From Rubripirellula amarantea (lineage in GTDB: Bacteria; Planctomycetota; Planctomycetia; Pirellulales; Pirellulaceae): 64,000 nucleotides of DNA. The position numbers were made by a program, and so were the translations under genes. The notes under the pieces are model-generated. The model saw only the letters and a list, made by a program, of their open reading frames with translations, did not search any database and was not told where the DNA came from. Numbering within the stretch: position 1 is the first letter of the stretch; every line of letters begins with the position of its first letter. The stretch covers positions 434,001 through 498,000 of the forward strand of contig NZ_SJPI01000003.1 of assembly GCF_007859865.1 (NCBI RefSeq). Direction: 5' to 3'. Shown here piece after piece: positions 1-64,000 of this stretch.

Positions 1-2184
1 GCTATTGATCCATCCAGCACACAACCAGTCCATTTCGCCACGATGGGACGACAACTCTAGCCACCAAGCGATCGCCTTCCCATCACTTGGAAAGTCTTCG
101 CCCGGATGTTCGTGCATGTATTGTCCCTTGACCTGCGCGAGATAGGTCGAGAAACGAACTTGTTTTTCGGCGAAGTGGTCGAGAATTTGTTTCTTCACTG
201 AATCGCTGTACAACCCGATCCGTCGCATCAACCGGTGAACCGATTCGTTGGCGGACTTGGATGCTTGAGCGGGATTTCCAAGCCAAGAAATCATCAGATC
301 TCGAACCAATGCGGGTCCAAGTAGTTTTTCTTCCAAACGGTGGCAATCGCCCAGTGGGATAACACCAACGCTTCGGAATGCTGCGGCATGAACCTCTTGC
401 TTTTCTTCGCTACTTGATTTGCGTGCTTCGGCTAGCAATTCGCCACACCCGTTGGCATTGGCCCACAAGTATTCCGCGATTGTATCGGACGGGCGTACTC
501 CGTAACGACTGTCCTGGGATCCAGCGATCAAATACACGTTTCGTAATGGAGTGCGTGCCGCCGGGACACTTGGCCAGCCGGCTCCCTCGTCACCGGGATA
601 GCCATTGCCCGCTTGCAGGAAGTGACCGATCTCTTTGATCGCTGCCTGAGTGTCGTGTAGCGCAATCGGGTGATGAGGATCCACGCGAAGCGGCGCTGTT
701 GCGAGCAACGAAAGAATCTTGGTATCGGCTAGTCCGGCTTGATCCAAAAAATGTCTTAGCAGGTGAGCCACATCGATGAACATGCCGCTCGCGGTACCAC
801 CAGCGATCGACCCGACGATGTATACCAAAGGCATTCGACCTTCACTCGACTCGACCAACTGCTCAACTGACTTGGATAGTTTTTCTGCGACGACCGGCCC
901 ATGATCGACAAGGGCCAAACGCCCAAGCGGCCGCATTCCCTCGGTCGAACCGCTGCGAGGCACGTTGTAGATCCAACGTCTTGAGATGGTTTTTAATCGG
1001 TCGGTTCCGCTATCTCGATACTCGTTGGCGCTTTTTAGCGGCGTGTAGATTAGATTGCATTTCGATACTCGTTCGGACACCTCCGCGAGTCTCATCGAAT
1101 GAATCGTCGCCATGTCCGTGTCGATGAGTGCACTGTGCAGCTCGATAGGGCTGACCGCCCGCAAGTCCGAGACGCGACGACGTAGTTCCCGCACGCACTC
1201 GGCACCCGTTCCGCCGATGGCGACGACGAGTACATTCTGCGTCACGTGCGACGACGAAGCTCCCGAATGAAGCCCGAGCTGCGGAAGGTCATCCACGGGA
1301 GCCTGAGCTGCGACTTCTAATGCGTTCTCGAGCGAGCTTTGTCCGCCGACGGATACTCGATTGACATTCCAGCCGTCTCGCAGCGCTTCCACGAATTCTC
1401 TGCAACTAGCAAACCGTCGGCTAGGATCTTTTTCCAAAGCGCGAGCTGCCACAACACGATCGGCCGGCGGCAGTGGTTCCAAGTTCGGCGCACTATGAAC
1501 GTGCTGAGTCGCCAATTGAGCAATCGTGCGTCCGCTAAAGGGACGTGTACCGGTCAGCAACTCCTGGTACATGACCGCTAATGAGTACTGGTCGCTATGC
1601 AGGCTGGGTTTCCCGTCGAAAACTTCTGGCGGGGCATAAATGGGAGTCAATCCACCGACGACGCTGCAATCTACGTCGCGAAGGTCTTTCAACAACCCGA
1701 AGTCGGCAACCTTCACATGCCCACCAATCATCAGCAGATTGCCAGGCTTTACGTCGAGGTGCTGAAGCTGATACGACTTGTGAAGGTAGTCAAGTGCATC
1801 GGCCGCGTCTTGCAGATGCGACAGTAGAGTCACGCGAGGAATACCGCACGAACCATTATCGCGATAGCTCTTGAATACGTCTTCAAGCGAACCGTCGGCG
1901 AGCTCGGTAACGATCACCAATTGCTGATCAACAATTTCAAATCGCTCGAGTGTCAACAAGAACGGGTGGCGAACGCCTTTGATTCGTTCGAGCGATCGCA
2001 GTTCGCGAGTGGCGCGAGATTGATCATGACTGCCAAAGACGAACTTGCATGCTTTCTTCATCCCACCGGGCGCGCTGCAACGCCAAACTTCACCGAAGCC
2101 GCCACGACCAATAGTCTCTTCCAAGACATAGCCTGGCAGAGGCTCGTAGCCTGCTTCGATCGTTTTTACTGTTTTGGTGGACAT
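1..2184 (-). CDS. Ser/Thr protein kinase fused to a tubulin-like (Tubulin_2) domain, partial
   Basis: The reading frame is open from an ATG at 2184 to the window edge (728 codons seen; the C-terminus is missing). The N-terminal ~270 residues form a Hanks-type kinase: glycine loop GRGGFGEV near residue 25, catalytic loop HLDVKPGN near 140, DFG near 158, and an APPE segment. The usual HRD arginine is replaced by Leu, so this is a non-RD kinase. From about residue 310 a second domain begins with a nucleotide-binding-like start (VVAIGGTGAECV). Near 455 it has GSIAGGTASGMF, which resembles the tubulin/FtsZ glycine signature as found in the 'tubulin-like' family. No signal peptide is seen. It ends 63 bp from the AAA+ gene on the same strand and probably shares its transcript. 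The protein would couple phosphorylation to a GTPase or filament-type module. The role is unknown; the domain calls are fairly secure for the kinase and moderate for the tubulin part. Confidence 0.8.
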   Translation of the reverse strand, partial: MSTKTVKTIEAGYEPLPGYVLEETIGRGGFGEVWRCSAPGGMKKACKFVFGSHDQSRATRELRSLERIKGVRHPFLLTLERFEIVDQQLVIVTELADGSLEDVFKSYRDNGSCGIPRVTLLSHLQDAADALDYLHKSYQLQHLDVKPGNLLMIGGHVKVADFGLLKDLRDVDCSVVGGLTPIYAPPEVFDGKPSLHSDQYSLAVMYQELLTGTRPFSGRTIAQLATQHVHSAPNLEPLPPADRVVAARALEKDPSRRFASCREFVEALRDGWNVNRVSVGGQSSLENALEVAAQAPVDDLPQLGLHSGASSSHVTQNVLVVAIGGTGAECVRELRRRVSDLRAVSPIELHSALIDTDMATIHSMRLAEVSERVSKCNLIYTPLKSANEYRDSGTDRLKTISRRWIYNVPRSGSTEGMRPLGRLALVDHGPVVAEKLSKSVEQLVESSEGRMPLVYIVGSIAGGTASGMFIDVAHLLRHFLDQAGLADTKILSLLATAPLRVDPHHPIALHDTQAAIKEIGHFLQAGNGYPGDEGAGWPSVPAARTPLRNVYLIAGSQDSRYGVRPSDTIAEYLWANANGCGELLAEARKSSSEEKQEVHAAAFRSVGVIPLGDCHRLEEKLLGPALVRDLMISWLGNPAQASKSANESVHRLMRRIGLYSDSVKKQILDHFAEKQVRFSTYLAQVKGQYMHEHPGEDFPSDGKAIAWWLELSSHRGEMDWLCAGWINS

Positions 2185-2247
2185 GAATGTTTTTCCCCGA
2201 TTGCCGTTCGTTCTTTTCGACAACTTTGATGAATAGGCGTGGTGGCC

Positions 2248-3573
2248 TTACAGTTGGCTAAAGTAACTACGGCAAGCTTGGTCTAAGTATTCCGGACGCA
2301 AGGTCATGGGAATCTTGCGGTAGCGACAGAAGTTGGCAACCTGATTGACTAGGTCACGCGGATGACAGCGACGCAAGTTGCGTCCTGAATCCTCATAGAA
2401 CTTGAACAAGTGCTCGGCGGCTTCCGGCGTCGTGGGGAAACCCAGTGATTTGCAAACTTGGGTCATCAATCGACGATATTCTTCTTTGCCGGGGTCACCA
2501 ACAAAGATCTTGTACGGCACTCGGCGAAGAAACGCCTCGTCAACCAGTTCGTCGGGATCAAGGTTTGTTGAGAAGATAATCAACTGCTCAAAAGGAATCT
2601 GAACCTTCTTACCGGTTGGCAGTGTGAGGTAGTCACACTTGTTTTCGAGTGGCACGATCCAACGGTTCAGCAGTTCTTCGGGTGCAATGCGTTGTCGACC
2701 AAAGTCATCGATCAGCAGACACCCGCAATTGCTCTTCATTTGCAACGGGGCTTCGCAGATGTTCGAACGTGAATCGTGACGAACTTCGAGGTTATCCATC
2801 ACGAGTTCCCCGCCCACCACGACGGTGGGACGCTGAATCCGAATCCAACGCCGGTCCCATTCCTGAGCTTTCAAGATATTGCCGTCCGCCTCTGGAATGG
2901 GTGCAGGGCGATGGAAAGCGTCGTCTTGTAGTTTGATCAGGTTCCCGTCATCAAGAATTGCATGGGGAATCCAAATCTCTTGCCCGAGGCACTGAGTCAA
3001 ACAACGCGCGATCGTGGTCTTGCCGTTTCCGGGAGGTCCAAACAGGAACAATCCGGTGTTGCTGTTGACCGCTGGGCCAATTTGGTCAAGCAAGTCGTCT
3101 TGATAGGAAATGCTCGAAAGGGCGTGCCTTAGTTGTTCACGATCAATCGGATCGAGGCCTGCCGCTTGAGCTTCAACGCTAAGCACGTAGTCGCTTAGTG
3201 GCACCGGCGCTGGACCAACATAGCTGCATTGACGCATGTGCGTCTGAGCTCGTTGCTGGCCAGCTTCAGTAAGAGAATAGTAGTAATCGTTGAACGCAGC
3301 AGGGCGAACATGGGAAAGCAGTTTTCGAGTCCGCAAAATATCCAGTAGCGGTTCGATCACTCGAAATGGCAGACCTGTCTTTTCCGACACGGTACGTCCG
3401 CTGATCGTACCAATGATGAGCACGGTCTTTAAAACCAGTGTTTCTATGAAAGACTCGCTGAGTCCAGTCTCGCCGAAATTTTGCGGCTGAGCAGGCCAGA
3501 ACGTGTCGTCGGAAAGCAGGCCACCTAGAAGACTAGGCTCAAAGGAGTGCGTTTCGTTAGCGAGCGCGGTCAT
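2248..3573 (-). CDS. AAA+ ATPase with N-terminal winged-helix-like region
   Basis: 441 residues, ATG start. Residues ~40-115 look like a winged helix (a segment reminiscent of transcription-factor-like domains). The AAA+ core follows: Walker A GPPGNGKTT at 179-187, Walker B LLIDDFG at 286-292, sensor 1 IIFSTN at 332-337, then an arginine-rich LRRVPYK stretch and an alpha-helical lid. No membrane segment or signal peptide is visible, so it is probably cytosolic. It lies upstream of the kinase/tubulin-like gene in the same direction, with a 63-bp gap, which suggests one operon. Cytosolic AAA+ proteins of this type remodel protein complexes; the partner here may be the tubulin-like kinase. That pairing is inference. 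The ATPase call is firm and the specific role is unknown. Confidence 0.85.
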   Translation of the reverse strand: MTALANETHSFEPSLLGGLLSDDTFWPAQPQNFGETGLSESFIETLVLKTVLIIGTISGRTVSEKTGLPFRVIEPLLDILRTRKLLSHVRPAAFNDYYYSLTEAGQQRAQTHMRQCSYVGPAPVPLSDYVLSVEAQAAGLDPIDREQLRHALSSISYQDDLLDQIGPAVNSNTGLFLFGPPGNGKTTIARCLTQCLGQEIWIPHAILDDGNLIKLQDDAFHRPAPIPEADGNILKAQEWDRRWIRIQRPTVVVGGELVMDNLEVRHDSRSNICEAPLQMKSNCGCLLIDDFGRQRIAPEELLNRWIVPLENKCDYLTLPTGKKVQIPFEQLIIFSTNLDPDELVDEAFLRRVPYKIFVGDPGKEEYRRLMTQVCKSLGFPTTPEAAEHLFKFYEDSGRNLRRCHPRDLVNQVANFCRYRKIPMTLRPEYLDQACRSYFSQL

Positions 3574-3932
3574 AACGATTGTGCTGTTATTGGTGGTGAT
3601 GTCGGTGAGTGAGTGAGTTCGGAATATGGCGACAGAGATCGCCTCCTAAACTTTCGGATCGAACAAACCTAGCTCGCGATTAGGGGATGTAGGAAAATTA
3701 CTGAGTGTTTGTGCATAACACTAAAACCTGACCTAGGTTTTCACGACGGATGGTCCGATCACCGACCACCAGCAATGCCGTACATCACTCCATGCTTAGA
3801 CATTGCATCGAGAAAACCAACGCGTTCTGGCCCTGGTAGTTCGATTGAACCGTCTCGAAATAAAACACTTTCCCTCCCCGAATTCTTCGTGACCTGTTTG
3901 GAACTTCCCAGCGGGTCTATGGAATAGCTTGC
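3574..3932. promoter_or_regulatory. Divergent intergenic region with a 7-bp inverted repeat
   Basis: This 359-bp gap separates the leftward AAA+/kinase pair from the rightward FHA-EAL gene, so it must hold both promoters. The only clear structure is AAAACCT-gacct-AGGTTTT at 3723-3741, a perfect 7-bp dyad that could be an operator. No convincing gene is seen in it. Confidence 0.35.
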
Positions 3933-5054
3933 ATGTCATCCGTAAACAGCGTCGCCTTGGATCGTCTACGTCGCAGCACCGTCGTTACCGAAGACGTTTG
4001 GTTCCTCTCAGGCCCGACTCAGCCTGGGGAGGGCGTTATGCATGCGCCGATCGACGGCAATCCCTACATCATCGGGCGTAAAACAGGCGTTTCGATGAAG
4101 GTGCAATTTCGCACCGTCAGTGGTAACCATGCGGCCATGTGGGTTGAGTCCGGCAAGCTATACCTGCGCGATTTGGGTAGCACCAACGGCACCTATATCA
4201 ATGGCAAACGCCTTGATGAAGGCGACACAATCACTGTTGCTGAAGAAGACCTTATCCACTTCGCCGAAGCACCGTTTCGCGTCCGTCGCCAATCGCACAC
4301 GGGGATGACCAATGGAACAATCGCAGAAAACGTCTGCGATCAAGCTTTGGCTCTGGTTCAGTTTGATCGATTGATGAGCGAGCGTTTGGTCAAACCTCAC
4401 TTTCAAACAATCGTGGACATGACCAACTCAGATTCCGTTGGTTTTGAGATTCTTGGCCGTGGTAGCGTTTTCGGCCTCGAGTCGGTTGGAGCAATGTTCC
4501 AAGCCGCCGAACAACTCAACTTAGAAGTCGAACTCAGTCGTTTGCTGCGTTGGGAAGGCATCCGTGTTGGACGCGATTTGCCGATGCATCCCACACTTTT
4601 CGTCAACACTCATCCGCGTGAAATGGAAGACATCGTTGGATTGATTGAGTCGCTGACCAATGTCCGCGAAATGACTGGAAACACCGACTTGGTTTTAGAG
4701 ATTCACGAATCATCCGTTACCAACCCTACCATCATGCAATCGCTGCATGGTGCGCTCAATGACCTCAACATTCGATTGGCCTACGATGACTTTGGATCTG
4801 GCCAAGCTCGCTTAGCGGAATTGATTGAAGCTCGACCCGACTACGTCAAATTCGACATCTCTTTGATCCGAGCGATCGACAAAGCCAGCGACGAACGGCG
4901 ACGAATGTTGGAAACGCTCGTTCGCATGGTGCGTGACTTAGAAATCTGTGCACTGGCCGAAGGAATTGAAACCGAAGAAGAAGCGAATGCTTGCACCGAC
5001 CTCGGTTTCGACTTGGCCCAAGGCTACTACTTCGGCCGTCCATCACCAGCCTGA
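3933..5054 (+). CDS. FHA-EAL domain protein, predicted c-di-GMP phosphodiesterase
   Basis: 373 residues, ATG start. Residues ~43-118 are an FHA domain (GRK at 48-50, SGNH at 63-66, STNGT at 83-87), which binds phosphothreonine peptides. Residues ~138-370 form an EAL domain. The expected metal and substrate ligands are present in order: E172 in EILGR, N225, E256, D285-D286 in DDFG, K306, E343 and Q363, so it is predicted to be catalytically competent. There is no GGDEF domain, membrane segment or signal peptide. The combination suggests c-di-GMP hydrolysis controlled by Ser/Thr kinase signalling. It sits head to head with an operon carrying a kinase, and the exopolysaccharide export gene lies downstream, a process c-di-GMP often controls. 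That link is inference. Confidence 0.88.
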   Translation: MSSVNSVALDRLRRSTVVTEDVWFLSGPTQPGEGVMHAPIDGNPYIIGRKTGVSMKVQFRTVSGNHAAMWVESGKLYLRDLGSTNGTYINGKRLDEGDTITVAEEDLIHFAEAPFRVRRQSHTGMTNGTIAENVCDQALALVQFDRLMSERLVKPHFQTIVDMTNSDSVGFEILGRGSVFGLESVGAMFQAAEQLNLEVELSRLLRWEGIRVGRDLPMHPTLFVNTHPREMEDIVGLIESLTNVREMTGNTDLVLEIHESSVTNPTIMQSLHGALNDLNIRLAYDDFGSGQARLAELIEARPDYVKFDISLIRAIDKASDERRRMLETLVRMVRDLEICALAEGIETEEEANACTDLGFDLAQGYYFGRPSPA

Positions 5055-5276
5055 CGCTTCGTGCACGGCCGGTGTCGTAAATCGGACGACATATCTCGGC
5101 ACTTTAGAAGGGTGCCGCCCCAGCGACCGAGTGTTAAACCTTGACGGTTCTAACGAACAATCCGTCGGGTTCTAGCTGGAACGAACGTTCCGATTGGCTT
5201 TGGCCGTGATCATTGCTCCGATGATCCGATCTGTACGACATGGGAATGCCCCAATGCAGGGCATCCGTATTCACCT

Positions 5277-6722
5277 ATGTCAAACATCGGGATCGGTTTC
5301 GTGAAACTGACTAAGCATAAGACTGCCAAACGACGAGCTTTGCTAAACCAGATCGCAGCCATTGCCGCATTCGGGATGATCAGCGGTGCGTCGGCGATGG
5401 CCCAAGACGCCAACATGCGTCCCACACGGCTTCCCCCGACAAAAAGCACCATCAACACGGCTTCCCCGGCAAGTGCGACACCGGCGGCCAATATTACTGC
5501 CAAGGCCAATGCCACCGCATTGTCGCATGATGCCGCACGATCGTCTCTGACCACTTCGGTCTCGTCGGTCAGCGCACCATCGAAGCGGTGGCTTAAAACG
5601 AGCACCTCCAACGCGACCCTTGTCAAAGCTCGGGCGATGATTGAGCAAGCGAGGGTGGAGTACGCATCGAAGGCCTGGGTATCCGCCGAGAACTCAGCTT
5701 GGCACGCGGTCCAACTATGTGCTCAGGCCATCGACCAAGACAACACTGAACCGGGTAGCGTTCTGGCGATCGATCAATTTCGAAAGGCTAAACTTGCCAT
5801 CACCGAAGCGAGAGACTTTGGCGGCCTCTACGGTCCCGTCGATTCCGCCTCGGTCAAACGCATCGCCAAGGCGCATCAAACGAAGCTCCTTAGTCAGCAT
5901 GGTGCGAGCGAGCTAACGGCTACGCAAGCGTCCGAATATTACCTTGACTACGCTCGCGTCGAGCTAGCTCAGATTGCAGCGGACAGCGTTGAGTCGGCCG
6001 AAGCAATGGACATGCTTGCGGCAACTTACTTGGCACGCGGCGACGAGAAATTACTGCCTAACGAAACATCCTTGTGCCTTCGCCGAGCTGCTCTGCAAGG
6101 TCAACCGCAAAACGCTGATTTGGCAGCACGACTGGGCGCGCAGTTAACCGACGTGGGATTGCTAGACGAAGCTCACTGGGCGTTGCAACACAGTCTCGGA
6201 ATTTCCTATCAAACCGATACTGCCCAGCGACTCGCCACTGTCCTTCGCCGCAAGGGTGATACGCGTCAAGCGGATATCGTCTTGACCGAACTGCATCACA
6301 ATACCGCAGCGGGTCCCACGTCGATTGCCGCTGCTGACCCGCGTGTTCCTGCGATCACCCGTTTGTCACCCGAGGAATTCGCTGCGTTGTCAGGTCCCGT
6401 TCAACAGCACCACAACGCGTCGATACAGTCGCCCAACAACATGGTGGCTGCGGCCCCAGCATCAGCACCAACCCCACAAACGGGTTCACTGCAAACGGGT
6501 TCACCGCAAAGCACGGCACCGACATTGGGCGCAACTAAATCAGACGCGTCATCAGGTATACGCAATCCCTTTCGATTCGCGGGTGCCCGCTTAAACGTTT
6601 CAGAAACTCAGGTGGCAACCACGCCAGCCGACGCGGATGCGTCATCAGCTCAGTCCACGGAAGAAACGAAGAAGCCAAACATGTTCCAACGTTGGTTCAG
6701 TACGTTTCGCAGAACACCCTAG
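5277..6722 (+). CDS. Secreted or periplasmic protein with helical (TPR-like) repeats
   Basis: 481 residues. The start at 5277 gives a long basic n-region followed by a hydrophobic stretch and a likely signal-peptidase site around ASAMAQ (residues ~37-43). The middle (~100-340) is rich in alternating Ala/Leu helices; LLDEAHWALQHSLG and similar stretches look like degenerate tetratricopeptide repeats. The C-terminal third is low-complexity Pro/Thr/Ser/Gln-rich and ends in a basic segment. No enzyme motif is seen. It precedes the polysaccharide export gene by 62 bp on the same strand, so a role in envelope polysaccharide assembly is plausible but unproven. I do not recognise a named family. Confidence 0.7.
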   Translation: MSNIGIGFVKLTKHKTAKRRALLNQIAAIAAFGMISGASAMAQDANMRPTRLPPTKSTINTASPASATPAANITAKANATALSHDAARSSLTTSVSSVSAPSKRWLKTSTSNATLVKARAMIEQARVEYASKAWVSAENSAWHAVQLCAQAIDQDNTEPGSVLAIDQFRKAKLAITEARDFGGLYGPVDSASVKRIAKAHQTKLLSQHGASELTATQASEYYLDYARVELAQIAADSVESAEAMDMLAATYLARGDEKLLPNETSLCLRRAALQGQPQNADLAARLGAQLTDVGLLDEAHWALQHSLGISYQTDTAQRLATVLRRKGDTRQADIVLTELHHNTAAGPTSIAAADPRVPAITRLSPEEFAALSGPVQQHHNASIQSPNNMVAAAPASAPTPQTGSLQTGSPQSTAPTLGATKSDASSGIRNPFRFAGARLNVSETQVATTPADADASSAQSTEETKKPNMFQRWFSTFRRTP

Positions 6723-6784
6723 TTCACCGTCAGTCCACCTGACGAAATCTCTCTGATACAGCCACTCAGCCAACGAAACCATTC

Positions 6785-8068
6785 ATGTCCACAAAGCCTT
6801 ACACGATCAAGAAGCGAGGAGTCTCCGATTTTACTTCCGCGCTGACGATGACGGCGGTGGCTTGTTTATGGCTATCAGCTTTGACGGTAAACGCATCGGC
6901 TCAAACGATCGCTGGCGGCACAGCGGCTAGTCCGACGGCGAGTTCCGATATGACCGTCGAAGCGTTTGCTCACACCAGGATTGTTGACGACAACTGCGGT
7001 TGCCAGAACATCGCCGGCGGTTACCCATGTCAAGGCGGTTGTCAGAAGTGCATGGTCGGCGTGGATTGTGCGTGCGGGTGTGGTTCGGAAACGCGATGGA
7101 GCGAGATGCGGCGCATGCCGTTCGATGCGTATGGTCCAGGCGGCTACGCCGGTCCATCACGATTGGCTCACCTCGGTCAGTATCGGCTGCGTCCTGGTGA
7201 TCAGATCCAAGTGATTTATTTGATCACCCGGCGACAAAAGTCTGGCGCTTACCGATTGATGCCCGGCGACGAAGTATTGATCGAATCGATAAGCGATTCG
7301 GACTTGACTCGAGGCACTCTCGAAAACGGATTGGTCATACAACCCGACGGAACCATCACCGTCCGATTGCTTGGTCAAGTCAAAGCATCGGGAATGACCG
7401 TTGAGCAGTTGCGGGATCATCTCAACAGCGAATACAGCACGCTGTTGAAAGACCCAGCCATCGACGTTACCCCCGTCAAAACAAACACGCTAGCCGAAGA
7501 CATCCGCAATGCGATTGGTGGCCAAGCTGGATTTTCGCAACAGACGCTCACCACCACCGTCATGCCCGACGGAAAGATCCGTTTGCCCGGTATCGGCGAA
7601 GTATGCGTTCAAGGCTTTTCCCTGAACCAACTCAAGCGTGAGATCAATCTTCGATATGACGAAATCGTCGTCGGCATCGAAACCGAACCGTTGCTTACCG
7701 AACAAGCGCCCCATTTTGTTCATGTGATGGGTCAGGTAGGACAACCTGGACGCGTTCAACTTGAAGGCCCGACCACGGTACTAAGTGCTTTGGCGTCCGC
7801 CGGCGGGCATCTGCCCGGGGGCAACATGCGGCAAGTCGTTGTTTTCCGACGAGCGGAAGATTGGAGGATGATTTCCACCATGCTTGACTTGCAAGGCGCG
7901 GTTTTAGGCAAACGCCCAACGCCAGCAGACGAAATCTGGTTACGTGACGGCGACGTGATTGTCGTTCCCGATAAGCCGATCACACGCTTCAACAACTGGG
8001 CAGCCCAGATCTTCACCGACGGCCTCTATCGGATCCTGCCTATCCAGATCGACAACGTGGATCTGTAG
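6785..8068 (+). CDS. Polysaccharide biosynthesis/export protein (Wza-like, SLBB domain)
   Basis: 427 residues with an N-terminal hydrophobic segment (~24-40) that looks like a signal peptide. A striking Cys-rich stretch follows at about residues 70-100 (roughly nine cysteines in CGC, CQ-GC, CMVGVDCACGCG patterns). Next come Poly_export segments (YRLRPGDQI and YRLMPGDEV ... VIQPDGTITVRLLGQV) and an SLBB-type beta-grasp domain (HVMGQVGQPGRV ... LSALASAGG). Wza-type proteins form the outer-membrane channel for capsule or exopolysaccharide. The doubled PGD motif and the Cys-rich head are unlike E. coli Wza. No glycosyltransferase, Wzc or Wzx/Wzy gene is in the immediate neighbourhood. The family call is confident. 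Confidence 0.85.
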   Translation: MSTKPYTIKKRGVSDFTSALTMTAVACLWLSALTVNASAQTIAGGTAASPTASSDMTVEAFAHTRIVDDNCGCQNIAGGYPCQGGCQKCMVGVDCACGCGSETRWSEMRRMPFDAYGPGGYAGPSRLAHLGQYRLRPGDQIQVIYLITRRQKSGAYRLMPGDEVLIESISDSDLTRGTLENGLVIQPDGTITVRLLGQVKASGMTVEQLRDHLNSEYSTLLKDPAIDVTPVKTNTLAEDIRNAIGGQAGFSQQTLTTTVMPDGKIRLPGIGEVCVQGFSLNQLKREINLRYDEIVVGIETEPLLTEQAPHFVHVMGQVGQPGRVQLEGPTTVLSALASAGGHLPGGNMRQVVVFRRAEDWRMISTMLDLQGAVLGKRPTPADEIWLRDGDVIVVPDKPITRFNNWAAQIFTDGLYRILPIQIDNVDL

Positions 8069-8098
8069 CGGCTCGCGACTGCGAATACCCGGCTGGGC

Positions 8099-8794
8099 TT
8101 AACGTCCACTAAAACCGGGTGCGGGTGCAACGACGCGAGTTCGATTATCGACGTGGCGAACACCAGGTTCTAAACGCATCAGAAGTTCACTCATGCGTCG
8201 GTCGCGTTCACTGCTGACCGTTCCGGTCACGATCGCGGTTTGACCTTCGATCACAACGTTAACGTTTTGCATGCCTGCACGTGCGGGAACTTGGTAAAGG
8301 TGCTGGCTGACTTGCCGCTGACTTTGCACGCTTGTAGTGGGTGATACTTCGATGGCCGATCGCAATCGAGTTCGAATCGCCGGCTGAGTGCTCTGACTTG
8401 AACCAAGACCCTGGCCGCCAAAGATACCGCCAAGGCCACCGAAACCGCCAAAGCCACCTCCGCCGCCAAGTCCACCAAAACCGCCACCACCACCGCCCGC
8501 GTTTCCCGTTGCGCCGACTCCTAAGTCGCTAAAGCTCGCACCGGTACCGGCCGTGGATCCAACGGTATCACCGCGTTGGACATTGGAAAATGCGTCATCG
8601 GCAGAACGTAGATTCCCAGAGGTGGCCCCTGTATTTCCGCCGGTGGTTTGGCCGCCCGTGTTGGTACCTCCGGAATTCGTACCGCCGTTATCCGTTCCGC
8701 CGTTTTGAGCATGAACAGTCGTGTTGGAACAGACGAATACCATCACGCTAGCAGCGACGAGGATACTTCGGACGCATTTCCTGTGGGACAACAT
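8099..8794 (-). CDS. Exported BON-domain protein with Gly-rich linker
   Basis: 231 residues, ATG start at 8794, with an N-terminal signal peptide (hydrophobic core VAASVMVFVCSN, cleavage near VHAQ). Residues ~30-60 are Asn/Gly/Thr-rich repeats (GGTNTGG type), and ~90-130 form a nearly pure Gly/Phe/Leu linker. The C-terminal ~75 residues match a BON domain (NVNVVIEGQTAIVTGTV ... SELLMRLEPGVRHVDN), as found in OsmY-like periplasmic or membrane-associated proteins. It converges on the polysaccharide export gene, with 30 bp between stop codons. The Gly-rich linker probably spans or lines the envelope. The exact function is unknown. Confidence 0.8.
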   Translation of the reverse strand: MLSHRKCVRSILVAASVMVFVCSNTTVHAQNGGTDNGGTNSGGTNTGGQTTGGNTGATSGNLRSADDAFSNVQRGDTVGSTAGTGASFSDLGVGATGNAGGGGGGFGGLGGGGGFGGFGGLGGIFGGQGLGSSQSTQPAIRTRLRSAIEVSPTTSVQSQRQVSQHLYQVPARAGMQNVNVVIEGQTAIVTGTVSSERDRRMSELLMRLEPGVRHVDNRTRVVAPAPGFSGR

Positions 8795-9061
8795 AGCGAT
8801 ACCGAGCCTAAAAATTGACGGGTGGAGATTACCGGGGATAGTTGGCGAGCAGACGTCCCCAGTTTAGCCACCAACCACAGCATTCGCGAAGGAAAATCTG
8901 TGCTCAGCATGGCGCCAATTGGCAAGATTCTTACTTTTGTAACGAATAGTGCGGCAATGGCTGGTCGCCCCCGCCTAAAGCCAAGCTCGCCGCTTAGAAT
9001 GCTGGACTCTGTACGCTAGTACTCAGCCTGATTTTTGCCGCATCAAACCTCAAGCACATCC

Positions 9062-10957
9062 ATGACTCACCCTAAAACCGTCGTCTCACGACTCAGTCTT
9101 GTCGTCGCCTTCGCCCTAACGTGGACTTTGGCAACGCAGGCAACCGCGGCAGACGATGAGCGTTCGATTCCGGGCGCTCCGCACTTGCTGCCTCAAGACA
9201 CGTTGGCCTACGTGCGTTTTGACAACATCGACGAAGTGCGAGAGGACTTCGCCACCACATCGATGGGCAAGATGTTGAACGACCCTGCGATGCGGCCGTT
9301 TGCGAGCGACACGTACCAGATGCTTAACGATCTGTTCGATCAAATTGGCCAGCAAATGGGAATCACGCTAGACGAGTTGCTTTCGATCCCGCACGGACAA
9401 GTCGCTGCAGCAGCGGTTCCCGGTAATTTGTCGCCCGAGCAAATTGAAATGATCGAAGCTGACTCAAAGGACGAGTCGCCTGAAGCTATTCAACGAAGAC
9501 TGAAACGAAAACGACGAGACGCGAACGCCATCGCGGGATGGTTCATGATTGACGCTGGGAAAGACATTGAAAAGCTTCAAGGTTTGCTCGACGTTCTCGA
9601 AGCTGCCATGTACGAGCGAGACTATGTTCGTCGTGACGTTAAGATCGGTGACACGACTTTAGTACGACTCTTACCATCTCGTCCCGGTCGACCCGAAATT
9701 GAGTTTTTTGAACGTGACGAGACAGTGGTCCTGGGAATCGGACATGGAACGGCGTCGAAGTCATTAGATCTATGGGACAAGAAAAGCGATGAGCCGACGC
9801 TCGCTCAAAACGCTGACTTCGCTGCCATCATGTCGCGCTGCGTGGGAGCCGAAGACACTCGCCCTCAAACCACATTCTTCCTTGATCCCTATCACCTGAT
9901 CGGCCGCTTGGTCAAGCGAGGTGGCGCCGCGGGGTTTGTATGGCCGATCATCGAAGAACTTGGGTTGGCAAAAATTCGCGGTGTCGGCGGTAGCTCATTT
10001 CAAGGCGGTGATACCTTCGAAGCCATCTCTCATTTGCACGTTCTGATCGATCCACCGCGAGACGGATTCTTCGGCGTGCTGCGGCCCAAGACCGGAGATT
10101 CGATGCCACCGTCATGGGTACCGCAAGAAGTGACAAGCTACACGTCAATCTATTGGGACTTCGACAAGACCTACCAAAACGTCGATAAGATCATGGAAAA
10201 GTTTCGTGGTCCCGAACCCTTGAATTCGATGGTCGAGCAACCCATCGAAAAGACGCTGGGCATTTCAGTCAAGAAAGAGATCGCTGAAACAATAGCGAAT
10301 CGATACGTCGTGTGCCGCTGGATCGAGCCGCCAGCAAAAATCAACAGCCAAGTTCAATTGCATGCTCTCGAACTATCCGATGCTGCACGTGCCAAAGAGA
10401 TCGTCGCCAAAGTGCGTGAACGCTTCCCCAATGTGATTGACGTCGACTCTTATGGCGGCAGTGTGGTCTATGAGTTTGCCAGGGCCAAGAACCGAAACAT
10501 GCCTAAGGGCCTACGTCAGCCAGAACCTGGATTCATCATCTTGGATGATTGGATCATGTTCTCTGACTCTCGAAAGTTTCTTGAACGCATCATCGACGCT
10601 TCGGGCGAGCGATTGCCTCGATTGGTGAATGACCCGGACTACGAATTCGTCGGCAGCGAGCTGGGTGGAAAGCTAGACGGCGAAGATCCATTCATGGTTT
10701 CGTTTCTGAGAGGATCCGATTACGTTGGCCAAATCTATGACGTGATCCAATCGGATGACGCGAAACGGTTCTTGCGTTCAAAGAGTCAGAGCGACCCGCG
10801 GCTTGCACAGTTGCTGAAGTTGCTTGAAAAGAATGAACTTCCGCCGTTCGAGCAATTCAAGAAATACTTCGCTCCTAGCGGAACGTTCGCCTATGACGAG
10901 CCCACCGGCATACATTTGGGATCGTTCACGCTACGAGCAGAAACCAATTCGCCGTGA
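9062..10957 (+). CDS. Large exported protein of unknown function
   Basis: 631 residues from the ATG at 9062. That start is preferred because it begins a clean signal peptide (MTHPKTVVSRLSLVVAF ... ATQATAADD); an upstream TTG at 9035 is less likely. The mature protein starts GAPHLLPQDTLAYVRFDN and has long mixed alpha/beta stretches without known catalytic motifs or transmembrane segments. A short Arg/Lys-rich patch (RRLKRKRRD) lies near residue 155. Proteins with this 'lowering of resistance to being visible' opening (LPxDTLAYVRF) occur in planctomycetes as DUF3352-like exported proteins; I regard that resemblance as tentative. It is the last backbone gene before the tRNA. Confidence 0.7.
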   Translation: MTHPKTVVSRLSLVVAFALTWTLATQATAADDERSIPGAPHLLPQDTLAYVRFDNIDEVREDFATTSMGKMLNDPAMRPFASDTYQMLNDLFDQIGQQMGITLDELLSIPHGQVAAAAVPGNLSPEQIEMIEADSKDESPEAIQRRLKRKRRDANAIAGWFMIDAGKDIEKLQGLLDVLEAAMYERDYVRRDVKIGDTTLVRLLPSRPGRPEIEFFERDETVVLGIGHGTASKSLDLWDKKSDEPTLAQNADFAAIMSRCVGAEDTRPQTTFFLDPYHLIGRLVKRGGAAGFVWPIIEELGLAKIRGVGGSSFQGGDTFEAISHLHVLIDPPRDGFFGVLRPKTGDSMPPSWVPQEVTSYTSIYWDFDKTYQNVDKIMEKFRGPEPLNSMVEQPIEKTLGISVKKEIAETIANRYVVCRWIEPPAKINSQVQLHALELSDAARAKEIVAKVRERFPNVIDVDSYGGSVVYEFARAKNRNMPKGLRQPEPGFIILDDWIMFSDSRKFLERIIDASGERLPRLVNDPDYEFVGSELGGKLDGEDPFMVSFLRGSDYVGQIYDVIQSDDAKRFLRSKSQSDPRLAQLLKLLEKNELPPFEQFKKYFAPSGTFAYDEPTGIHLGSFTLRAETNSP

Positions 10958-10970
10958 CCAATTCGCCGTG
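10943..10970 (+). repeat. Tandem 14-bp duplication over the stop codon
   Basis: ACCAATTCGCCGTG occurs twice head to tail (10943-10956, 10957-10970), and a decayed third copy follows (ACTAGTTCGC). The first copy contains the end of the large exported protein gene. This looks like replication slippage, with no evident function. Confidence 0.8.
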
Positions 10971-11065
10971 ACTAGTTCGCTCTAGCAGGCGAGTTCGAAA
11001 TGAACCATCGTTGAACGCCCAGACGTAACAGATTCACAAACGCAAAAAAGTCCGTATTGTGGATC

Positions 11066-11093
11066 TTGTCAGGGCCGCTGGAATTGCTAAAAT
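11066..11093 (+). promoter_or_regulatory. Candidate sigma-70-type promoter of tRNA-Lys
   Basis: TTGTCA (11066-11071) and TAAAAT (11088-11093) are separated by 16 bp and lie 22 bp upstream of the tRNA 5' end, a spacing expected for a housekeeping promoter. The call rests on motif reading only. Confidence 0.55.
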
Positions 11094-11114
11094 CCGGAGG
11101 TCTGATAACGACAT

Positions 11115-11187
11115 GCCCTTGTAGCTCAGTTGGTAGAGCAACGGACTCTTAATCCGTTTGTCCTAGGTTCGAGCCCTAGCGGGGGTA
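11115..11187 (+). tRNA. tRNA-Lys (anticodon CUU)
   Basis: A complete 73-nt cloverleaf can be drawn. The acceptor stem pairs GCCCTTG with CGGGGGT, with wobbles. The D arm is GCTC/GAGC, the anticodon stem ACGGA/TCCGT has loop CTCTTAA (anticodon CTT), and the T arm CTAGG/CCTAG has loop TTCGAGC. CCA is not encoded. The 3' half, from the anticodon loop onward, is repeated 9.5 kb downstream, so this gene is the integration site of a mobile element and its present 3' end was regenerated by the element. Confidence 0.95.
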
Positions 11188-11189
11188 CT
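11146..11189 (+). repeat. attL: 44-bp direct repeat in the tRNA-Lys 3' end
   Basis: These 44 bp run from the anticodon loop through the acceptor 3' end and two bases beyond. They are identical to 20678-20721. The flanks differ on both sides, as expected for the two ends of an integrated element. Confidence 0.93.
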
Positions 11190-11302
11190 GACGTTTCACT
11201 ACGTGATTAACGGCATTAGCTGAGACCTGCCTAACATTGGCAGAGCGCACTTTCAGTCCAGTTTTTGGGAAACATCCCAAAAACCTTTCGAGAGTCTCTC
11301 AA

Positions 11303-12487
11303 ATGCCGCGTCCGAAGTCTGAAATTCCGTCCTACCGCAAACATTCTAGCGGTCAAGCTCGCGTCACAATCAACGGTCGCGACTATCTATTGGGTCCGCA
11401 CGGCACTCAAGCCAGCAAACGTGAGTACGACAGGCTGATCGCTGAATACCTTGGTAGCGGTCGCAGTTCTTCGTATGGGACGGAACCGGAAGCGTATCTA
11501 GTCGGGCACTTGATTCTGGACTACCTGCAACACGCCAAAGATTACTACGGAACTGGCGTCACGTCCGAATTGCATCGGATCAAATCGGGTTGCAAGCCCT
11601 TAAAATCGCTTTATGCGACCCAACGTGCGGTGGACTTTGGCCCAATTCAGTTCAAAGCCGTTCGCCAAGCGTTCATCGACAACGACCAGTGCAGGACTGG
11701 AATTAACGCCCAAATGAAGCGACTCGCGAGGATGTTCAAATGGGCAGCCGGGGAAGGGAAGTTACCCGCGGCGGTCTACGATACGCTCCGATTGATACCG
11801 AGCCTACGTCGCGGACGAACCGAAGCGAAAGAAAGCAAGCCGGTAAAGCCCGTTCCGGCTGACGTTGTTGCTGCGACTCTGGCAAAACTCAATCCCGTGG
11901 TCGCTGATATGGTTCGAGTTCAGTTTTTAACGTGCTGTCGTCCTGGGGAGCTGTGCAAATTGACTCCCGCCATGATCGACAGGACTGGCGATGTCTGGGT
12001 TGCAACCCTGGACGATCACAAGACAGCGCACCACGGACACACGCGGGCAATCTTCATCGGACCAAAATGCCAAGAGATTCTAACAGGCTATCTCGATCGA
12101 GACCCTACTGAACGACTCTTTAGGCCTTGCGATGCAATCAGTATGAAACGGGCGAAAGCAAAGGCGAACCGCACCACTCCGATGAACCAGGGGAACAGGG
12201 CAGGCTACAGTGAGAACTCTCGAAAAGGTAAGAGAGCGAAGCGGGCTCCCGGTATCGCTTACCGAACCTGCGAATATGGTCAAGCAGTTAGGCGAGCAGC
12301 AAAGCAGGCCGGTGTGGAACATTGGGCACCTAATCAGCTAAGACACTCTCGCGCAACCGAGATTCGGAAACTGTTTGGGCTCGAAGGATCGCAAGTTATC
12401 GCCGGGCATGCGAAAGCAGACGTGACGCAAGTTTATGCAGAGCGGGATAGTGAAAGAGCAATCGAAATTGCGAGGAAAGCAGGATGA
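11303..12487 (+). CDS. Tyrosine recombinase (site-specific integrase)
   Basis: 394 residues from the ATG at 11303. That start is chosen because MPRPKSEIPSYRKH is how planctomycete integrases of this type begin; the frame is open upstream but only to a TTG. An N-terminal AP2-like/SAM-like region (~1-190) precedes the catalytic domain. The catalytic residues are R213 in CCRPGE, a Lys in DDHKT, R347 in the box QLRH, His in AGHAK and the nucleophile Y378 in VYAERD. The first His of the usual HxLRH box is Asn (N344). The enzyme should catalyse integration at and excision from tRNA-Lys. Its stop overlaps the next gene's start as ATGA. The tRNA's own terminator was displaced to the right end, so tRNA transcription may read into this gene. 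Confidence 0.93.
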   Translation: MPRPKSEIPSYRKHSSGQARVTINGRDYLLGPHGTQASKREYDRLIAEYLGSGRSSSYGTEPEAYLVGHLILDYLQHAKDYYGTGVTSELHRIKSGCKPLKSLYATQRAVDFGPIQFKAVRQAFIDNDQCRTGINAQMKRLARMFKWAAGEGKLPAAVYDTLRLIPSLRRGRTEAKESKPVKPVPADVVAATLAKLNPVVADMVRVQFLTCCRPGELCKLTPAMIDRTGDVWVATLDDHKTAHHGHTRAIFIGPKCQEILTGYLDRDPTERLFRPCDAISMKRAKAKANRTTPMNQGNRAGYSENSRKGKRAKRAPGIAYRTCEYGQAVRRAAKQAGVEHWAPNQLRHSRATEIRKLFGLEGSQVIAGHAKADVTQVYAERDSERAIEIARKAG

Positions 12488-13218
12488 GCAGAAAACACGA
12501 CTGGAAACAGATTGCCAATATCAGCCAGAGGGCAACGCAAATCCTTGAGCGGATGCTTGAGTACTCGCACGGCTACAGCGTTCTTGGTGATCTAGATACA
12601 TCGGAGAAAATCAGTCAATTGGGTCCATCACTTACGCACCTTGTCAGCGAGATCAACGAACACCGTGCCGGTCTGGCGATTGTGGCAGACCATGCCGGGT
12701 GTCGTGGCCTCCGTGAACTGATTGAACCATGGAACCAGAAGATAGATGATGTGAACTGCGGTGAATACACATTCTGTTCTTCCACGCATAAAGGCCCGCT
12801 AGAACTGATCGCAGCGGATATTAATGGCGATCGAACCTCCTTTTCCTTAGGCATAACAGACTGTCGAAGGAATCAGGATGTGGCAATGTCTATTCTCGCG
12901 AGCTTACCAGATGGCCCAGTTGTATATGGAGTCTGGCGTCACAACGGACATGAAACAAGCGAGAAAACCACGCCCCTGTCATGGAAGCTTCTTGAGTACG
13001 TTTGGTCGACAAAATCTCACACTTGCGACTTAGCAGACCTCGCTGGCAAGGTTTGGGACCAGAGTAAGGATATCACTGAAGTCCTCGTAGGGAATCAAAG
13101 GAGAGAAGTGAATCGGTTCATGAGAGACGGTGGCATTCCTCTAAAGATGAGCATCAGCGAAGGATCAGTAATGATTGAGAGGATCAAGGAAAATCAGTCG
13201 TCGACTGATATCGACTGA
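12484..13218 (+). CDS. Unknown protein translationally coupled to the integrase
   Basis: 244 residues. The ATG overlaps the integrase stop codon by 4 bp (ATGA), which indicates translational coupling. No signal peptide or membrane segment is seen. The first ~75 residues are helical. A central region has several Cys and His residues without a regular zinc-binding pattern. The C-terminal ~80 residues (SWKLLEYVWSTKSHTCDLADLAGKV ... VNRFMRDGGIPLKM) look like a winged-helix-type DNA-binding fold by pattern of helices only. A role as integrase partner or directionality factor is conceivable given the coupling. No family is recognised. Confidence 0.65.
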   Translation: MSRKHDWKQIANISQRATQILERMLEYSHGYSVLGDLDTSEKISQLGPSLTHLVSEINEHRAGLAIVADHAGCRGLRELIEPWNQKIDDVNCGEYTFCSSTHKGPLELIAADINGDRTSFSLGITDCRRNQDVAMSILASLPDGPVVYGVWRHNGHETSEKTTPLSWKLLEYVWSTKSHTCDLADLAGKVWDQSKDITEVLVGNQRREVNRFMRDGGIPLKMSISEGSVMIERIKENQSSTDID

Positions 13219-13292
13219 ACCAGCACCGAATTCAACTGCATCACTTGAGATAATGTGCATATAGACACAACCTTTCGCAGGAGATTGCAAAC

Positions 13293-13580
13293 ATGACGCA
13301 TGAAGACCTTTTCCCCCTGACTGTCGCCATCAAGAAAGCGACTGGACGTTCGCCACATTTGTCGACGGCGATTCGTTGGACACAACGCCCAAACAGGCAC
13401 GGTATCCGTTTGAAATCGTGGGTTGTTGGCGGCAGGCGATTAACGTCAGTAGAGGCCGTCCGACGCCACATCGATGCAACGACACGTGCCGCAGACAACT
13501 TTACTCCGTGCATCGACGACACGTCGGCGAACCGATCGCACCAAGCCATGATGCGAGAACTAACAGCAGAGGGCGTCTGA
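13293..13580 (+). CDS. DUF1580-like small DNA-binding protein
   Basis: 95 residues, ATG start, with a GCAGGAG-type ribosome-binding site about 10 bp upstream. The sequence order fits the planctomycete DUF1580 family: a helix ending KATGRSPHLSTAIRWTQR, then GIRLKSWVVGGRRLTSVEAVRRHI. This is the layout of MerR/excisionase-like winged helices, in which a template-binding helix is followed by a beta-wing (VGGRRLTS). It is probably a regulator or excisionase of the element. The family match is from memory of the consensus. Confidence 0.7.
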   Translation: MTHEDLFPLTVAIKKATGRSPHLSTAIRWTQRPNRHGIRLKSWVVGGRRLTSVEAVRRHIDATTRAADNFTPCIDDTSANRSHQAMMRELTAEGV

Positions 13581-13779
13581 GTCCTATTGCTTCCGACTGG
13601 TCGTTGTCGATGCGTCACACATCGGCAGCGGTCAGCCGGTAAATAATCTTCGTCCGGGTGTGGGGCAAGCTGGTCTAAGTTTTGTCAGGCCGTGAACCCC
13701 GCACCCATCTTTCAAATGTCGCGACTCTTGCGACGATTCACAACAAGCGGAAACGTCCGCAAGACAGCAGGAAATCAGT

Positions 13780-14340
13780 ATGGCAATTTTGGACATCGTT
13801 CGTAGCCTCGGACAAAGAAAACAAACAGAACTTGAGTTGGCAGCAACCGCGAAGCAGCGCCTTCTCGTGGACTTCAACAAAGCGGTAGCCGAGCACTGCG
13901 CCGGTCGCGAGGTCGATCAGCAAGCAGTCTCAGACTATCTAGAAACTGTTGCTGCCCCTGAGAAGACTTGGCAGGAGGCAGAACAGGAATGTCGAAACTC
14001 GATCAAACGTGACGAGCTACAAACGCAATTAGCGGAGCTGGTAGCAGCCAAGTCGGAAATGGTGTCCGAACGAAGATCACTCGAACTCGATTCACGTTGG
14101 CGAGAGGGTTTAGTGCTTGAATCGGGACCGCTTGCAGCAGTGGCGATGCGTGCGAGAACAATCATCGACAATGCCACCAAACCGAAAGCGGCAATGTTCG
14201 CAGACTGGCGGACAGCACTGCGCGTCGTTGAAGATACTCTGGATCGAATCGAGTTGATCGATGTTGAGGTTCGCTACCTCGATCGCGACATCACGCGAAC
14301 GAGAGTAGCTATCGACAATTTGAACGTCGTCGCGGACTAA
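13780..14340 (+). CDS. Small coiled-coil protein of unknown function
   Basis: 186 residues, ATG start. It is almost entirely helical and charged. Heptad-like stretches lie at ~70-110 (AEQECRNSIKRDELQTQLAE) and ~150-180. No signal peptide, membrane segment or catalytic motif is seen. It sits between the DUF1580 gene and a short acidic-ended protein in the early part of the element, in the position where phage-like elements carry accessory replication or structural helpers. No function is assigned. Confidence 0.6.
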   Translation: MAILDIVRSLGQRKQTELELAATAKQRLLVDFNKAVAEHCAGREVDQQAVSDYLETVAAPEKTWQEAEQECRNSIKRDELQTQLAELVAAKSEMVSERRSLELDSRWREGLVLESGPLAAVAMRARTIIDNATKPKAAMFADWRTALRVVEDTLDRIELIDVEVRYLDRDITRTRVAIDNLNVVAD

Positions 14341-14405
14341 GCAACAACCACTACGCGGTGAACCGTTCGCCGCAAATCCCACAACCACTTTCCACGATCG
14401 AAACC

Positions 14406-14708
14406 ATGAACCAAGCACTCAAATCCAAATCGAACCCAGATTGGCTCGGCAATCCAAACGAATTCACATCCCCACTAAATTTCGCGTTGGCGTTAGAAGC
14501 GGGGCATCAACAGCAAATGCTCAAGGCAGCGGGTTACGCTTCGCTTTGCGATTGGGTGGCCCATCAGCGGCGTGACATCATCGACGGGCGCAGGGATGCA
14601 CCCGAGGAGCTTAGTGAGGCAGGACAGGCGGAAGTCGAAGCACTCTCAAGGGATGTCAATATTCAGCAGCCCTATCCCATCATGGGCGAATCGGATTCGC
14701 AGAGCTGA
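14406..14708 (+). CDS. Short unknown protein of the element
   Basis: 100 residues from the ATG at 14406; the frame is open upstream to a GTG at 14358. It contains GHQQQMLKAAGYASLCDWVAHQRR (helical) and an acidic C-terminal half. No family is recognised. It lies 65 bp after the coiled-coil gene and is followed within 10 bp by a strong terminator-like hairpin, so it is probably the last gene of the first transcription unit of the element. Confidence 0.55.
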   Translation: MNQALKSKSNPDWLGNPNEFTSPLNFALALEAGHQQQMLKAAGYASLCDWVAHQRRDIIDGRRDAPEELSEAGQAEVEALSRDVNIQQPYPIMGESDSQS

Positions 14709-14717
14709 CAAAACGAA

Positions 14718-14755
14718 AGAAGCCTGCAAACGATTAGCGTCGTTCGCAGGCTTCT
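14718..14755 (+). terminator. Rho-independent-type hairpin ending the left operon
   Basis: AGAAGCCTGC (14718-14727) pairs with GCAGGCTTCT (14746-14755), and an inner AACGA/TCGTT stem closes a 6-nt loop; ATTTTCT follows. The 10-bp perfect outer stem plus the T-rich tail fit an intrinsic terminator just after the 100-residue gene. Confidence 0.8.
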
Positions 14756-14827
14756 ATTTTCTCGATTGGGGCTAACCGTGACGAGCGGCAGCCCCGATTG
14801 CCATCCGAAACACTACTTCAGATAGAC

Positions 14828-16690
14828 ATGCGAAATTTAACATCGAACCAGGCGGATACAACCGCCAAAATAAGAAACAATTGCTTTTCAGGTCAAGTCG
14901 ATACTCCCGAGAACGCGGGCCAATACGAAGTCTTCTCAGACTCACGCCTATGGCCGATTAATCAGGACGCAGTACCTCTAGAAACGGCCTACCGCATCGG
15001 CGTTCTTGCCGGGGCTGAAGAATGTCGATCACTCTTCGACCTGGACTCTCATGACGCAATCGGCAGAGCTGTCGACCGTGCCAACGATCTTTCAGAGATT
15101 CGTCGATCGAATCGCGTTTACTCGTTCGATCGAATAAAGCCCGGGGATCAAGTCGACATAGAAGCCGGTTGCGTGCAAGCTCGCTTACGCGGACATCACC
15201 AAACAGTTGAGATGGCAATCGCTGTCGTCGATACAGTCAGTGTTTCAGTCGTTGACGAACTGACCGCTATCGAACAGTGGGCGAACGCGATCAAAAAATG
15301 GTCTAGAGAGCCCATGGACGCCTCGGACGCATTCTTTTCAAGTTCGCCGACACTTGCGAGCTTTTACCCAACGGAAACGGAGGAGCGACTGCTGGCCCGT
15401 AGTGCCGAAGCGAAAACGCTACCAACATCGAAGTCATCGTTTCAAGATTCAAGAAACACTACAGGAAAACCAGAGATGCGATCAACCGTCATTGAATCGC
15501 CATCGAGCGACAAGACGAGCTTTGGCGATGAATTGAGCGAAGCCCGGCGTGCAACTTTAAACGCAATTGAAGAAGAGAAGGCTCTATTCGTTAAAGCTCG
15601 GAATCTTGGGATCAGGATCAAACAGGTCGCCGGATGTGACGGACCGATGATCGGCGGAACATCGCTGTCGGAAGGGATGCAGTGCTATCCTGATCGACGT
15701 GAGTACCTAATCAACGGGCTACTTCGTCGTGGCGAAGTCATGAATATCATAGCCGCGCCAAAGGTCGGTAAGTCGTGGATGGTTTATAACGGGATTCTGT
15801 CGCTTGCGGCGGGGCGTCAGTGGATTGGCTTTGACGGGTCGAAACCTCGCACCCTACTGCTAGACAACGAACTGCATCGAGAAGAGCTTTTTAGTCGTCT
15901 AGGCACTGTCGCCGAAGCGATGGGAATCGAACCTTCGACACTTGACGATCATTTGGTTATCCGTCCAATGCGGGGCGAATCAATGTCACTGGATGACATC
16001 GAGACAATGCTTTGCACTGAGTTTGCTGACGATCACTTCGACCTAATCGTAATTGATGCGTTCTATCGGGTTCTGCCTGACAAGATTAGCGAGAATGACA
16101 ACGCTGCAATGACTCGCGTTTACAACCAGATTGATGCAATCGCAGCACACAAGAACGCTTCAGTGGTTTTGATCCACCACGCTAGTAAGGGCGATCAGTC
16201 CCACAAGTCGATTACCGACGTAGGTGCAGGAGCCGGGGCAATGACGCGAGCAACCGACACTCACCTAACGATAAGAGAACATCAGGACGAGGGATGCGTT
16301 GTAGTCGACGCTGTAACGCGATCTAGCCAGCAACCGGCTTCTCGGACAGCTCGGTTTGAGTGGCCGTTGTGGAACGTCCTGGACGGCGTCGATCCGATAC
16401 TAAAGAGCCCCAAGTCTGGAGCAGACCGCAAGCAAGAGGAAAGAGATTCAGAGACGGATGCGAAAATTCGTGAGGTTCTTAGTAACGCAGACACGAGTCT
16501 GTCTCGATCAGCAATCCGAAGGAAGACGGTATTCGGGCAGGCTCGCGTCGATGCTGCAATCAGCCGAATTGGCGACGAGCTGGAAAGCGATTTTATCACG
16601 AACCCAAAGAACAAAAATGACGAGATCGAAGTCTATCGGATAAAGAACAGCACTAGCAGAGATTGGTACGCGACTCTAGCAACAGACTGA
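14828..16690 (+). CDS. RepA-like AAA ATPase (DnaB/RecA-fold helicase type)
   Basis: 620 residues from the ATG at 14828; a TTG at 14798 is an alternative. The first ~280 residues are unrecognised. A RecA-like ATPase core follows: Walker A APKVGKSW near 314, a LLLDNE strand, Walker B LIVIDAF near 407, then VVLIHHASKG and a GAGAGAMTRATD segment. This order matches the hexameric RepA/DnaB-type ATPases encoded by plasmids and integrated elements. The C-terminus (SRSAIRRKTVFGQARVDAAISRI) looks like a winged helix. An iteron-like repeat cluster begins inside its 3' end and extends downstream, which supports a replication-initiator or helicase role. That role is inference from context. Confidence 0.8.
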   Translation: MRNLTSNQADTTAKIRNNCFSGQVDTPENAGQYEVFSDSRLWPINQDAVPLETAYRIGVLAGAEECRSLFDLDSHDAIGRAVDRANDLSEIRRSNRVYSFDRIKPGDQVDIEAGCVQARLRGHHQTVEMAIAVVDTVSVSVVDELTAIEQWANAIKKWSREPMDASDAFFSSSPTLASFYPTETEERLLARSAEAKTLPTSKSSFQDSRNTTGKPEMRSTVIESPSSDKTSFGDELSEARRATLNAIEEEKALFVKARNLGIRIKQVAGCDGPMIGGTSLSEGMQCYPDRREYLINGLLRRGEVMNIIAAPKVGKSWMVYNGILSLAAGRQWIGFDGSKPRTLLLDNELHREELFSRLGTVAEAMGIEPSTLDDHLVIRPMRGESMSLDDIETMLCTEFADDHFDLIVIDAFYRVLPDKISENDNAAMTRVYNQIDAIAAHKNASVVLIHHASKGDQSHKSITDVGAGAGAMTRATDTHLTIREHQDEGCVVVDAVTRSSQQPASRTARFEWPLWNVLDGVDPILKSPKSGADRKQEERDSETDAKIREVLSNADTSLSRSAIRRKTVFGQARVDAAISRIGDELESDFITNPKNKNDEIEVYRIKNSTSRDWYATLATD

Positions 16691-17134
16691 ATAAGGACTC
16701 CCTTGGTATCCAGGTTCATTGGTACACACGCCCTATGTAATAGGCGTGCGTACCAATGGAACCGTTGGTACGAAACGGTTGGTACGCGGGAAAGAGCCCG
16801 TACCAAAATTGGCGTACCAATGCCCAAGAACAGCGGGTCCTCCCGTCGGGCTGGGGGTGCCTCGCGGGGGAAGACACCGAGGGGGAAATACTGGCAGGTG
16901 AAATTTTGAAGGGCCTCACCACCACCACTTGCCTGCGCGTTCTTTTATGGAAAAGAAACAACTTTAAGATGCCAGTATCAAAGCAGACTTGTCCAGGCAA
17001 AATGCTCTGCAACAAGCAATAAGCATAACGCTCCTTGCCAAATTAGCTGGGCTGAGAATGATTGTGCATCATCTTAAATCTGATGCAGAATGAGTTGACG
17101 AACCTCTTGCTTAGTTGAGACCTAAAGTTGGTAC
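16663..17134. repeat. TTGGTAC iteron cluster, putative replication origin
   Basis: The 7-mer TTGGTAC or its complement occurs eight times: 16663, 16719, 16750, 16765, 16779, 16800, 16814 and 17128 (start positions). Six copies lie within 102 bp. Several copies form dyads. ATTGGTACACACGCC (16718-16732) pairs with 16743-16757 with one mismatch. GTTGGTACG is directly repeated at 16764 and 16778. TTGGTACGCGGG faces CCCGTACCAA. Such iterons next to a RepA-like gene are typical of initiator-binding sites. The first copy lies in the last codons of the ATPase gene. No gene is supported in 16691-17240. Confidence 0.6.
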
Positions 17135-17240
17135 GCGCTTCGCAGACGTGTTATTTGTCATTTTGACTACCAAAACTTCATGTTTTTTGGTGTCCACGAC
17201 TGATTGAGAAAGTTAGAATGAAATGCGATAACGATCGTTC

Positions 17241-17525
17241 GTTAAGCGCCGGCAGCGTAGATGACCGGTTCACGGTGACAGGATCCTATTGGATCAATCA
17301 GTGCTTGGGTGCTGATACGCGAGTAAGTCGACAAGGTTAAGCGCCGGCAGCGTAGATGACCGGTTCACGGTGACAGGATCCTATTGGATCAATCAGTGCT
17401 TGGGTGCTGATACGCGAGTAAGTCGACAAGGTTAAGCGCCGGCAGCGTAGACGACCGGTTCACGGTGACAGGATCCTATTGGATCAATCAGTGCTTGGGT
17501 GCTGATACGCGAGTAAGTCGACAAG
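17241..17525. repeat. Three tandem 95-bp repeats with conserved folding potential
   Basis: Units are 17241-17335, 17336-17430 and 17431-17525. They are identical except for one T-to-C change in unit 3, and a 4-base start of a fourth copy follows. Within each unit GCGTA pairs with TACGC to enclose 66 nt (17255-17320 in unit 1). Inside lie three hairpins: ACCG-gttca-CGGT, GATCC-tatt-GGATC and CAGTGC-ttgg-GTGCTG (two G-U pairs). The result is a four-way junction. The single substitution falls in an unpaired joint. There are no spacers, so this is not a CRISPR. The array may be a non-coding RNA, a protein-binding array or a partition site; it lies 112 bp upstream of a small gene. Confidence 0.85.
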
Positions 17526-17637
17526 GTTATGTCATCTGGCACTTGCCGTTCAAGTGATTCCGACCCAGCGTTTCCACCGGATCACCGAATGCAACTTCAA
17601 TTTCTCACCTAACCAAACAAAGAACATCGATCGAAAA

Positions 17638-18054
17638 ATGAATTATCCAATTGAAAGAATACGCTACCTTGCGCTAATCCATCTACGAGCTGCGGAGCAG
17701 TCAGAAGCATCCTCCAAATATATTACGCCTCTAACCAAACTACTGGGGGAATTCATGCCAAAACGTACGTTCTATAGCGGCTACTACTCGCGAGCTTATG
17801 ATGAGCAAGCGCATATTTTCGATAGTGGCGACGTCGGAAAAGCAGCGTTAAGCATACCCAAGGGTCTCGGAATCGCAGTGTGCAATTCAGAGGAATGGTC
17901 CGACTATGAAGAACAGGACATTCTGTACAAGGTGTTTAAGCCCTACACAGAATGCCGCCCCAGAGAAAGAGCTTTCATCAACAGTGAGATACCGGCACTA
18001 ATGAAACAGCTCTTGCAATATGCAGAAGCTGCGTCGGTCGTAATTGACATGTAA
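17638..18054 (+). CDS. Small unknown protein downstream of the 95-bp repeats
   Basis: 138 residues from the ATG at 17638; the frame is open back to a GTG at 17554. There is no signal peptide or membrane segment. It has an N-terminal helix (MNYPIERIRYLALIHLRAAEQ), a Tyr-rich central part (YSGYYSRAYDE), an acidic SEEWSDYEEQD patch and a C-terminal helix. No known family or catalytic motif is evident. It lies alone between the repeat array and the OLD nuclease gene, about 620 bp before the latter. Its AT-rich sequence suggests recent acquisition. It may be a cargo gene working with the repeats or the nuclease, but nothing in the protein shows this directly. Confidence 0.55.
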   Translation: MNYPIERIRYLALIHLRAAEQSEASSKYITPLTKLLGEFMPKRTFYSGYYSRAYDEQAHIFDSGDVGKAALSIPKGLGIAVCNSEEWSDYEEQDILYKVFKPYTECRPRERAFINSEIPALMKQLLQYAEAASVVIDM

Positions 18055-18673
18055 CGTGCTTTGCGCCAGAGCCGAGATTGTGAGCGTCTCATAACTGTCG
18101 CGTTCACGCTCTCGGTCATGGCGTTTGCATTACCGTCACAGCGCGATTTATGGACAACTTAATTGAGAACGCCCGCTATTGTACGGCAGTCGACGATTTG
18201 ATCGCAGGTGGATCAATGCGTCTGACTCGTCTTCTCATATCCAAACTGTTTTAGCATCCACTTACCGAAGAACAGTCTTATGTCGCATCACTACAGGCGC
18301 CCAAGGCAGTATGCGAAAAGTTTAACGCTTCATGCTCCAAAAGGGGCTTGAATGTAGAACTAACGATGCCAAAGCCGAGCTGTTTCGACTTCCGATGGTT
18401 TCGTTTTAAACGCTTTCAGATTGGTAGGATTTAGGATCTTGACGAGCACGCGTGGTAGAACACTCCGATTGACTGCAATTCCTAGTTACGCTGGCAGGAA
18501 ATGCGATTGGCAGAGCCTGTCGCAGAAAGAAAGTTCCTCCGGTGCACGAGTCCGTCGTCTCTTTCACTTGCATGTGGCACACGGTAATATGCTCTGTACC
18601 GCCGCAGCAGGTAGATCTCAAGGAGTTCTATTGATCTACCATTGCCCTCGCACCTGAACTCCTCACGCCGATC
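18055..18673. other. Non-coding gap before the OLD nuclease gene
   Basis: No supportable gene is seen in these ~620 bp. A dyad near 18075-18118 (GAGCGT facing ACGCTC, extended by CCGA/TCGG around a bulge) might end the small upstream gene, but it lacks a T tract. The rest shows no repeats. The stretch presumably contains the nuclease promoter. Confidence 0.4.
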
Positions 18674-20443
18674 ATGAAAATCAAAAAATTCACGATATTG
18701 AACTATCGAGCGATCGAATCCGTTGAAATTTCGTTGCGGCATAGTTTGACACCCATTGTCGGTGTAAATGAGTCGGGGAAAACGACGATTTTGCAGGCTA
18801 TCCAAGCTTTTGACAAAGGACGCGACAAATACCACAAAGACAATAATCATTTGGAATTCCAGAATCGCTACTCAACCAGCGATACCGAAGGGTCCCAAAT
18901 CATTGCCAAAATATCACTTAGCGAAGAAGAGTTTGAGGAACTTGAAGCAACCTTTCCGTCGACTGCTACGACAACTGATCGATCCCTGTTTTCCGCTTGC
19001 CGACTCGGAGAGAAGTCATTCGATCTTGCACGCATTCTTTGCAAGGTCGATAACAAGATCAAAAAACGCTACGAGGTAGCACACGACGCCTATTCTGAAC
19101 CTGCTAAGCGTACGATACGAAAATACATCGTAGAACGCTTACCAATGATTCTGTATTTCGATGACTTCACTGATCGGGTACCCGAGAAGGTGGAGTTTTC
19201 GAAAGAGTTCATGGAATCTGGAAAACTGAGTTCGCGAGGAATTCACCGCGAATGGCAAGAACTTGTACGCGAGATTTTCAGTCGGGCAGATGCAGATGGC
19301 CTCGATGGAATCATGAACGGAGAAGATAGGCCGACGCCGCTGCGCAATTTCCTCGCAATAGACGACACCGATCGTCGGGAAGCAATTTTGGAGGATATTT
19401 CTGACATGTTGAACAAGGAGATCATCGAAGATTGGAAATCGTTAAAAAAATCTGGAGCGTCCGCACTTGCTGATGACACTTCAGACCTCCAACTTCGGAT
19501 TCGGCCGGAAAGCTATGAGGACGGTTCCTTCGACCTGAGTTTCCGGGTCATCGACAAATCTAGCAAGGGGAAAAAACGACCGTTCGCGGTTACTTCACGC
19601 AGCAAAGGATTCCAGTGGTTTTTCAATTACATGACAAAACTAAAATTTAACCCTCGCTACAAAGGAGCCATTGAGAATTCTATTTTTCTGCTGGATGAAC
19701 CCGGTTCCTATCTACACTCAAGTGCGCAGTCTGAGTTGTTAAGAGAACTTAAAAACGTGTCCGAAAAGAACAGCATTCTCTACTGCACGCATTCTCAGTA
19801 TCTGCTTAATCCAAATGTTATAAACCTTGGATCCATAAAAGTTGCAAAGCGTGTTGAAGGGAAGATTCACCTTCAAGGATACGGAGACATAGGCACAAAT
19901 GAGGAAGGGGCAGCACTAGCTCCAGTCTATTCGGCTCTCAATCTAAATGCGTCACGAGATTTCGTAGGGAAAGTGATTCTCGTCGAAGGAATTAGTGACT
20001 ATTGCGTTTTTCAAATGCTCATCAAGAATCTTCCATCACTTAAAGGTACAGTCCTTTCGATTGTCCCAGCATCTGGAGCAGGTACGGTTGACAAACTGCT
20101 GGGATTCGCAATTGGCTTCGCAAGTGATTTCTTAATTCTATTGGATCGTGACGAGGCCGGTGACGACCAACTGCAAACAATCAAGGAAGTCGATGAGAAC
20201 CTATGTGCGAAAGTGGTTCAGTACGGCACATCAGGCAAATTCTTGCTCGAAGACCATTTCCATTCGGACGACGTTGAGAAGATCATGAAATTGACGGGAT
20301 TGTGTAACTTCAAGAAAGCGATTCCGTCGCTGTTTTGGAATCATGGAGACTGTCACTCAGATGTAGTTAATGGGTTGCACAGCGAAACGCTAAAAAATCT
20401 CGAACCAACGCTCTCACGCATTCACTGTTTGGCAAACTTCTAA
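18674..20443 (+). CDS. OLD-family ATP-dependent nuclease (ATPase plus TOPRIM)
   Basis: 589 residues, ATG start. The N-terminus is an ABC-type ATPase that begins MKIKKFTILNYRAIES, with Walker A GVNESGKTT at 30-38. Walker B/signature LLDEPGSYLHSS lies near 338, followed by the H-loop-like YCTHSQY. The C-terminal TOPRIM domain has VILVEGISDY near 434 and LLDRDEAGD near 488, which supply the acidic metal ligands. This is the architecture of phage P2 Old and of GajA. Such nucleases commonly act in anti-phage defence. No UvrD-like helicase (GajB) gene follows, so it is not a complete Gabija pair. It is the last gene before attR, the usual cargo position. Confidence 0.88.
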   Translation: MKIKKFTILNYRAIESVEISLRHSLTPIVGVNESGKTTILQAIQAFDKGRDKYHKDNNHLEFQNRYSTSDTEGSQIIAKISLSEEEFEELEATFPSTATTTDRSLFSACRLGEKSFDLARILCKVDNKIKKRYEVAHDAYSEPAKRTIRKYIVERLPMILYFDDFTDRVPEKVEFSKEFMESGKLSSRGIHREWQELVREIFSRADADGLDGIMNGEDRPTPLRNFLAIDDTDRREAILEDISDMLNKEIIEDWKSLKKSGASALADDTSDLQLRIRPESYEDGSFDLSFRVIDKSSKGKKRPFAVTSRSKGFQWFFNYMTKLKFNPRYKGAIENSIFLLDEPGSYLHSSAQSELLRELKNVSEKNSILYCTHSQYLLNPNVINLGSIKVAKRVEGKIHLQGYGDIGTNEEGAALAPVYSALNLNASRDFVGKVILVEGISDYCVFQMLIKNLPSLKGTVLSIVPASGAGTVDKLLGFAIGFASDFLILLDRDEAGDDQLQTIKEVDENLCAKVVQYGTSGKFLLEDHFHSDDVEKIMKLTGLCNFKKAIPSLFWNHGDCHSDVVNGLHSETLKNLEPTLSRIHCLANF

Positions 20444-20677
20444 ATCTGCAAATTTCGCTTTCGGGCGCTCCGCCATTTAAACGTGCTGAGAGTCATTTAA
20501 AGAACTAGGTTAAGCGACAACTCGTTCCCAAGAACCCAAATTCCTTGTGTCAGCATTCCCGCAATTTACCGTGTTTGTTGAGTCGAGTTGCATTCAATTG
20601 CAATTGCACAAAACAGTTGGTAGGATGCGGTTATGCCTATAGCAAAAGTGTGAATTCCAAGGCTGTCTCAGTTCTGC

Positions 20678-20721
20678 CTCTTAATCCGTTTGTCCTAGGT
20701 TCGAGCCCTAGCGGGGGTACT
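20678..20721 (+). repeat. attR: second copy of the 44-bp tRNA-Lys end
   Basis: These 44 bp are identical to 11146-11189. Only the 3' part of the tRNA is present (no D arm or 5' acceptor strand), so this is a remnant and not a functional tRNA gene. The element ends here, and the backbone, including the old tRNA terminator, resumes. Confidence 0.93.
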
Positions 20722-20743
20722 CTTCTGGCTGCTTCAGCCTTCT

Positions 20744-20769
20744 AACCTCGCAGTTTGCGAGGTTTTTTT
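20744..20769 (+). terminator. Intrinsic terminator, ancestral end of the tRNA-Lys unit
   Basis: AACCTCGC (20744-20751) pairs perfectly with GCGAGGTT (20757-20764) around AGTTT, and the T run continues to 20769. It lies 22 bp after attR on the strand of the tRNA, so before integration it would have ended tRNA-Lys transcription. Confidence 0.85.
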
Positions 20770-20790
20770 ATGCCTGTTGGTATCAGGCCA

Positions 20791-22080
20791 TTACCCGACG
20801 ACCTTGCTGATGTCGATCATGTGCAGTTGGCGGCCATCATGATGCGGCGAATCGATGACCACTGATTTGCCGTCGTTGCTGCTGCGAGGATGCGTGTCAC
20901 AACGCCATTCACCACTGTATTCACGCGGTGAGTGAAAGCGACCGATGACCACCTTACGCCGCGTGGGGACATGGTACAGGTAGACCGTTTGCAATCTTGT
21001 TTTGGAATCCGGGTAGGTATCGTTCAAAATCCACTCACCCTCGGTACCAGGCAGATACGTGTTGTGACCGTTTTGCGTCATTACCCCTTCGCCGACAGTT
21101 TCCACTTGGTCGGATTGGTCTTTGAAAAGGTAGAATCCGGATGGCTTGCCATCGGGCCGAGTCCAAGCGCAGATATGCTCGGGATCTCGCCAAATGAAAT
21201 GAGATGTTTCGCCCGAGGGATCTAACACATACCGTTGGGAACCATCCATCGCGACAGTGAACATTCGAGTTTTAAATCCACCCACTGGTCCATTCTCGCC
21301 CGCCTCACGCCAACGATGCAGGACAACGAACCGAGAACTATCGGGACTGACGAGCAGATGATTAAAGTAGTTCCATTTGCCCGCTAGCGATTCGCCTTGA
21401 TGGGGTAACTTGGCAGCGTCGGCGAGAGAGAAAATCAACTCAGTTTCGCCCGTGTCCATATTCATCTTCCATACCCCTGAATCTTCTGGCGCATGTTTGT
21501 CGGAAGCGGGATCTTGCAATCCAACGTACCCGTATCCGGGACGCATTCGTTGGACTCGCGAGAAGTCGGTTGTGATTCCCCACTTTCCATTGCCGCTAAG
21601 CGAGTAGATGGGTCGCGGAAGTGTACGAAGTTGCTTTGTCTCTACGTTCAAGACACGGCATACGTGACTATCACCTTGGCGGTCATTCCAGACCACTTCT
21701 GAACTTGAGCCTGGACGCCACTGCAGCATACAACCTTGCTGCCATCCCCACGCAGAACTGCTCCCTAAGCGAATCCACTTGTCGTTATCTTGCGTATCGA
21801 CCATGCCAACGCGAACGGTATCGTCCGCGGTGGGTGTGCGGTGCTCAAACGCGACTTCATTGGAAAGCACATACCGATTCGTTGGATCGAATTCAAGCTT
21901 GTCGTAGTAACCAAACCAGTGCTGCAAAGGTCCGCGAGTGATCGCTCGCACCGGCGGATTCGCGTCACCTTCTTCTGCGAACGCGCGACCGCCTATCATG
22001 GGCAATGAACATCCGACTGCTATGCCTCGTATAGCTTGCCGACGATTCACGACAAATGGTTGACTTCGACGCATGGGCAT
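20791..22080 (-). CDS. Tat-exported beta-propeller protein (TolB/WD40-like)
   Basis: 429 residues, ATG at 22080. The N-terminus has a twin-arginine motif (NRRQAIRG) and a hydrophobic region ending around RAFAEE, which indicates Tat export after folding. The mature part shows repeated blade-like strands (FDPTNRYVLSNE, LSGNGKWGITTDF, VSPDSSRFVVLHRW) like TolB/DPP-IV-type propellers or oligogalacturonate-lyase-like proteins. No peptidase Ser-Asp-His set is obvious. It is transcribed toward attR. The fold is likely, the ligand or activity unknown. Confidence 0.75.
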   Translation of the reverse strand: MPMRRSQPFVVNRRQAIRGIAVGCSLPMIGGRAFAEEGDANPPVRAITRGPLQHWFGYYDKLEFDPTNRYVLSNEVAFEHRTPTADDTVRVGMVDTQDNDKWIRLGSSSAWGWQQGCMLQWRPGSSSEVVWNDRQGDSHVCRVLNVETKQLRTLPRPIYSLSGNGKWGITTDFSRVQRMRPGYGYVGLQDPASDKHAPEDSGVWKMNMDTGETELIFSLADAAKLPHQGESLAGKWNYFNHLLVSPDSSRFVVLHRWREAGENGPVGGFKTRMFTVAMDGSQRYVLDPSGETSHFIWRDPEHICAWTRPDGKPSGFYLFKDQSDQVETVGEGVMTQNGHNTYLPGTEGEWILNDTYPDSKTRLQTVYLYHVPTRRKVVIGRFHSPREYSGEWRCDTHPRSSNDGKSVVIDSPHHDGRQLHMIDISKVVG

Positions 22081-22382
22081 ACTGATAACTCTCCTGAGAC
22101 ATGTTGATCAAACTCGATAGTTAGACATTCGTAGCATTGTACACCCGACCGACACCGGTAGTTTGAGTCACAACGTCCAGACTTTCCTCGTTAAGAATCG
22201 CGTTGTTGTTTGTCGACAAATTTGTATGTTGATCGCAGGCGTCTCGCAGCGTTCGCATCGCAGTCTTGACGAGTCCGTAGCATGAATCACATCGATGGGC
22301 GTCGCTATTGCTCGTTCTAAGACAGCCACGTCCGTTTAGTTTTCGTCATTCCTTTGCCTCCACTTTTACGACGAACATCATC
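22081..22382. other. Divergent intergenic region
   Basis: About 300 bp lie between the leftward propeller gene and the rightward DUF429 gene. It must carry both promoters. No gene, repeat or strong hairpin is seen. The frame of the DUF429 gene extends a little into it from a TTG at 22308, but an N-terminal extension is not supported. Confidence 0.4.
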
Positions 22383-23048
22383 ATGGACGTGATTGGCATC
22401 GACGGATGGAAAAGGAAATGGATTGGGGTAGTGATCAATTCCAATGGCTTTCAGGAGGCGAAGATCTACCACGATCTAGGCGACGTCATCGTGAATGCAA
22501 CCTACGAGGTGATTGCGATTGATGTACCGATCGGTTTACCCCAACGACCACCTCGCGATGCTGATGTCCTCGTTCGAGGCATGATCGGCGCTCGAGGCCC
22601 CAGTGTTTTTGAGGCACCTCCTGCGTTTTGTCTCGACCCAAGATGGAATGATCGTGCACTCGCCAGCGCTGAATCAATGAAACGTCATGGCCGAGGAATA
22701 GGGTGCCAAGCGTTCGCGTTAATGGACAACATTCGTAATGCTGACCGCGTCTCCGAATCGGATGATCGCGTGCATGAAGTTCATCCGGAATTCAGTTTCT
22801 TCCATATGAACGATCAGAGACCCTTGAAGTTTACTAAGAAGTCTTGGAACGGCCGCGCCGAGCGAATCGCTTTGCTCGGGCAACATGGAATTGAACTTCC
22901 CAAAATGTTCGACGCTGATGTCGGACGAGTCGCGATCGACGATATTCTGGATGCCGCTTCCGCAGCGTGGTCAGCGGCTAGAATTGCTAACTCAAAAGCG
23001 ATTGCGGTTCCCGATGCAACGCAGCGACTGCAACGCATCTGGGCCTAG
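22383..23048 (+). CDS. DUF429 family protein (predicted RNase H-like nuclease)
   Basis: 221 residues from the ATG at 22383. That start makes the protein begin MDVIGIDGWKRKWIGV, the RNase H-fold first strand with the expected Asp of this family. A second acidic strand (VIAIDVPIGLP) and VHEVHPEFSF follow, and a third conserved Asp pair lies near the end (VAIDDILDAASAAW). DUF429 proteins are predicted RNase H-like nucleases of unknown substrate. It is cytosolic, with no signal peptide. The downstream neighbour is convergent. Confidence 0.85.
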   Translation: MDVIGIDGWKRKWIGVVINSNGFQEAKIYHDLGDVIVNATYEVIAIDVPIGLPQRPPRDADVLVRGMIGARGPSVFEAPPAFCLDPRWNDRALASAESMKRHGRGIGCQAFALMDNIRNADRVSESDDRVHEVHPEFSFFHMNDQRPLKFTKKSWNGRAERIALLGQHGIELPKMFDADVGRVAIDDILDAASAAWSAARIANSKAIAVPDATQRLQRIWA

Positions 23049-23194
23049 GTCGATCGTCCACGGACATGGCCAAAATCAGAAAGCAAGTTCCGAGTGGAAA
23101 TGCGACTCAAGAGTTCATTTGCGAACAAACTTTACCGGCAACAAAATTCACCGGGATGTAATTTATTCGGATCACCGACGCGGACCAACTCGGT

Positions 23195-24034
23195 CTACGG
23201 GGTCAGCATGACGATGGCTAGGTCGTCTGGTTTGCCCGGGTTCTTGGTATCACTATCCGATGCATTCATGCGAGCATCGGCCAATTCGATCAACGATTGC
23301 ATTCGGTGCAGTGGTCGACCAACCCGCGAAAGGTTGATGACTTCTTCGAGGTGCAAGTTGTCAAACAAACCGTCACTCGCAAGCACGATGGAATCCTTTG
23401 CCGCAAGCGGAACTGCGGGACCGATCTCTATGTGCATACTGCGAGATCCGACGAGGTTGGAAACAAGGTGCCGTTCGTCATGGTGCATGGCATCCTGTTC
23501 ATCAATCATGCCCGATTCGATCGCATAACCGACCGGCGAATGAGCCGTAGACTTCCACTTCACCAACCCGCGTTGACCAACAATCAACGCCATCGAATCG
23601 CCAACTTGGTACCCGCGAGCGACTCGGTCGCGAATTTCGACGACGCACACGGTTGTCGCAGCCCCGGTCCCCATGTCAAGAATCTCGGCGTTCGCTTTTT
23701 CAATGCCGTCTAGAATTGCGGGGCGAAGTTCGCGACAAGTCTCAATTTCCGCAAGCGCTTCACTGAGACACTGCATCACGATCGCAGATGCCTTGTAGCC
23801 CAAGGGTGCTCCCCCCACGCCATCGGCAACTGCCAGAACGATTCCGTCATCCGCCGTATGAAAAATGGCGGCGCTATCGTCGTTAGGCTCTTCTTTACCT
23901 GGACAACGGCGCGAGAACGCTACCAGGTTCCCAATCGGTGGAATCCTAGAGGTAAGCGGCAACCACTCGGGAGCCACCATGTCGCTCTCAAGGTAGAGGT
24001 GGGAGTCAATTTTTTGCGGAGAAGCGGTAGCCAT
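23195..24034 (-). CDS. PP2C-type Ser/Thr protein phosphatase
   Basis: 279 residues, ATG at 24034. It has the PPM/PP2C motifs in order: NDDSAAIF near 53, VADGVGGAPLG near 72 (metal-binding Asp-Gly), GAATTVCVV, a GDSMALIV segment, and VLASDGLFDNL with the late metal-ligand Asp; D-LAIVML closes the domain. It is soluble and cytosolic. The kinase gene lies 33 bp upstream on the same strand, so the pair probably forms an operon in which the phosphatase reverses the kinase. Confidence 0.92.
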   Translation of the reverse strand: MATASPQKIDSHLYLESDMVAPEWLPLTSRIPPIGNLVAFSRRCPGKEEPNDDSAAIFHTADDGIVLAVADGVGGAPLGYKASAIVMQCLSEALAEIETCRELRPAILDGIEKANAEILDMGTGAATTVCVVEIRDRVARGYQVGDSMALIVGQRGLVKWKSTAHSPVGYAIESGMIDEQDAMHHDERHLVSNLVGSRSMHIEIGPAVPLAAKDSIVLASDGLFDNLHLEEVINLSRVGRPLHRMQSLIELADARMNASDSDTKNPGKPDDLAIVMLTP

Positions 24035-24067
24035 CAGAAGTCTCGAAGAACGGTAATCCTCCGAATA

Positions 24068-24895
24068 CTAGGTTTGTCGCCGTTGTCGGTTGGCGAATCT
24101 TACCGCTTTTAGGCGGCTTTTGTTCCATTCTTCGGCCAATTTTTCCGCATTGGCGTACCTTGAGCGTGGTTTGACTTCGAGGGATTTGCGGATAATTGCG
24201 ATTAGGTCGGGGTGAAGGCGCCGGCGAAGCGTCGCCGCCCCCGGTGGAGGCCAATCAAAGGGGTATTCCGGCCATTTCCCCGAAAACATGCGATACAAGA
24301 CCAGCCCAATGGAAAAAACGTCGCTCCGCATCGAGGGCTTTCCCATGGCCTGTTCAGGTGCCATGAAGCCAAGAGTGCCCGTTCCGCTGCTGCTAATCGT
24401 TCGCTGAGCCGCTTTGGCGATTCCGAAATCGGCAAGCCTAAGTTGGTCGTCATCGAAGATAAGAACGTTCTCTGGCTTGATGTCGCAGTGGATCACTCCT
24501 GCGGCATGGGCACAGGCGACTGCGTCGACAAGCTGCGTTGCGAGGGAATAAGCGGTATCAAAGCTCATTCGCTTTTTCATCCTGTCATCAAGAGTCCGCT
24601 TCGCTAACGGAGTCACGATGACAAGATGCCCGTCGATGAAACTTGCGTCTCGGATCGGCATGATATTGGGATGGTCAAGCGCCATGGTCATTTTGACCTC
24701 GCGGCGAAACTCGTCGATCAATTCCGGCGATACCCAACGAGCATTGGGAATCTTCAGCGCCACTTTTATCGAAAGCAGCGTGTCCGTCGCGGCGTAAACG
24801 TCCGCAAATCCTCCCCGCCCTATACGTCGATCGAGTCTATATTTTCCAACGCGCGAGCCAACTCGAAGATTCGCGGGTTCAATGTTACGCGTCAT
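24068..24895 (-). CDS. Hanks-type Ser/Thr protein kinase
   Basis: 275 residues from the ATG at 24895; an upstream TTG is less likely. Kinase motifs are GRGGFADVY near 28, VALKIP with the ATP-binding Lys, HCDIKPEN for the catalytic loop, LADFGIAK, APEQAMG and the D-x-FSIG segment. The residue before the catalytic Asp is Cys instead of Arg, so this is a non-RD kinase. There is no transmembrane or sensor domain; it is a bare cytosolic kinase domain with a basic tail (NRQRRQT). It is followed by its PP2C partner. Substrates are unknown. Confidence 0.92.
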   Translation of the reverse strand: MTRNIEPANLRVGSRVGKYRLDRRIGRGGFADVYAATDTLLSIKVALKIPNARWVSPELIDEFRREVKMTMALDHPNIMPIRDASFIDGHLVIVTPLAKRTLDDRMKKRMSFDTAYSLATQLVDAVACAHAAGVIHCDIKPENVLIFDDDQLRLADFGIAKAAQRTISSSGTGTLGFMAPEQAMGKPSMRSDVFSIGLVLYRMFSGKWPEYPFDWPPPGAATLRRRLHPDLIAIIRKSLEVKPRSRYANAEKLAEEWNKSRLKAVRFANRQRRQT

Positions 24896-25154
24896 GAAGA
24901 CGTTAGCTGCCAAAAGTAGACGGTGCCAAAGGTGGACGAGGGTGGGAACGAAGCCAAGTAAGACTAGATGGTCGGCAACGCTATCGTTGCAAGGTTAGCT
25001 CCCGACTAGCGATTCGCAAAGACACATTGGCGAATTGTTGACGCAATGATCGTGCATAAGGTGGTAGCGCTGCCACGATCGGATCGGTCTATAATGCAAA
25101 TCCACAGCGCCCGGCACCACGGTCGAAGCCCCCACCCAATTTACGAGCCCCCGC

Positions 25155-26390
25155 ATGAATCGTGTCCCAGTTCTCGCTTTGATTTCACTCGCATTGTTTA
25201 GCGTTTGCCATGCCGAACCGTGGCCTCAGTTTCGCGGCCCACATGGGAACGGAATCGCCGCCCATTCGGTCTTGCCAGCCAAGCTGGATCAATCGACCGT
25301 GAAGTGGGAAACCGCCATTCCCGGGAAAGGCTGGTCGTCGCCCGTCGTTTGGGACAAGCTCATTTGGCTGACCACCGCAGCAGAAGACGGGACCACCATG
25401 TCAGTGATCGCGGTCGATCGTTCCACTGGCAAAGTGGTGCGAGATATTTTGCTGCTCGAGAACGAAGAGCCTCGTTTCTGCCATCCGACCAACAGCTATG
25501 CCTCCTGTACACCCGTCGTGACAAGCGACCGGGTCTACGTGCATTTTGGCAGCTACCTCACGGCGTGCTTGGACTCGACCACGGGCAAAGAATTATGGCG
25601 GCGGACTGACGTCGAGTGCGATCACTTCCGAGGCCCGGCATCATCGCCAATTTTGCACGACGGGAAATTGATCGTCGCGTTTGACGGAGTCGACCAGCAA
25701 TTCGTGGTTGCCTTTGATGCCGAGACTGGCGAAACAGTGTGGCAAACCGATCGACAAATTGATTACGGAACGGACGAGGGCGATTGGATGAAAGCGTACG
25801 GTACCGCCCACGCCATCACGATCAATGGTCAACCGCAAGTTATCTCACCTAGTGCTTCCGCGGCCATCGCCTACGAACCCAAATCGGGTCGTCCGCTGTG
25901 GTCCATTCAATACGGTGGAATGAATGCATCGGCGCGGCCCATCTATAGCGACGGCTTACTTTTCTTGATCAATGGCATGGGCAACATGGTCGCAGCCCAA
26001 CCCGGTGAAGATGGTTTGTTTTCGGGCGATCGGATCGCTTGGTCCGCTAAGACAGCGGTCGCTAAAAAAGCTTCGCCCATCATTCACAACGGCATTCTCT
26101 ACATGAATAGCGACGACGGTATCATCTCGGCTCGCACCGCAGCGACAGGTGAAATTTTGTGGCGCAAGCGAGTGGGACGCGAATTTGCCGCTTCACCTGT
26201 GATGGCTGGCCAATACATCTATTTCTTTGGCGGCGGTGGAGACATCATCACTATAAAGCCGGGTTCCAATGAAGAACCCATCGCTCAAACAAATTTGGGC
26301 GATGGGTTTATGGCTTCTCCTGCGGTTGTGGATAATGAAATTATCCTTCGCAGTAGGACGAAACTTTATTGCCTGACTCAGTTGGACTGA
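25155..26390 (+). CDS. Exported PQQ-like beta-propeller repeat protein
   Basis: 411 residues. A signal peptide is seen (MNRVPVLALISLALFSVCHAEP). The mature protein starts WPQFRGPHGNGI, the usual opening of planctomycete PQQ-repeat proteins, and has repeated blade motifs such as DSTTGKELWRR, DAETGETVWQT, SGRPLWSI and TGEILWRKRVG. These proteins resemble BamB/quinoprotein propellers, but most lack a dehydrogenase active site; no catalytic Asp/Cys-Cys set is evident here. Its 3' end overlaps the convergent gene by 13 bp. The fold is confident, the function unknown. Confidence 0.85.
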   Translation: MNRVPVLALISLALFSVCHAEPWPQFRGPHGNGIAAHSVLPAKLDQSTVKWETAIPGKGWSSPVVWDKLIWLTTAAEDGTTMSVIAVDRSTGKVVRDILLLENEEPRFCHPTNSYASCTPVVTSDRVYVHFGSYLTACLDSTTGKELWRRTDVECDHFRGPASSPILHDGKLIVAFDGVDQQFVVAFDAETGETVWQTDRQIDYGTDEGDWMKAYGTAHAITINGQPQVISPSASAAIAYEPKSGRPLWSIQYGGMNASARPIYSDGLLFLINGMGNMVAAQPGEDGLFSGDRIAWSAKTAVAKKASPIIHNGILYMNSDDGIISARTAATGEILWRKRVGREFAASPVMAGQYIYFFGGGGDIITIKPGSNEEPIAQTNLGDGFMASPAVVDNEIILRSRTKLYCLTQLD

Positions 26391-28354
26391 GCAGCGCCGG
26401 ACAGTGCAGCATCCGACTTTGGCGATACCGATTCAAACCGATAGATTGACTCGCCACGGGGGCTGTTGGTCAGCAAGTAAACTTCGCCGTTTTGGTCTTG
26501 GCCAAAGGACAACACCGGCACGCTTTCGGCGATCACCTGTTCATTGGAAGTAGCACGTTCCGCAGCAGCATCGTAGGTCAGCGCCCAGACGGTTCCCGTG
26601 ACATAGTCAGCGTAGATGTACTTTCCAGCGAGCTTAGATTCACGATCGCTGCGATAGACTCGGCCGCCCGTGATGGACTTTCCGATCTGGTGATCGTATT
26701 CCCAAATGGGTTCAAGAGGATCGCTGGTACCGGCGACTGTTTCGCCATTGCCAAACGGATGACTTCCTTCGCGGACACTCCATCCATAGTTGCCTCCCTT
26801 GCGAACAACGATCACTTCTTCCCAAAGTTCTTGACCTACTTCGCCGGCCCACAATGTACCGGTCTCTTTGTCAAAAGCGATGCGCCACGGGTTACGAACT
26901 CCATAGGCAAAGATTTCGCCCAAGGCGTCATCACGACCCACGAAAGGGTTGTCCTTAGGAATCCCGTAGGCTTTACCATCGGCAGGATGATCAACATCGA
27001 TTCGCAGAATGGAACCGAGCATCGTCTTCAAGTTCTGGCCGTTACCGAACGGATCATTGCGACTTCCACCATCGCCAAGCCCCACATAGAGCATTCCGTC
27101 GGGACCGAATTCAATACTGCCGCCATTATGGTTCTTGAAAGGCTGCGGAATCTCAAGAATCACCTTCTCTGAATCAGGGTCCGCGACATTCGGATCGTTA
27201 GCAGAAACCTTGAACTCGGAAATCACCGATTTCTTATCGTCCAGGTGAGAGTAATACACAAAGAACCGACCATTGTTTTTGTAGTCCGGGTGAAATGCCA
27301 GTCCCAGCAAACCTTGCTCATTGGCCCCCGGTGATTGCCAATCGATCACCTTGCCGCGAAGATCCAAGAATAGCGTCGAGGTTTCCACATCTGGCTTGTT
27401 TTCGAATGACCAAATCCCGCCGTGCTGAGATGAAACGAACAAGCGATTCGAACCGTCTTCGGGATAGGTCAGTTCAAGCAAACGCAACGCACGTGTCTTA
27501 CCGCCATCATCAAAGGGTTCCCATTGATCCCACTTCAATTTTGGAAAGGCCAGTGTCTTGACCATGTCGAGTTGACCATCAATGGGTTGCTTCACGGAAC
27601 CATCGTCGGCGATACGACGCAGCTTGATCTTTCGGTACGCAACTTCGTCGCCATGGTCTTGCAAACAAATGTGCCCTTCACCCATCGAACCAAAATTCGG
27701 CAGATTGGCAAACTTGCTCTTGGCTACGCGTTGCTTCCAATCGTCGCCTCCTAGATTGAAACGATAGTAGACGACACCGTTCATGCAAACTTCGCTTTGA
27801 CCGGGCGAGATGCGCAGATACAACTGATTCCATTCACCGGCGGGACGAGTGGAATCGACCATTCCGGTTTCTTGAGTCCAACTTGGCGGAACAGGCTTGT
27901 AGAGCTGATAGAGCCAACCGGCCAATTGCGGATCGTGCCCGTCTTTGTTGTCCTGCACTTGGACTTCCGGACCGGTGTGCCAAGGTGGGCCATCACCTTC
28001 GGCAACATGGAACATCACGCCACTGTTTCCGCCTTTGCTGATTTTGTATTCCAGCGACAGCTCGAAATACTTGTACTTTTCATCCGTGATAAGATCCCCG
28101 GCCCCCTTGGCGTTACGGACCAACGCACCGTCGACGATTTGCCAACCCTCAGACACTTTATCGCGTCCGTAATTTCGCCATCCTTCAGTCGATTTGCCAT
28201 CGAACAACAACTCCCATCCACTTCGTTTTTCAGAGTCAGTCAAAGTGGCGGCGGCGCCCGCTATTTCCTCACCATGCGAGGGCGGTGAAAGGAGGGTCGA
28301 GCCAATCGCTCCGAAGCCGAAGGCGAGGGAAACCATCCAACGAGTAAATTTCAT
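26378..28354 (-). CDS. Exported DUF1080 domain fused to PQQ-type sugar dehydrogenase propeller
   Basis: 658 residues, ATG at 28354. Signal peptide to about residue 28, then a DUF1080 (3-keto-disaccharide hydrolase-like, concanavalin fold) domain at ~45-250 (GWELLFDGKSTEGW, GNSGVMFHV, GPEVQVQDN). A six-bladed GSDH/Hedgehog-interacting-protein-like propeller covers ~275-640 (LLELTYPEDGSNRLFVSSQ, LLGLAFHPDYKNNG, GLGDGGSRNDPF, EIFAYGVRNPWR, GGNYGW). The pairing suggests sequential handling of an oxidised sugar outside the cytoplasm. The propeller side may bind PQQ and calcium. It is convergent with, and overlaps, the preceding propeller gene by 13 bp. Confidence 0.88.
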   Translation of the reverse strand: MKFTRWMVSLAFGFGAIGSTLLSPPSHGEEIAGAAATLTDSEKRSGWELLFDGKSTEGWRNYGRDKVSEGWQIVDGALVRNAKGAGDLITDEKYKYFELSLEYKISKGGNSGVMFHVAEGDGPPWHTGPEVQVQDNKDGHDPQLAGWLYQLYKPVPPSWTQETGMVDSTRPAGEWNQLYLRISPGQSEVCMNGVVYYRFNLGGDDWKQRVAKSKFANLPNFGSMGEGHICLQDHGDEVAYRKIKLRRIADDGSVKQPIDGQLDMVKTLAFPKLKWDQWEPFDDGGKTRALRLLELTYPEDGSNRLFVSSQHGGIWSFENKPDVETSTLFLDLRGKVIDWQSPGANEQGLLGLAFHPDYKNNGRFFVYYSHLDDKKSVISEFKVSANDPNVADPDSEKVILEIPQPFKNHNGGSIEFGPDGMLYVGLGDGGSRNDPFGNGQNLKTMLGSILRIDVDHPADGKAYGIPKDNPFVGRDDALGEIFAYGVRNPWRIAFDKETGTLWAGEVGQELWEEVIVVRKGGNYGWSVREGSHPFGNGETVAGTSDPLEPIWEYDHQIGKSITGGRVYRSDRESKLAGKYIYADYVTGTVWALTYDAAAERATSNEQVIAESVPVLSFGQDQNGEVYLLTNSPRGESIYRFESVSPKSDAALSGAAQSN

Positions 28355-28693
28355 TGCAAAACCGTGTCTGGGAGTAAGGTAGGTGGGGAGTAGTCATCGC
28401 CACGGGAACCGCCAATTATGCTTGAGCTAGCCCAGGGCGGCAACACTTCGAATCGGCACAATGACGCTTTGGATGCGTGCTTTGACGTTGCCCCCCATGT
28501 CCATGATGCGTTGTTCTTCGAGCGATCGTTGCGTGCTGGGCCGAGACTTTGACGTCCCAGACGCAGTGAACGCCAATCGACAAAACCGGCTCGTCAGTTT
28601 ATACGTGTGTGCCAGAGGCAATCCAATAAACCGATAATTTTGCTCACTGACGTCGATTCGCTCGCCAACATCACTCTCGCTCCCGATTCGCAG
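28355..28693. other. Divergent intergenic region before the MFS gene
   Basis: About 340 bp separate the leftward DUF1080-dehydrogenase gene from the rightward MFS gene. An open frame on the minus strand (28427-28705) overlaps the MFS start and has no coding character. No repeats or clear hairpins are seen. Confidence 0.4.
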
Positions 28694-30073
28694 ATGCCTC
28701 CACAAGATCGTTCACCGCGTAAGGCCGCGATGGCGTTTATCTTGCTGACGTTATTCATCGACATCCTCGGCATCGGCATCGTGATTCCCGTCTTGCCTGA
28801 ATTGGTCAAGGAACTTGTTGGCGAGGATCCAATCGGTGTCGTCGACGCTGCTGCGGAACTTGGGCCGGCAAGTCAGTCCGCCCAAGAGAGCCAATCGTTT
28901 TCGCGGGCGGCTCGTTACGTTGGCGTGATTGGGGCTACGTACGCACTGATGCAGTTTCTGTTTGCGCCCATTCTTGGTGCGTTGTCCGACCGTTTCGGAC
29001 GTCGTCCAATTCTGTTGATTTCAATGTTTGGTTTGGGCGTGGACTTTTTGATCCAGGGCTTTGCTCCCAACATATGGTGGCTCTTTGCGGGCCGAACGCT
29101 TGCGGGAATTATGGGAGCCAGCTTCACGACCGGCAATGCATACATCGCCGATATTTCGAGCGACGAGAATCGTGCACGGAATTTTGGGTTAGTTGGCGTG
29201 ATGTTTGGACTCGGGTTCACAGTCGGTCCAGCCGTTGGCGGATTGCTTGGCGACTACAGCCTACGATTGCCGTTCTTTGTCGCCGCCGGTCTGGCACTCA
29301 TCAATTGGATGTATGGCTTCTTCGTGTTACCCGAATCGCTTGCCAGCGAACATCGAAGCGACTTTAAACTTTCCAACGCTAATCCGCTTCAATCTATCGG
29401 CCGTCTTAGTGCGTATCCAATCGTGGCCGCTTTGTCCGTTGTTTTCGTTCTTCGTTCACTCGCCCAGCGGGGCTTAGAAAACGTCTGGGTTCTCTATACT
29501 GGTTTTAAGTTTGACTGGGACGCAAGCGCCAACGGATGGGCATTGGGGCTTGTGGGCGTCATGGCAATCATCGTGCAGGGCGGTTTGGTACGTCCCGTGA
29601 TAAGACGACTAGGTGAACGTCGAACAGTCGTGATGGGTACGATCATCGCGACGATCGCGTTTGCCGGATATGGTCTAGCACCAAGTGGCTGGATGATTCC
29701 CATCATCATCGTATTTGGATCACTTGGCGGACTTGCCGGTCCCGCGATACAAAGCTTGGTGACCGGTTCGGTGAGTGAAACCGAGCAGGGGAAAGTGCAA
29801 GGTGCACTCACTTCGTTAATCAGCCTGACCAACGTTGTTGCGCCGCTCTTATTCAACACGCTTCTGTTTAGTTTTTTCGTGAGCGACAAAGCGCCGTTCA
29901 AACTACCCGGGGCACCATTGTTAGCCGGATCACTGATGCTCTCGATTGCCATCGTGATTTCGATTCGTGTCTTTCGTCGATTCCCTCAAAAAAGTAAATC
30001 CGACGACCCGATCGACGAGGCCGAATCGGTCGCTACGAAAGCTTCCTCGGCTGAATTGGCAACTGATTCCTAG
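28694..30073 (+). CDS. MFS transporter, TetA-like drug:H+ antiporter family
   Basis: 459 residues from the ATG at 28694; a GTG at 28607 is possible but would add a non-hydrophobic tail. About twelve hydrophobic segments are present. The first is FILLTLFIDILGIGIVIPVLP, typical of the TetA(B)/TCR group. Motif A appears as GALSDRFGRRPILL between helices 2 and 3, and motif C-like GFTVGPAVGG in helix 5. An unusual ~35-residue polar insert follows helix 1 (DPIGVVDAAAELGP ... FSRAAR). It is an inner-membrane pump, probably proton-driven efflux. The substrate is not predictable. It is monocistronic as far as visible. Confidence 0.88.
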   Translation: MPPQDRSPRKAAMAFILLTLFIDILGIGIVIPVLPELVKELVGEDPIGVVDAAAELGPASQSAQESQSFSRAARYVGVIGATYALMQFLFAPILGALSDRFGRRPILLISMFGLGVDFLIQGFAPNIWWLFAGRTLAGIMGASFTTGNAYIADISSDENRARNFGLVGVMFGLGFTVGPAVGGLLGDYSLRLPFFVAAGLALINWMYGFFVLPESLASEHRSDFKLSNANPLQSIGRLSAYPIVAALSVVFVLRSLAQRGLENVWVLYTGFKFDWDASANGWALGLVGVMAIIVQGGLVRPVIRRLGERRTVVMGTIIATIAFAGYGLAPSGWMIPIIIVFGSLGGLAGPAIQSLVTGSVSETEQGKVQGALTSLISLTNVVAPLLFNTLLFSFFVSDKAPFKLPGAPLLAGSLMLSIAIVISIRVFRRFPQKSKSDDPIDEAESVATKASSAELATDS

Positions 30074-30258
30074 ACGAGTTCTTGGCGTTGAATTGAAGCC
30101 TTCCACGCGTCATGCGGCCGTGCCTTTGCTAGCAAGACCGATCTTTTTTTCTACCACTATTTTTGGTAATGACTCCGATGGACACGCCCTTTTCTCAATG
30201 ATGGGCGTGGTTCTGGACGATCGTAGAAAAAGGTTCAGGACTTCAATCTTGCTTAACA

Positions 30259-32220
30259 ATGAGGAAAAGCGGATCGACCGCTTTCACCCCGACCGACGCA
30301 AACGGAATCAACAGCATGTGGTGGTTGCGAGAACAATCACAGCCGACCCACCTCGTTCCCGCGGGGCTACCCAGACGGGAAGCTGCCTATGTCCCCGCGC
30401 CAACGGTGTCACGCGAACTGACCAATTCAAGTCAGGTGCGTTCACACCAAACGCCCAGACAAATTCTCGGCCCGAACGTAGCTTATGGGCATCCGCCCGC
30501 TCCTTTGGTGAAGCGTCCGCCGCTTCAGGACAACCTGACGGCTGACCAGCATGCGGCCAATCGTCTGCTGCTTGAAGTTCAGTGCGGTCACGAACCCGAA
30601 ATTGAGCGTTTGCGTTGCGACGTTGAATCTTTAGAGAAGACAGTCCGCTCGCAAACAACCGAACATGCCAACGCTGTCGAACAGATTCGCAAACTCGAGC
30701 AGGAAAGAGATCAACTTGTTGGCGAAGTTAGTGATCTCAAAAGCCGCTCCCTTGCTGAACGGGCGACCTTTGAAGGACAACTGGTAGATAAGCAGCGGCA
30801 ACTTGCTAGCCTTACGGATGCGTTTGCAAAACTGGAACAGGAACATTCGGAGCAAACCACTTTGGCAGCCAAATTCCGACACCGAAACGCGGAATTGTCG
30901 GTTCACCAAGCAGCCATGGTGCGGCAGCAACAAGTGTTAACGCGTCAGCTCGACAAACGACATTCGCAATGGATGGACGAAGTCGCCCAAAAGGATTCGC
31001 TTCAGTCATCTCTTGAGTATGCCGAGCAACTCGCCGCGACATGGCAAACGCACGCCTATCACGTTCGCAACCTTGCTGAGCAACGATCGTCCGAGATAGA
31101 TCGTATCAAGTGCGAGCTTTCCGATTGCAGAGCCGACCTGATCGCTTCAGAAAGCTCGCGTGAGCAGCTTGAGCGAGCCAATGCCACTCAAGCCGACGAG
31201 ATTGCTCATCTGCGGTCATTGCAGCAAAAATTGGACGATGCCAATCAACGAGTCGAAGTCTGGCAAACCGAGACCCAGCGAAGCAACAACGAAAAGCGGG
31301 CGATTGCCGAACAGCTTTCACGCTTGACGCTCGTATCGCAAGAACAGCTCGACGAAATCGCCAGGGTTCGAGGGCAATTAGGCAAGCACCAACAAGCCGC
31401 GACTAAGCAACTCAAAGCCTTCGCAACAAAATCTCGCATCAACGAACTACGAACGGATCGCCTAAAATCCGAGATCGAAGTCCTGAAAGACCAAAATGCG
31501 AACCTGTCCTTTCAAGTTCGCCAACAGCGGACACTTCGCGTAGCCGAAGCATCCCAATCACAACGATCACAACATGCCGACGTCCTAGAACTCAGCAAGT
31601 TGAAGTCGCAATTCAAGACCAAAGAGCTAGAGCTTGCTTCGGCTTGGGAATCTTGCCAGGAATGCATGGATCGCTTGCACATCCAGGAAGAGGCGATTGC
31701 GAAAGCCAAGCAAAACGAGACCCGAATGTTGGACATTCATTGGTCACAATGCGTGTCCATGCAAACCAAGATTGATGCGTTGATGATTGATGTCGAAAGT
31801 GAACGTGAATCGCTACGTCTGCTTCAAGAGCAACGGGCGACTGACATCGACGCTCACGCGACTGAACTGCAAAGTCTTCACCAGCAACTTTCAGAACTCG
31901 AGTCTCTGAACCAGCAAGCCAGCTCAGATTACGACAGCCTTAAAACTGAGCGTGACCAACTTGCCGCAGAACTGCAGCAACACCACATGACTTGTGAGCA
32001 AGAACGGGCGAACGCCGAAGAGCTGCGTATGCAATCGGCGAAACTGCGGGCCCAGCTTAGTGGTGGTCGAGCCCGAGGCAAGCTGCTTATCGAACAATAC
32101 GAGGCGAAGCTAAGCAAAAAACGCAACGTGATCGGCGAGTTAGAATCTCGAATCGTGTCACTGCAAGCTCAGTTGATCTACACCCAAAGCACTGCATCGC
32201 ATCGCCGCGAAGCGGCCTAA
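30259..32220 (+). CDS. Long coiled-coil protein of unknown function
   Basis: 653 residues, ATG start. The first ~100 residues are Pro/Thr/Gln-rich and probably disordered, with no signal peptide. From ~110 to the end the protein is almost unbroken heptad-repeat coiled coil, rich in Glu, Gln, Arg and Leu (QIRKLEQERDQLVGEVSDLK and similar). There are no Walker motifs, so it is not an SMC ATPase. It ends in a basic segment. Such proteins serve as cytoskeletal filaments, spacers or scaffolds. No neighbour points to a role. Coiled-coil character is clear; function is unknown. Confidence 0.75.
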   Translation: MRKSGSTAFTPTDANGINSMWWLREQSQPTHLVPAGLPRREAAYVPAPTVSRELTNSSQVRSHQTPRQILGPNVAYGHPPAPLVKRPPLQDNLTADQHAANRLLLEVQCGHEPEIERLRCDVESLEKTVRSQTTEHANAVEQIRKLEQERDQLVGEVSDLKSRSLAERATFEGQLVDKQRQLASLTDAFAKLEQEHSEQTTLAAKFRHRNAELSVHQAAMVRQQQVLTRQLDKRHSQWMDEVAQKDSLQSSLEYAEQLAATWQTHAYHVRNLAEQRSSEIDRIKCELSDCRADLIASESSREQLERANATQADEIAHLRSLQQKLDDANQRVEVWQTETQRSNNEKRAIAEQLSRLTLVSQEQLDEIARVRGQLGKHQQAATKQLKAFATKSRINELRTDRLKSEIEVLKDQNANLSFQVRQQRTLRVAEASQSQRSQHADVLELSKLKSQFKTKELELASAWESCQECMDRLHIQEEAIAKAKQNETRMLDIHWSQCVSMQTKIDALMIDVESERESLRLLQEQRATDIDAHATELQSLHQQLSELESLNQQASSDYDSLKTERDQLAAELQQHHMTCEQERANAEELRMQSAKLRAQLSGGRARGKLLIEQYEAKLSKKRNVIGELESRIVSLQAQLIYTQSTASHRREAA

Positions 32221-32612
32221 GAACGTTCCAGCCAAACTGTATTCTTACGCAGAGCCCTTGTCTTTCGATAAGGTTGAACATTACCGCGGACTATTGGGGC
32301 AACCGTGACAATTCATTGCACCAGCCGGTGCGGCGTCAGTAATTGGCGTCAGTATCAGCAGCGGTGCCGTTGCTAATGCCAGTGTCGGTGCAGCTTCGAC
32401 CGTGGATCGGTCGTCTCAATTGCCACCGCGGTTAAAATGAGTAAACCTAAGACGGTGAACTGACTTAGACGCAAAAGACGAACGTCTAAGTAGTTTCTCA
32501 ACCGTTCCCAAGCACCAACGTTCGACCAACGAGAATCCTTCCGGGCTCGTCATTCCCGCTGAGTTCGCATAGGGTGCTTGGGTGGACAACCTATACTTTT
32601 TGGAGAGTTTTC
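32221..32612 (+). other. Intergenic region with a 9-bp dyad
   Basis: No gene is supported in these ~390 bp. ACTTAGACG (32463-32471) pairs perfectly with CGTCTAAGT (32483-32491) around an 11-nt loop; it could be an operator or a weak terminator, and AGTTTCTC follows. A TATACT (-10-like) at 32592-32597 sits just before the next gene's ribosome-binding site. Confidence 0.4.
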
Positions 32613-33458
32613 TTGAGCGGACGAATTCTATTTGAATCGCACAGCCATACCCCACTATGCAATCATGCCGAAGGTACGCCGTCTGACTACGCCGCGGTTG
32701 CCTGGGCGCGAGGCCTGCGAGGTCTCATTGTCACTTGCCACAATCCTATGCCCAACGGTTTTTCGGCCCACGTCAGGATGCGGGAAGATCAGTTTGAAGA
32801 GTACGTTGATCTCGTTGCAACCGTTCGCGATGAATGGTCCGACCGAGTTGATGTACGGTTAGGTCTTGAAGCGGACTACTTTGAGGGCTACGAGAGTTAC
32901 CTTGAAAATCAACTGGCGTCTCAAGACTTTCATTTCGTACTCGGTTCCGTCCACCCGCAGATCGCCGAATTTCGGGCGACCTATTGGCAAGACGATGCCA
33001 TAGAAGTTCAGCGCACGTATTTCCGCCTGCTCGCCAAAGCCGCAGAAACCGGCTTGTTCGATTCACTCGCCCATCCGGACTTGATCAAGAACTTTACATC
33101 TCAAGACTGGCGACCAGACGTGATCATGAGCGACATTTGCAGGGCTCTTGATCGAATTGCGAAGACGGGTGTTGCGATGGAACTGAACACTTCTGGTCTT
33201 AGAAAAACGATCTCGGAAATGAATCCGTTTCCGCAGATGCTTCGCGAAATGCAGAAGAGAGGCATTCCGGTCACACTCGGGGCCGATGCCCATACCCCTT
33301 CACGCGTTGCCGACGACTATGAGACGGCTTTAGATTTGCTCGCCGACTGCGGCTTCGAGACCGTTAATTTCTTTCTGAATCGAAATCGCACCGAAGTGGC
33401 GATCGAGGATGCGAAGAACAGCCTGCGGCCCGCAACCATGAGCGCATTGCAGCGATAG
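32613..33458 (+). CDS. PHP-domain phosphatase, HisJ-like (histidinol-phosphatase type)
   Basis: 281 residues from a TTG at 32613. That start is chosen because GGAGAG lies 5-6 bp upstream and the PHP domain begins a few residues later (FESHSHTPLC); a GTG at 32574 has no such site. PHP metal-binding motifs are HSHTPLCNHAEG near 9, TCHNP near 43, LEADYF, GSVHPQ near 110, AHPDL near 153, and GADAHTPS near 235. This order fits the trinuclear-metal PHP phosphatases of the HisJ/HisK group, which dephosphorylate L-histidinol phosphate. No other his gene is nearby, so the substrate remains open. It is cytosolic. Confidence 0.85.
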   Translation: MSGRILFESHSHTPLCNHAEGTPSDYAAVAWARGLRGLIVTCHNPMPNGFSAHVRMREDQFEEYVDLVATVRDEWSDRVDVRLGLEADYFEGYESYLENQLASQDFHFVLGSVHPQIAEFRATYWQDDAIEVQRTYFRLLAKAAETGLFDSLAHPDLIKNFTSQDWRPDVIMSDICRALDRIAKTGVAMELNTSGLRKTISEMNPFPQMLREMQKRGIPVTLGADAHTPSRVADDYETALDLLADCGFETVNFFLNRNRTEVAIEDAKNSLRPATMSALQR

Positions 33459-33614
33459 ACCGCGACCAGAATCGTTAAGTGCTATGTCGCTGGCGGTATC
33501 TCGTTGTCGAAAACGAAACGCCCCTTTGGAATACATCCGGCTCTCAGTAGACATCATGTCGTTATCGTCTAGTCAACGCTGAGGCAGCACTTCATGATGC
33601 ATGACTCTCGCCTT

Positions 33615-34460
33615 TTACTGCGGATCATTCAATGCTTTGACCAGAGCCGCAACCACATCACCGGGTCGACTGCGTTGTGGATTATGGTCCCATGAAAGAG
33701 ACCGTACCGGCCATCCTCTCTGTTCGGCCCGCTGGTAGTAGAAGTATCGCTCATCAAGCTCCGGCTTGCCTCCATCAGCAAACAGCCAATAACTAGACGG
33801 AACATTCAATCTTTCAGGATTGTGCAATTCCAGTGGCTCTACCAATGTTGCCAGCGGGTGTGGCGTATCTCGCATCGGGTTCACCCAATCGACAGGGATC
33901 AACCAACCGTGACCATCTTTTTCAGCTCGATCGGTCAACTTCTGCTTTTGATCGGGATGGCGTGTTAGGTACGACTCTCCGTCCTCAAGCAGATGAGCGT
34001 CAAGATAGAGGACACGCGAAAGTCGCTCGGGAATAGCATCGACCACTCCTGACACGACAACACCACCGTAACTATGACCGATCAAGACAACGGAGGTGAG
34101 ATCGTCAAATTCGATTGCATTCACCACGTCTTGAATGTGCGTTTTCAGGCCAACGTCAGGCGACGCAAGGTGCGAACGTTCACCAAGGCCAGTCAGGGAA
34201 ACCCGATGCACATCCATTGCATGATCGTGAGTCAGCGAATCGGCCACCGACTTCCAGTGATGAACCCCACCCCAGGCGCCGTGCACGATCACGACCGTCA
34301 TCTTTTGTTGAGCGTTTGCCTCGACCGAAACTATTGCCAAAAGTAGAACGCAACTGAAGAGACGCAGAGAAGATATAAGGCAGCGCAAAATCTTTTCCCA
34401 GAGTGCGGCGTGATGCGAAGATAAATCAATTGGTGATAGATTTTGATTATAGCCAATCAA
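33615..34460 (-). CDS. Exported alpha/beta-hydrolase (esterase type)
   Basis: 281 residues if read from the TTG at 34460. The true start is uncertain, because the hydrophobic signal segment (SSLRLFSCVLLLAIVSVEANA) begins ~25 residues in and a GGAAAAG-preceded TTG near 34388 could also serve. The mature part is an alpha/beta hydrolase: VIVHGAWGG with the oxyanion HG, the nucleophile elbow GHSYGG near 138, an Asp in LYLDAHL and a C-terminal WDHNP His. This resembles the EstC/salicylate-esterase-like group. Export means it acts in the periplasm. The substrate is unknown. Confidence 0.8.
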   Translation of the reverse strand: MIGYNQNLSPIDLSSHHAALWEKILRCLISSLRLFSCVLLLAIVSVEANAQQKMTVVIVHGAWGGVHHWKSVADSLTHDHAMDVHRVSLTGLGERSHLASPDVGLKTHIQDVVNAIEFDDLTSVVLIGHSYGGVVVSGVVDAIPERLSRVLYLDAHLLEDGESYLTRHPDQKQKLTDRAEKDGHGWLIPVDWVNPMRDTPHPLATLVEPLELHNPERLNVPSSYWLFADGGKPELDERYFYYQRAEQRGWPVRSLSWDHNPQRSRPGDVVAALVKALNDPQ

Positions 34461-34538
34461 ACCTTCATCGCCGTATCTGGATTCGTGATCACGACGAAAC
34501 CCGCAATGCAGTGACGGAAACTATTTTCAGGTGATGTG

Positions 34539-36005
34539 TTACGTGATCAATTCTTTCACAACATGACCATGCACGTCGGTAAGCCTGAAGTCGCGTCCTT
34601 GGTATCGATAGGTCAGACGTTCGTGATCGATTCCCATCTGGTGCAAGATCGTTGCATGCAGGTCGTGAATGTGAACTCCGTCGGAAACAAGGTTATAGCT
34701 AAACTCGTCAGTCTCTCCGTGGGTGTATCCCGCTTTCACACCCCCACCTGCCATCCACATCGTGAAGCAACGCGGATGGTGGTCGCGACCAAAGTTACCG
34801 GGAGTGATTTTCCCTTGGCAGTAACTCGTCCTGCCAAACTCGCCACCCCAGATCACGAGGGTGTCTTCAAGGAGTCCATGGTTCTTAAGGTCTTGGATAA
34901 GCCCAGCGGTTGGCTGATCCGTAATTCGGCAAGAATTCTTAATGGAACCAGGCAAGTTCGCATGGTGATCCCAACCGGGCTGGTACAACTGGATGAAACG
35001 AACGCCTCGTTGGGCCAATCGCCGAGCACGCAGGCAATTCGCCGCGAATGTTCCCGGCTGGTGCACTTCGTCACCGTAGAGTTCCAACGTTTCCTTCGAT
35101 TCCCCCGAGATGTCGGTGACATCAGGAATTGACGTTTGCATTCGGAATGCCATCTCGTATTGGGCAATACGATTCTCGATTGCGGGATCACCGGTTTCTT
35201 CGTATTGCAATTGGTGCAACTTCGCGATTCCATCCAACGCACTTCGTCGCGACGATTGTCGAATTCCCTCGGGCGAATTCAGGTACAAAACTGCATCCTT
35301 ATCCGAACGCAATTCAACGCCGTCGTACTTGCCCGGTAAAAACCCGCTGCCCCAAAGCCGAGCGAACAAAGGTTGGCCACCGCGCTGTTTCGAAACCATT
35401 ACCACAAAGGCGGGTAGGTCTTCGTTCTCACTCCCCAGGCCGTACCATGACCACGCACCCATGCTCGGACGGCCCGGAAATTGAGACCCGGTTTGCATCA
35501 TTGTGACACCGGGACCATGATTAATCGCCTCGGTGTTCATGGACTTGATCACGCACAAGTCGTCGGCGATCTTTGCGGTATGCGGAAGCAAATCGCTCAT
35601 CCACAGCCCGCTTTCGCCATGCTGCGAGAACTTGAAGGGCGAACCAACGATCGGTAGGCTCGCTTGGTTGGCACTCATGCCCGTTAACCGTTGCCCTTTC
35701 CGAACCGAGTCGGGTAGCTCTTCTCCGTTGCGTTCGTTCAAAACCGGTTTGTAGTCGAACAGGTCCATCTGGGACGGAGCCCCCGATTGAAACAAGAAAA
35801 TGACCCGCTTGGCTTTGGGCGCGTGATGCAACCCTTCGCGGATCGCGGCTTCCGCGGAAGCGGGGCTTCCGCTGGCTAAGTCTTGTTGCAGCAGACTCCC
35901 CAAAGCCATCGATCCGATACCGTAACCAAATCGGCTAAGCCATTGGCGACGCGAAAGTGGATGATGATCGTTTCCCGTACAGACGGGTGGAATTGACCTG
36001 TTCAT
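34539..36005 (-). CDS. DUF1501 protein, Tat-exported
   Basis: 488 residues from the ATG at 36005. That codon forms an ATGA overlap with the stop of the upstream gene, a strong reason to prefer it over the ATG at 36020. The twin-arginine signal is SRRQWLSRFGYG near residue 18. DUF1501 hallmarks are RVIFLFQSGAPSQMDLFDYKP, GWDHHANLPGS, VIWGGEFGRTSYCQG, GRDHHPRCFTMWMAGGGVKAG and the terminal RDFRLTDVHG. The family has an alkaline-phosphatase/sulfatase-like fold. In planctomycetes it is almost always paired with a PSD1 cytochrome-type gene, as here, and the pair is thought to act on polysaccharides outside the cytoplasm; the actual reaction is not established. Confidence 0.92.
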   Translation of the reverse strand: MNRSIPPVCTGNDHHPLSRRQWLSRFGYGIGSMALGSLLQQDLASGSPASAEAAIREGLHHAPKAKRVIFLFQSGAPSQMDLFDYKPVLNERNGEELPDSVRKGQRLTGMSANQASLPIVGSPFKFSQHGESGLWMSDLLPHTAKIADDLCVIKSMNTEAINHGPGVTMMQTGSQFPGRPSMGAWSWYGLGSENEDLPAFVVMVSKQRGGQPLFARLWGSGFLPGKYDGVELRSDKDAVLYLNSPEGIRQSSRRSALDGIAKLHQLQYEETGDPAIENRIAQYEMAFRMQTSIPDVTDISGESKETLELYGDEVHQPGTFAANCLRARRLAQRGVRFIQLYQPGWDHHANLPGSIKNSCRITDQPTAGLIQDLKNHGLLEDTLVIWGGEFGRTSYCQGKITPGNFGRDHHPRCFTMWMAGGGVKAGYTHGETDEFSYNLVSDGVHIHDLHATILHQMGIDHERLTYRYQGRDFRLTDVHGHVVKELIT

Positions 36006-39000
36006 TGGTGCCTCACGCATTCGTCAAGGTTCATGATGGAATTAACTAAGACCGTCGCTGCGGCCAACAAAGCGGGATCCGCATCCGTTTTCACGGAAGC
36101 TTGTCCAGTCTTCAAAAATTCGATAGCTAGTTCAGGATGCTTCGTAAACTCATCGAGTTGATCGCTGAACATCTCGACGAGTATTTCAGATTCTTGTTCG
36201 GTCGGTTCTCGCGAAGTAAGTTGCAAAAAGGCGTCACAAGATAAATCGTCCGCGTTGTCGCCATGCGCATCAATCAAGTGAGAAGCCATGACTCGCGAAG
36301 CTTCGATGAACTGTGGCCCATTGAGCAGGACCAGCGCTTGCAACGGCGTTTCGGTAACCTCGCGTTTCATCCGACACACTTCACGTGTTGGGGTGTTGAG
36401 GGTCATCATTACCGGAGCGGGCGAGGAACGTTTCCAGAATGTGTATAGACTTCGGCGATACAGTTTTTCGCCTTGGTCGATTTCCAGCGGCGTGTAGGCA
36501 AGCGCGAGGTCGTACGGCTTGACTGGCTCGCCACCGACCTGACTTTTCAACAGCCCGCTGGTCGCGAGAATGTTGTCGCGAATCATCTCGGCCGATAAAC
36601 GTTCACCGCTGCCGCGAGCAAGAAATCGGTTAGTCGGATCCTTTGCTCGTTTTTCTTTTGATACCACCGAGCTTTGACGGTAAGTCGCCGACAAAGCCAT
36701 TTTGCGGATCAGTGCGCGGACATCCCAACCAGACGACACGAAGTCACGCGCCAACCAGTCCAACAATTCGGGATGCGTCGGGTTCTCGCCCTGGTTACCA
36801 AAATCCTCGGGCGTTCGCACAAGTCCCTGGCCAAACATCAATTGCCAGTAACGGTTCACCGCGACACGCGAAGTCAGCGGATGATTCGGGGACGTCAACC
36901 ATTGAGCAAGTCCGAGTCGATTGCGAGGCAATTCGTCATCCATGGGCGGAAGAACCGCTGGCGGACTCGGGGAAACGGGTTCGCCCTTCGCGTCATAAAC
37001 ACCGCGTTCAAGTAAGTAGGTTTGCCGAGGCACCTCATTCTCACGCATCACCATGATCGCCGGAATCTCATCCATCAACTTGTTAACCGCCACGCGTGCT
37101 TTGCGAAGCCCCTCACGCGACTCTGAACACGAAGGGTCAATGGCTAGCACATAGTATTCTTCCAACCAATCACGTTCTGCATCGCTGAGTTCGCTTTCAG
37201 GTTTAGCGATGAGCTCGTCCAATGATCTCCCATCGAACAGCTCTGCAACCTCGATCGCACTGACTTGGCGATCGAAGACTTTGAAACTATCAACCTTGCC
37301 ATTTACAAAACCTCGATCCCGGTATCGCGAGCCAATCGCCAAATGATGCTGATCGTCCTTTTCGTAGCTATCAGCCCACTTGCTGATGTTTCGCGTCAGG
37401 TGATCTTCGACGATTGTCGTCGAAGCAAGTTTTCCGTCCAAGAAAATCTTCAGCCCCGATGCCCGACTGGATCCGTCATACGTTACCGCAACATGAATCC
37501 ATCGCTCGTTGTCGATCGCCTCAGACGTCTCAACGGCAATCGCATCGCCGGGCCAGAAGTGACAAAGCTTTGCACTCAACTTGCCGCCTTCACGCGTCAA
37601 TTCGTAACCGATCGAACCGGCGTCATCCCATCCTCGAGATCGTCGATAGATAACCGCCCGATTCTCGGACTCGGGGTTCCAAATCCAAAGCGAAAACGAA
37701 AAGGGATCGTGTCGTTCGAAGTAACCGACTTCAGGAATCTCAACGGGATCATCGCCGGTGAACTTCACTGCCTTGCCAACATGCCCGTCGACCAATTGGT
37801 TTGCGACAGGGCTGACGGCGTTCTTGCCCAAAGGATTGGCGAGGGCAAAGTTGTCCGGATCTACCTTTGCTTTCTCACCTTCTTTCTCGTCACTCGCAAA
37901 AGCTTTTAAACTATCTTCAAAGTCGAGTTCGGCCACCTTGCCGGGAATCAGGACTTCAACCTTGCGATCAGCCAACCACTTTGGAAAGGCGGTGCCAACA
38001 GACTTATTGATATCGCGATTCAGTACCGCTTCCGCATCCGAAAGCTTGTGCCGCAGTTCGTCGAGCTGACGTTTCTGCTCTGCACTGGGCAACGGCATCG
38101 CAGGCGTGGGGACGGCGTCGGTAAAGTACGAAATCAATCCGCGCTCGTCGATGTTGTCAAAGAAGGCGCTAAACGAGTAGTAGTCTTTGGCACTGAGAGG
38201 ATCGTACTTATGGTCGTGACAACGACAGCACTCCATGGTCAAACCCAACATGGCTGTTCCGACTGTGTGCGTTCGGTCGGCCACGTTTTCCACACGAAAC
38301 TCTTCCACCGCCACCCCGCCTTCGCGTTTATGGGAGTGCAGGCGATTGAATGTCGTCGCCAACATTTGCTCTCGCGTTGGATTGGGCAATAAGTCGCCGG
38401 CGAGTTGCCATGTAATGAATTGGTCGTAAGGCATGCCCGATTTAATTGCATCGATCACCCAGTCACGGTACGGCCAAACGAAGCGTTCGATGTCCTGTTG
38501 ATAGCCATAGGAATCCGCGTACCTGGCAACGTCTAACCATTCGCTGGTCATCCGCTCGGCATAAGCGTCGCTAGCCAATAGACGATCTACGACTTTCGCG
38601 TCCGCGTCCGGAGTTTTGTCGGCAACGTAATCTTGAATTTCTTGCTTTGTAGGCGGCAAGCCCGTCAAATCAAATGTGACGCGACGCAGCCACTTGTTTT
38701 TGGGCGCTTCGTCAGCAGGTTTCAAGTCGTTCTCGACTAGCGTCTTTGCAATGAACTGATCAATTGGCCCTTTTTGCCACTCAGCTAGCTCCCCAAGTTC
38801 CGACTGCTCCGGTGTTTCAATCTTGTCAGGTAACGGCGTGAATGCCCAGTGAGCCTCGAAAGGAGCTCCTTGGAGGATCCATTGATCCAACGTTTCCTTT
38901 TCTTGCTCGGTCAATGGCTTCAAAGCATCGGAAGGAGGCATCGGGTTGTCTTCATCATGAATGCGAACATGCAGTTCACTCTGCTCGAGGTCACCAGGGA

Positions 39001-39235
39001 CGATGCCAAAATAGCCTCCCAAATCAGCCGTCGCGTTCTCGAGGTTATCGACACGAAACTCGGACTCTTGATTCGCGGCATCGGGCCCGTGGCATTTGAA
39101 ACAACGGTCTGACAATATCGGTCGGACATCACGGTTGAACGAAATATCCGCAGCGTTGACCGTACTAACTACCAGCACCAACGCACCGATCATTCGAGTT
39201 ATCAAGAAGCATTCGAAGGTGAATCTGTTTTTCAT
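36002..39235 (-). CDS. PSD1 family protein: planctomycete cytochrome C, DUF1549, LamG, DUF1553
   Basis: 1077 residues from the ATG at 39235. That start begins a signal peptide (MKNRFTFECFLITRMIG ... TVNAAD); the frame extends to an ATG at 39319. Domains in order: PSCyt1 haem site CFKCH near 45, DUF1549 (PIDQFIAKTLVENDLKPADEA ... YADSYGYQQD), a LamG-type concanavalin domain near 470-640 (VGKAVKFTGDDPVEIPEVG), and DUF1553 near 750-1040 (NRLGLAQWLTSPNHPLTSRVAVNRYW). It is coupled to the DUF1501 gene by a 4-bp overlap. Such proteins are numerous in Pirellulaceae and thought to be periplasmic oxidoreductases or sugar-binding proteins. The activity is unproven. Confidence 0.93.
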   Translation of the reverse strand: MKNRFTFECFLITRMIGALVLVVSTVNAADISFNRDVRPILSDRCFKCHGPDAANQESEFRVDNLENATADLGGYFGIVPGDLEQSELHVRIHDEDNPMPPSDALKPLTEQEKETLDQWILQGAPFEAHWAFTPLPDKIETPEQSELGELAEWQKGPIDQFIAKTLVENDLKPADEAPKNKWLRRVTFDLTGLPPTKQEIQDYVADKTPDADAKVVDRLLASDAYAERMTSEWLDVARYADSYGYQQDIERFVWPYRDWVIDAIKSGMPYDQFITWQLAGDLLPNPTREQMLATTFNRLHSHKREGGVAVEEFRVENVADRTHTVGTAMLGLTMECCRCHDHKYDPLSAKDYYSFSAFFDNIDERGLISYFTDAVPTPAMPLPSAEQKRQLDELRHKLSDAEAVLNRDINKSVGTAFPKWLADRKVEVLIPGKVAELDFEDSLKAFASDEKEGEKAKVDPDNFALANPLGKNAVSPVANQLVDGHVGKAVKFTGDDPVEIPEVGYFERHDPFSFSLWIWNPESENRAVIYRRSRGWDDAGSIGYELTREGGKLSAKLCHFWPGDAIAVETSEAIDNERWIHVAVTYDGSSRASGLKIFLDGKLASTTIVEDHLTRNISKWADSYEKDDQHHLAIGSRYRDRGFVNGKVDSFKVFDRQVSAIEVAELFDGRSLDELIAKPESELSDAERDWLEEYYVLAIDPSCSESREGLRKARVAVNKLMDEIPAIMVMRENEVPRQTYLLERGVYDAKGEPVSPSPPAVLPPMDDELPRNRLGLAQWLTSPNHPLTSRVAVNRYWQLMFGQGLVRTPEDFGNQGENPTHPELLDWLARDFVSSGWDVRALIRKMALSATYRQSSVVSKEKRAKDPTNRFLARGSGERLSAEMIRDNILATSGLLKSQVGGEPVKPYDLALAYTPLEIDQGEKLYRRSLYTFWKRSSPAPVMMTLNTPTREVCRMKREVTETPLQALVLLNGPQFIEASRVMASHLIDAHGDNADDLSCDAFLQLTSREPTEQESEILVEMFSDQLDEFTKHPELAIEFLKTGQASVKTDADPALLAAATVLVNSIMNLDECVRHQ

Positions 39236-39380
39236 GTCTAGCTTGCTGAACGCAGGATTTGTCGGCTCCACTGGCCCTCCTTTAACCGTGCGTCTAAAGG
39301 AAGATCCAACGCCTGTCATTGTCGTTTAGGGAATTCGATAAGTCTTGTATCCACGGACCCCGTTTTGGTACATTTTGACG

Positions 39381-40142
39381 ATGCAAGGCAATTCACCCCC
39401 AAATCCACGCGACTTCCAGGATCAGTTTTTCCAACAAAACCCTGGTGTTCGCGAAGTATTCCGTTTGTACGAATACCTGCCATCGGTCCTCTTCTTTGCC
39501 AAGGATGCCGAGCATCGTTACATCGGCGTTAATAGCCGAACGTTGCATGACGTTTTCGGGATGCAAAGCGATACCGAATTGCTCGGACGAACGGACCTTG
39601 AATTTCAACCGCCCGCCCTCGCCGAGGCGTATCACGCGGAAGATCGACGCGTCATGGAAGGCGGCAAAATCATCGCAAACCAAGTTTGGTTGGTGCCGCA
39701 CGTTGGCGGCACTCCCAAATGGTACGTGTCGACCAAGACTCCGTTGTTCGATCCCGAAGGCAACGCGATTGGAATCGCCGGTGCAATGTATCCCGTGGCT
39801 ACGAAAGACGAGCAGTTGACGTTCTTCCAAGAACTATGGCCTGTCATTCAGCACATGGACAAGCACTACAACGAACCCATTTCGATGGCCGAGATGGCAA
39901 AGAAGGCGAACTTATCGACGACTCATTTCAATGCTCGCTTCCGAGCAATTCTTCGACTCTCACCTACCGAGTATGTGTTGTCCAGACGCGTCCAGCACGC
40001 CCAAAGGCTACTAACGCAAACCGAAATGAGCATCGTCGATATTGGCGCCGAGGTTGGCTTCTTTGATCAAAGTCACTTCACAAAACGTTTTCGACGAGTA
40101 ACCGGCCTGACACCGCGCGGTTACCGAAAACGATTCAGGTAA
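39381..40142 (+). CDS. AraC-family regulator with N-terminal PAS domain
   Basis: 253 residues from the ATG at 39381; the frame opens at a TTG at 39345. Residues ~25-135 are a PAS domain (SVLFFAKDAEHRYIGVNSRT, TDLEFQPPALAEAYHAED, NGIAIGIAGAMY-type end). The C-terminal ~100 residues carry two helix-turn-helix motifs of the AraC/XylS type (ISMAEMAKKANLSTTHFNARF and VDIGAEVGFFDQSHFTKRFRR), ending GLTPRGYRKRFR. It is divergent from the PSD1-DUF1501 operon across a 145-bp gap, so it likely controls that pair. It also abuts the agar cluster, and its stop lies 14 bp from a convergent GH117 stop. The ligand is unknown. Confidence 0.9.
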   Translation: MQGNSPPNPRDFQDQFFQQNPGVREVFRLYEYLPSVLFFAKDAEHRYIGVNSRTLHDVFGMQSDTELLGRTDLEFQPPALAEAYHAEDRRVMEGGKIIANQVWLVPHVGGTPKWYVSTKTPLFDPEGNAIGIAGAMYPVATKDEQLTFFQELWPVIQHMDKHYNEPISMAEMAKKANLSTTHFNARFRAILRLSPTEYVLSRRVQHAQRLLTQTEMSIVDIGAEVGFFDQSHFTKRFRRVTGLTPRGYRKRFR

Positions 40143-40156
40143 TACCTCGACGGATG

Positions 40157-41446
40157 TCAGTCACGCGACTGGCTCTTCTCCTCTGCCGAACGTAATACCT
40201 TCTCGCGTTCCTTACGATTGATCCGCTGCGCGTAGAACACGTCCGGTTTGTGAAAAACGTTGGTGTTCTTCATTCGCGGGTCATCGATGTCCAGACTCAG
40301 ATCACAGTCAAAGCGAGCCAAAGTGCTGTGCTGAGTAGTGTGAGTTCCCGCGTTGGTGAAGTGCGATAATCCCCACGCGATTCCTCGACCGTCACCATCA
40401 CTGGTAAACGCGTCGGGCACGTAAGGTCCACCGGCAATCGGAGGCAACGTGGTAACCGACGCAATTTCAAAATTGACGCCATCGGGTGCGTACTGGATGG
40501 TGTTCGCTTCATTGCCGTTGTGGATGAGCACCGCTGCGATACCTTCCTTGAAAGGAAAGAGCATCGTTTCGTGACCGGAGTTGAAAAGCGGATTGAGCGG
40601 ATGTTTCGTGAACGGGCCCAAAGGATTGTCAGCAATAGCAAGCCCTGCTGCGACTAAGTACTCAGGCCGATCGCCAAATGCAGCTTTGAAGTACAGATAG
40701 ATTTTTCCCTGGTAGACCAACGGGTATGGATCATGAATGGAATACTGGTCCCATTCGCCGGCATCACCGTTGGGAACGACTACTTGGTTGCATGCTGTCC
40801 AAGGCCCATCGGGTGAATCCGCATACGACGCCGTCACGGGACAATGGTCTCCCTTAGTACCACTGGCTTCCAAAAACCCTTGGTAGTAGAGGTAGTACTT
40901 GTCCTTCCACTTTAGGATGTCGGGGGTTGAGACAGATCGCCACCCTGGGTTCGGTTTGGGCGGCCGAGGCACTGCAATGCCTTGTTCTTCCCACGTGAAT
41001 CCATCCTGGCTGGTCGCATACCAAATCTCGCATAAGTCCCAGTCAGTCGACGGGATCGTTTCGGTGCTACTCTTGGAACCTTGAGGTGGGACCGCCGTGT
41101 GACGCTTGGTGTACCAAACGTAGTATTTGCCGTTCTCGCGAATCACCTTTGACGGATCACGACGCGAAATCGTGCCATCACCGTCGTGATAATCCAATCC
41201 TTCAAGCTTTGTGTACTTAAAGCTCGAAAAGAGTTCGTTGTCCTCCGGCCTTGGTGTGAGGTACTGCGAATAGAGCCTTTCCATCGCCGCGCTCATGGGC
41301 CGATCGGGTTTGGTTTGCGGTATGTCCCAAGGAAACCCCTGCGCTTCAACGCGTCCGGTGCCAGTCAACGCTATAAACACGCCGGTAAGCAAAACCAGCA
41401 TCTCATTACGCATCAATGATCGGAAACTTGCGGAAAGCCCACTCAT
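40157..41446 (-). CDS. GH117-type glycoside hydrolase (alpha-1,3-neoagarooligosaccharide hydrolase)
   Basis: 429 residues from the ATG at 41446; ATGs at 41413 and 41575 are alternatives. The start chosen clears the upstream GH16 gene and leads into a signal peptide (MLVLLTGVFIALTGTGRVEAQG). The five-bladed propeller carries the family's characteristic stretches: GTISRRDPSKVI, GKYYVWYTKR, EIWYATSQDGFTWEEQG, SVSTPDIL, SIHDPYPLV, NSGHETMLFPF. The acidic residue after RR and the His in SGHE match invariant residues of characterised GH117 enzymes. These release 3,6-anhydro-L-galactose from neoagarobiose by exo-action. It is last in the minus-strand agar cluster, 74 bp after GH16. Confidence 0.85.
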   Translation of the reverse strand: MSGLSASFRSLMRNEMLVLLTGVFIALTGTGRVEAQGFPWDIPQTKPDRPMSAAMERLYSQYLTPRPEDNELFSSFKYTKLEGLDYHDGDGTISRRDPSKVIRENGKYYVWYTKRHTAVPPQGSKSSTETIPSTDWDLCEIWYATSQDGFTWEEQGIAVPRPPKPNPGWRSVSTPDILKWKDKYYLYYQGFLEASGTKGDHCPVTASYADSPDGPWTACNQVVVPNGDAGEWDQYSIHDPYPLVYQGKIYLYFKAAFGDRPEYLVAAGLAIADNPLGPFTKHPLNPLFNSGHETMLFPFKEGIAAVLIHNGNEANTIQYAPDGVNFEIASVTTLPPIAGGPYVPDAFTSDGDGRGIAWGLSHFTNAGTHTTQHSTLARFDCDLSLDIDDPRMKNTNVFHKPDVFYAQRINRKEREKVLRSAEEKSQSRD

Positions 41447-41520
41447 AAGAATCTTTACCTTCAATATGTGTGAATGCCGACCAACAACGATCGGCAGCAG
41501 TTGCGATGATGCCGCTTCGG

Positions 41521-42399
41521 CTATTTGAGCTGCCATGTTCGAACCCAATCGTACTGCGTGGTGCGTTGGTCCCAATTTCCACTGGCAACAAGTCCACCAT
41601 CGTCGGGAACGGGATTCCAGTCATACGTTTCGATTGCCATTTGATAATACGAGGGAACATTCCAATCCACGTTCGGCTTAATGGAGTACGTGTATTTTCC
41701 ATCAAGATAGAAACGCACCTCTCGGGGCGACTTCCACCAGGCACCATAAACGTAGTAACGCTGCGAGTTCTTTGTTTCGGTAACCACTGAGTTTTGCAAC
41801 TGTTCTTTTTCGGGTTGCTTCCTAGTCGCTCGACGAATCATGTTGGAATGAAAAATCTGGTTCCAGTTCTTTGCCCATCCGGCCGTTTGATCAGTGGTTC
41901 GCCCAACGCATTCTTGAATGTCTAGTTCAAGCCGTCGCGGACTATTAGGAGGTGTCATCAACCAAAATGTTGACGACATCTCGGTCGCATTGGCCTTCAT
42001 TCGAGCCTCAAAGTACATCCCCACGTTGCCGGGATTTACCGATCGAATGATCGCTCCGTGATACTTAAATTCGTGACCATTGATCACCCTAGGCTCTTCA
42101 AGTTTGCCAACGGTGATTCTCAGATTTCCCTCTTCGACTACTGCTCCGCTTTCTTGAAAGAGACCTGGCGGTCGCCCGATCCAACCCCAACCATTCGCTG
42201 CCGGATCGGCGCTCCACTTACTTTTGTCTAGCTCGGTGCCATCGAAGTCATCCGAAAGCGATTCGACTCGTTGCCATTGCTTGTCGGTCGGCTTGGGGTC
42301 CTGCCCGTCATCAAAAAATGGTTGATCCGCAAACAGTTGCGTGCACACCAAAGTCATAAGAATCAAAACTAGATTTCGTTTCACGTTGCTACTCATCAA
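41521..42399 (-). CDS. GH16 endo-beta-agarase or porphyranase
   Basis: 292 residues, with a signal peptide (VLILMTLVCTQLFADQ). The GH16 jelly-roll catalytic motif ExDxxE is present as E158-L-D160-I-Q-E163, supplying nucleophile, assisting Asp and acid/base. Aromatic-rich strands (GWGWIGRPPGLFQ, FEARMKANATEMSSTFWLM, YYVYGAWWKSPREVRFYLDG) are typical of the marine agarase/porphyranase subfamilies. It is a single-domain secreted enzyme without a carbohydrate-binding module. It cleaves beta-1,4 linkages of the agar backbone to neoagaro-oligosaccharides. Agarase versus porphyranase cannot be separated by eye, and the neighbouring sulfatases leave both open. It lies 125 bp after a sulfatase gene on the same strand. 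Confidence 0.88.
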   Translation of the reverse strand: MMSSNVKRNLVLILMTLVCTQLFADQPFFDDGQDPKPTDKQWQRVESLSDDFDGTELDKSKWSADPAANGWGWIGRPPGLFQESGAVVEEGNLRITVGKLEEPRVINGHEFKYHGAIIRSVNPGNVGMYFEARMKANATEMSSTFWLMTPPNSPRRLELDIQECVGRTTDQTAGWAKNWNQIFHSNMIRRATRKQPEKEQLQNSVVTETKNSQRYYVYGAWWKSPREVRFYLDGKYTYSIKPNVDWNVPSYYQMAIETYDWNPVPDDGGLVASGNWDQRTTQYDWVRTWQLK

Positions 42400-42524
42400 A
42401 GAATTAGAAAGTGGTTTGTGTTTTGTACGAAGTGTTCAGCTAGAAGGGCCGATCCTAATCAATCAAGATGCCTCGCCTAAGACAGCCAAACAAGAGCCTA
42501 AACATAATACTTCTAAACAGTCAA

Positions 42525-43946
42525 TTATTTTCGATAGTCATCCATGCGCTTCATTGCAGCCCCCTCGTACTCTCGTTTGAGTTGCCATTGGGGGCGAACG
42601 AGTGTTAATTCCCATTCGAATAATTGTTCGTACATGGCTCTGACTTTGTCTGGATGCTGATCAGCAAGATTATCCGATTCTGCTATGTCCAAACTGATGT
42701 TGTACAACTCTGCTGGACGATCAGGAAAGCGGAGCAGTTTCCAGTCTCCGTCGCGTATCGCGGCTCGGGACTCCTTTTTCCAATAGAGCGTTTGATGAGG
42801 CCGAGCGTTGTCCCTCCCTTCGACAAAAGGGCGAAGGTCAACGCCATCAATCGGCTTTAGCTCACTCAAGTTCCCGCCCGCCGCGGCAACAAATGTTGGC
42901 AATAGATCGAGCATGCTAATCGGGTGAGTGTACTTCGATCCTGGCTTCGTAACGCCCGGCCAACGCATAAGAAACGGAACGCGTATGCCGCCTTCTAGAT
43001 GATTTGCCTTCGTACCGCTTAGCGGAGAATTGTCGGACGCATTCGCATCGCTAGGGCCACCGTTATCATTGGTGAAGACAACGATGGTGTTCTGATCAAG
43101 ATTCAATTCGTTAAGCTTGTCCAAGACGCGACCGCACGCGCGATCCATTGACAAAGTCATTGCCGCAAGCTGCCGTCGCTTTCCGCTTAGGTTCGGAAAT
43201 TCCTTCAAATCACTGGCTTCCGCTTGCATCGGATTATGAACCGCGTTGAAGGAAAGTAACACGAAGAATGGTCGACTTTGATTTCGTTCAATGAACGCAA
43301 CCGTTTCGTCCGCAAAAGCATCCGTCAAGTATTTCCCCGACTCGGCGAACTCTCCGAGCCCGCGTTCCAGCCGGTCTTCAGGTCGATGATTGAGGTTCCC
43401 CTCACCGAAGGCAAAGTAACTGCGAGCTCCACCACGGAAACCATAGAATTCGTCGAACCCGCGATTCATGGGATGAAAACGATCTGCGTTTCCTTGGTGC
43501 CATTTGCCGATCAGGGCCGTTCGATAACCTCGCGATTTCAAGTAATCCGCCACTGTCGCCTGATCGAGCGGAAGCCCCATCTCGTCGTCAGGCAGGCATG
43601 ATTCGCTCATGTATCCAGGAACGTTGTTCTCTTCGAAACCAAAACGTTGCTGGTATCTTCCGGTCAACAGCCCTGCTCGCGATGGTCCGCAAACGGCAGC
43701 ACTGACGTACGCTTGCTCGAACAGCATTGCCTGGTTCGCAAACGTGTCCAGCCGTGGCGATCGAATTTCACGACTCCCGTGAAATCCGAAATCCGCGTAG
43801 CCCGCGTCGTCGGCCAAGATCAAAACGATATTGGGTGGCTGGATATTGGGCGGCTGGATATTGGGTGGCTGAGCGCCGATTGCTGAGTAGAGAGGCGACA
43901 GAGCTACTGCCAATAGAATTGCCAAATAGTGCAAAGTCATTTTCAT
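42525..43946 (-). CDS. Exported formylglycine sulfatase (S1 type)
   Basis: 473 residues. Signal peptide to ~25, then a peculiar triple PPNIQ repeat (residues ~27-40) before the first sulfatase strand [13 protein letters not shown] with the metal-binding DD. The activation motif CGPSR spans C86-R90; Cys86 is expected to be oxidised to formylglycine. GKWHQG (~150), FTNDNGG and [19 protein letters not shown] follow, as in S1 enzymes. It should remove sulfate esters from algal galactan before or after depolymerisation, in the periplasm. Its start overlaps the stop of the upstream GH117-like gene as ATGA, which indicates tight translational coupling. Confidence 0.92.
43827..43871 (-). repeat. Three tandem 15-bp repeats in the sulfatase 5' end
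   Basis: Three in-frame copies (43827-43841, 43842-43856, 43857-43871) differ at one base and encode QPPNI three times at the start of the mature sulfatase. The last copy forms the family's usual PNIVLIL start, so the other two are extra. This is probably a slippage expansion. Confidence 0.85.
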
Positions 43947-45274
43947 TTCTTTGGCTCTTCACTTACCTTTTCATACTTTTGAATGTACATCCAGCCTTTG
44001 GGACCCGCGTTCCACTTCAAAACGTGACTGAGTCCCCATTGAACGCCAGCGTGAGGAGTGTTCTCGGGCTCAGAAGGACGAAACAGGCCTGCCGCCTCAG
44101 GCATATCGATCGCGGAACCCATGATTTGGAAATTCAGTCCATCTTCGGCGTACTGAATTGTCTTTGCTTCCGGTCCATCTTGGTGTTGCAAAATGGCAAT
44201 GCCATTTCCGTATTTCCAAACCATCACTTCGTGCCCGGTGTTGGTGATCGGATTGAACTCAGACTTCACAAACGGGCCCGTCGGATGATCAGCAACGGCG
44301 ACGCCCCACTTCACCTGCTTCTTTAATCCACAGCACGGGTTACACCACTTCACGCAATCCTCGTTATCGAAGCAGTTACATTCACCTTTGTAGTACAAAT
44401 AAAACTTGTCCTTGTAGTGAACCAAGCAAGGATCATGAACCGCATTGTTGTCGAAATACAGATCGTTCGTGTATGTCGGGGTCAGCACAGGATCCTTGAT
44501 CTTTGTCCAGGGACCATCGGGAGATTTGGCCTTTGCCATGCCCACATAGTTGCGTCCAAACACGCCATCTAGATCTGCGGCGGCTTGGTAAATGAGATAG
44601 TAATCGTCTTGATGAACAAAGATCTCCGTCGTAAACACGGACTGATGATCAAACGCCCCCTCTGGACCTCGCGTGACCGCGGCCCCCTGTTCATCCCAGG
44701 TCTCGCCGTCCGTCGACGTCGCATAGTAGAGATCATTGAGATCCCATGGCGCAGTCTTGGTGGCATCATGAGTAAGACTATATGAGTACCAGACATAGTA
44801 CTTGCCATTCGCGAATATGACTGAACTTGGATCACGACGAGTGAATTCTGGATCCGGAGCCAAGTCCCCCTTTAACAATGAATGCCGAAAACGAATGTTC
44901 CAATCTGGCCTCTCAGGGTTGTCAATTTCACAGCCATTGACGAGGTAACCTTCTTCGCGAATCGTGGCTGCACTCTTCCTTGCCTCTCGCAATGCAATGA
45001 CGTGTTTTTGGTTTGGATCAACTTGCTGCTTCTGTTCGAACAGGTATCCATTCAGTTCGAATCGCAGCGTCTTCGTACGACGATCGCTCGCCAAGATCGC
45101 AAAGGCACCATCGTTGTCAGTCGTCGCAGTCAAATTGTCTTCCACCAACAACACCTCGACTCCTGAGAGTGGCTTTGATGTTGCGGCATCCGACACCATC
45201 CCTTCAAAACTCTGGGCCGTTGCCCAGGCATAGGAAAGGCAGATTGCGGAAATACACAAAACTTGTCGGATCAT
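43943..45274 (-). CDS. Divergent GH117-like hydrolase with N-terminal carboxypeptidase-regulatory-like domain
   Basis: 443 residues. Signal peptide ([22 protein letters not shown]), then an Ig-like carboxypeptidase-regulatory-type domain at ~22-100 ([21 protein letters not shown] ... TDNDGAFAI). The GH117-like propeller follows ([56 protein letters not shown]). A Cys-rich insert ([18 protein letters not shown], near residue 300) has no counterpart in the neighbouring GH117 genes. The RRD and GHE positions are kept, so it may be active, but on a different substrate from the typical members. It is coupled by ATGA overlap to the sulfatase that follows. Confidence 0.8.
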
Positions 45275-45380
45275 GGTGTCACGGAGTTGGTTGTGATGGA
45301 GAGAAAGATGTCAATGATCAATGTTTGCGGACAATGTTTGGCGAGAGCCACATCGAACTGCGTTCATAGCGAAATTGAAT

Positions 45381-47060
45381 TCAAAACGGATCTTGAGGAC
45401 GGAGCTTGATGATTTCAGCGTAGTCGACAATTCCGGAATCTTGTTTCCAAGTTTCGCAAAGTGCGGAAAGCTGCTGCACCAATTCGGGATGTGCGTCAGC
45501 CACGTTAGTCGTTTCCGCGGGATCACGTACGAGGTCATAGAGCTCGCGCACAACGCCTGGTTGCTTGAGGGTCTGCAAGTACCAACCCGGCTCTATCAAC
45601 AATTTCCAGCGACCTTGATAAATCACGCTTTGCTGACCCTTGTCATTAAAGAACAAGGTTTCCTTGGCCGGTGCGGATTCACCCATCAGCGTGCTCAACA
45701 TGCTACGTCCGTCAAGCCTCGTCGTTTTCTTCTCGCGGAAGGTTTCAGGGTAGTCTAGCCCGGCAACTTCCAAACATGTGGGCAACACATCTCCTACCCA
45801 TGCTTGGTTGTCCGAGACGGTTCCCGGCTTGATGTGCTGGGGCCAAGCAGCAATGAAATGGGTCTTGGTACCACCTTCCCAAACAAGCGCCTTTGACCCG
45901 AAATAAGGCGTATTCATAAATCCGTCAACGTGCGACGCACAACCGTTATCGGACAAGTAAATGATCAAACTGTTTTGATGTTCACCCGACGCTTTCAGTG
46001 CATTGATCAGTCGTCCAACGTTCTCGTCAACTTTCTCCACCATTGCAGCGTGAACTGCTAGTTGCAGCCTAAAGGAGTCGAGTTTCTGCTGGGGCGTCCA
46101 TCGCTTACGAGCACCGGCCGACCCGGGAAACAGCTGTTCCTCTTTTAGTTTCGTGATTCGATCTGTCGCCACCTTGCCCAAGTCCTGATAACGCGGCAAG
46201 TACTTTTGAACCAGTTTCTCTGGTGCTTGAAGCGGTTTGTGCGGAGCCCGATAGGCAACGTATAGAAAGAATGGTGGCTTGTCTTTCCCCGCTGCCCCCT
46301 GAATCATTTCGATGGCTCGATCCGTCACTCCATCCGTGTCGTAGAACGCTTTCGCCGTCTTGCCGTGATTCCTTCCGTATCGCCCGCCCGATTTGTCGGT
46401 GTAGCAGTGCATCGAATAGGTTCGTTCGAAACGAAGCTTCGCTGGTTGGTTGCCTTCCATGATGCGATGCGATTGGCCGGGCACAACAAAGAAGTTGTCT
46501 TGTGCCCCGTACAAGCCAAAGTATTCATCAAACCCGCGTTGGCTTGGCAAACCCAAGAAGTCCGATTCGATCTGTGATTCGGTAAGCTCCCACCCTGGGT
46601 GCGATTTCGACCATTCCTCCTGCATGGATTTGGATCCCCTCATCAAACTGCCGCCGAGATGCCACTTGCCCGACATCATCGTGTGGTAGCCCGCATTCTT
46701 AAGCACTTCAGGAAGCAGTGGAGTTTGATACGGCAGGCGACCGCGATGAGCAGGGAAGGGCATCTCTCGAGACCAATCACCCAGCGACCCACCACCAAAA
46801 CCAACTTTCGCGCATTCCAATCCGCTTAACAGTGACGCCCTCGTTGGACTGCACCGACCATTCGAATAAAAATTGCTTAAACGAATGCCTTGTGCAGCCA
46901 ATTCATCGATGTGAGGGGTATCGACCTCGCCGCCGTAGCATCCCAAGTCCGTGTACCCAGAATCATCCGACATGATCACAATCATGTTGGGCTTTTCTGA
47001 GGCCGATGCCAAACTGGGCAGCATCGCCAGCACGATCAACGCAATGTGATTCAAATTCAT
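45381..47060 (-). CDS. Exported formylglycine sulfatase (S1 type, long form)
   Basis: 559 residues with a signal peptide (MNLNHIALIVLAMLPSLASA). Metal ligands lie in MSDDSGYTDLG at 30-40. The sulfatase signature CSPTR spans C70-R74 and is followed by ASLLSG. GKWHLGG near 130 and LSDNGCASH near 375 complete the metal and substrate sites. It is longer than the other sulfatase by ~85 residues, in line with different substrate loops. The enzyme is expected in the periplasm, removing sulfate from red-algal galactan. It lies 107 bp upstream of the GH117-like/sulfatase pair and ~100 bp downstream of the GH50 gene. A maturase (FGE or anSME) must be encoded elsewhere. Confidence 0.93.
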   Translation of the reverse strand: MNLNHIALIVLAMLPSLASASEKPNMIVIMSDDSGYTDLGCYGGEVDTPHIDELAAQGIRLSNFYSNGRCSPTRASLLSGLECAKVGFGGGSLGDWSREMPFPAHRGRLPYQTPLLPEVLKNAGYHTMMSGKWHLGGSLMRGSKSMQEEWSKSHPGWELTESQIESDFLGLPSQRGFDEYFGLYGAQDNFFVVPGQSHRIMEGNQPAKLRFERTYSMHCYTDKSGGRYGRNHGKTAKAFYDTDGVTDRAIEMIQGAAGKDKPPFFLYVAYRAPHKPLQAPEKLVQKYLPRYQDLGKVATDRITKLKEEQLFPGSAGARKRWTPQQKLDSFRLQLAVHAAMVEKVDENVGRLINALKASGEHQNSLIIYLSDNGCASHVDGFMNTPYFGSKALVWEGGTKTHFIAAWPQHIKPGTVSDNQAWVGDVLPTCLEVAGLDYPETFREKKTTRLDGRSMLSTLMGESAPAKETLFFNDKGQQSVIYQGRWKLLIEPGWYLQTLKQPGVVRELYDLVRDPAETTNVADAHPELVQQLSALCETWKQDSGIVDYAEIIKLRPQDPF

Positions 47061-47163
47061 CTTGAGTGTTTATCTTTGTTTTACAACTGTTGGACTGCAC
47101 CACTGCATTGAATCCAAGTTCAGTTTCGATTCGATTTGATCGCTCGCACGACGATCAAGTCAA

Positions 47164-49269
47164 TCATTGGTTTGATCGAACCGAACGCACTTCGTAAATC
47201 TCATTGCCAATCTCGCGAGCCGCCTCGATTGTTTCTTGGTACGGGGTGTCGCAGTTGTCAACGAATCCCACTTGATAGTTTTCGCCATCGCCACGTCCAG
47301 CCGTTGGTTCGGACATGTATTGAAACCAATGAGTGCCGACGACTCGGGGATTGTTCAGGGCACTGTGGAGAAAAGCCTTGTAGCATTCGGCTCGGTGCTG
47401 CTGGTTTCTTGCCGGCACTTTAGTCGGATGAAACATCCCTCGATCAAGCGCGCCAAAATGAAACTCTCCGACCATGATTGGCTTGTCTTCACCTTCGGGC
47501 AACTTCAGATCAGCAATGCTGTAGCGGTACTGATTAAAGCTAACGACATCACAAAACTTCGAAGCGGCACGAAGTGCGATCTCGTTGTCCCAAATGAATC
47601 GACATCCTAAGTAGAGCTGATCGGGAGCAGCCTTCGCGAGTTCTGCCTTCACAGTCCCAAAGTATGTTTCTGAAAACTTCTTTGAAAACGCGAGTAAGTC
47701 TTCCCGCGACTTGTTCACATCAGGAGTCTCGGTTTGGGAAGTCAGCTCATCCCAACTCTGGTACTCCGTTCCCCATTGCTCGTTGAGCTTCTCGATCGCT
47801 TCGTACTTGGCTTTCAAGTCCTCGACAAAAACTTGCTTGGCGACTTGGTCGGCCGGACAAGCGAGTGTCCAAAGCGCGATCGCCTCATTGTTGCCCCAAT
47901 ACAGTTCGTTATCGACATAGAAGCCTATACACCATGGATCACCGATCGAAGCCTGGCAGGTTTTGATTCCTTCTACGACCGCCTCTCGAAACTGGGGGTC
48001 AAACACATCGACAAATTGGGTCCACATTTTTTGGGCCCCCTGAAGCGTCGGACAGTCTTCAGCCCGAAAGAACGCAGTGTAGGGCGTTCTATGTTGCAAG
48101 TAGACGTCCGGATCGGACCATGACGCAAGCGTATTCATCCCCCAACTACGCAGTCGAGTGTGAGCGAGGTTGGCGAAGTCGGCTTTCCAATCATCGCCAT
48201 ACTTGCGATACAGATTCGCCGTGTAAAAGTTGTAGGTTTCATAGGGAATGCGATCGGCGTAGAACCCGAACGCCCAATTGCTGCGAGCATAGAATTGCCC
48301 CAGCGGAGTTTCCTTATCCGGAAGGTTTCGGAAGTAACTCTCGCGATGTTCGGTTCCTGTTCCACCAAAACGAACCGCAACCGCATCGATCCCATGGGAC
48401 CAAAACCGACATCCATCGGGATCAATGAGCCACCATGTTCCCTCATGCTTTTCAACTCGAAAGAACTTTGCGGGATCACGTTGCGGACCGTTGAGCCAAC
48501 CACCGAAACGATTGAAGTTTTCGGGACCTGGGTGCTCCGCGAGATCCTTTTGTTCGTCTATCGCATGCTGGGCAAGTTGTTCATCGGAATGAATCTTGCC
48601 CGGCCATTCACCGTGTATGAACTGCCCATACTCGTCGATGAAAGGCAGGAAGCTATCCGCATCGAGTACCGTCACTGGCTTTTCGAATCGAATGTTATCG
48701 ATCGTGAATTTGTGATCGGACTTCGGCATTCGCAGGAAGATGATTAGCTCCTTGATCTTCGCTGGATCGAGCGTCTGTTGCCCCGGCGCCGCATGCATGC
48801 CTTCAAGTTTGAGTGGCTTGGAAAATTGCCATGGGGTATGGGATAGATTCACTGACACAACCCGCGATTCACCTGGCTTGATGTAGGTCATCACGGTGAT
48901 GCCTTTATCGAAACCGTTGCCGCCGGGATTATCCATCCGCACCCCGAGTTCAAATCCTTCATCACTTAAGTTAGTTAGATCGAATGCCAAACGTTGAAAG
49001 CTCGCACCATCCCAAAATTGGTTTTGCGGCCGAAGGGTAATTCCCGGCCAATCCGTTTTGTGTCCTGTATCGAGCTGAATCTTTCCTTTAGAAGCTGAAT
49101 CAAGAAGCGAAACTTCGACGCCTCTCATTTCAATCTTTTCGCTGTAGTTTTCATCATTAAAATCGAACTGCAACTTCGTTGAAGAATTCGCTTGCGCGAT
49201 CGCGGTCGAACAAAGAACTGCACTCGTCAGAACGAGCAATGCAAGAGAACTAAAGGAGCTGGTTGTCAT
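47164..49269 (-). CDS. GH50 beta-agarase
   Basis: 701 residues from the ATG at 49269. The frame continues to 49335, but that stretch contains the terminator of the preceding gene, and the signal peptide begins at MTTSSFSSLALLVLTSAVL. A CBM-like beta-sandwich (~25-230) precedes a TIM barrel. The catalytic acids are in YVDNELYWG near 454 (acid/base) and VGEFHFGALDRG near 602 (nucleophile), with RSWGMNTLASWSD and GTHWFQYMSEPT also typical of GH50. Members cleave agarose or neoagaro-oligosaccharides, mostly to neoagarobiose by exo-action. The product would feed the GH117 enzymes. It is secreted or periplasmic. Confidence 0.92.
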   Translation of the reverse strand: MTTSSFSSLALLVLTSAVLCSTAIAQANSSTKLQFDFNDENYSEKIEMRGVEVSLLDSASKGKIQLDTGHKTDWPGITLRPQNQFWDGASFQRLAFDLTNLSDEGFELGVRMDNPGGNGFDKGITVMTYIKPGESRVVSVNLSHTPWQFSKPLKLEGMHAAPGQQTLDPAKIKELIIFLRMPKSDHKFTIDNIRFEKPVTVLDADSFLPFIDEYGQFIHGEWPGKIHSDEQLAQHAIDEQKDLAEHPGPENFNRFGGWLNGPQRDPAKFFRVEKHEGTWWLIDPDGCRFWSHGIDAVAVRFGGTGTEHRESYFRNLPDKETPLGQFYARSNWAFGFYADRIPYETYNFYTANLYRKYGDDWKADFANLAHTRLRSWGMNTLASWSDPDVYLQHRTPYTAFFRAEDCPTLQGAQKMWTQFVDVFDPQFREAVVEGIKTCQASIGDPWCIGFYVDNELYWGNNEAIALWTLACPADQVAKQVFVEDLKAKYEAIEKLNEQWGTEYQSWDELTSQTETPDVNKSREDLLAFSKKFSETYFGTVKAELAKAAPDQLYLGCRFIWDNEIALRAASKFCDVVSFNQYRYSIADLKLPEGEDKPIMVGEFHFGALDRGMFHPTKVPARNQQHRAECYKAFLHSALNNPRVVGTHWFQYMSEPTAGRGDGENYQVGFVDNCDTPYQETIEAAREIGNEIYEVRSVRSNQ

Positions 49270-49301
49270 GAACAGAATGCTTGAAAAGAAGTTTTGGAAA
49301 G

Positions 49302-49332
49302 AAAAACGCCTTGATCTATTTGGATCAAGGCG
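49302..49332 (-). terminator. Intrinsic terminator after the PEP-CTERM gene
   Basis: CGCCTTGATC pairs with GATCAAGGCG (10 bp) around a 6-nt loop, and TTTTTC follows on the minus strand. It sits 28 bp after the PEP-CTERM stop codon, so the GH50 gene must use its own promoter. It also argues against the longer GH50 reading. Confidence 0.88.
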
Positions 49333-49359
49333 CATGCGTTTCCCTGGTTTGATTCGGGT

Positions 49360-50187
49360 CTAGCGGTTCTTACGACGCCGCTTGCATACTCCGATGCCAA
49401 CACCAATCAATCCTAAAAGCGCGAAACTTGAAGGCTCGGGAACAGCAGCGGCACCCGAACTGACGCTGAATGAATCAACATTCCCGCTTTGATTGCCCTG
49501 CCATCTGAAACCGGCATAAGCTGCGCTCGCTCCGGACCACAAACCTGCATTGGCAATCGTGTAGTTGGTGACAGCTCCACCGTCAAAAGAAACTCCGACA
49601 GCAAACTCATTCGTTGTTGCTGTTCTGGTGATCGTGGTTGTGAAAGTATGGAAAGCGTCATCAAAGGCCACACCGGTGTCCACCTTCGACGCGTTGGCAA
49701 GAACAGGATCGCCCATAAAGAAATTGGTCCCTCCGTTGTTGAAGAACGTACCGCCACCAAGTAGCGGTTGACTGGTGGCTGCACTGTCGCCAATACCGAG
49801 CATCCACCGCCCATTGTTTTGGTTAATGTATGTGCCAAGAAATTGAGCATTCAGTGTCATCGTGATCGTCTTACCCAATGCAAGTTCACTGGTTAAGTCC
49901 GCTGAGGTGTCAACATGAACCGGACCTGCGGCATTGGTATGGCCGACAAGTCCAGCTCCACCTGAATCGACGATGTAGTGAGCGGCGTTAAAGGCGCTCC
50001 AGCCGTTTTGGCCAAGAATTGACCCATCTGCGAAAGCGGGAGAATTGCTATCGGAGAAGCTTGTCGAATAATTGACGACGGCAGCCGAAGCTGGGTCCAT
50101 TACCAAGGCAGTTGTCAAAACGAATGCTGCCACTACAGCTATTGATTTGCTCATTGAATTGCTCATTGAATTGCTTTGCTCTTTCAC
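49360..50187 (-). CDS. PEP-CTERM sorted exported protein
   Basis: 275 residues at most. The start lies in a 12-bp tandem repeat that encodes SNSM twice, so ATGs at residues 1, 8 and 12 are all possible. Signal peptide SIAVVAAFVLTTALVMDPASA. The body is Gly/Asn/Thr-rich beta structure, possibly a lectin-like jelly roll. The C-terminus has VPEPSS, a hydrophobic helix and a basic tail (CKRRRKNR): the PEP-CTERM signal cut by exosortase. It lies between two agar enzymes but has its own terminator. It may bind galactan at the surface; that is inference. Confidence 0.85.
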   Translation of the reverse strand: MKEQSNSMSNSMSKSIAVVAAFVLTTALVMDPASAAVVNYSTSFSDSNSPAFADGSILGQNGWSAFNAAHYIVDSGGAGLVGHTNAAGPVHVDTSADLTSELALGKTITMTLNAQFLGTYINQNNGRWMLGIGDSAATSQPLLGGGTFFNNGGTNFFMGDPVLANASKVDTGVAFDDAFHTFTTTITRTATTNEFAVGVSFDGGAVTNYTIANAGLWSGASAAYAGFRWQGNQSGNVDSFSVSSGAAAVPEPSSFALLGLIGVGIGVCKRRRKNR

Positions 50188-50433
50188 GTTGCGCTAGAAG
50201 CGAATTGAGTTTGATCAAGGACGGTCATTACGCCCCCACAAACCGCTCACGAACACCAGAGAAACACCCCTTAACGGGTGCGATTGTAAACAATCTGCAA
50301 TGCCATGCAACTACTATCCCCCCAGTTCGGCGAATTTTGACCAACCACCCGTTTCGCAGCGACCGTCCCCCTTACCACTCTCCTTAGCCTACGTTCCAAC
50401 GATGCCTCCAATCCAGCGATCAAGTACACGGCC

Positions 50434-51609
50434 TTATTTCGCGACTTCACCCTTCGCCGTGTGGTGCTGAACGCGACGCGATGAAAACCGGCGAATCACC
50501 TGGTAGTTGCTTGTTCGGTACTCATGCGTCAGCCCCCAACGCAGAATCTCAGTGGGCTCTTTTTCGTTGTCAGCATCGCGGTTAAGCCCAATTGCGTGTG
50601 GCGCATCCTTGATCACTGACATGATCTCAAAATTGATTCCGTCGGGTGCCCACTGGATCGTGTTCTTCTCGGGACCGTCGGTTGTGATCAACGATGCAAT
50701 TCCTCCGTTGTAAGGCCACACGCAAACTTCGTGACCACTGTTGCTAATTGGGTTGTAAGGGCTCTTGATGTAAGGTCCCTTCGGATTTTCTGCGATCGCC
50801 ACACCATGACGAATTTGGCGTCCGCCAAACGTGATTGCCTCGCCCATCTGTTCGCCTTTGTAGTACAGATAGAACTTGCCTCGAAACGGAATGATGCAAG
50901 GGTCGTGGACCTTGTGGCTATCGAAGTCTCCCTTCTTCTTCACGCGAAAGCGATTTTGCTCTTCACCTTCCCAAATGCCATTATCGGCCGGCGATAGGAT
51001 GGGCTCTTTGCTTTTCGTCCAAGGACCGTCGGGCGATTTTGACCAAGCCAAACCAATTTGGTTCTTTACGCGAATGGTGTAGGGCGACTTCACCGTTTGG
51101 TAACAAAGGTAGTACAGGTCGTCATGCTTCATGATCTCGCAAGTGAAAACTGAGCGATCGTCGTAGGCGCCCTTTTCTCCACGAGCAACTGCAAGACCTT
51201 CTTCTTTCCATGTCCATCCGTCAGGCGATGTCGCGTACCAAAGATCACAGCGATCCCATGGCCAAACCTTGTCATTTTCAACATCGCCGCCAAAGCCTTG
51301 GCTCGGCCCAGTGCTGCGTGAGTACCAGACGTAGTACTTGCCGTTCTCGCGGATCATAGCGCTAGGATCACGGCGAACGACGCCTTCTTCATAGGCTAGG
51401 TCGCCTTTCAGATCTTGCGTGTCGAACTGAATGAACCATTCGTTGCCGATATTAGGCCACTTCAATGCTCGTTTCGATGCGGCGCTAAGCTTGTCCGGAT
51501 TAGTAATACCTAAGAAGTCAATCTGCTCGGGAGTCACTTGAAGGTTGTCCTGAGCGACGGTGCTCGAAGCAAGCAAGACAGTAAATGCAAACAGAAACAG
51601 TTTCATCAT
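50434..51609 (-). CDS. Divergent GH117-like hydrolase
   Basis: 391 residues with a signal peptide (MKLFLFAFTVLLASSTVAQ). The propeller motifs are [88 protein letters not shown] and NTIQWAPDGINFEIM. RRD and SGHE are intact. It resembles the 43943-45274 gene more than the three others: both have [16 protein letters not shown] in place of GWRSVSTPDI, and an HDPC motif. These two may form a second clade with different linkage or substitution preference. It is 246 bp upstream of the PEP-CTERM gene. Confidence 0.82.
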   Translation of the reverse strand: MMKLFLFAFTVLLASSTVAQDNLQVTPEQIDFLGITNPDKLSAASKRALKWPNIGNEWFIQFDTQDLKGDLAYEEGVVRRDPSAMIRENGKYYVWYSRSTGPSQGFGGDVENDKVWPWDRCDLWYATSPDGWTWKEEGLAVARGEKGAYDDRSVFTCEIMKHDDLYYLCYQTVKSPYTIRVKNQIGLAWSKSPDGPWTKSKEPILSPADNGIWEGEEQNRFRVKKKGDFDSHKVHDPCIIPFRGKFYLYYKGEQMGEAITFGGRQIRHGVAIAENPKGPYIKSPYNPISNSGHEVCVWPYNGGIASLITTDGPEKNTIQWAPDGINFEIMSVIKDAPHAIGLNRDADNEKEPTEILRWGLTHEYRTSNYQVIRRFSSRRVQHHTAKGEVAK

Positions 51610-52060
51610 GAGTACTCAGTGAAGAAGTTCGTGCGTGATTCGCATGCCTCGGATCGTGACAAGAAACCACTGTGAAAAAATTGACGCCCCGGCTTAGCTA
51701 GGTCACTGGGCAAGTCACTCGGATCCACCGGACGCGGCCTATGCCAGCCGACATAAACACGTCCGCCCAAGTTAACTGTCAACAATACATAGGGTACAGA
51801 GTGGTCGTCAACGATGTTCCGGCGGTGATCAACAAGCCGTTTTCGACTGCGGAACCTGGGTCGGAACCTTCGATGAATGCATCGATACTGATGATCAATA
51901 GACGACAACAGACTTACGAAAGCTGTTGATCGATGCGCTAACATTGCCTCACTCAAATCGATACGCTGCAACCAAGCGTGTCCCCATCGCTACCAATGAG
52001 TATCTGTCTCTGCGACGAGATGCATCTTTGCAGCGACCGAGCGAGACACCTAGCAGCGGT
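51610..52060. other. Intergenic region between kinase and GH117 genes
   Basis: About 450 bp without a credible gene. An open minus-strand frame (51606-51971) lacks any coding character (Arg/His/Ser-rich, no motif) and ends inside the GH117 start. The region probably carries the promoter for the GH117/PEP-CTERM side. A weak dyad GTTAACtGTCAAC lies near 51770. Confidence 0.4.
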
Positions 52061-53164
52061 TTAGCGAACGACGCGTGCACCACCGCCCGCCATCACTTTC
52101 TCCACTTCCTGGACCGTCACCATCGTGGTGTCGCCAGGCGTGGTCATTGCAAGTGCACCGTGTGCAGCGCCGTAGTTGACTGCTTTCTTAGGGTCTTCCG
52201 TGGTTAAGAATCCATAGATCAACCCGCTGGCGAAGCTGTCACCACCACCGACGCGGTCCAGAATTTCGAGTTCCGGAAAGGCTTGGGATTCGCAGAATTC
52301 GCCGTCGTACCAAACGATTGCACTCCAATCATTAACGGTCGCCGAGTGAACTTCGCGAAGCGTGGTTCCGGTCGCCAAAAAGTTAGGGAACTCGGTGACA
52401 GCGCGTTCAATCATTTGCTTGAACTTTTCAACGTCGATATTGCTCAAATTTTCGTCCACACCCTCAACTTCAAGTCCAAGGCATGCCGTAAAGTCTTCCT
52501 CGTTGCCAATCATCACATCAACGGATTTGGCAATCCGTCGATTCACTTCTTGCGCTTTCTCGTGGCCGCCGATCCCCTTCCACAACGACGGTCGGTAATT
52601 GAGATCGTAGCTAACCACGGTGCCGTGCTTTCTCGCGCACTCAACCGCTTCGATCACGACATCGGGCGTGCTATCGCTAAGCGCTGCGTATATTCCTCCG
52701 GTATGAAACCAGCGGACGCCAAGTTCGCCGAACAAGTAATCCCAATCGACATCGCCTCGCTTAAGTTGACTTGCGGCGGTCAACCCTCGATCGGGACAAC
52801 CGACGGCACCGCGAATACCAAAACCGCGTTCGGTAAAGTTCAAACCGTTACGGACCGTGCGTCCAAGTCCATCGTAGGGAACCCATTTGACGAAACTCAT
52901 ATCGACGCCACCCTGAAGAATCAAATCTTCAGCAAGTCGCCCGATTTCGTTGTCGGCAAAAGCACTCACCAGGGCAGTGCGAAGCCCGAAGCACCGACGC
53001 AATCCGCGAGCCACGTTGTACTCGCCGCCACCTTCCCAGACCTGGAACTGACGAGCGGTTCGAATCCGCGTTTCACCTGGATCGAGCCGAATCATGACTT
53101 CGCCTAGCGAAACAAGGTCAAAGCGGCATTCTTCAGCAGGCTTAATCGAGAGCTTACGAGACAT
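52061..53164 (-). CDS. kdgK: PfkB-family sugar kinase, 2-keto-3-deoxygluconate kinase type
   Basis: 367 residues from the ATG at 53164; a TTG immediately precedes it. PfkB fold: FDLVSLGEVMIRLDPGE at the start, the glycine pair GGGEYNVARGL near 50, and the ATP/anion-hole motif ILDRVGGGDSFASGL near 300 with the catalytic Asp. It lacks a signal peptide and acts in the cytosol. KDG kinase makes 2-keto-3-deoxy-6-phosphogluconate. The gene after it in reverse order, at 53274, is the aldolase that uses this product, which supports the substrate call. In the anhydrogalactose pathway KDG is the common intermediate. Confidence 0.82.
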   Translation of the reverse strand: MSRKLSIKPAEECRFDLVSLGEVMIRLDPGETRIRTARQFQVWEGGGEYNVARGLRRCFGLRTALVSAFADNEIGRLAEDLILQGGVDMSFVKWVPYDGLGRTVRNGLNFTERGFGIRGAVGCPDRGLTAASQLKRGDVDWDYLFGELGVRWFHTGGIYAALSDSTPDVVIEAVECARKHGTVVSYDLNYRPSLWKGIGGHEKAQEVNRRIAKSVDVMIGNEEDFTACLGLEVEGVDENLSNIDVEKFKQMIERAVTEFPNFLATGTTLREVHSATVNDWSAIVWYDGEFCESQAFPELEILDRVGGGDSFASGLIYGFLTTEDPKKAVNYGAAHGALAMTTPGDTTMVTVQEVEKVMAGGGARVVR

Positions 53165-53273
53165 CAAAGGTTCGGAAAAAATGAGTAGAGAGAAATCAAC
53201 ACAAGAAAATTATCAACAAAACGGATCAGCTTAAATCCTTCGCATCGCATGCCGTCCCGCTAGCCAAACATCG

Positions 53274-53909
53274 CTACGCGTTATTGCGGCAGGACGAAAC
53301 AGCTTCGGCTGTCAATCGCTGAATCTCATCAAAACTTCCCGAGCTGATCAACTCGGGCTTGACCATCCAACTGCCACCACAAGCGAGCACCGAGGAAAGA
53401 CTTAGGTAGCTGGCAATGTTCGATGCGTTGATACCACCGGTAGGAATGAATCGCATATCACCGTAGGGCCCCTGCAGCGTTTTAATCATCTTGACCCCAC
53501 CGATCTGCTCAGCAGGAAAGAACTTTACGACCGTGAGCCCCATTTCAATGGCGGACTCCAAGTCGGTTGGACTCGAGACACCGGGATAGATCGGCATCGA
53601 GTGGTCTAAGCACCACTGGACTGTCCTCGGGTTGAAGCCGGGTGAAACCACAAAACTAGCCCCTGCATCGGCGACCATCTTGGCTTGATCGACACTATGG
53701 ACGGTTCCCGCCCCAACGATGAAACCATCGCGTGATGAAAGGGCGGCGATGGCATCGATACCGGCTTGCGTCCGCAACGTGATTTCGGCAATGGGTAGCC
53801 CGCCCGCTTCTAAAGCGTCGGCAAGCGGTCCAGCGTCCGCAGAGTTCTCGATTGCGACCACTGGAAGAATTCCCATTCTTTCAATCGCAGATTCCATGTT
53901 CGCCTTCAT
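53274..53909 (-). CDS. eda: KDPG aldolase (2-keto-3-deoxy-6-phosphogluconate aldolase)
   Basis: 211 residues, ATG start, the usual length for Eda. Active-site residues are E42 and R46 in AEITLRT, the Schiff-base K129 in VVKFFPAE, and the phosphate-binding TGGIN segment near 157. It splits KDPG into pyruvate and D-glyceraldehyde 3-phosphate in the cytosol. It is first in the leftward operon with the KDG kinase (109 bp apart) and head to head with the GntR gene. A palindrome lies in the shared 165-bp promoter region, so both directions are probably controlled together. Confidence 0.93.
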   Translation of the reverse strand: MKANMESAIERMGILPVVAIENSADAGPLADALEAGGLPIAEITLRTQAGIDAIAALSSRDGFIVGAGTVHSVDQAKMVADAGASFVVSPGFNPRTVQWCLDHSMPIYPGVSSPTDLESAIEMGLTVVKFFPAEQIGGVKMIKTLQGPYGDMRFIPTGGINASNIASYLSLSSVLACGGSWMVKPELISSGSFDEIQRLTAEAVSSCRNNA

Positions 53910-54014
53910 TGTGCTCTATAACTCGTTTAAACTTTTGCCCACTGGCCTCGAAAAGCCGGGATTGATTGCCACAACGATGCTACCAGAGTTGTAACTTGGT
54001 GCACCCGAGGCTAC

Positions 54015-54033
54015 CATGTTAACAATTAACATG
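54015..54033. promoter_or_regulatory. Perfect palindrome, candidate GntR operator
   Basis: CATGTTAA-CAA-TTAACATG is an 8-bp perfect dyad with a 3-bp spacer, located between the divergent eda and gntR genes. The size and spacing fit FadR-subfamily operators. It sits 42 bp before the regulator's start codon. Confidence 0.65.
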
Positions 54034-54074
54034 CGTGCCAGGTAGGCGTTTGACTACTTTAAGGAGATTCTCTG

Positions 54075-54677
54075 ATGACTTTGCCTCCGCAAACCGTGCG
54101 TGAACAGATCACCAATCGCCTTCGTGACGATTTAGTCTCGGGTCGATTCGAAGCCGGATCGATGCTCCGAGAAATTGAATTGGCAGGTCGCTTTGGTGTG
54201 AGCCGAGGCCCCGTGCGAGATGCGTTCATTCAACTTTCGCACGAAGGGTATCTATCTTACTACGCCAACCGTGGCGTGATGGTACGTCACCCACCGAATC
54301 CTGATGATCGAAAATTCATCACGTCGATCCGGCGTCAAATTGAAGCGTACGCCATCGAAAAAGGCGTCCCCAATCTCACCGATGATAACTTGAAGAAGGT
54401 GGCTTCTAGTCTAGAGAAACTTAAGTCCGCTTGCGATGGTGGCGAAGCAACCTCGATCGCGCTTTGCGACGTCGAGTTCCACGAAGCAATCATGAAAGCA
54501 TGCGGCGGCGAAGACTTGGTAGGCGCTTGGCGGCAACTGTGTTCACGGATGCTTTTGACTTACACCCGACACGACGACTACGACCAAACTTATCGCGAGC
54601 ACTTAGACATTTTTAATGCACTGAGTGAACGAAACGCTGAAGCAGCGATTGCGGCGATTGACGCAAACATCAAATAA
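54075..54677 (+). CDS. GntR-family (FCD/FadR-type) transcriptional regulator
   Basis: 200 residues, ATG start with AAGGAGA 8 bp upstream. Residues ~5-70 are the GntR winged helix (RDDLVSGRFEAGSMLREIELAGRFGVSRGPVRDAFIQLSHEGYL). Residues ~85-200 form an all-helical FCD effector domain with metal-site-like D-x3-H (CDVEFHEAIMKACGG) and HLDIFNAL. FCD members sense organic acids or sugar acids; a 2-keto-3-deoxy or anhydrogalactonate-type intermediate is a reasonable guess. It likely represses its own operon and the eda/kdgK side through the adjacent palindrome. Confidence 0.9.
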   Translation: MTLPPQTVREQITNRLRDDLVSGRFEAGSMLREIELAGRFGVSRGPVRDAFIQLSHEGYLSYYANRGVMVRHPPNPDDRKFITSIRRQIEAYAIEKGVPNLTDDNLKKVASSLEKLKSACDGGEATSIALCDVEFHEAIMKACGGEDLVGAWRQLCSRMLLTYTRHDDYDQTYREHLDIFNALSERNAEAAIAAIDANIK

Positions 54678-54724
54678 GCTTTCGACGAAAGCTACAGGCA
54701 ACCTTCTCTCAGGACTATACATTT

Positions 54725-55837
54725 ATGTTCATCGGTATTTCGGCGGCCCTTCTTGCCGGAGCCATGCTCGGGCTCTACGCGCTTCCCGGCAAGTACACAT
54801 CGGATTTTGAGGAAGAGAACAAATGGAGCATGTTTTTCGTGCTCACGATGTTTGTCGTCCCCTTGGTCGCAACATTGACCCTGATGAAAGGTGTCGGCAA
54901 TATCTACTCAGGAATCGACGCGGGAATCCTGATGATCATGATCGTGTCGAGCTTCTTGTGGGGCGTCGGTGTGATGATGTGGGGCAAGGCGATTGACCAC
55001 ATCGGTCTGTCCCTCGGCTTCTCACTTTTCATCGGAACTGTGATTTTGGTCGGTAGTGTGCTGCCCCTAGGTATCGCAATTTCTAAAGGGCAACCACTTC
55101 CTTCTACTCCCGCAATGATTGCGATCCTTAGCGGCATCGCGATTGTGTTACTCGGTGTGCTCTCCAACGGTCGAGCGGGCCTGACTCGCGAAGCCGATGA
55201 AGTCGCTTTGAAAGCCGCCGAAGACGCCGCGAGTGGCGACAGTGAATCAGTAAAGCCGAAGTCTTATGCCTTGGGTATCTTCATCGCTGTTTTTGGCGGC
55301 CTGCTCGCGACCGGCTTCAACGTCGCGTTTACATACGGCGCGGGACCGCTTGGCGACGCGGTCGAAGCAAACGGAAACCCCGGCTGGATGACCGCGATGG
55401 CAGTGATGCTGCCCGTTTTCCTAAGCGGTGGCGTCGTGATGACGTTCTACTTCCTCTATCAACTCTCGCAAAAGAAGGCTTGGGGCAAGTTTAAGACTCC
55501 CGCATTGGGAAAGAACTTTGTGCTGATCCTAATCATGGCAGTCTTTCACTACGCTGCCTCGGCGATATATGCGTTCGCGGCCGATTCCTTGGGTCCCAAC
55601 GGTCCCGTGGTTGTCTACGCAATCTTCAACACCACCTGCCTTGTCGTCGCCGTGATCAGTGGCATCCTCACCGGCGAATGGACCAAAGCATCACCGGCGG
55701 CTCGTCGCTGGCTGTACACCGGATTGGCGTGCATGGTGATCGGCGTCTTGGTCCTTGCCTTTGGACAAACGCTAGACCAGGAAGCCGCCGAAGTGGCTTG
55801 TCTGTCATTCGCCCGTCACCTTGTCATTGTTGGATAG
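54725..55837 (+). CDS. RhaT-like sugar:H+ symporter
   Basis: 370 residues with about ten hydrophobic helices. It begins MFIGISAALLAGAMLGLYALP, the EamA/RhaT-type first helix. The family-like pairs SSFLWGVGVMMWGKAIDHIGLSLGFSLFIG and VAVISGILTGEWTKASPAARR match L-rhamnose symporter proteins. A ~35-residue Ala/Glu-rich cytosolic loop divides the two halves. In this operon it most likely imports 3,6-anhydro-L-galactose, D-galactose or a small neoagaro-sugar. The substrate is inferred from context. It replaces the SusCD uptake of Bacteroidota, at least within the window. Confidence 0.85.
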   Translation: MFIGISAALLAGAMLGLYALPGKYTSDFEEENKWSMFFVLTMFVVPLVATLTLMKGVGNIYSGIDAGILMIMIVSSFLWGVGVMMWGKAIDHIGLSLGFSLFIGTVILVGSVLPLGIAISKGQPLPSTPAMIAILSGIAIVLLGVLSNGRAGLTREADEVALKAAEDAASGDSESVKPKSYALGIFIAVFGGLLATGFNVAFTYGAGPLGDAVEANGNPGWMTAMAVMLPVFLSGGVVMTFYFLYQLSQKKAWGKFKTPALGKNFVLILIMAVFHYAASAIYAFAADSLGPNGPVVVYAIFNTTCLVVAVISGILTGEWTKASPAARRWLYTGLACMVIGVLVLAFGQTLDQEAAEVACLSFARHLVIVG

Positions 55838-55846
55838 GCCAAACTT

Positions 55847-56899
55847 ATGAAAATTTCCAAAGCACCGTTCGGTGAATTCGAAGGCAAAGCGGTTGATCTA
55901 TTCACGCTGGAAAACGACAACGGCGTGACGATGAAGATCACCACTTACGGTGGGACCGTGACTTCGATCGTAACGCCAGACAAGGATGGCAATCTAAGTG
56001 ACATCGTTTGCGGTTTTGATTCGCTCGACAGTTACTTTGCCGACGAATACAAAACAAACTCGCCTTACTTTGGCTGCCTTGTTGGCCGCTACGCAGCACG
56101 CATCAAAGACGGCAAGTTCACCGTCGATGGCACCGAGCACCAAGTAGCCACCAATGATGGCCCCAACCACTTACACGGAGGAGTGAAGGGCTTCGACAAG
56201 CGGGTTTGGGACGTCGCTAGCACATCGGAGGATTCCGATTCGGTGGCTTTGAAGCTCTCACTTAATAGCGCGGACGGCGAAGAAGCCTTTCCCGGAAATC
56301 TAAACGTGGTGGTCGAATACCGTCTTACCAACGACAACGAAATACGTATTAACTATCAAGCGGAAACCGACAAAACCACGCCGGTCTCACTGACCAATCA
56401 CACATATTTCAACTTAAACGGATTCAAGGACAAGGTTCTCGATCACGTCTTGCACCTGAAAAGCGATCGCGTCCTCGTACCTGATGAAACGAATGTTCCA
56501 GTTGGTGACGAAGAGTCGGTGGCCGGCACCGCGGCTGACTTTAACGAACCCAAACGAATTGGCGATGCCTTCGACGAGCTACCGCTTGGCTTCGAACACT
56601 TCTATGCCTTCAGCAAACCAGTGGGCGCACTGGAGAAGGTTGCTGAAGTTACGGAACCAACCTCAGGCCGCAAGCTTGAAGTCCTTTCAACCGAACCCGG
56701 CACGCTCCTCTATACCGGGCGATACACGTCGGACAATCTGAAGCGAGAAAACGGTGACCAGTTCGGCCAATTCCGAGCTTTCTGTATCGAAACGTCCAAG
56801 TACCCCAACGGCCCCAACATCGACAACGCTCCCAAGAGCGTTTTGAAGCCGGGCGAAAAATATGACGAAACGACGGTTTACAAACTCAGTTGGGCTTAG
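55847..56899 (+). CDS. galM: Aldose 1-epimerase (mutarotase)
   Basis: 350 residues, ATG start 9 bp after the transporter. GalM motifs are GGTVTSIVTPDKDGNL with VCGFDSLDSY, the substrate-binding NDGPNHLHGGVKGFDKRVW near 103-120, the catalytic His in TNHTYFNLNG near 182, and the catalytic Glu in FCIETSKYPNGPN near 315. It is cytosolic (no signal peptide). It interconverts sugar anomers; D-galactose is the other half of the agar repeat, so it may prepare galactose for kinase action. The Leloir genes are not in the window. Confidence 0.92.
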   Translation: MKISKAPFGEFEGKAVDLFTLENDNGVTMKITTYGGTVTSIVTPDKDGNLSDIVCGFDSLDSYFADEYKTNSPYFGCLVGRYAARIKDGKFTVDGTEHQVATNDGPNHLHGGVKGFDKRVWDVASTSEDSDSVALKLSLNSADGEEAFPGNLNVVVEYRLTNDNEIRINYQAETDKTTPVSLTNHTYFNLNGFKDKVLDHVLHLKSDRVLVPDETNVPVGDEESVAGTAADFNEPKRIGDAFDELPLGFEHFYAFSKPVGALEKVAEVTEPTSGRKLEVLSTEPGTLLYTGRYTSDNLKRENGDQFGQFRAFCIETSKYPNGPNIDNAPKSVLKPGEKYDETTVYKLSWA

Positions 56900-56944
56900 C
56901 CGATCAACGGTCGCCCATTCACCTAACCTTTAACCCAACCTTCC

Positions 56945-57958
56945 ATGAAATCAGCTCAGTACAAAGGCGACCGTACCGTCGCGGTCGGCACCAGTGAAGC
57001 CATCAAACCCGGCCCCGGTGAGGCTCGCCTAGAAGTAGCCTATTGCGGTATTTGCGGTACCGACATCCACATCTTTCACGGCGCCATGGACCAACGAGTC
57101 CACATGCCGCAAATCATCGGACACGAAGCGTCCGCCGTCGTTGCCGAGATTGGCGAAGGAGTCACAAGTGTCGCGGTTGGCGATCGCGTTGCCGTGCGTC
57201 CTTTAAAGTTTGGTGAGCCATCGAGTTTTGACAACGGATTTGCGCACGTCGGCAAAAACTTGAAGTTCATCGGGATTGATATGCCTGGTGGGATGCAGTC
57301 GTCATGGACTGTCCCCGCTTACACGCTCCACCAACTCCCAGAGACCTTGAACTTGCAACACGGGGCGATGATTGAACCCGCCGCTGTCGCCTGCCACGAT
57401 GTACGTCTAGGCGAAGTCAAAGCTGGTGAAACTTGCGTTGTCATCGGAGGCGGTCCGATTGGACTATTAATTGCCCTGGTTGCAATCGACAAGGGCGCCA
57501 CCGTGATACTATCGGAAGTCAACCAAACTCGATTGGACTTGGCGGAAACGCTCGGCATCAAGGTTGTCAATCCAATGAACCAAAATCTTCCCGATGCGGT
57601 TCGCGAAATGACGAACGGAAAGATGGCCGACTGTGTCTTTGAAGTGTCAGGCTCCGCTCCCGGAGTGGAGGTCATGACTGAACTGCCTAACGTTCGTGGT
57701 CGTATCGTGATGGTTGCGATTCACCCGCAGCCCAAGCCAGTCAACCTGTTTAAGTTCTTCTGGTCCGAAATCAAGATGATCGGCGCTCGACTTTACGAAG
57801 AGCAAGATTTCGACGAAGCAATTCAACTGGCCGCCAGCGGTAAACTGCATCTCGACAAACTCATCACCAAAATTAGTCCGATCGACCAAGTCCAAGAGAC
57901 CTTCGAGGCAATCGACGCCAATCCCGATGGCATCAAGTACTTGATCCAATGCAGCTAA
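56945..57958 (+). CDS. Zinc-type MDR dehydrogenase, predicted C5 dehydrogenase of 2-keto-3-deoxy-L-galactonate
   Basis: 337 residues. Catalytic-zinc residues are C37 in CGICGTD, and H60-E61 in IGHEASAVV; the NAD-binding GGGPIGLL segment is near 165. The four-Cys structural-zinc loop normally found around 90-110 is missing: the stretch RPLKFGEPSSFDNGFAHVG has no Cys. It resembles the sorbitol/L-galactonate-type dehydrogenases. In the known anhydrogalactose route an NAD enzyme oxidises C5 of 2-keto-3-deoxy-L-galactonate, and its reduction by a second enzyme then gives KDG. The KduD-like neighbour fits that second step. The specific assignment is inference. Confidence 0.8.
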   Translation: MKSAQYKGDRTVAVGTSEAIKPGPGEARLEVAYCGICGTDIHIFHGAMDQRVHMPQIIGHEASAVVAEIGEGVTSVAVGDRVAVRPLKFGEPSSFDNGFAHVGKNLKFIGIDMPGGMQSSWTVPAYTLHQLPETLNLQHGAMIEPAAVACHDVRLGEVKAGETCVVIGGGPIGLLIALVAIDKGATVILSEVNQTRLDLAETLGIKVVNPMNQNLPDAVREMTNGKMADCVFEVSGSAPGVEVMTELPNVRGRIVMVAIHPQPKPVNLFKFFWSEIKMIGARLYEEQDFDEAIQLAASGKLHLDKLITKISPIDQVQETFEAIDANPDGIKYLIQCS

Positions 57959-57990
57959 CTCATCACCAATATTCACGATAATTCTTGATC

Positions 57991-58761
57991 ATGACGACTC
58001 TTCAAACATTCGACTTATCCGGCAAGACGGCCTTGGTCACCGGGTGCAAACGCGGCATCGGCAAAGGCATGGCCGTGGGCTTGGCCGAAGCGGGAGCCAA
58101 TATCATTGGCGTATCCGCTTCGCTTGAACTCAGTGGCAGCGATGTCGAAAAGGAAGTAACCGCGCTCGGGAGAACCTTTCATGGCTACCAATGCGATTTT
58201 TCAGATCGCGAAGCCGTGTACAAGTTCATCACAGACGTCAAAGCGGACCATCCTCAGATCGACATCTTGGTCAACAATGCGGGCACCATTCTTCGCAAAC
58301 CAGCCGCCGAGCATCCCGATGAGTATTGGGACAAAGTATTGGAAGTAAATCTTAACGCTCAATTCGTTCTTGCTCGTGAGTTTGGCAAAGAGATGCTCAC
58401 TCGGGGCAGTGGAAAAATCATCTTCACTGCTTCGCTGCTGACCTTTCAAGGGGGAATCACCGTCCCCGGTTACGCAGCAAGCAAAGGTGGCATTGGTCAA
58501 CTCACGATGGCATTGGCAAACGAGTGGGCGGGTAAAGGAGTGAACGTCAACGCAATCGCGCCCGGCTACATTGCAACGGACAACACCGAAGCCTTGCGTG
58601 ACGATCCCATTCGAAGCGAACAAATCCTCGCTCGAATACCGGCCGGTCGTTGGGGCAATCCCGATGACTTCAAAGGTCCCGTTGTTTTCTTGGCATCCGA
58701 CGCCGCGAACTATGTACACGGCACGACTTTGCTAGTCGATGGCGGCTGGATGGGCCGCTGA
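57991..58761 (+). CDS. KduD-like short-chain dehydrogenase/reductase
   Basis: 256 residues from the ATG at 57991 (a TTG at 57985 precedes it). Classical SDR: TGCKRGIGKGMAVG at the cofactor site, NNAGT near 93, catalytic Ser in FTASLLTFQGG, Tyr-x3-Lys in GYAASKGG near 157-161, and PAGRWGNPDDFKGPVVFLASDA plus DGGWMGR at the end. These last segments are strongly KduD-like. KduD interconverts KDG and 2,5-diketo-3-deoxygluconate, exactly the C5 reduction needed to convert the oxidised L-galactonate derivative to KDG. Cytosolic, in an operon with the zinc dehydrogenase 32 bp upstream. Confidence 0.88.
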   Translation: MTTLQTFDLSGKTALVTGCKRGIGKGMAVGLAEAGANIIGVSASLELSGSDVEKEVTALGRTFHGYQCDFSDREAVYKFITDVKADHPQIDILVNNAGTILRKPAAEHPDEYWDKVLEVNLNAQFVLAREFGKEMLTRGSGKIIFTASLLTFQGGITVPGYAASKGGIGQLTMALANEWAGKGVNVNAIAPGYIATDNTEALRDDPIRSEQILARIPAGRWGNPDDFKGPVVFLASDAANYVHGTTLLVDGGWMGR

Positions 58762-58774
58762 TAAAGACTCTAAA

Positions 58775-58813
58775 CCAATTGCCAACCGAGCTGCCTGCTT
58801 AGTTGGCGATTGG
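58775..58813 (+). other. Intra-operon stem-loop
   Basis: CCAATTGCCAAC (58775-58786) pairs with GTTGGCGATTGG (58802-58813) with one mismatch around a 15-nt loop. It lies in the 121-bp gap between the SDR and aldehyde dehydrogenase genes. No T tract follows, so an RNA processing or partial attenuation site is more likely than a terminator. Confidence 0.55.
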
Positions 58814-58882
58814 CTAACCGGCGTGGTCGAGCCACACCGCAACCTTTTCGAACCAACTTACTTTTCAACCAAGACTGTTTAA

Positions 58883-60361
58883 ATGACCAAGTCCATGAAA
58901 GAGTCGAGCGACGGGATCGATCGCTATCGCATGTTCATCAATGGCGAGTTTTGCGACTCGGTGTCCGGTGAAACCATCGACGTTGAAAGCCCGACGAATG
59001 AGCAAGTATTGTTCACGGTCCCCAAGGGGAACCAGCAGGACGCGATTCTTGCGCTTGAAACCGCCCAGGCTGCGCAAAAAGCATGGGCCGCTAGGCCCGC
59101 TGTCGAAAGAGGCGAGATCCTTTCAAAGTTCGCGGACCTAATTCGCGAAAACCGCGAACGGCTGGCCAAAATTTTGGTTCAGGAAATGGGTAAGACCTAC
59201 GGACTGGCTTTGGGTGAAGTTGACGTATCAGCGGACTTCATCAACTTCCCCGCGCAAGCCGCTCGACGGTTGGAAGGCGATATCCTTCCATCCGACTTGC
59301 CAAACGAACACATCATGATTCACAAGGTTCCCTATGGCGTCACCGTCGGGATCGCCGCGTGGAACTTCCCTCTCGCACTTGCTTGCCGAAAGATCGGCCC
59401 AGCGTTAACCACGGGCAATGTGATGGTCGTTAAACCGCCGTCCGTGACTCCCGTCGCTGTCCTAGCCCTCGGCGAACTCGCTCAACAAGCTGGCATTCCT
59501 AAAGGCGTTCTAAATCTTGTTACCGGTGGCGGATCCACCATGGGCGAGGAACTTGTCACCAACAAGATCACTCGTTTGGTAACCATGACCGGTTCAACGC
59601 CAACGGGGCAAGAAATTTTCCGAAAGGCTGCCGAACGATTGACCGCCGTACGATTGGAACTCGGCGGGAAAGCCCCATTCATTTTGCTGGCCGATGGTGA
59701 CGTGGAAAAGGCTGTCGATGCAGCCGTGGTTTCTCGTCACCTCAACAGCGGTCAGGTGTGCACGTGTCCTGAACGATTCTATATCCACGACGCTGTTTAT
59801 GATGAGTTCCTTGAAAAGTACATCGCTGCCGTTTCCAAGTTGAAGATTGGCGACCCCATGGAAGAAGGTACTGACATCGGGCCGAAGGTGAATGCTCACG
59901 AAACAAATGAGCTTGAAAAGATTGTCAAGCGAGCCGTCGACGCCGGTGCCAAAGTTGCCCTCGGTGGCAAACGTCCCGAAGGCGAAGCATTCCAAAAAGG
60001 ACATTGGTATGAGCCCACAATTTTGACCGACTGCACCAATGACATGAGCGTGATGCGAGACGAAGTCTTCGGCGTTGTCAGCCCCATCATGCGAATCAAG
60101 AGTTACGACGAAGCATTGGAGCTTGCCAACGATAGTGACTTCGGACTTGCAGCTTTTCTGTTCACGCGCGACATGCGACTGATTCAGCGAGCAGTTCTTG
60201 AACTTGAATTTGGCGAAATCTATGTCAATCGTCCGATGGGCGAGCAACGACAAGGGTTCCACAATGGGCACAAGTTAAGCGGAACCGGGGGCGAAGACGG
60301 CAAGTACGGACTCGACAATTACCTCGAAAAGAAAACGATGTACGTGAATTTCAATGACTAA
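58883..60361 (+). CDS. AldA-like aldehyde dehydrogenase, predicted 3,6-anhydro-L-galactose dehydrogenase
   Basis: 492 residues, ATG start. ALDH residues are N161 in AAWNFPL, E259 in RLELGGKAP and the nucleophile C293 in [13 protein letters not shown]. The C-terminus ([21 protein letters not shown]) closely resembles E. coli AldA, the lactaldehyde/glycolaldehyde dehydrogenase. Its position directly before an enolase-superfamily gene, with an 8-bp overlap, and among agarases fits the oxidation of 3,6-anhydro-L-galactose to anhydrogalactonate. AldA-type activity on lactaldehyde remains an alternative, but no fucose or rhamnose genes are present. Cytosolic. Confidence 0.85.
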
Positions 60362-61538
60362 CTCAATACCCTCACCCGCATCTCAGACTTCGGTGGACGG
60401 CACGGTCGGCCCATTGGAAGTCAAATCTACTGCTAAGATCAAACCAACTGTGAAGATTAAATCCATCGTTGCACGCCTGTTCAACGTCCCACTTCCCGAA
60501 GTGTTATCCGACGCCAAGCACGGTGATCACACACACTTCGAGTTAGTGACGGCTACGGTTACGCTTGAAGACGGCAGCGAAGGTACCGGATACACCTATA
60601 CCGGCGGCAAAGGCGGTCATGCGATCAAAGCAATGATCGAACACGACCTTGCACCGGCGCTGATCGGCAAAGATGGCAACGACATCGATGCGGTATATGA
60701 CTTTATGGAATGGCACATCCACTACGTTGGTCGCGGAGGGATAGCGTCGTTTGCCATGTCGGCGATCGACATCGCGCTTTGGGATATCCGCTGCTTGAAA
60801 GCGGGTGAACCGCTTTGGAAGATGGCGGGTGGTGCTGGTAATAGTTGTAAGGCTTACTGCGGCGGCATCGACCTGATGTTCCCGCTAGACAAGCTCCTCA
60901 ATCAAATCCGCGGCTATTTGGCCAACGGCTTTAACGCCGTCAAAATCAAGATCGGTCGAGAGAATCTCGATGAAGACATTGAGCGGATCAAAGCAGTTCG
61001 TGAGCTGATTGGCCCCGAACGCACATTCATGGTTGACGCGAACTACTCGATGAGCGTGGACAAGGCCATTGAAGCTGCAAAACGATTCGAGCCCTATGAC
61101 ATTGCATGGTTTGAAGAACCAACCATTCCGGACGACTACCTTGGCTACGCGAAGATAGCCGATGCGACAGGCGTACCACTGGCGATGGGCGAGAACTTGC
61201 ACACGATCCATGAGTTTGGCTATGCGTTTGAGCAATCCAAACTTTCCTTTATCCAACCTGATGCATCGAATTGCGGTGGCATCACCGGATGGTTGGCTGC
61301 TGCCGCAATGTCGCGGAAATACGACACCCCGGTTTGCTCACACGGCATGCAAGAGCTTCACGTCAGCTTGGTTTCGTCTCAACCTAACGCTGGCTGGCTA
61401 GAAGTTCACAGTTTCCCGATTGATCAGTACACAACGCGTCCTTTGGTAGTCGAAAACTATCGCGCGGTGGCATCCGACGCACCCGGTACCGGCGTCGTTT
61501 TCGAATGGGAAAAATTGGCTCCTTTTGAGGTCAAGTAG
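60354..61538 (+). CDS. Enolase-superfamily enzyme, predicted anhydrogalactonate cycloisomerase
   Basis: 394 residues; its ATG overlaps the end of the dehydrogenase gene by 8 bp. Mandelate racemase-like layout: KxK at K197-K199 (base), metal ligands D228, E254 and E280 ([19 protein letters not shown]), and H330 in [10 protein letters not shown]. The N-terminal capping domain has [10 protein letters not shown]. Members with this pattern include the cycloisomerase that opens the anhydro bridge of 3,6-anhydro-L-galactonate to 2-keto-3-deoxy-L-galactonate. Coupling to the aldehyde dehydrogenase gene and the surrounding agar genes make this the favoured role. An acid-sugar dehydratase is the alternative. 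Confidence 0.85.
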
Positions 61539-61576
61539 GTTCCCACCAGAGCTGACGTAGATCAAGTCACTTCGCG

Positions 61577-62902
61577 ATGAACATCACGCGAGCCTTGCTG
61601 AGCATCCGCACCACAGACTTAAGAGTGATCTCCATGATTCAAATGTTTGCGTTGACCATAGCCTTATGTAGCGGCTGGCTTTACTCGGCTGTCGCGGACG
61701 AATCCCAGGTCTTTCCGTACGGTAACGTTCCTGACGAAAAGCCTGACCTACCACTTAGCACCGCGATGCAACGCGTCTATGACGGCACCTATGCGGGGAT
61801 CGATGCAACGCGCAACGAACTGTTCTCGCGTTTCAAATACACTCCGTTGGAAGGCTTTGATTATCACGGCCACGACGGAACGGTTTCGCGACGTGATTCT
61901 ACGAAGGTCATTCGTGCCAATGGCAAGTACTACGTTTGGTACACCCATCGCCAAACTCCCACACCGCCCAACTATGATGGCGGCGCCAACGAAACCATAC
62001 CTTCTCGCGATTGGGACTTGTCTGAGATTTGGTATGCGACCAGCGACGATGGATTTAGGTGGGAAGAGCAGGGCGTTGCAATCAAACGCATGGAGAAACC
62101 CAACGCCGGGTGGAGATCCGTATCGACTCCCGACATCTTGGTTTGGAAAGGCAAGTACTACATGTACTATCAAGCCTACCTGTTTATGCCGGGCAGTCGC
62201 GAATCAAGCGGAACCAACGGCGACGATTGTCCAGTATCGGCTTCGGTAGCGGATTCACCCGATGGCCCTTGGACACCATGCAATAAAATTGTGGTCGAAA
62301 ACGGACCGCCGGGCTCATGGGACCAGTACGTGATTCACGACCCCTATCCCTTGGTGCGAAACGGACAAATCTACCTGTACTACAAGGGAGAGATGGGGGG
62401 GACTCCCTTGCCTGTTCGTGCTCAGGGGCTCGCAATCGCCGACCATCCTTTTGGACCCTTCAAAAAGCACCCGCTCAACCCAGTCATCAACTCGGGTCAC
62501 GAAACGTCGCTATTCCCATTCAAGACCGGAGTGGCTGCGCTCGTGAGTCGCCATGGGCTCGAGCACAACACGATTCAGTACTCGCCCGACGGCGTGAATT
62601 TTGAAATTGCTGCGATCACCGGACTGATGCCAATCGCACCGGGAGCTTACGTTCCCGATGCGTTCACGGACACCGCCGATGGTCGGGGGATCACATGGGG
62701 CCTATGCCACTTTCGAAACCTTGGTCGCGACGAGGGCAAAAGTCATAGCATGCTCGCTCGTTTCGACTGCGATCTAAGCTTAGACGTGGACGACCTAGAA
62801 ATGAAAGAGACCGATATCTTTAACGACCCAGAAATCAATTTCAAATTCGGGCTCAGCGAAACGCAGCGAAAACGAATCGAAGCGGCAACCAAGAACGAAT
62901 AG
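61577..62902 (+). CDS. GH117-type glycoside hydrolase
   Basis: 441 residues. A second start at 61634 (MIQMFALTIALCSGWLYS) would give a shorter signal peptide. The propeller shows [96 protein letters not shown] and DCDLSLDVDD. It is close to the 40157 and 62992 genes. The position after RRD is Ser where the other four genes have Pro. It is the only GH117 on the catabolic operon strand (38 bp after the cycloisomerase), so the enzyme that releases anhydrogalactose is co-expressed with the enzymes that use it. Confidence 0.88.
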   Translation: MNITRALLSIRTTDLRVISMIQMFALTIALCSGWLYSAVADESQVFPYGNVPDEKPDLPLSTAMQRVYDGTYAGIDATRNELFSRFKYTPLEGFDYHGHDGTVSRRDSTKVIRANGKYYVWYTHRQTPTPPNYDGGANETIPSRDWDLSEIWYATSDDGFRWEEQGVAIKRMEKPNAGWRSVSTPDILVWKGKYYMYYQAYLFMPGSRESSGTNGDDCPVSASVADSPDGPWTPCNKIVVENGPPGSWDQYVIHDPYPLVRNGQIYLYYKGEMGGTPLPVRAQGLAIADHPFGPFKKHPLNPVINSGHETSLFPFKTGVAALVSRHGLEHNTIQYSPDGVNFEIAAITGLMPIAPGAYVPDAFTDTADGRGITWGLCHFRNLGRDEGKSHSMLARFDCDLSLDVDDLEMKETDIFNDPEINFKFGLSETQRKRIEAATKNE

Positions 62903-62937
62903 AACTACTGGTGTGTCATGAGAACGTTTCGACAGTG

Positions 62938-62953
62938 AGCACTCGCGAGTGCT
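62938..62953. other. 16-bp perfect palindrome between convergent genes
   Basis: AGCACTCGCGAGTGCT is fully self-complementary and lies in the 89-bp gap between two convergent GH117 genes. It may act as a shared bidirectional stop signal, although it lacks a T tract. Confidence 0.45.
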
Positions 62954-62991
62954 TGCCGTTCGGCGTTTGATCAGGACTCTCGTCGTTCTTG

Positions 62992-64000
62992 TTACTTCGC
63001 TAGATCCTGCTTTGCGGCTTGCTGACGCTGCTTGATTGATCCCTCACCGAGGCCGTTTTGAAAATAGACTTCGGGTGAGTAGTAGTATTCAGGATCCTTC
63101 ATGAAGCGGTCGTCAAGATCTTGACTGAGATCACAATCAAAGCGACCTAAAATCGTATGTGCCTTGTCGCGAGATTTGGCTCCCCATGGAAAGTGGCACA
63201 ATCCCCATGTGATCCCTCGACCATCGTCGGTGTCCGTGAACGCATCGGGGACATAGGGTCCTGGCGCGATTGGCATTAGAATAGCCGTGGACGTCATTTT
63301 GAAATTGATTCCATCGGGCGCGAACTGAATCGTGTCGTGTTCGTTCCCGTGTCGTATGGCCAGGGCAGCAATGCCACCACGAAACGGAAACAGCCCCGTT
63401 TCATGCCCCGAGTTCAACACTGGATTAAGTGGACATTTCTCGAACGGTCCCAACGGATCATCCGCAATGGCAAGACCTTGCGCACGCACGGGATGGGGAG
63501 GCCCGTTAAAGTCGGACTTGTAATACAGATAGATCCGCCCCTTGTAGACCAAGGGATAAGGATCGTGAATGGAATACTGGTCCCATGCACCTTCGGGACC
63601 ATTGGGGACCACGATCTTGTTTGTGGCCGTCCAAGGCCCATCGGGTGAATCAGCGTACGAAACGGATACTGGGCAATCGTCCCCGCGTTTACCCGAAACC
63701 TCCATGAATCCTTGGTAGTAAAGGTAGTACTTTCCTTTCCAAAACAGGACATCCGGAGTCGAAACAGAACGCCAGCCAACATTCGGTTTGGGTGGACGAG
63801 GGACTGCAACACCTTGTTCTTCCCAGGTAAATCCATCAGTGCTGGTCGCATACCAAATCTCAGCCAAGTCCCAGTCAGCAGACGGAATCTCGTCAGTCGC
63901 GTCATCGGCGCCGCGTGGTGGGCTGACGGTGCTTCGATGGGTGTACCAAACGTAGTACTTTCCATTTGCCTTAACGACCTTAGAAGGATCACGTCGAGTA
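62992..64000 (-). CDS. GH117-type glycoside hydrolase, partial
   Basis: The frame is open from its stop near 62992 to the right window edge (336 codons seen); the N-terminus, including the signal peptide, is beyond the edge. Read from the edge it starts [22 protein letters not shown], followed by EIWYATSTDGFTWEEQG, SVSTPDVLFWKGKYYLYYQGF, SIHDPYPLV, LNSGHETGLFPFRGG and DCDLSQDLDD. An internal TTG at 63867 is not a real start. It is most like the 40157-41446 gene (both have VAVPRPPKPN) and is the fifth family member in 24 kb, convergent with the fourth. Confidence 0.88.
   Translation of the reverse strand, partial: TRRDPSKVVKANGKYYVWYTHRSTVSPPRGADDATDEIPSADWDLAEIWYATSTDGFTWEEQGVAVPRPPKPNVGWRSVSTPDVLFWKGKYYLYYQGFMEVSGKRGDDCPVSVSYADSPDGPWTATNKIVVPNGPEGAWDQYSIHDPYPLVYKGRIYLYYKSDFNGPPHPVRAQGLAIADDPLGPFEKCPLNPVLNSGHETGLFPFRGGIAALAIRHGNEHDTIQFAPDGINFKMTSTAILMPIAPGPYVPDAFTDTDDGRGITWGLCHFPWGAKSRDKAHTILGRFDCDLSQDLDDRFMKDPEYYYSPEVYFQNGLGEGSIKQRQQAAKQDLAK

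Follow-up and report, generated by a model that had tools for sequence, protein, structure and literature searches.

The DNA analysed here, a stretch of 64,000 nucleotides from Rubripirellula amarantea (hereafter the window), carries between positions 40157 and 64000 an agar- or porphyran-degrading arm on the minus strand and, divergent from it, a route for 3,6-anhydro-L-galactose (AHG). The gene content supports the assignment of an L-AHG catabolic locus to a planctomycete. Very probably, the locus serves the catabolism of an agar-type red-algal galactan, taking AHG to pyruvate and glyceraldehyde-3-phosphate, with a GntR regulator acting on both arms. Gene identities were assigned by sequence, from which every activity, export step and regulatory role is predicted.

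Gene content and the predicted AHG route

All gene classes named in the sequence-only reading were found where it had placed them, in long intact frames (Table 1). Two sulfatases, a PEP-CTERM-tagged protein, four further GH117 genes and an AraC/PAS regulator had not been listed there. For eight locus proteins (GH16, GH50, GH117 a, b and c2, the SDR, the ALDH and the cycloisomerase) the best solved relatives gave values of 1e-60 to 1e-215, which argues against chance similarity.

Table 1. Features of the locus and its left edge, in window coordinates
Feature	Position	Strand	Basis or remark
AraC-type regulator with PAS domain, left edge	39345..40142	+	flanks locus
GH117 c1	40157..41575	-	GH43-clan match; dyad Asp -> Asn
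GH16, porphyranase-B-like endo-hydrolase	41521..42399	-	motif ELDIQE; solved-structure comparison
Sulfatase A, formylglycine type (CGPSR)	42525..43946	-	PF00884 1.1e-60
GH117b with N-terminal carboxypeptidase-regulatory-like domain	43943..45274	-	dyad Asp kept
Sulfatase B, formylglycine type (CSPTR)	45381..47060	-	PF00884 1.4e-49
GH50, exo-beta-agarase-like, with agarase CBM-like domain	47164..49335	-	PF17992 26.7 bits (cut-off 26.3)
PEP-CTERM-tagged protein, within degrading arm	49360..50187	-	profile matches; G001 counterpart 52%
GH117a, AhgA-like 3,6-anhydro-alpha-L-galactosidase	50434..51609	-	3p2n 3.1e-215; RRD, GHE, dyad Asp
Second predicted GntR operator AGTTAACTGTCAACA	51770..51784	.	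upstream of GH117a; 1 mismatch
PfkB kinase, KDG (or KDG/KDGal) kinase-like	52061..53167	-	NF041633 284 bits, NF041332 147 bits
KDPG/KHG aldolase	53274..53909	-	TIGR01182 243.7 bits (cut-off 156.05)
Predicted GntR operator TGTTAACAATTAACA	54017..54031	.	divergent promoter
GntR/FCD transcriptional regulator	54075..54677	+	Pfam
RhaT-like sugar/H+ symporter	54725..55837	+	PF06379 32.8 bits (cut-off 27)
Aldose 1-epimerase (GalM)	55847..56899	+	NF008277 270.9 bits (cut-off 240)
MDR Zn-type dehydrogenase, proposed 2-keto-3-deoxy-L-galactonate 5-dehydrogenase	56945..57958	+	family matches, conserved neighbour
KduD-like SDR, proposed 2,5-diketo-3-deoxy acid reductase giving KDG	57985..58761	+	4z9y 4.3e-77
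AldA-like ALDH, proposed 3,6-anhydro-L-galactose dehydrogenase	58883..60361	+	6j75 1.3e-181
3,6-anhydro-L-galactonate cycloisomerase, enolase superfamily	60354..61538	+	5xd7 2.3e-188
GH117 c2	61577..62902	+	4u6d 1.9e-167; dyad Asp -> His
GH117 c3	62992..64000, past window end (416 aa, L003:992-2242)	-	dyad Asp -> His

The dehydrogenase and the cycloisomerase were compared with characterised AHG enzymes, as the sequence-only reading had proposed, and 6j75 and 5xd7, which we take to be Vibrio sp. EJY3 proteins, were the respective top matches. The entry 5xd7 is named 3,6-anhydro-alpha-L-galactonate cycloisomerase; outside two cycloisomerase entries the next match was at 1.1e-94, and the KxK, VDAN, EEP, GEN, HGMQE and LEVH motifs are intact. 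For the ALDH, the runner-up solved relative gave 1.8e-159, the NF007497 score was 528.8 bits (cut-off 500), and Asn161, Glu259 and Cys293, the positions named for SCO3486, are present by motif. The reaction of the MDR protein is proposed from neighbourhood and literature, because its similarity to solved enzymes (4e-41) is at family level only. The SDR scored 331.6 bits with TIGR01832, just under the cut-off of 338.85, both kinase scores in Table 1 lie under their cut-offs, and the RhaT-like protein reached 264.7 bits with NF010022, below the cut-off of 369.

These assignments suggest the following route. Opening of the polymer, outside the cytoplasm, would fall to the sulfatases and the porphyranase-B-like GH16; GH50 would yield neoagarobiose, and an exported AhgA-like GH117 would free AHG and galactose. 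After uptake of the monosaccharide by the RhaT-like symporter, the AldA-like enzyme may oxidise AHG in the cytoplasm, and the cycloisomerase may form 2-keto-3-deoxy-L-galactonate. The MDR enzyme is then predicted to oxidise C5 of this compound and the KduD-like SDR to reduce the product to KDG, from which kinase and aldolase would give pyruvate and glyceraldehyde-3-phosphate. The GntR/FCD regulator probably governs both arms via TGTTRANNNTYAACA palindromes.

Polymer-degrading arm, substrate and galactose

The GH16 protein was closest to porphyranase B (3juu, 1.4e-60), followed by porphyranase 4awd (2.8e-28) and porphyranase A (2.1e-23); further down came a GH16 carrageenase (3.9e-9) and the best beta-agarase (4.8e-8), so that beta-agarases are not its closest relatives. 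For GH50 the solved relative was beta-agarase 4bq2 (5.6e-97), with the DNE and GEFH motifs aligned.

The GH117 genes number five in all. The catalytic residues of AhgA-type enzymes are Asp90, His302, Glu303 and Asp320, with roles as given in PMC11574756; the D in RRD is taken to correspond to Asp90. Equivalents of all four are present in GH117a and GH117b, as judged from motif and spacing (RRD, GHE and an Asp at His+18) and not from structure; at the last position c1, c2 and c3 carry Asn, His and His, respectively. GH117 c1, the true start of which is probably downstream of the listed TTG, is 58-59% identical to c2 and c3 and 37% identical to GH117a. An apparent signal peptide was seen in GH117a, as judged by eye, and a 24-bit match to a SusC profile was restricted to the N-terminal domain of GH117b.

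Agar had been named as the substrate in the sequence-only reading. Given the porphyranase-B-like GH16 and the two sulfatases in the same arm, the galactan is at least as likely to be porphyran or sulfated agar, and probably is one of these. A variant compatible with our main reading holds that the locus is mainly for porphyran, with its L-galactose-6-sulfate units, that AHG is a minor product, and that sulfated or methylated motifs are the targets of the c-type GH117s and the sulfatases. The nature of GH16, the sulfatases and the three GH117s devoid of the dyad aspartate, of which c2 is nearest to solved proteins bearing only the name hypothetical, all point this way. Against it speak the presence of a route dedicated to AHG, that of an AhgA-type GH117 accompanied by GH50, and the lack of a GH29-type L-galactose-releasing enzyme in the Pfam-scanned proteins of the locus region; we regard this variant as possible but somewhat less than even in probability.

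The locus had also been read as encoding enzymes for every step from agar to pyruvate. This stands for AHG but is not supported for the D-galactose half. Neither classical galactose entry was found in the genome, with zero matches to the galactokinase domain PF10509 (control, 10/14) and to DgoK PF05035 (control, 2/14); GalT gave one partial match. As the genome is devoid of a galactokinase match, the genes account for the AHG half alone, and the use of the other half of agar by these bacteria presents a concrete gap. The kinase and aldolase of the locus might handle carbon from both agar sugars under one GntR operator, AHG by C5 inversion and D-galactose oxidatively via a bifunctional KDG/KDGal kinase, a proposal that we consider rather unlikely. 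The galactokinase pattern would fit it, the match being absent from the window genome and from a related genome (G001), both of which hold kinase and aldolase in the locus, and present in R. obstinata (G021), in whose 40 kb read neither enzyme was matched, these being three genomes only.

Alternatively, 2-keto-3-deoxy-L-galactonate could be phosphorylated and cleaved directly, with the MDR and SDR enzymes serving elsewhere, for instance in galactose oxidation. The missing galactokinase match and the below-cut-off similarity of the kinase to bifunctional KDG/KDGal kinases are consistent with this scheme, and a 2024 review (PMC11219438) still calls the fate of L-KDGal in bacteria open and unresolved. 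Yet MDR and SDR both lie near the cycloisomerase in 58 of 71 related loci (drawn from the best 80 of 475 cycloisomerase relatives; one or both fell short of the threshold in 13), and such enzymes are assigned to C5 inversion in PMC5943477 and PMC10163077. This wide conservation supports C5 inversion, and direct cleavage appears decidedly unlikely. Carrageenan as the source, with D-anhydrogalactose degraded by a DauABCD-type route, is scarcely tenable: GH16 has a weak NCBIfam kappa-carrageenase match (43.1 bits; cut-off 350) besides the carrageenase similarity noted above, and such loci are known in Planctomycetes according to the available text of PMC5698469, but the cycloisomerase scored 629 bits with the L-form enzyme against 134.5 bits with 5olc, identified as DauB in that text, the sugar-releasing enzymes are GH117 with no GH127/129 among the scanned locus proteins, and the Dau route as described there is without an MDR and SDR pair.

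Predicted operator and conservation among relatives

The palindrome TGTTRANNNTYAACA was found upstream of the GntR gene in four genomes (the window genome, G001, R. obstinata and, with one mismatch, G032), and independently upstream of the GH117a operon in two, the site in G001 being perfect (L097:12014-12028). When up to 3 mismatches to the strict 15-mer were allowed, 3 matches were obtained against 0.99 expected, a weak excess reached by 7 of 100 shuffles. Perfect places in the genome as a whole were four for the true pattern and one for a reversed control pattern. Of the four, the three outside the locus lie within long open frames (L123, L124) or in no frame of at least 100 aa (L125), and are read as chance. 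At up to 2 mismatches no site was detected in seven other gaps of the locus or in the gap to the right of GH117 c3. The conserved palindrome is likely to be the GntR operator serving both arms, newly described here, and offers a directly testable prediction. The AraC/PAS protein is a possible second regulator.

For conservation, loci of at least 19 kb were counted (n=71), taken from the best 80 of 475 cycloisomerase relatives with nine shorter ones excluded, so that the counts describe near relatives. A gene was counted as present when its window protein gave a tblastn match of 60 bits or more within the fetched stretch, and absence is the weaker evidence. Among these 71 loci from the best 80 of 475, ALDH was present in 63, MDR in 62, the RhaT-like importer in 61, SDR in 60, any GH117 in 58 and GalM in 56, and all five core genes occurred together in 45. 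The kinase and aldolase were uncommon within the locus (7 and 6 of the same 71, respectively), and the GntR of the window was matched in one, that of R. obstinata. A tree was based on 81 of 84 loci after removal of L101, L066 and L090, which contain a stop inside the matched stretch; in L101 this stretch runs back into the end of the ALDH, and the frame 9688-10797 is open. L013 (equal to G021 and judged the same contig as L020, both having a length of 146689) and L016, a short copy of L101, were also left out.

Several features had been considered unusual. A RhaT-like importer is common by the above count, and lack of SusD is general in the genus, PF07980 being absent from all 22 genus genomes searched. 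The compact divergent arrangement is unusual with respect to its GntR, but its core set recurs in most near-relative loci. By Pfam, neither SusC nor SusD was detected in 20 scanned proteins (18 within 40157-64000), and the SusC/SusD pair that marks polysaccharide utilization loci as understood for Bacteroidota was not found here. With the flanking RadC gene as query, RadC was found in 17 of the 22 genomes.

In G001 the genes from sulfatase B to GH117 c2 follow the same order over both arms, with identities of 52-93%; the order of GH16 and sulfatase A is swapped, and GH117 b, c1 and c3 were unmatched in the 40 kb read. In R. obstinata no match to the kinase, aldolase, GH50 or sulfatases was seen in the 40 kb read. 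Because of these departures, only the AHG core is constant.

Relation to known systems

An origin of all the reactions in Vibrio is not supported. Inversion of C5 by MDR and KduD-like enzymes is the route of Pseudoalteromonas atlantica, and the L-AHG pathway of P. atlantica T6c and Paraglaciecola hydrolytica leads from AHG to KDPG through C5 inversion, as proposed here, according to the available portion of PMC5943477; the window locus differs from theirs in neighbourhood and transport. Vibrio sp. EJY3 shares the first two enzymes, AHG dehydrogenase and cycloisomerase, and in the same portion Vibrio is credited with these two steps, L-KDGal then being thought to enter central metabolism.

The D-AHG carrageenan loci (Zobellia ZGAL_3145-3159) follow an analogous logic of dehydrogenase, cycloisomerase, kinase and aldolase with a DMT sugar/H+ symporter beside them, and homologues were already reported in Planctomycetes (PMC5698469, available text). 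They differ in the D-sugar, the absence of the MDR and SDR pair and the distant cycloisomerase. Agarase, porphyranase and GH117 genes were reported before in Rhodopirellula and relatives by PMC4807772, the available part of which covers the numbers and trees of these enzymes but no AHG catabolic operon. The present locus places an agar-specific L-anhydro-sugar route in Rubripirellula-type planctomycetes, with genes intact and partly syntenic.

The AHG-processing gene set itself has been described before in other marine bacteria, and the locus is a fairly ordinary new example of it. In Zobellia (ZGAL_4657-4669), where the cluster is agar-induced, and in Aquimarina ERC-38 (PUL-a), GH117, MDR, KduD-like SDR, AHG dehydrogenase and cycloisomerase are likewise clustered; for the Aquimarina AHG enzymes the closest PDB entries are the same four as here, 5xd7, 6j75, 3p2n and 4z9y (PMC10163077). 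In related genomes GalM and a RhaT-like importer adjoin these genes, as in the window. Unlike the Bacteroidota clusters, the window locus diverges around a GntR gene, is free of SusC/SusD and holds the KDG kinase and KDPG aldolase within it.

Gene content of the divergent locus

The window corresponds to G000:C3:434001-498000. Its plus-strand arm was found to carry the genes for the 3,6-anhydro-L-galactose (AHG) route. The closest solved relative of its cycloisomerase was 5xd7 (2.3e-188), and the next match beyond the two entries of that enzyme stood at 1.1e-94. For the aldehyde dehydrogenase (ALDH) the best solved match was 6j75 (1.3e-181), and the protein contains Asn161, Glu259 and Cys293, which are the catalytic positions of the AHG dehydrogenase SCO3486 according to an excerpt of PMC9706016.

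The sequence-only reading had assigned enzymes for every step from agar to pyruvate. This holds for the AHG genes, but is not supported for the galactose half: both the galactokinase binding domain PF10509 (control positive in 10/14) and DgoK gave no match in the genome, and GalT gave one partial match, its 87-residue piece being far below the NCBIfam cut-offs. Within the genus, PF10509 was matched in 2/22 genomes, G012 and G021 (R. obstinata).

In the minus-strand arm, comparison with solved structures matched GH50 to the beta-agarase 4bq2 (5.6e-97), with alignment of the DNE and GEFH motifs, which we take to be catalytic in this family. GH16 as an agarase was rejected by similarity, porphyranase B being matched at 1.4e-60 and the top beta-agarase at only 4.8e-8. 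Both sulfatases of this arm contain C-x-P-S/T-x-R, presumably the sulfatase motif; in the whole 6.95-Mb genome this family gave 76 matches (75 above the family cut-off), some of which are fragments of one gene.

Two genes adjoin the locus, one of the DUF1501 type and the other combining PSCyt1/PSCyt2/PSD1 with a LamG-like domain; pairs of this type are common in planctomycetes. Immediately right of the window, after GH117c3, lies a sugar-type ABC importer, for which no match was found in a 20-kb rightward read of G001, a member of the same genus.

Positions of the features (without prefix, window coordinates)
Feature	Position	Strand	Content
Minus-strand arm	40157-53909	-	three GH117, GH16, two sulfatases, GH50, PEP-CTERM protein, PfkB kinase, KDPG aldolase
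Plus-strand arm	54075-62902	+	GntR, RhaT-like, GalM, MDR, KduD-like SDR, ALDH, cycloisomerase, GH117c2
GH117a	50434
GH117b	43943-45274
GH117c1	40157		Asn at dyad position
GH117c2	61577		His at dyad position
GH117c3	62992		His at dyad position
Sixth GH117 (contig C2)	L102:7912-9156		dyad Asp
Palindrome	54017		TGTTAACAATTAACA
Palindrome copy	51770-51784		one mismatch
Gene with third pattern match	36002-39319
AraC/PAS regulator	39345
Adjoining gene pair	34539-39319		DUF1501; PSCyt1/PSCyt2/PSD1
ABC importer	L003:2257-6900		binding protein, ATPase, two permeases
G032 operon	L101:3143-11864		GntR-RhaT-GalM-MDR-SDR-ALDH
G032 cycloisomerase slot	L101:9688-10797		enolase-superfamily enzyme

GH117 paralogues and a candidate GntR operator

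Six GH117 matches were detected in the genome, five of them in the locus, including one crossing the window end. GH117a, GH117b and the sixth copy retain the RRD and GHE motifs together with Asp at 18 residues past the His, the spacing of His302 to Asp320 in the Phocaeicola enzyme (residue roles from an excerpt of PMC11574756). The three c-type copies keep RRD and GHE with the dyad Asp replaced, and as judged from these residues may act on a different substrate or with slower catalysis. The nearest solved structures of GH117c2, the sole c-type copy compared, were 4u6d and 4u6b, both named conserved hypothetical proteins and presumably the Zobellia Zg3615/Zg3597 pair. The sixth copy, outside the locus, is 59-62% identical to the c type. 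GH117b has an N-terminal carboxypeptidase-regulatory-like domain, weakly matching also the start of the SusC model; among the loci annotated, this domain was labelled elsewhere only in two genes of L071, from a Bacteroidota bin.

The 165-base divergent promoter includes a palindrome that recurs, R/Y allowed, upstream of the GntR genes of G001 and G021, and upstream of that of G032 (same family) if one mismatch is accepted; as the motif was derived from these promoters, their matches are no independent test. The gap upstream of GH117a provides independent copies, one with a single mismatch in the window and a perfect one at the equivalent place in G001. With up to one mismatch, the degenerate pattern gave 3 matches in the window against 0.58 expected, a level reached by 0/100 shuffles; the third match is within a gene. 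The strict 15-mer with up to three mismatches was weaker, giving 3 matches (two being one site counted on both strands) against 0.99 expected, with 7/100 shuffles equally high. Genome-wide, perfect places numbered four for the palindrome and one for the reversed control pattern. Seven other gaps of the locus contained no copy at up to two mismatches. The AraC/PAS regulator may also act on the locus.

Distribution of the gene set

Genome contigs yielded 475 stretches encoding cycloisomerase relatives; the counts refer to those 71 of the best 80 that span 19 kb or more. MDR was present in 62/71, SDR in 60/71, ALDH in 63/71, GalM in 56/71 and the RhaT-like importer in 61/71, all five core genes together in 45/71, and any GH117 in 58/71. 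Because of these counts, the importer and core cluster are standard, and the importer is not the unusual element once proposed; nor is lack of SusCD, since SusD was missing from all 22 genus genomes in a search positive for one Bacteroides control. The local features of this locus are the kinase and aldolase inside it (7/71 and 6/71, respectively) and the GntR, of which the window type was detected in 1/71, that of R. obstinata.

In G001, gene order is kept from sulfatase B to GH117c2 through both arms (52-93% identity), with GH16 and sulfatase A exchanged; GH117b, c1 and c3 were unmatched in the 40 kb read. G021 keeps GH117a and the divergent core from GntR to cycloisomerase, and kinase, aldolase, GH50 and sulfatases were unmatched in its 40 kb. 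The G032 operon has identical order as far as ALDH. Its next slot holds an enzyme of 44-46% identity with most active-site motifs retained, followed by a second GalM, and is perhaps occupied by a divergent cycloisomerase.

At 1e-80 or better, the cycloisomerase was detected in 6/60 genomes searched, the window's own counted (85-100% identity for G000, G001 and G021; 46-48% for G023, G026 and G032), and in 2/21 other genus members; AhgA-type GH117 was found in 3/22 genus genomes, own counted. A quick tree, in which 67 of the 82 rows are Bacteroidota, placed the window enzyme in a starred group (96) with G001 and R. obstinata; adjoining this group were two members of the kiritimatiellotal family Pontiellaceae (82, not starred), phylum Kiritimatiellota. 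This patchy presence and kinship fit transfer between marine phyla, with loss as the alternative.

Proposed C5 inversion and known AHG systems

The fate of 2-keto-3-deoxy-L-galactonate (L-KDGal) in bacteria is called unresolved in an excerpt of a 2024 review (PMC11219438), and a three-step conversion in P. atlantica is cited in PMC5943477. MDR and SDR occur together in 58/71 best-relative loci, and this frequent neighbourhood supports the P. atlantica-type conversion over an unresolved fate.

Carrageenan (D-sugar) loci have been reported in Planctomycetes (PMC5698469); among the matches listed, no AHG route in planctomycetes was described in titles and abstract openings of the open-licence literature. 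In an excerpt of PMC10163077, the entries 3P2N, 4Z9Y, 6J75 and 5XD7 are nearest to that study's own GH117, SDR, AHG dehydrogenase and cycloisomerase, and the same four were best for the window enzymes.
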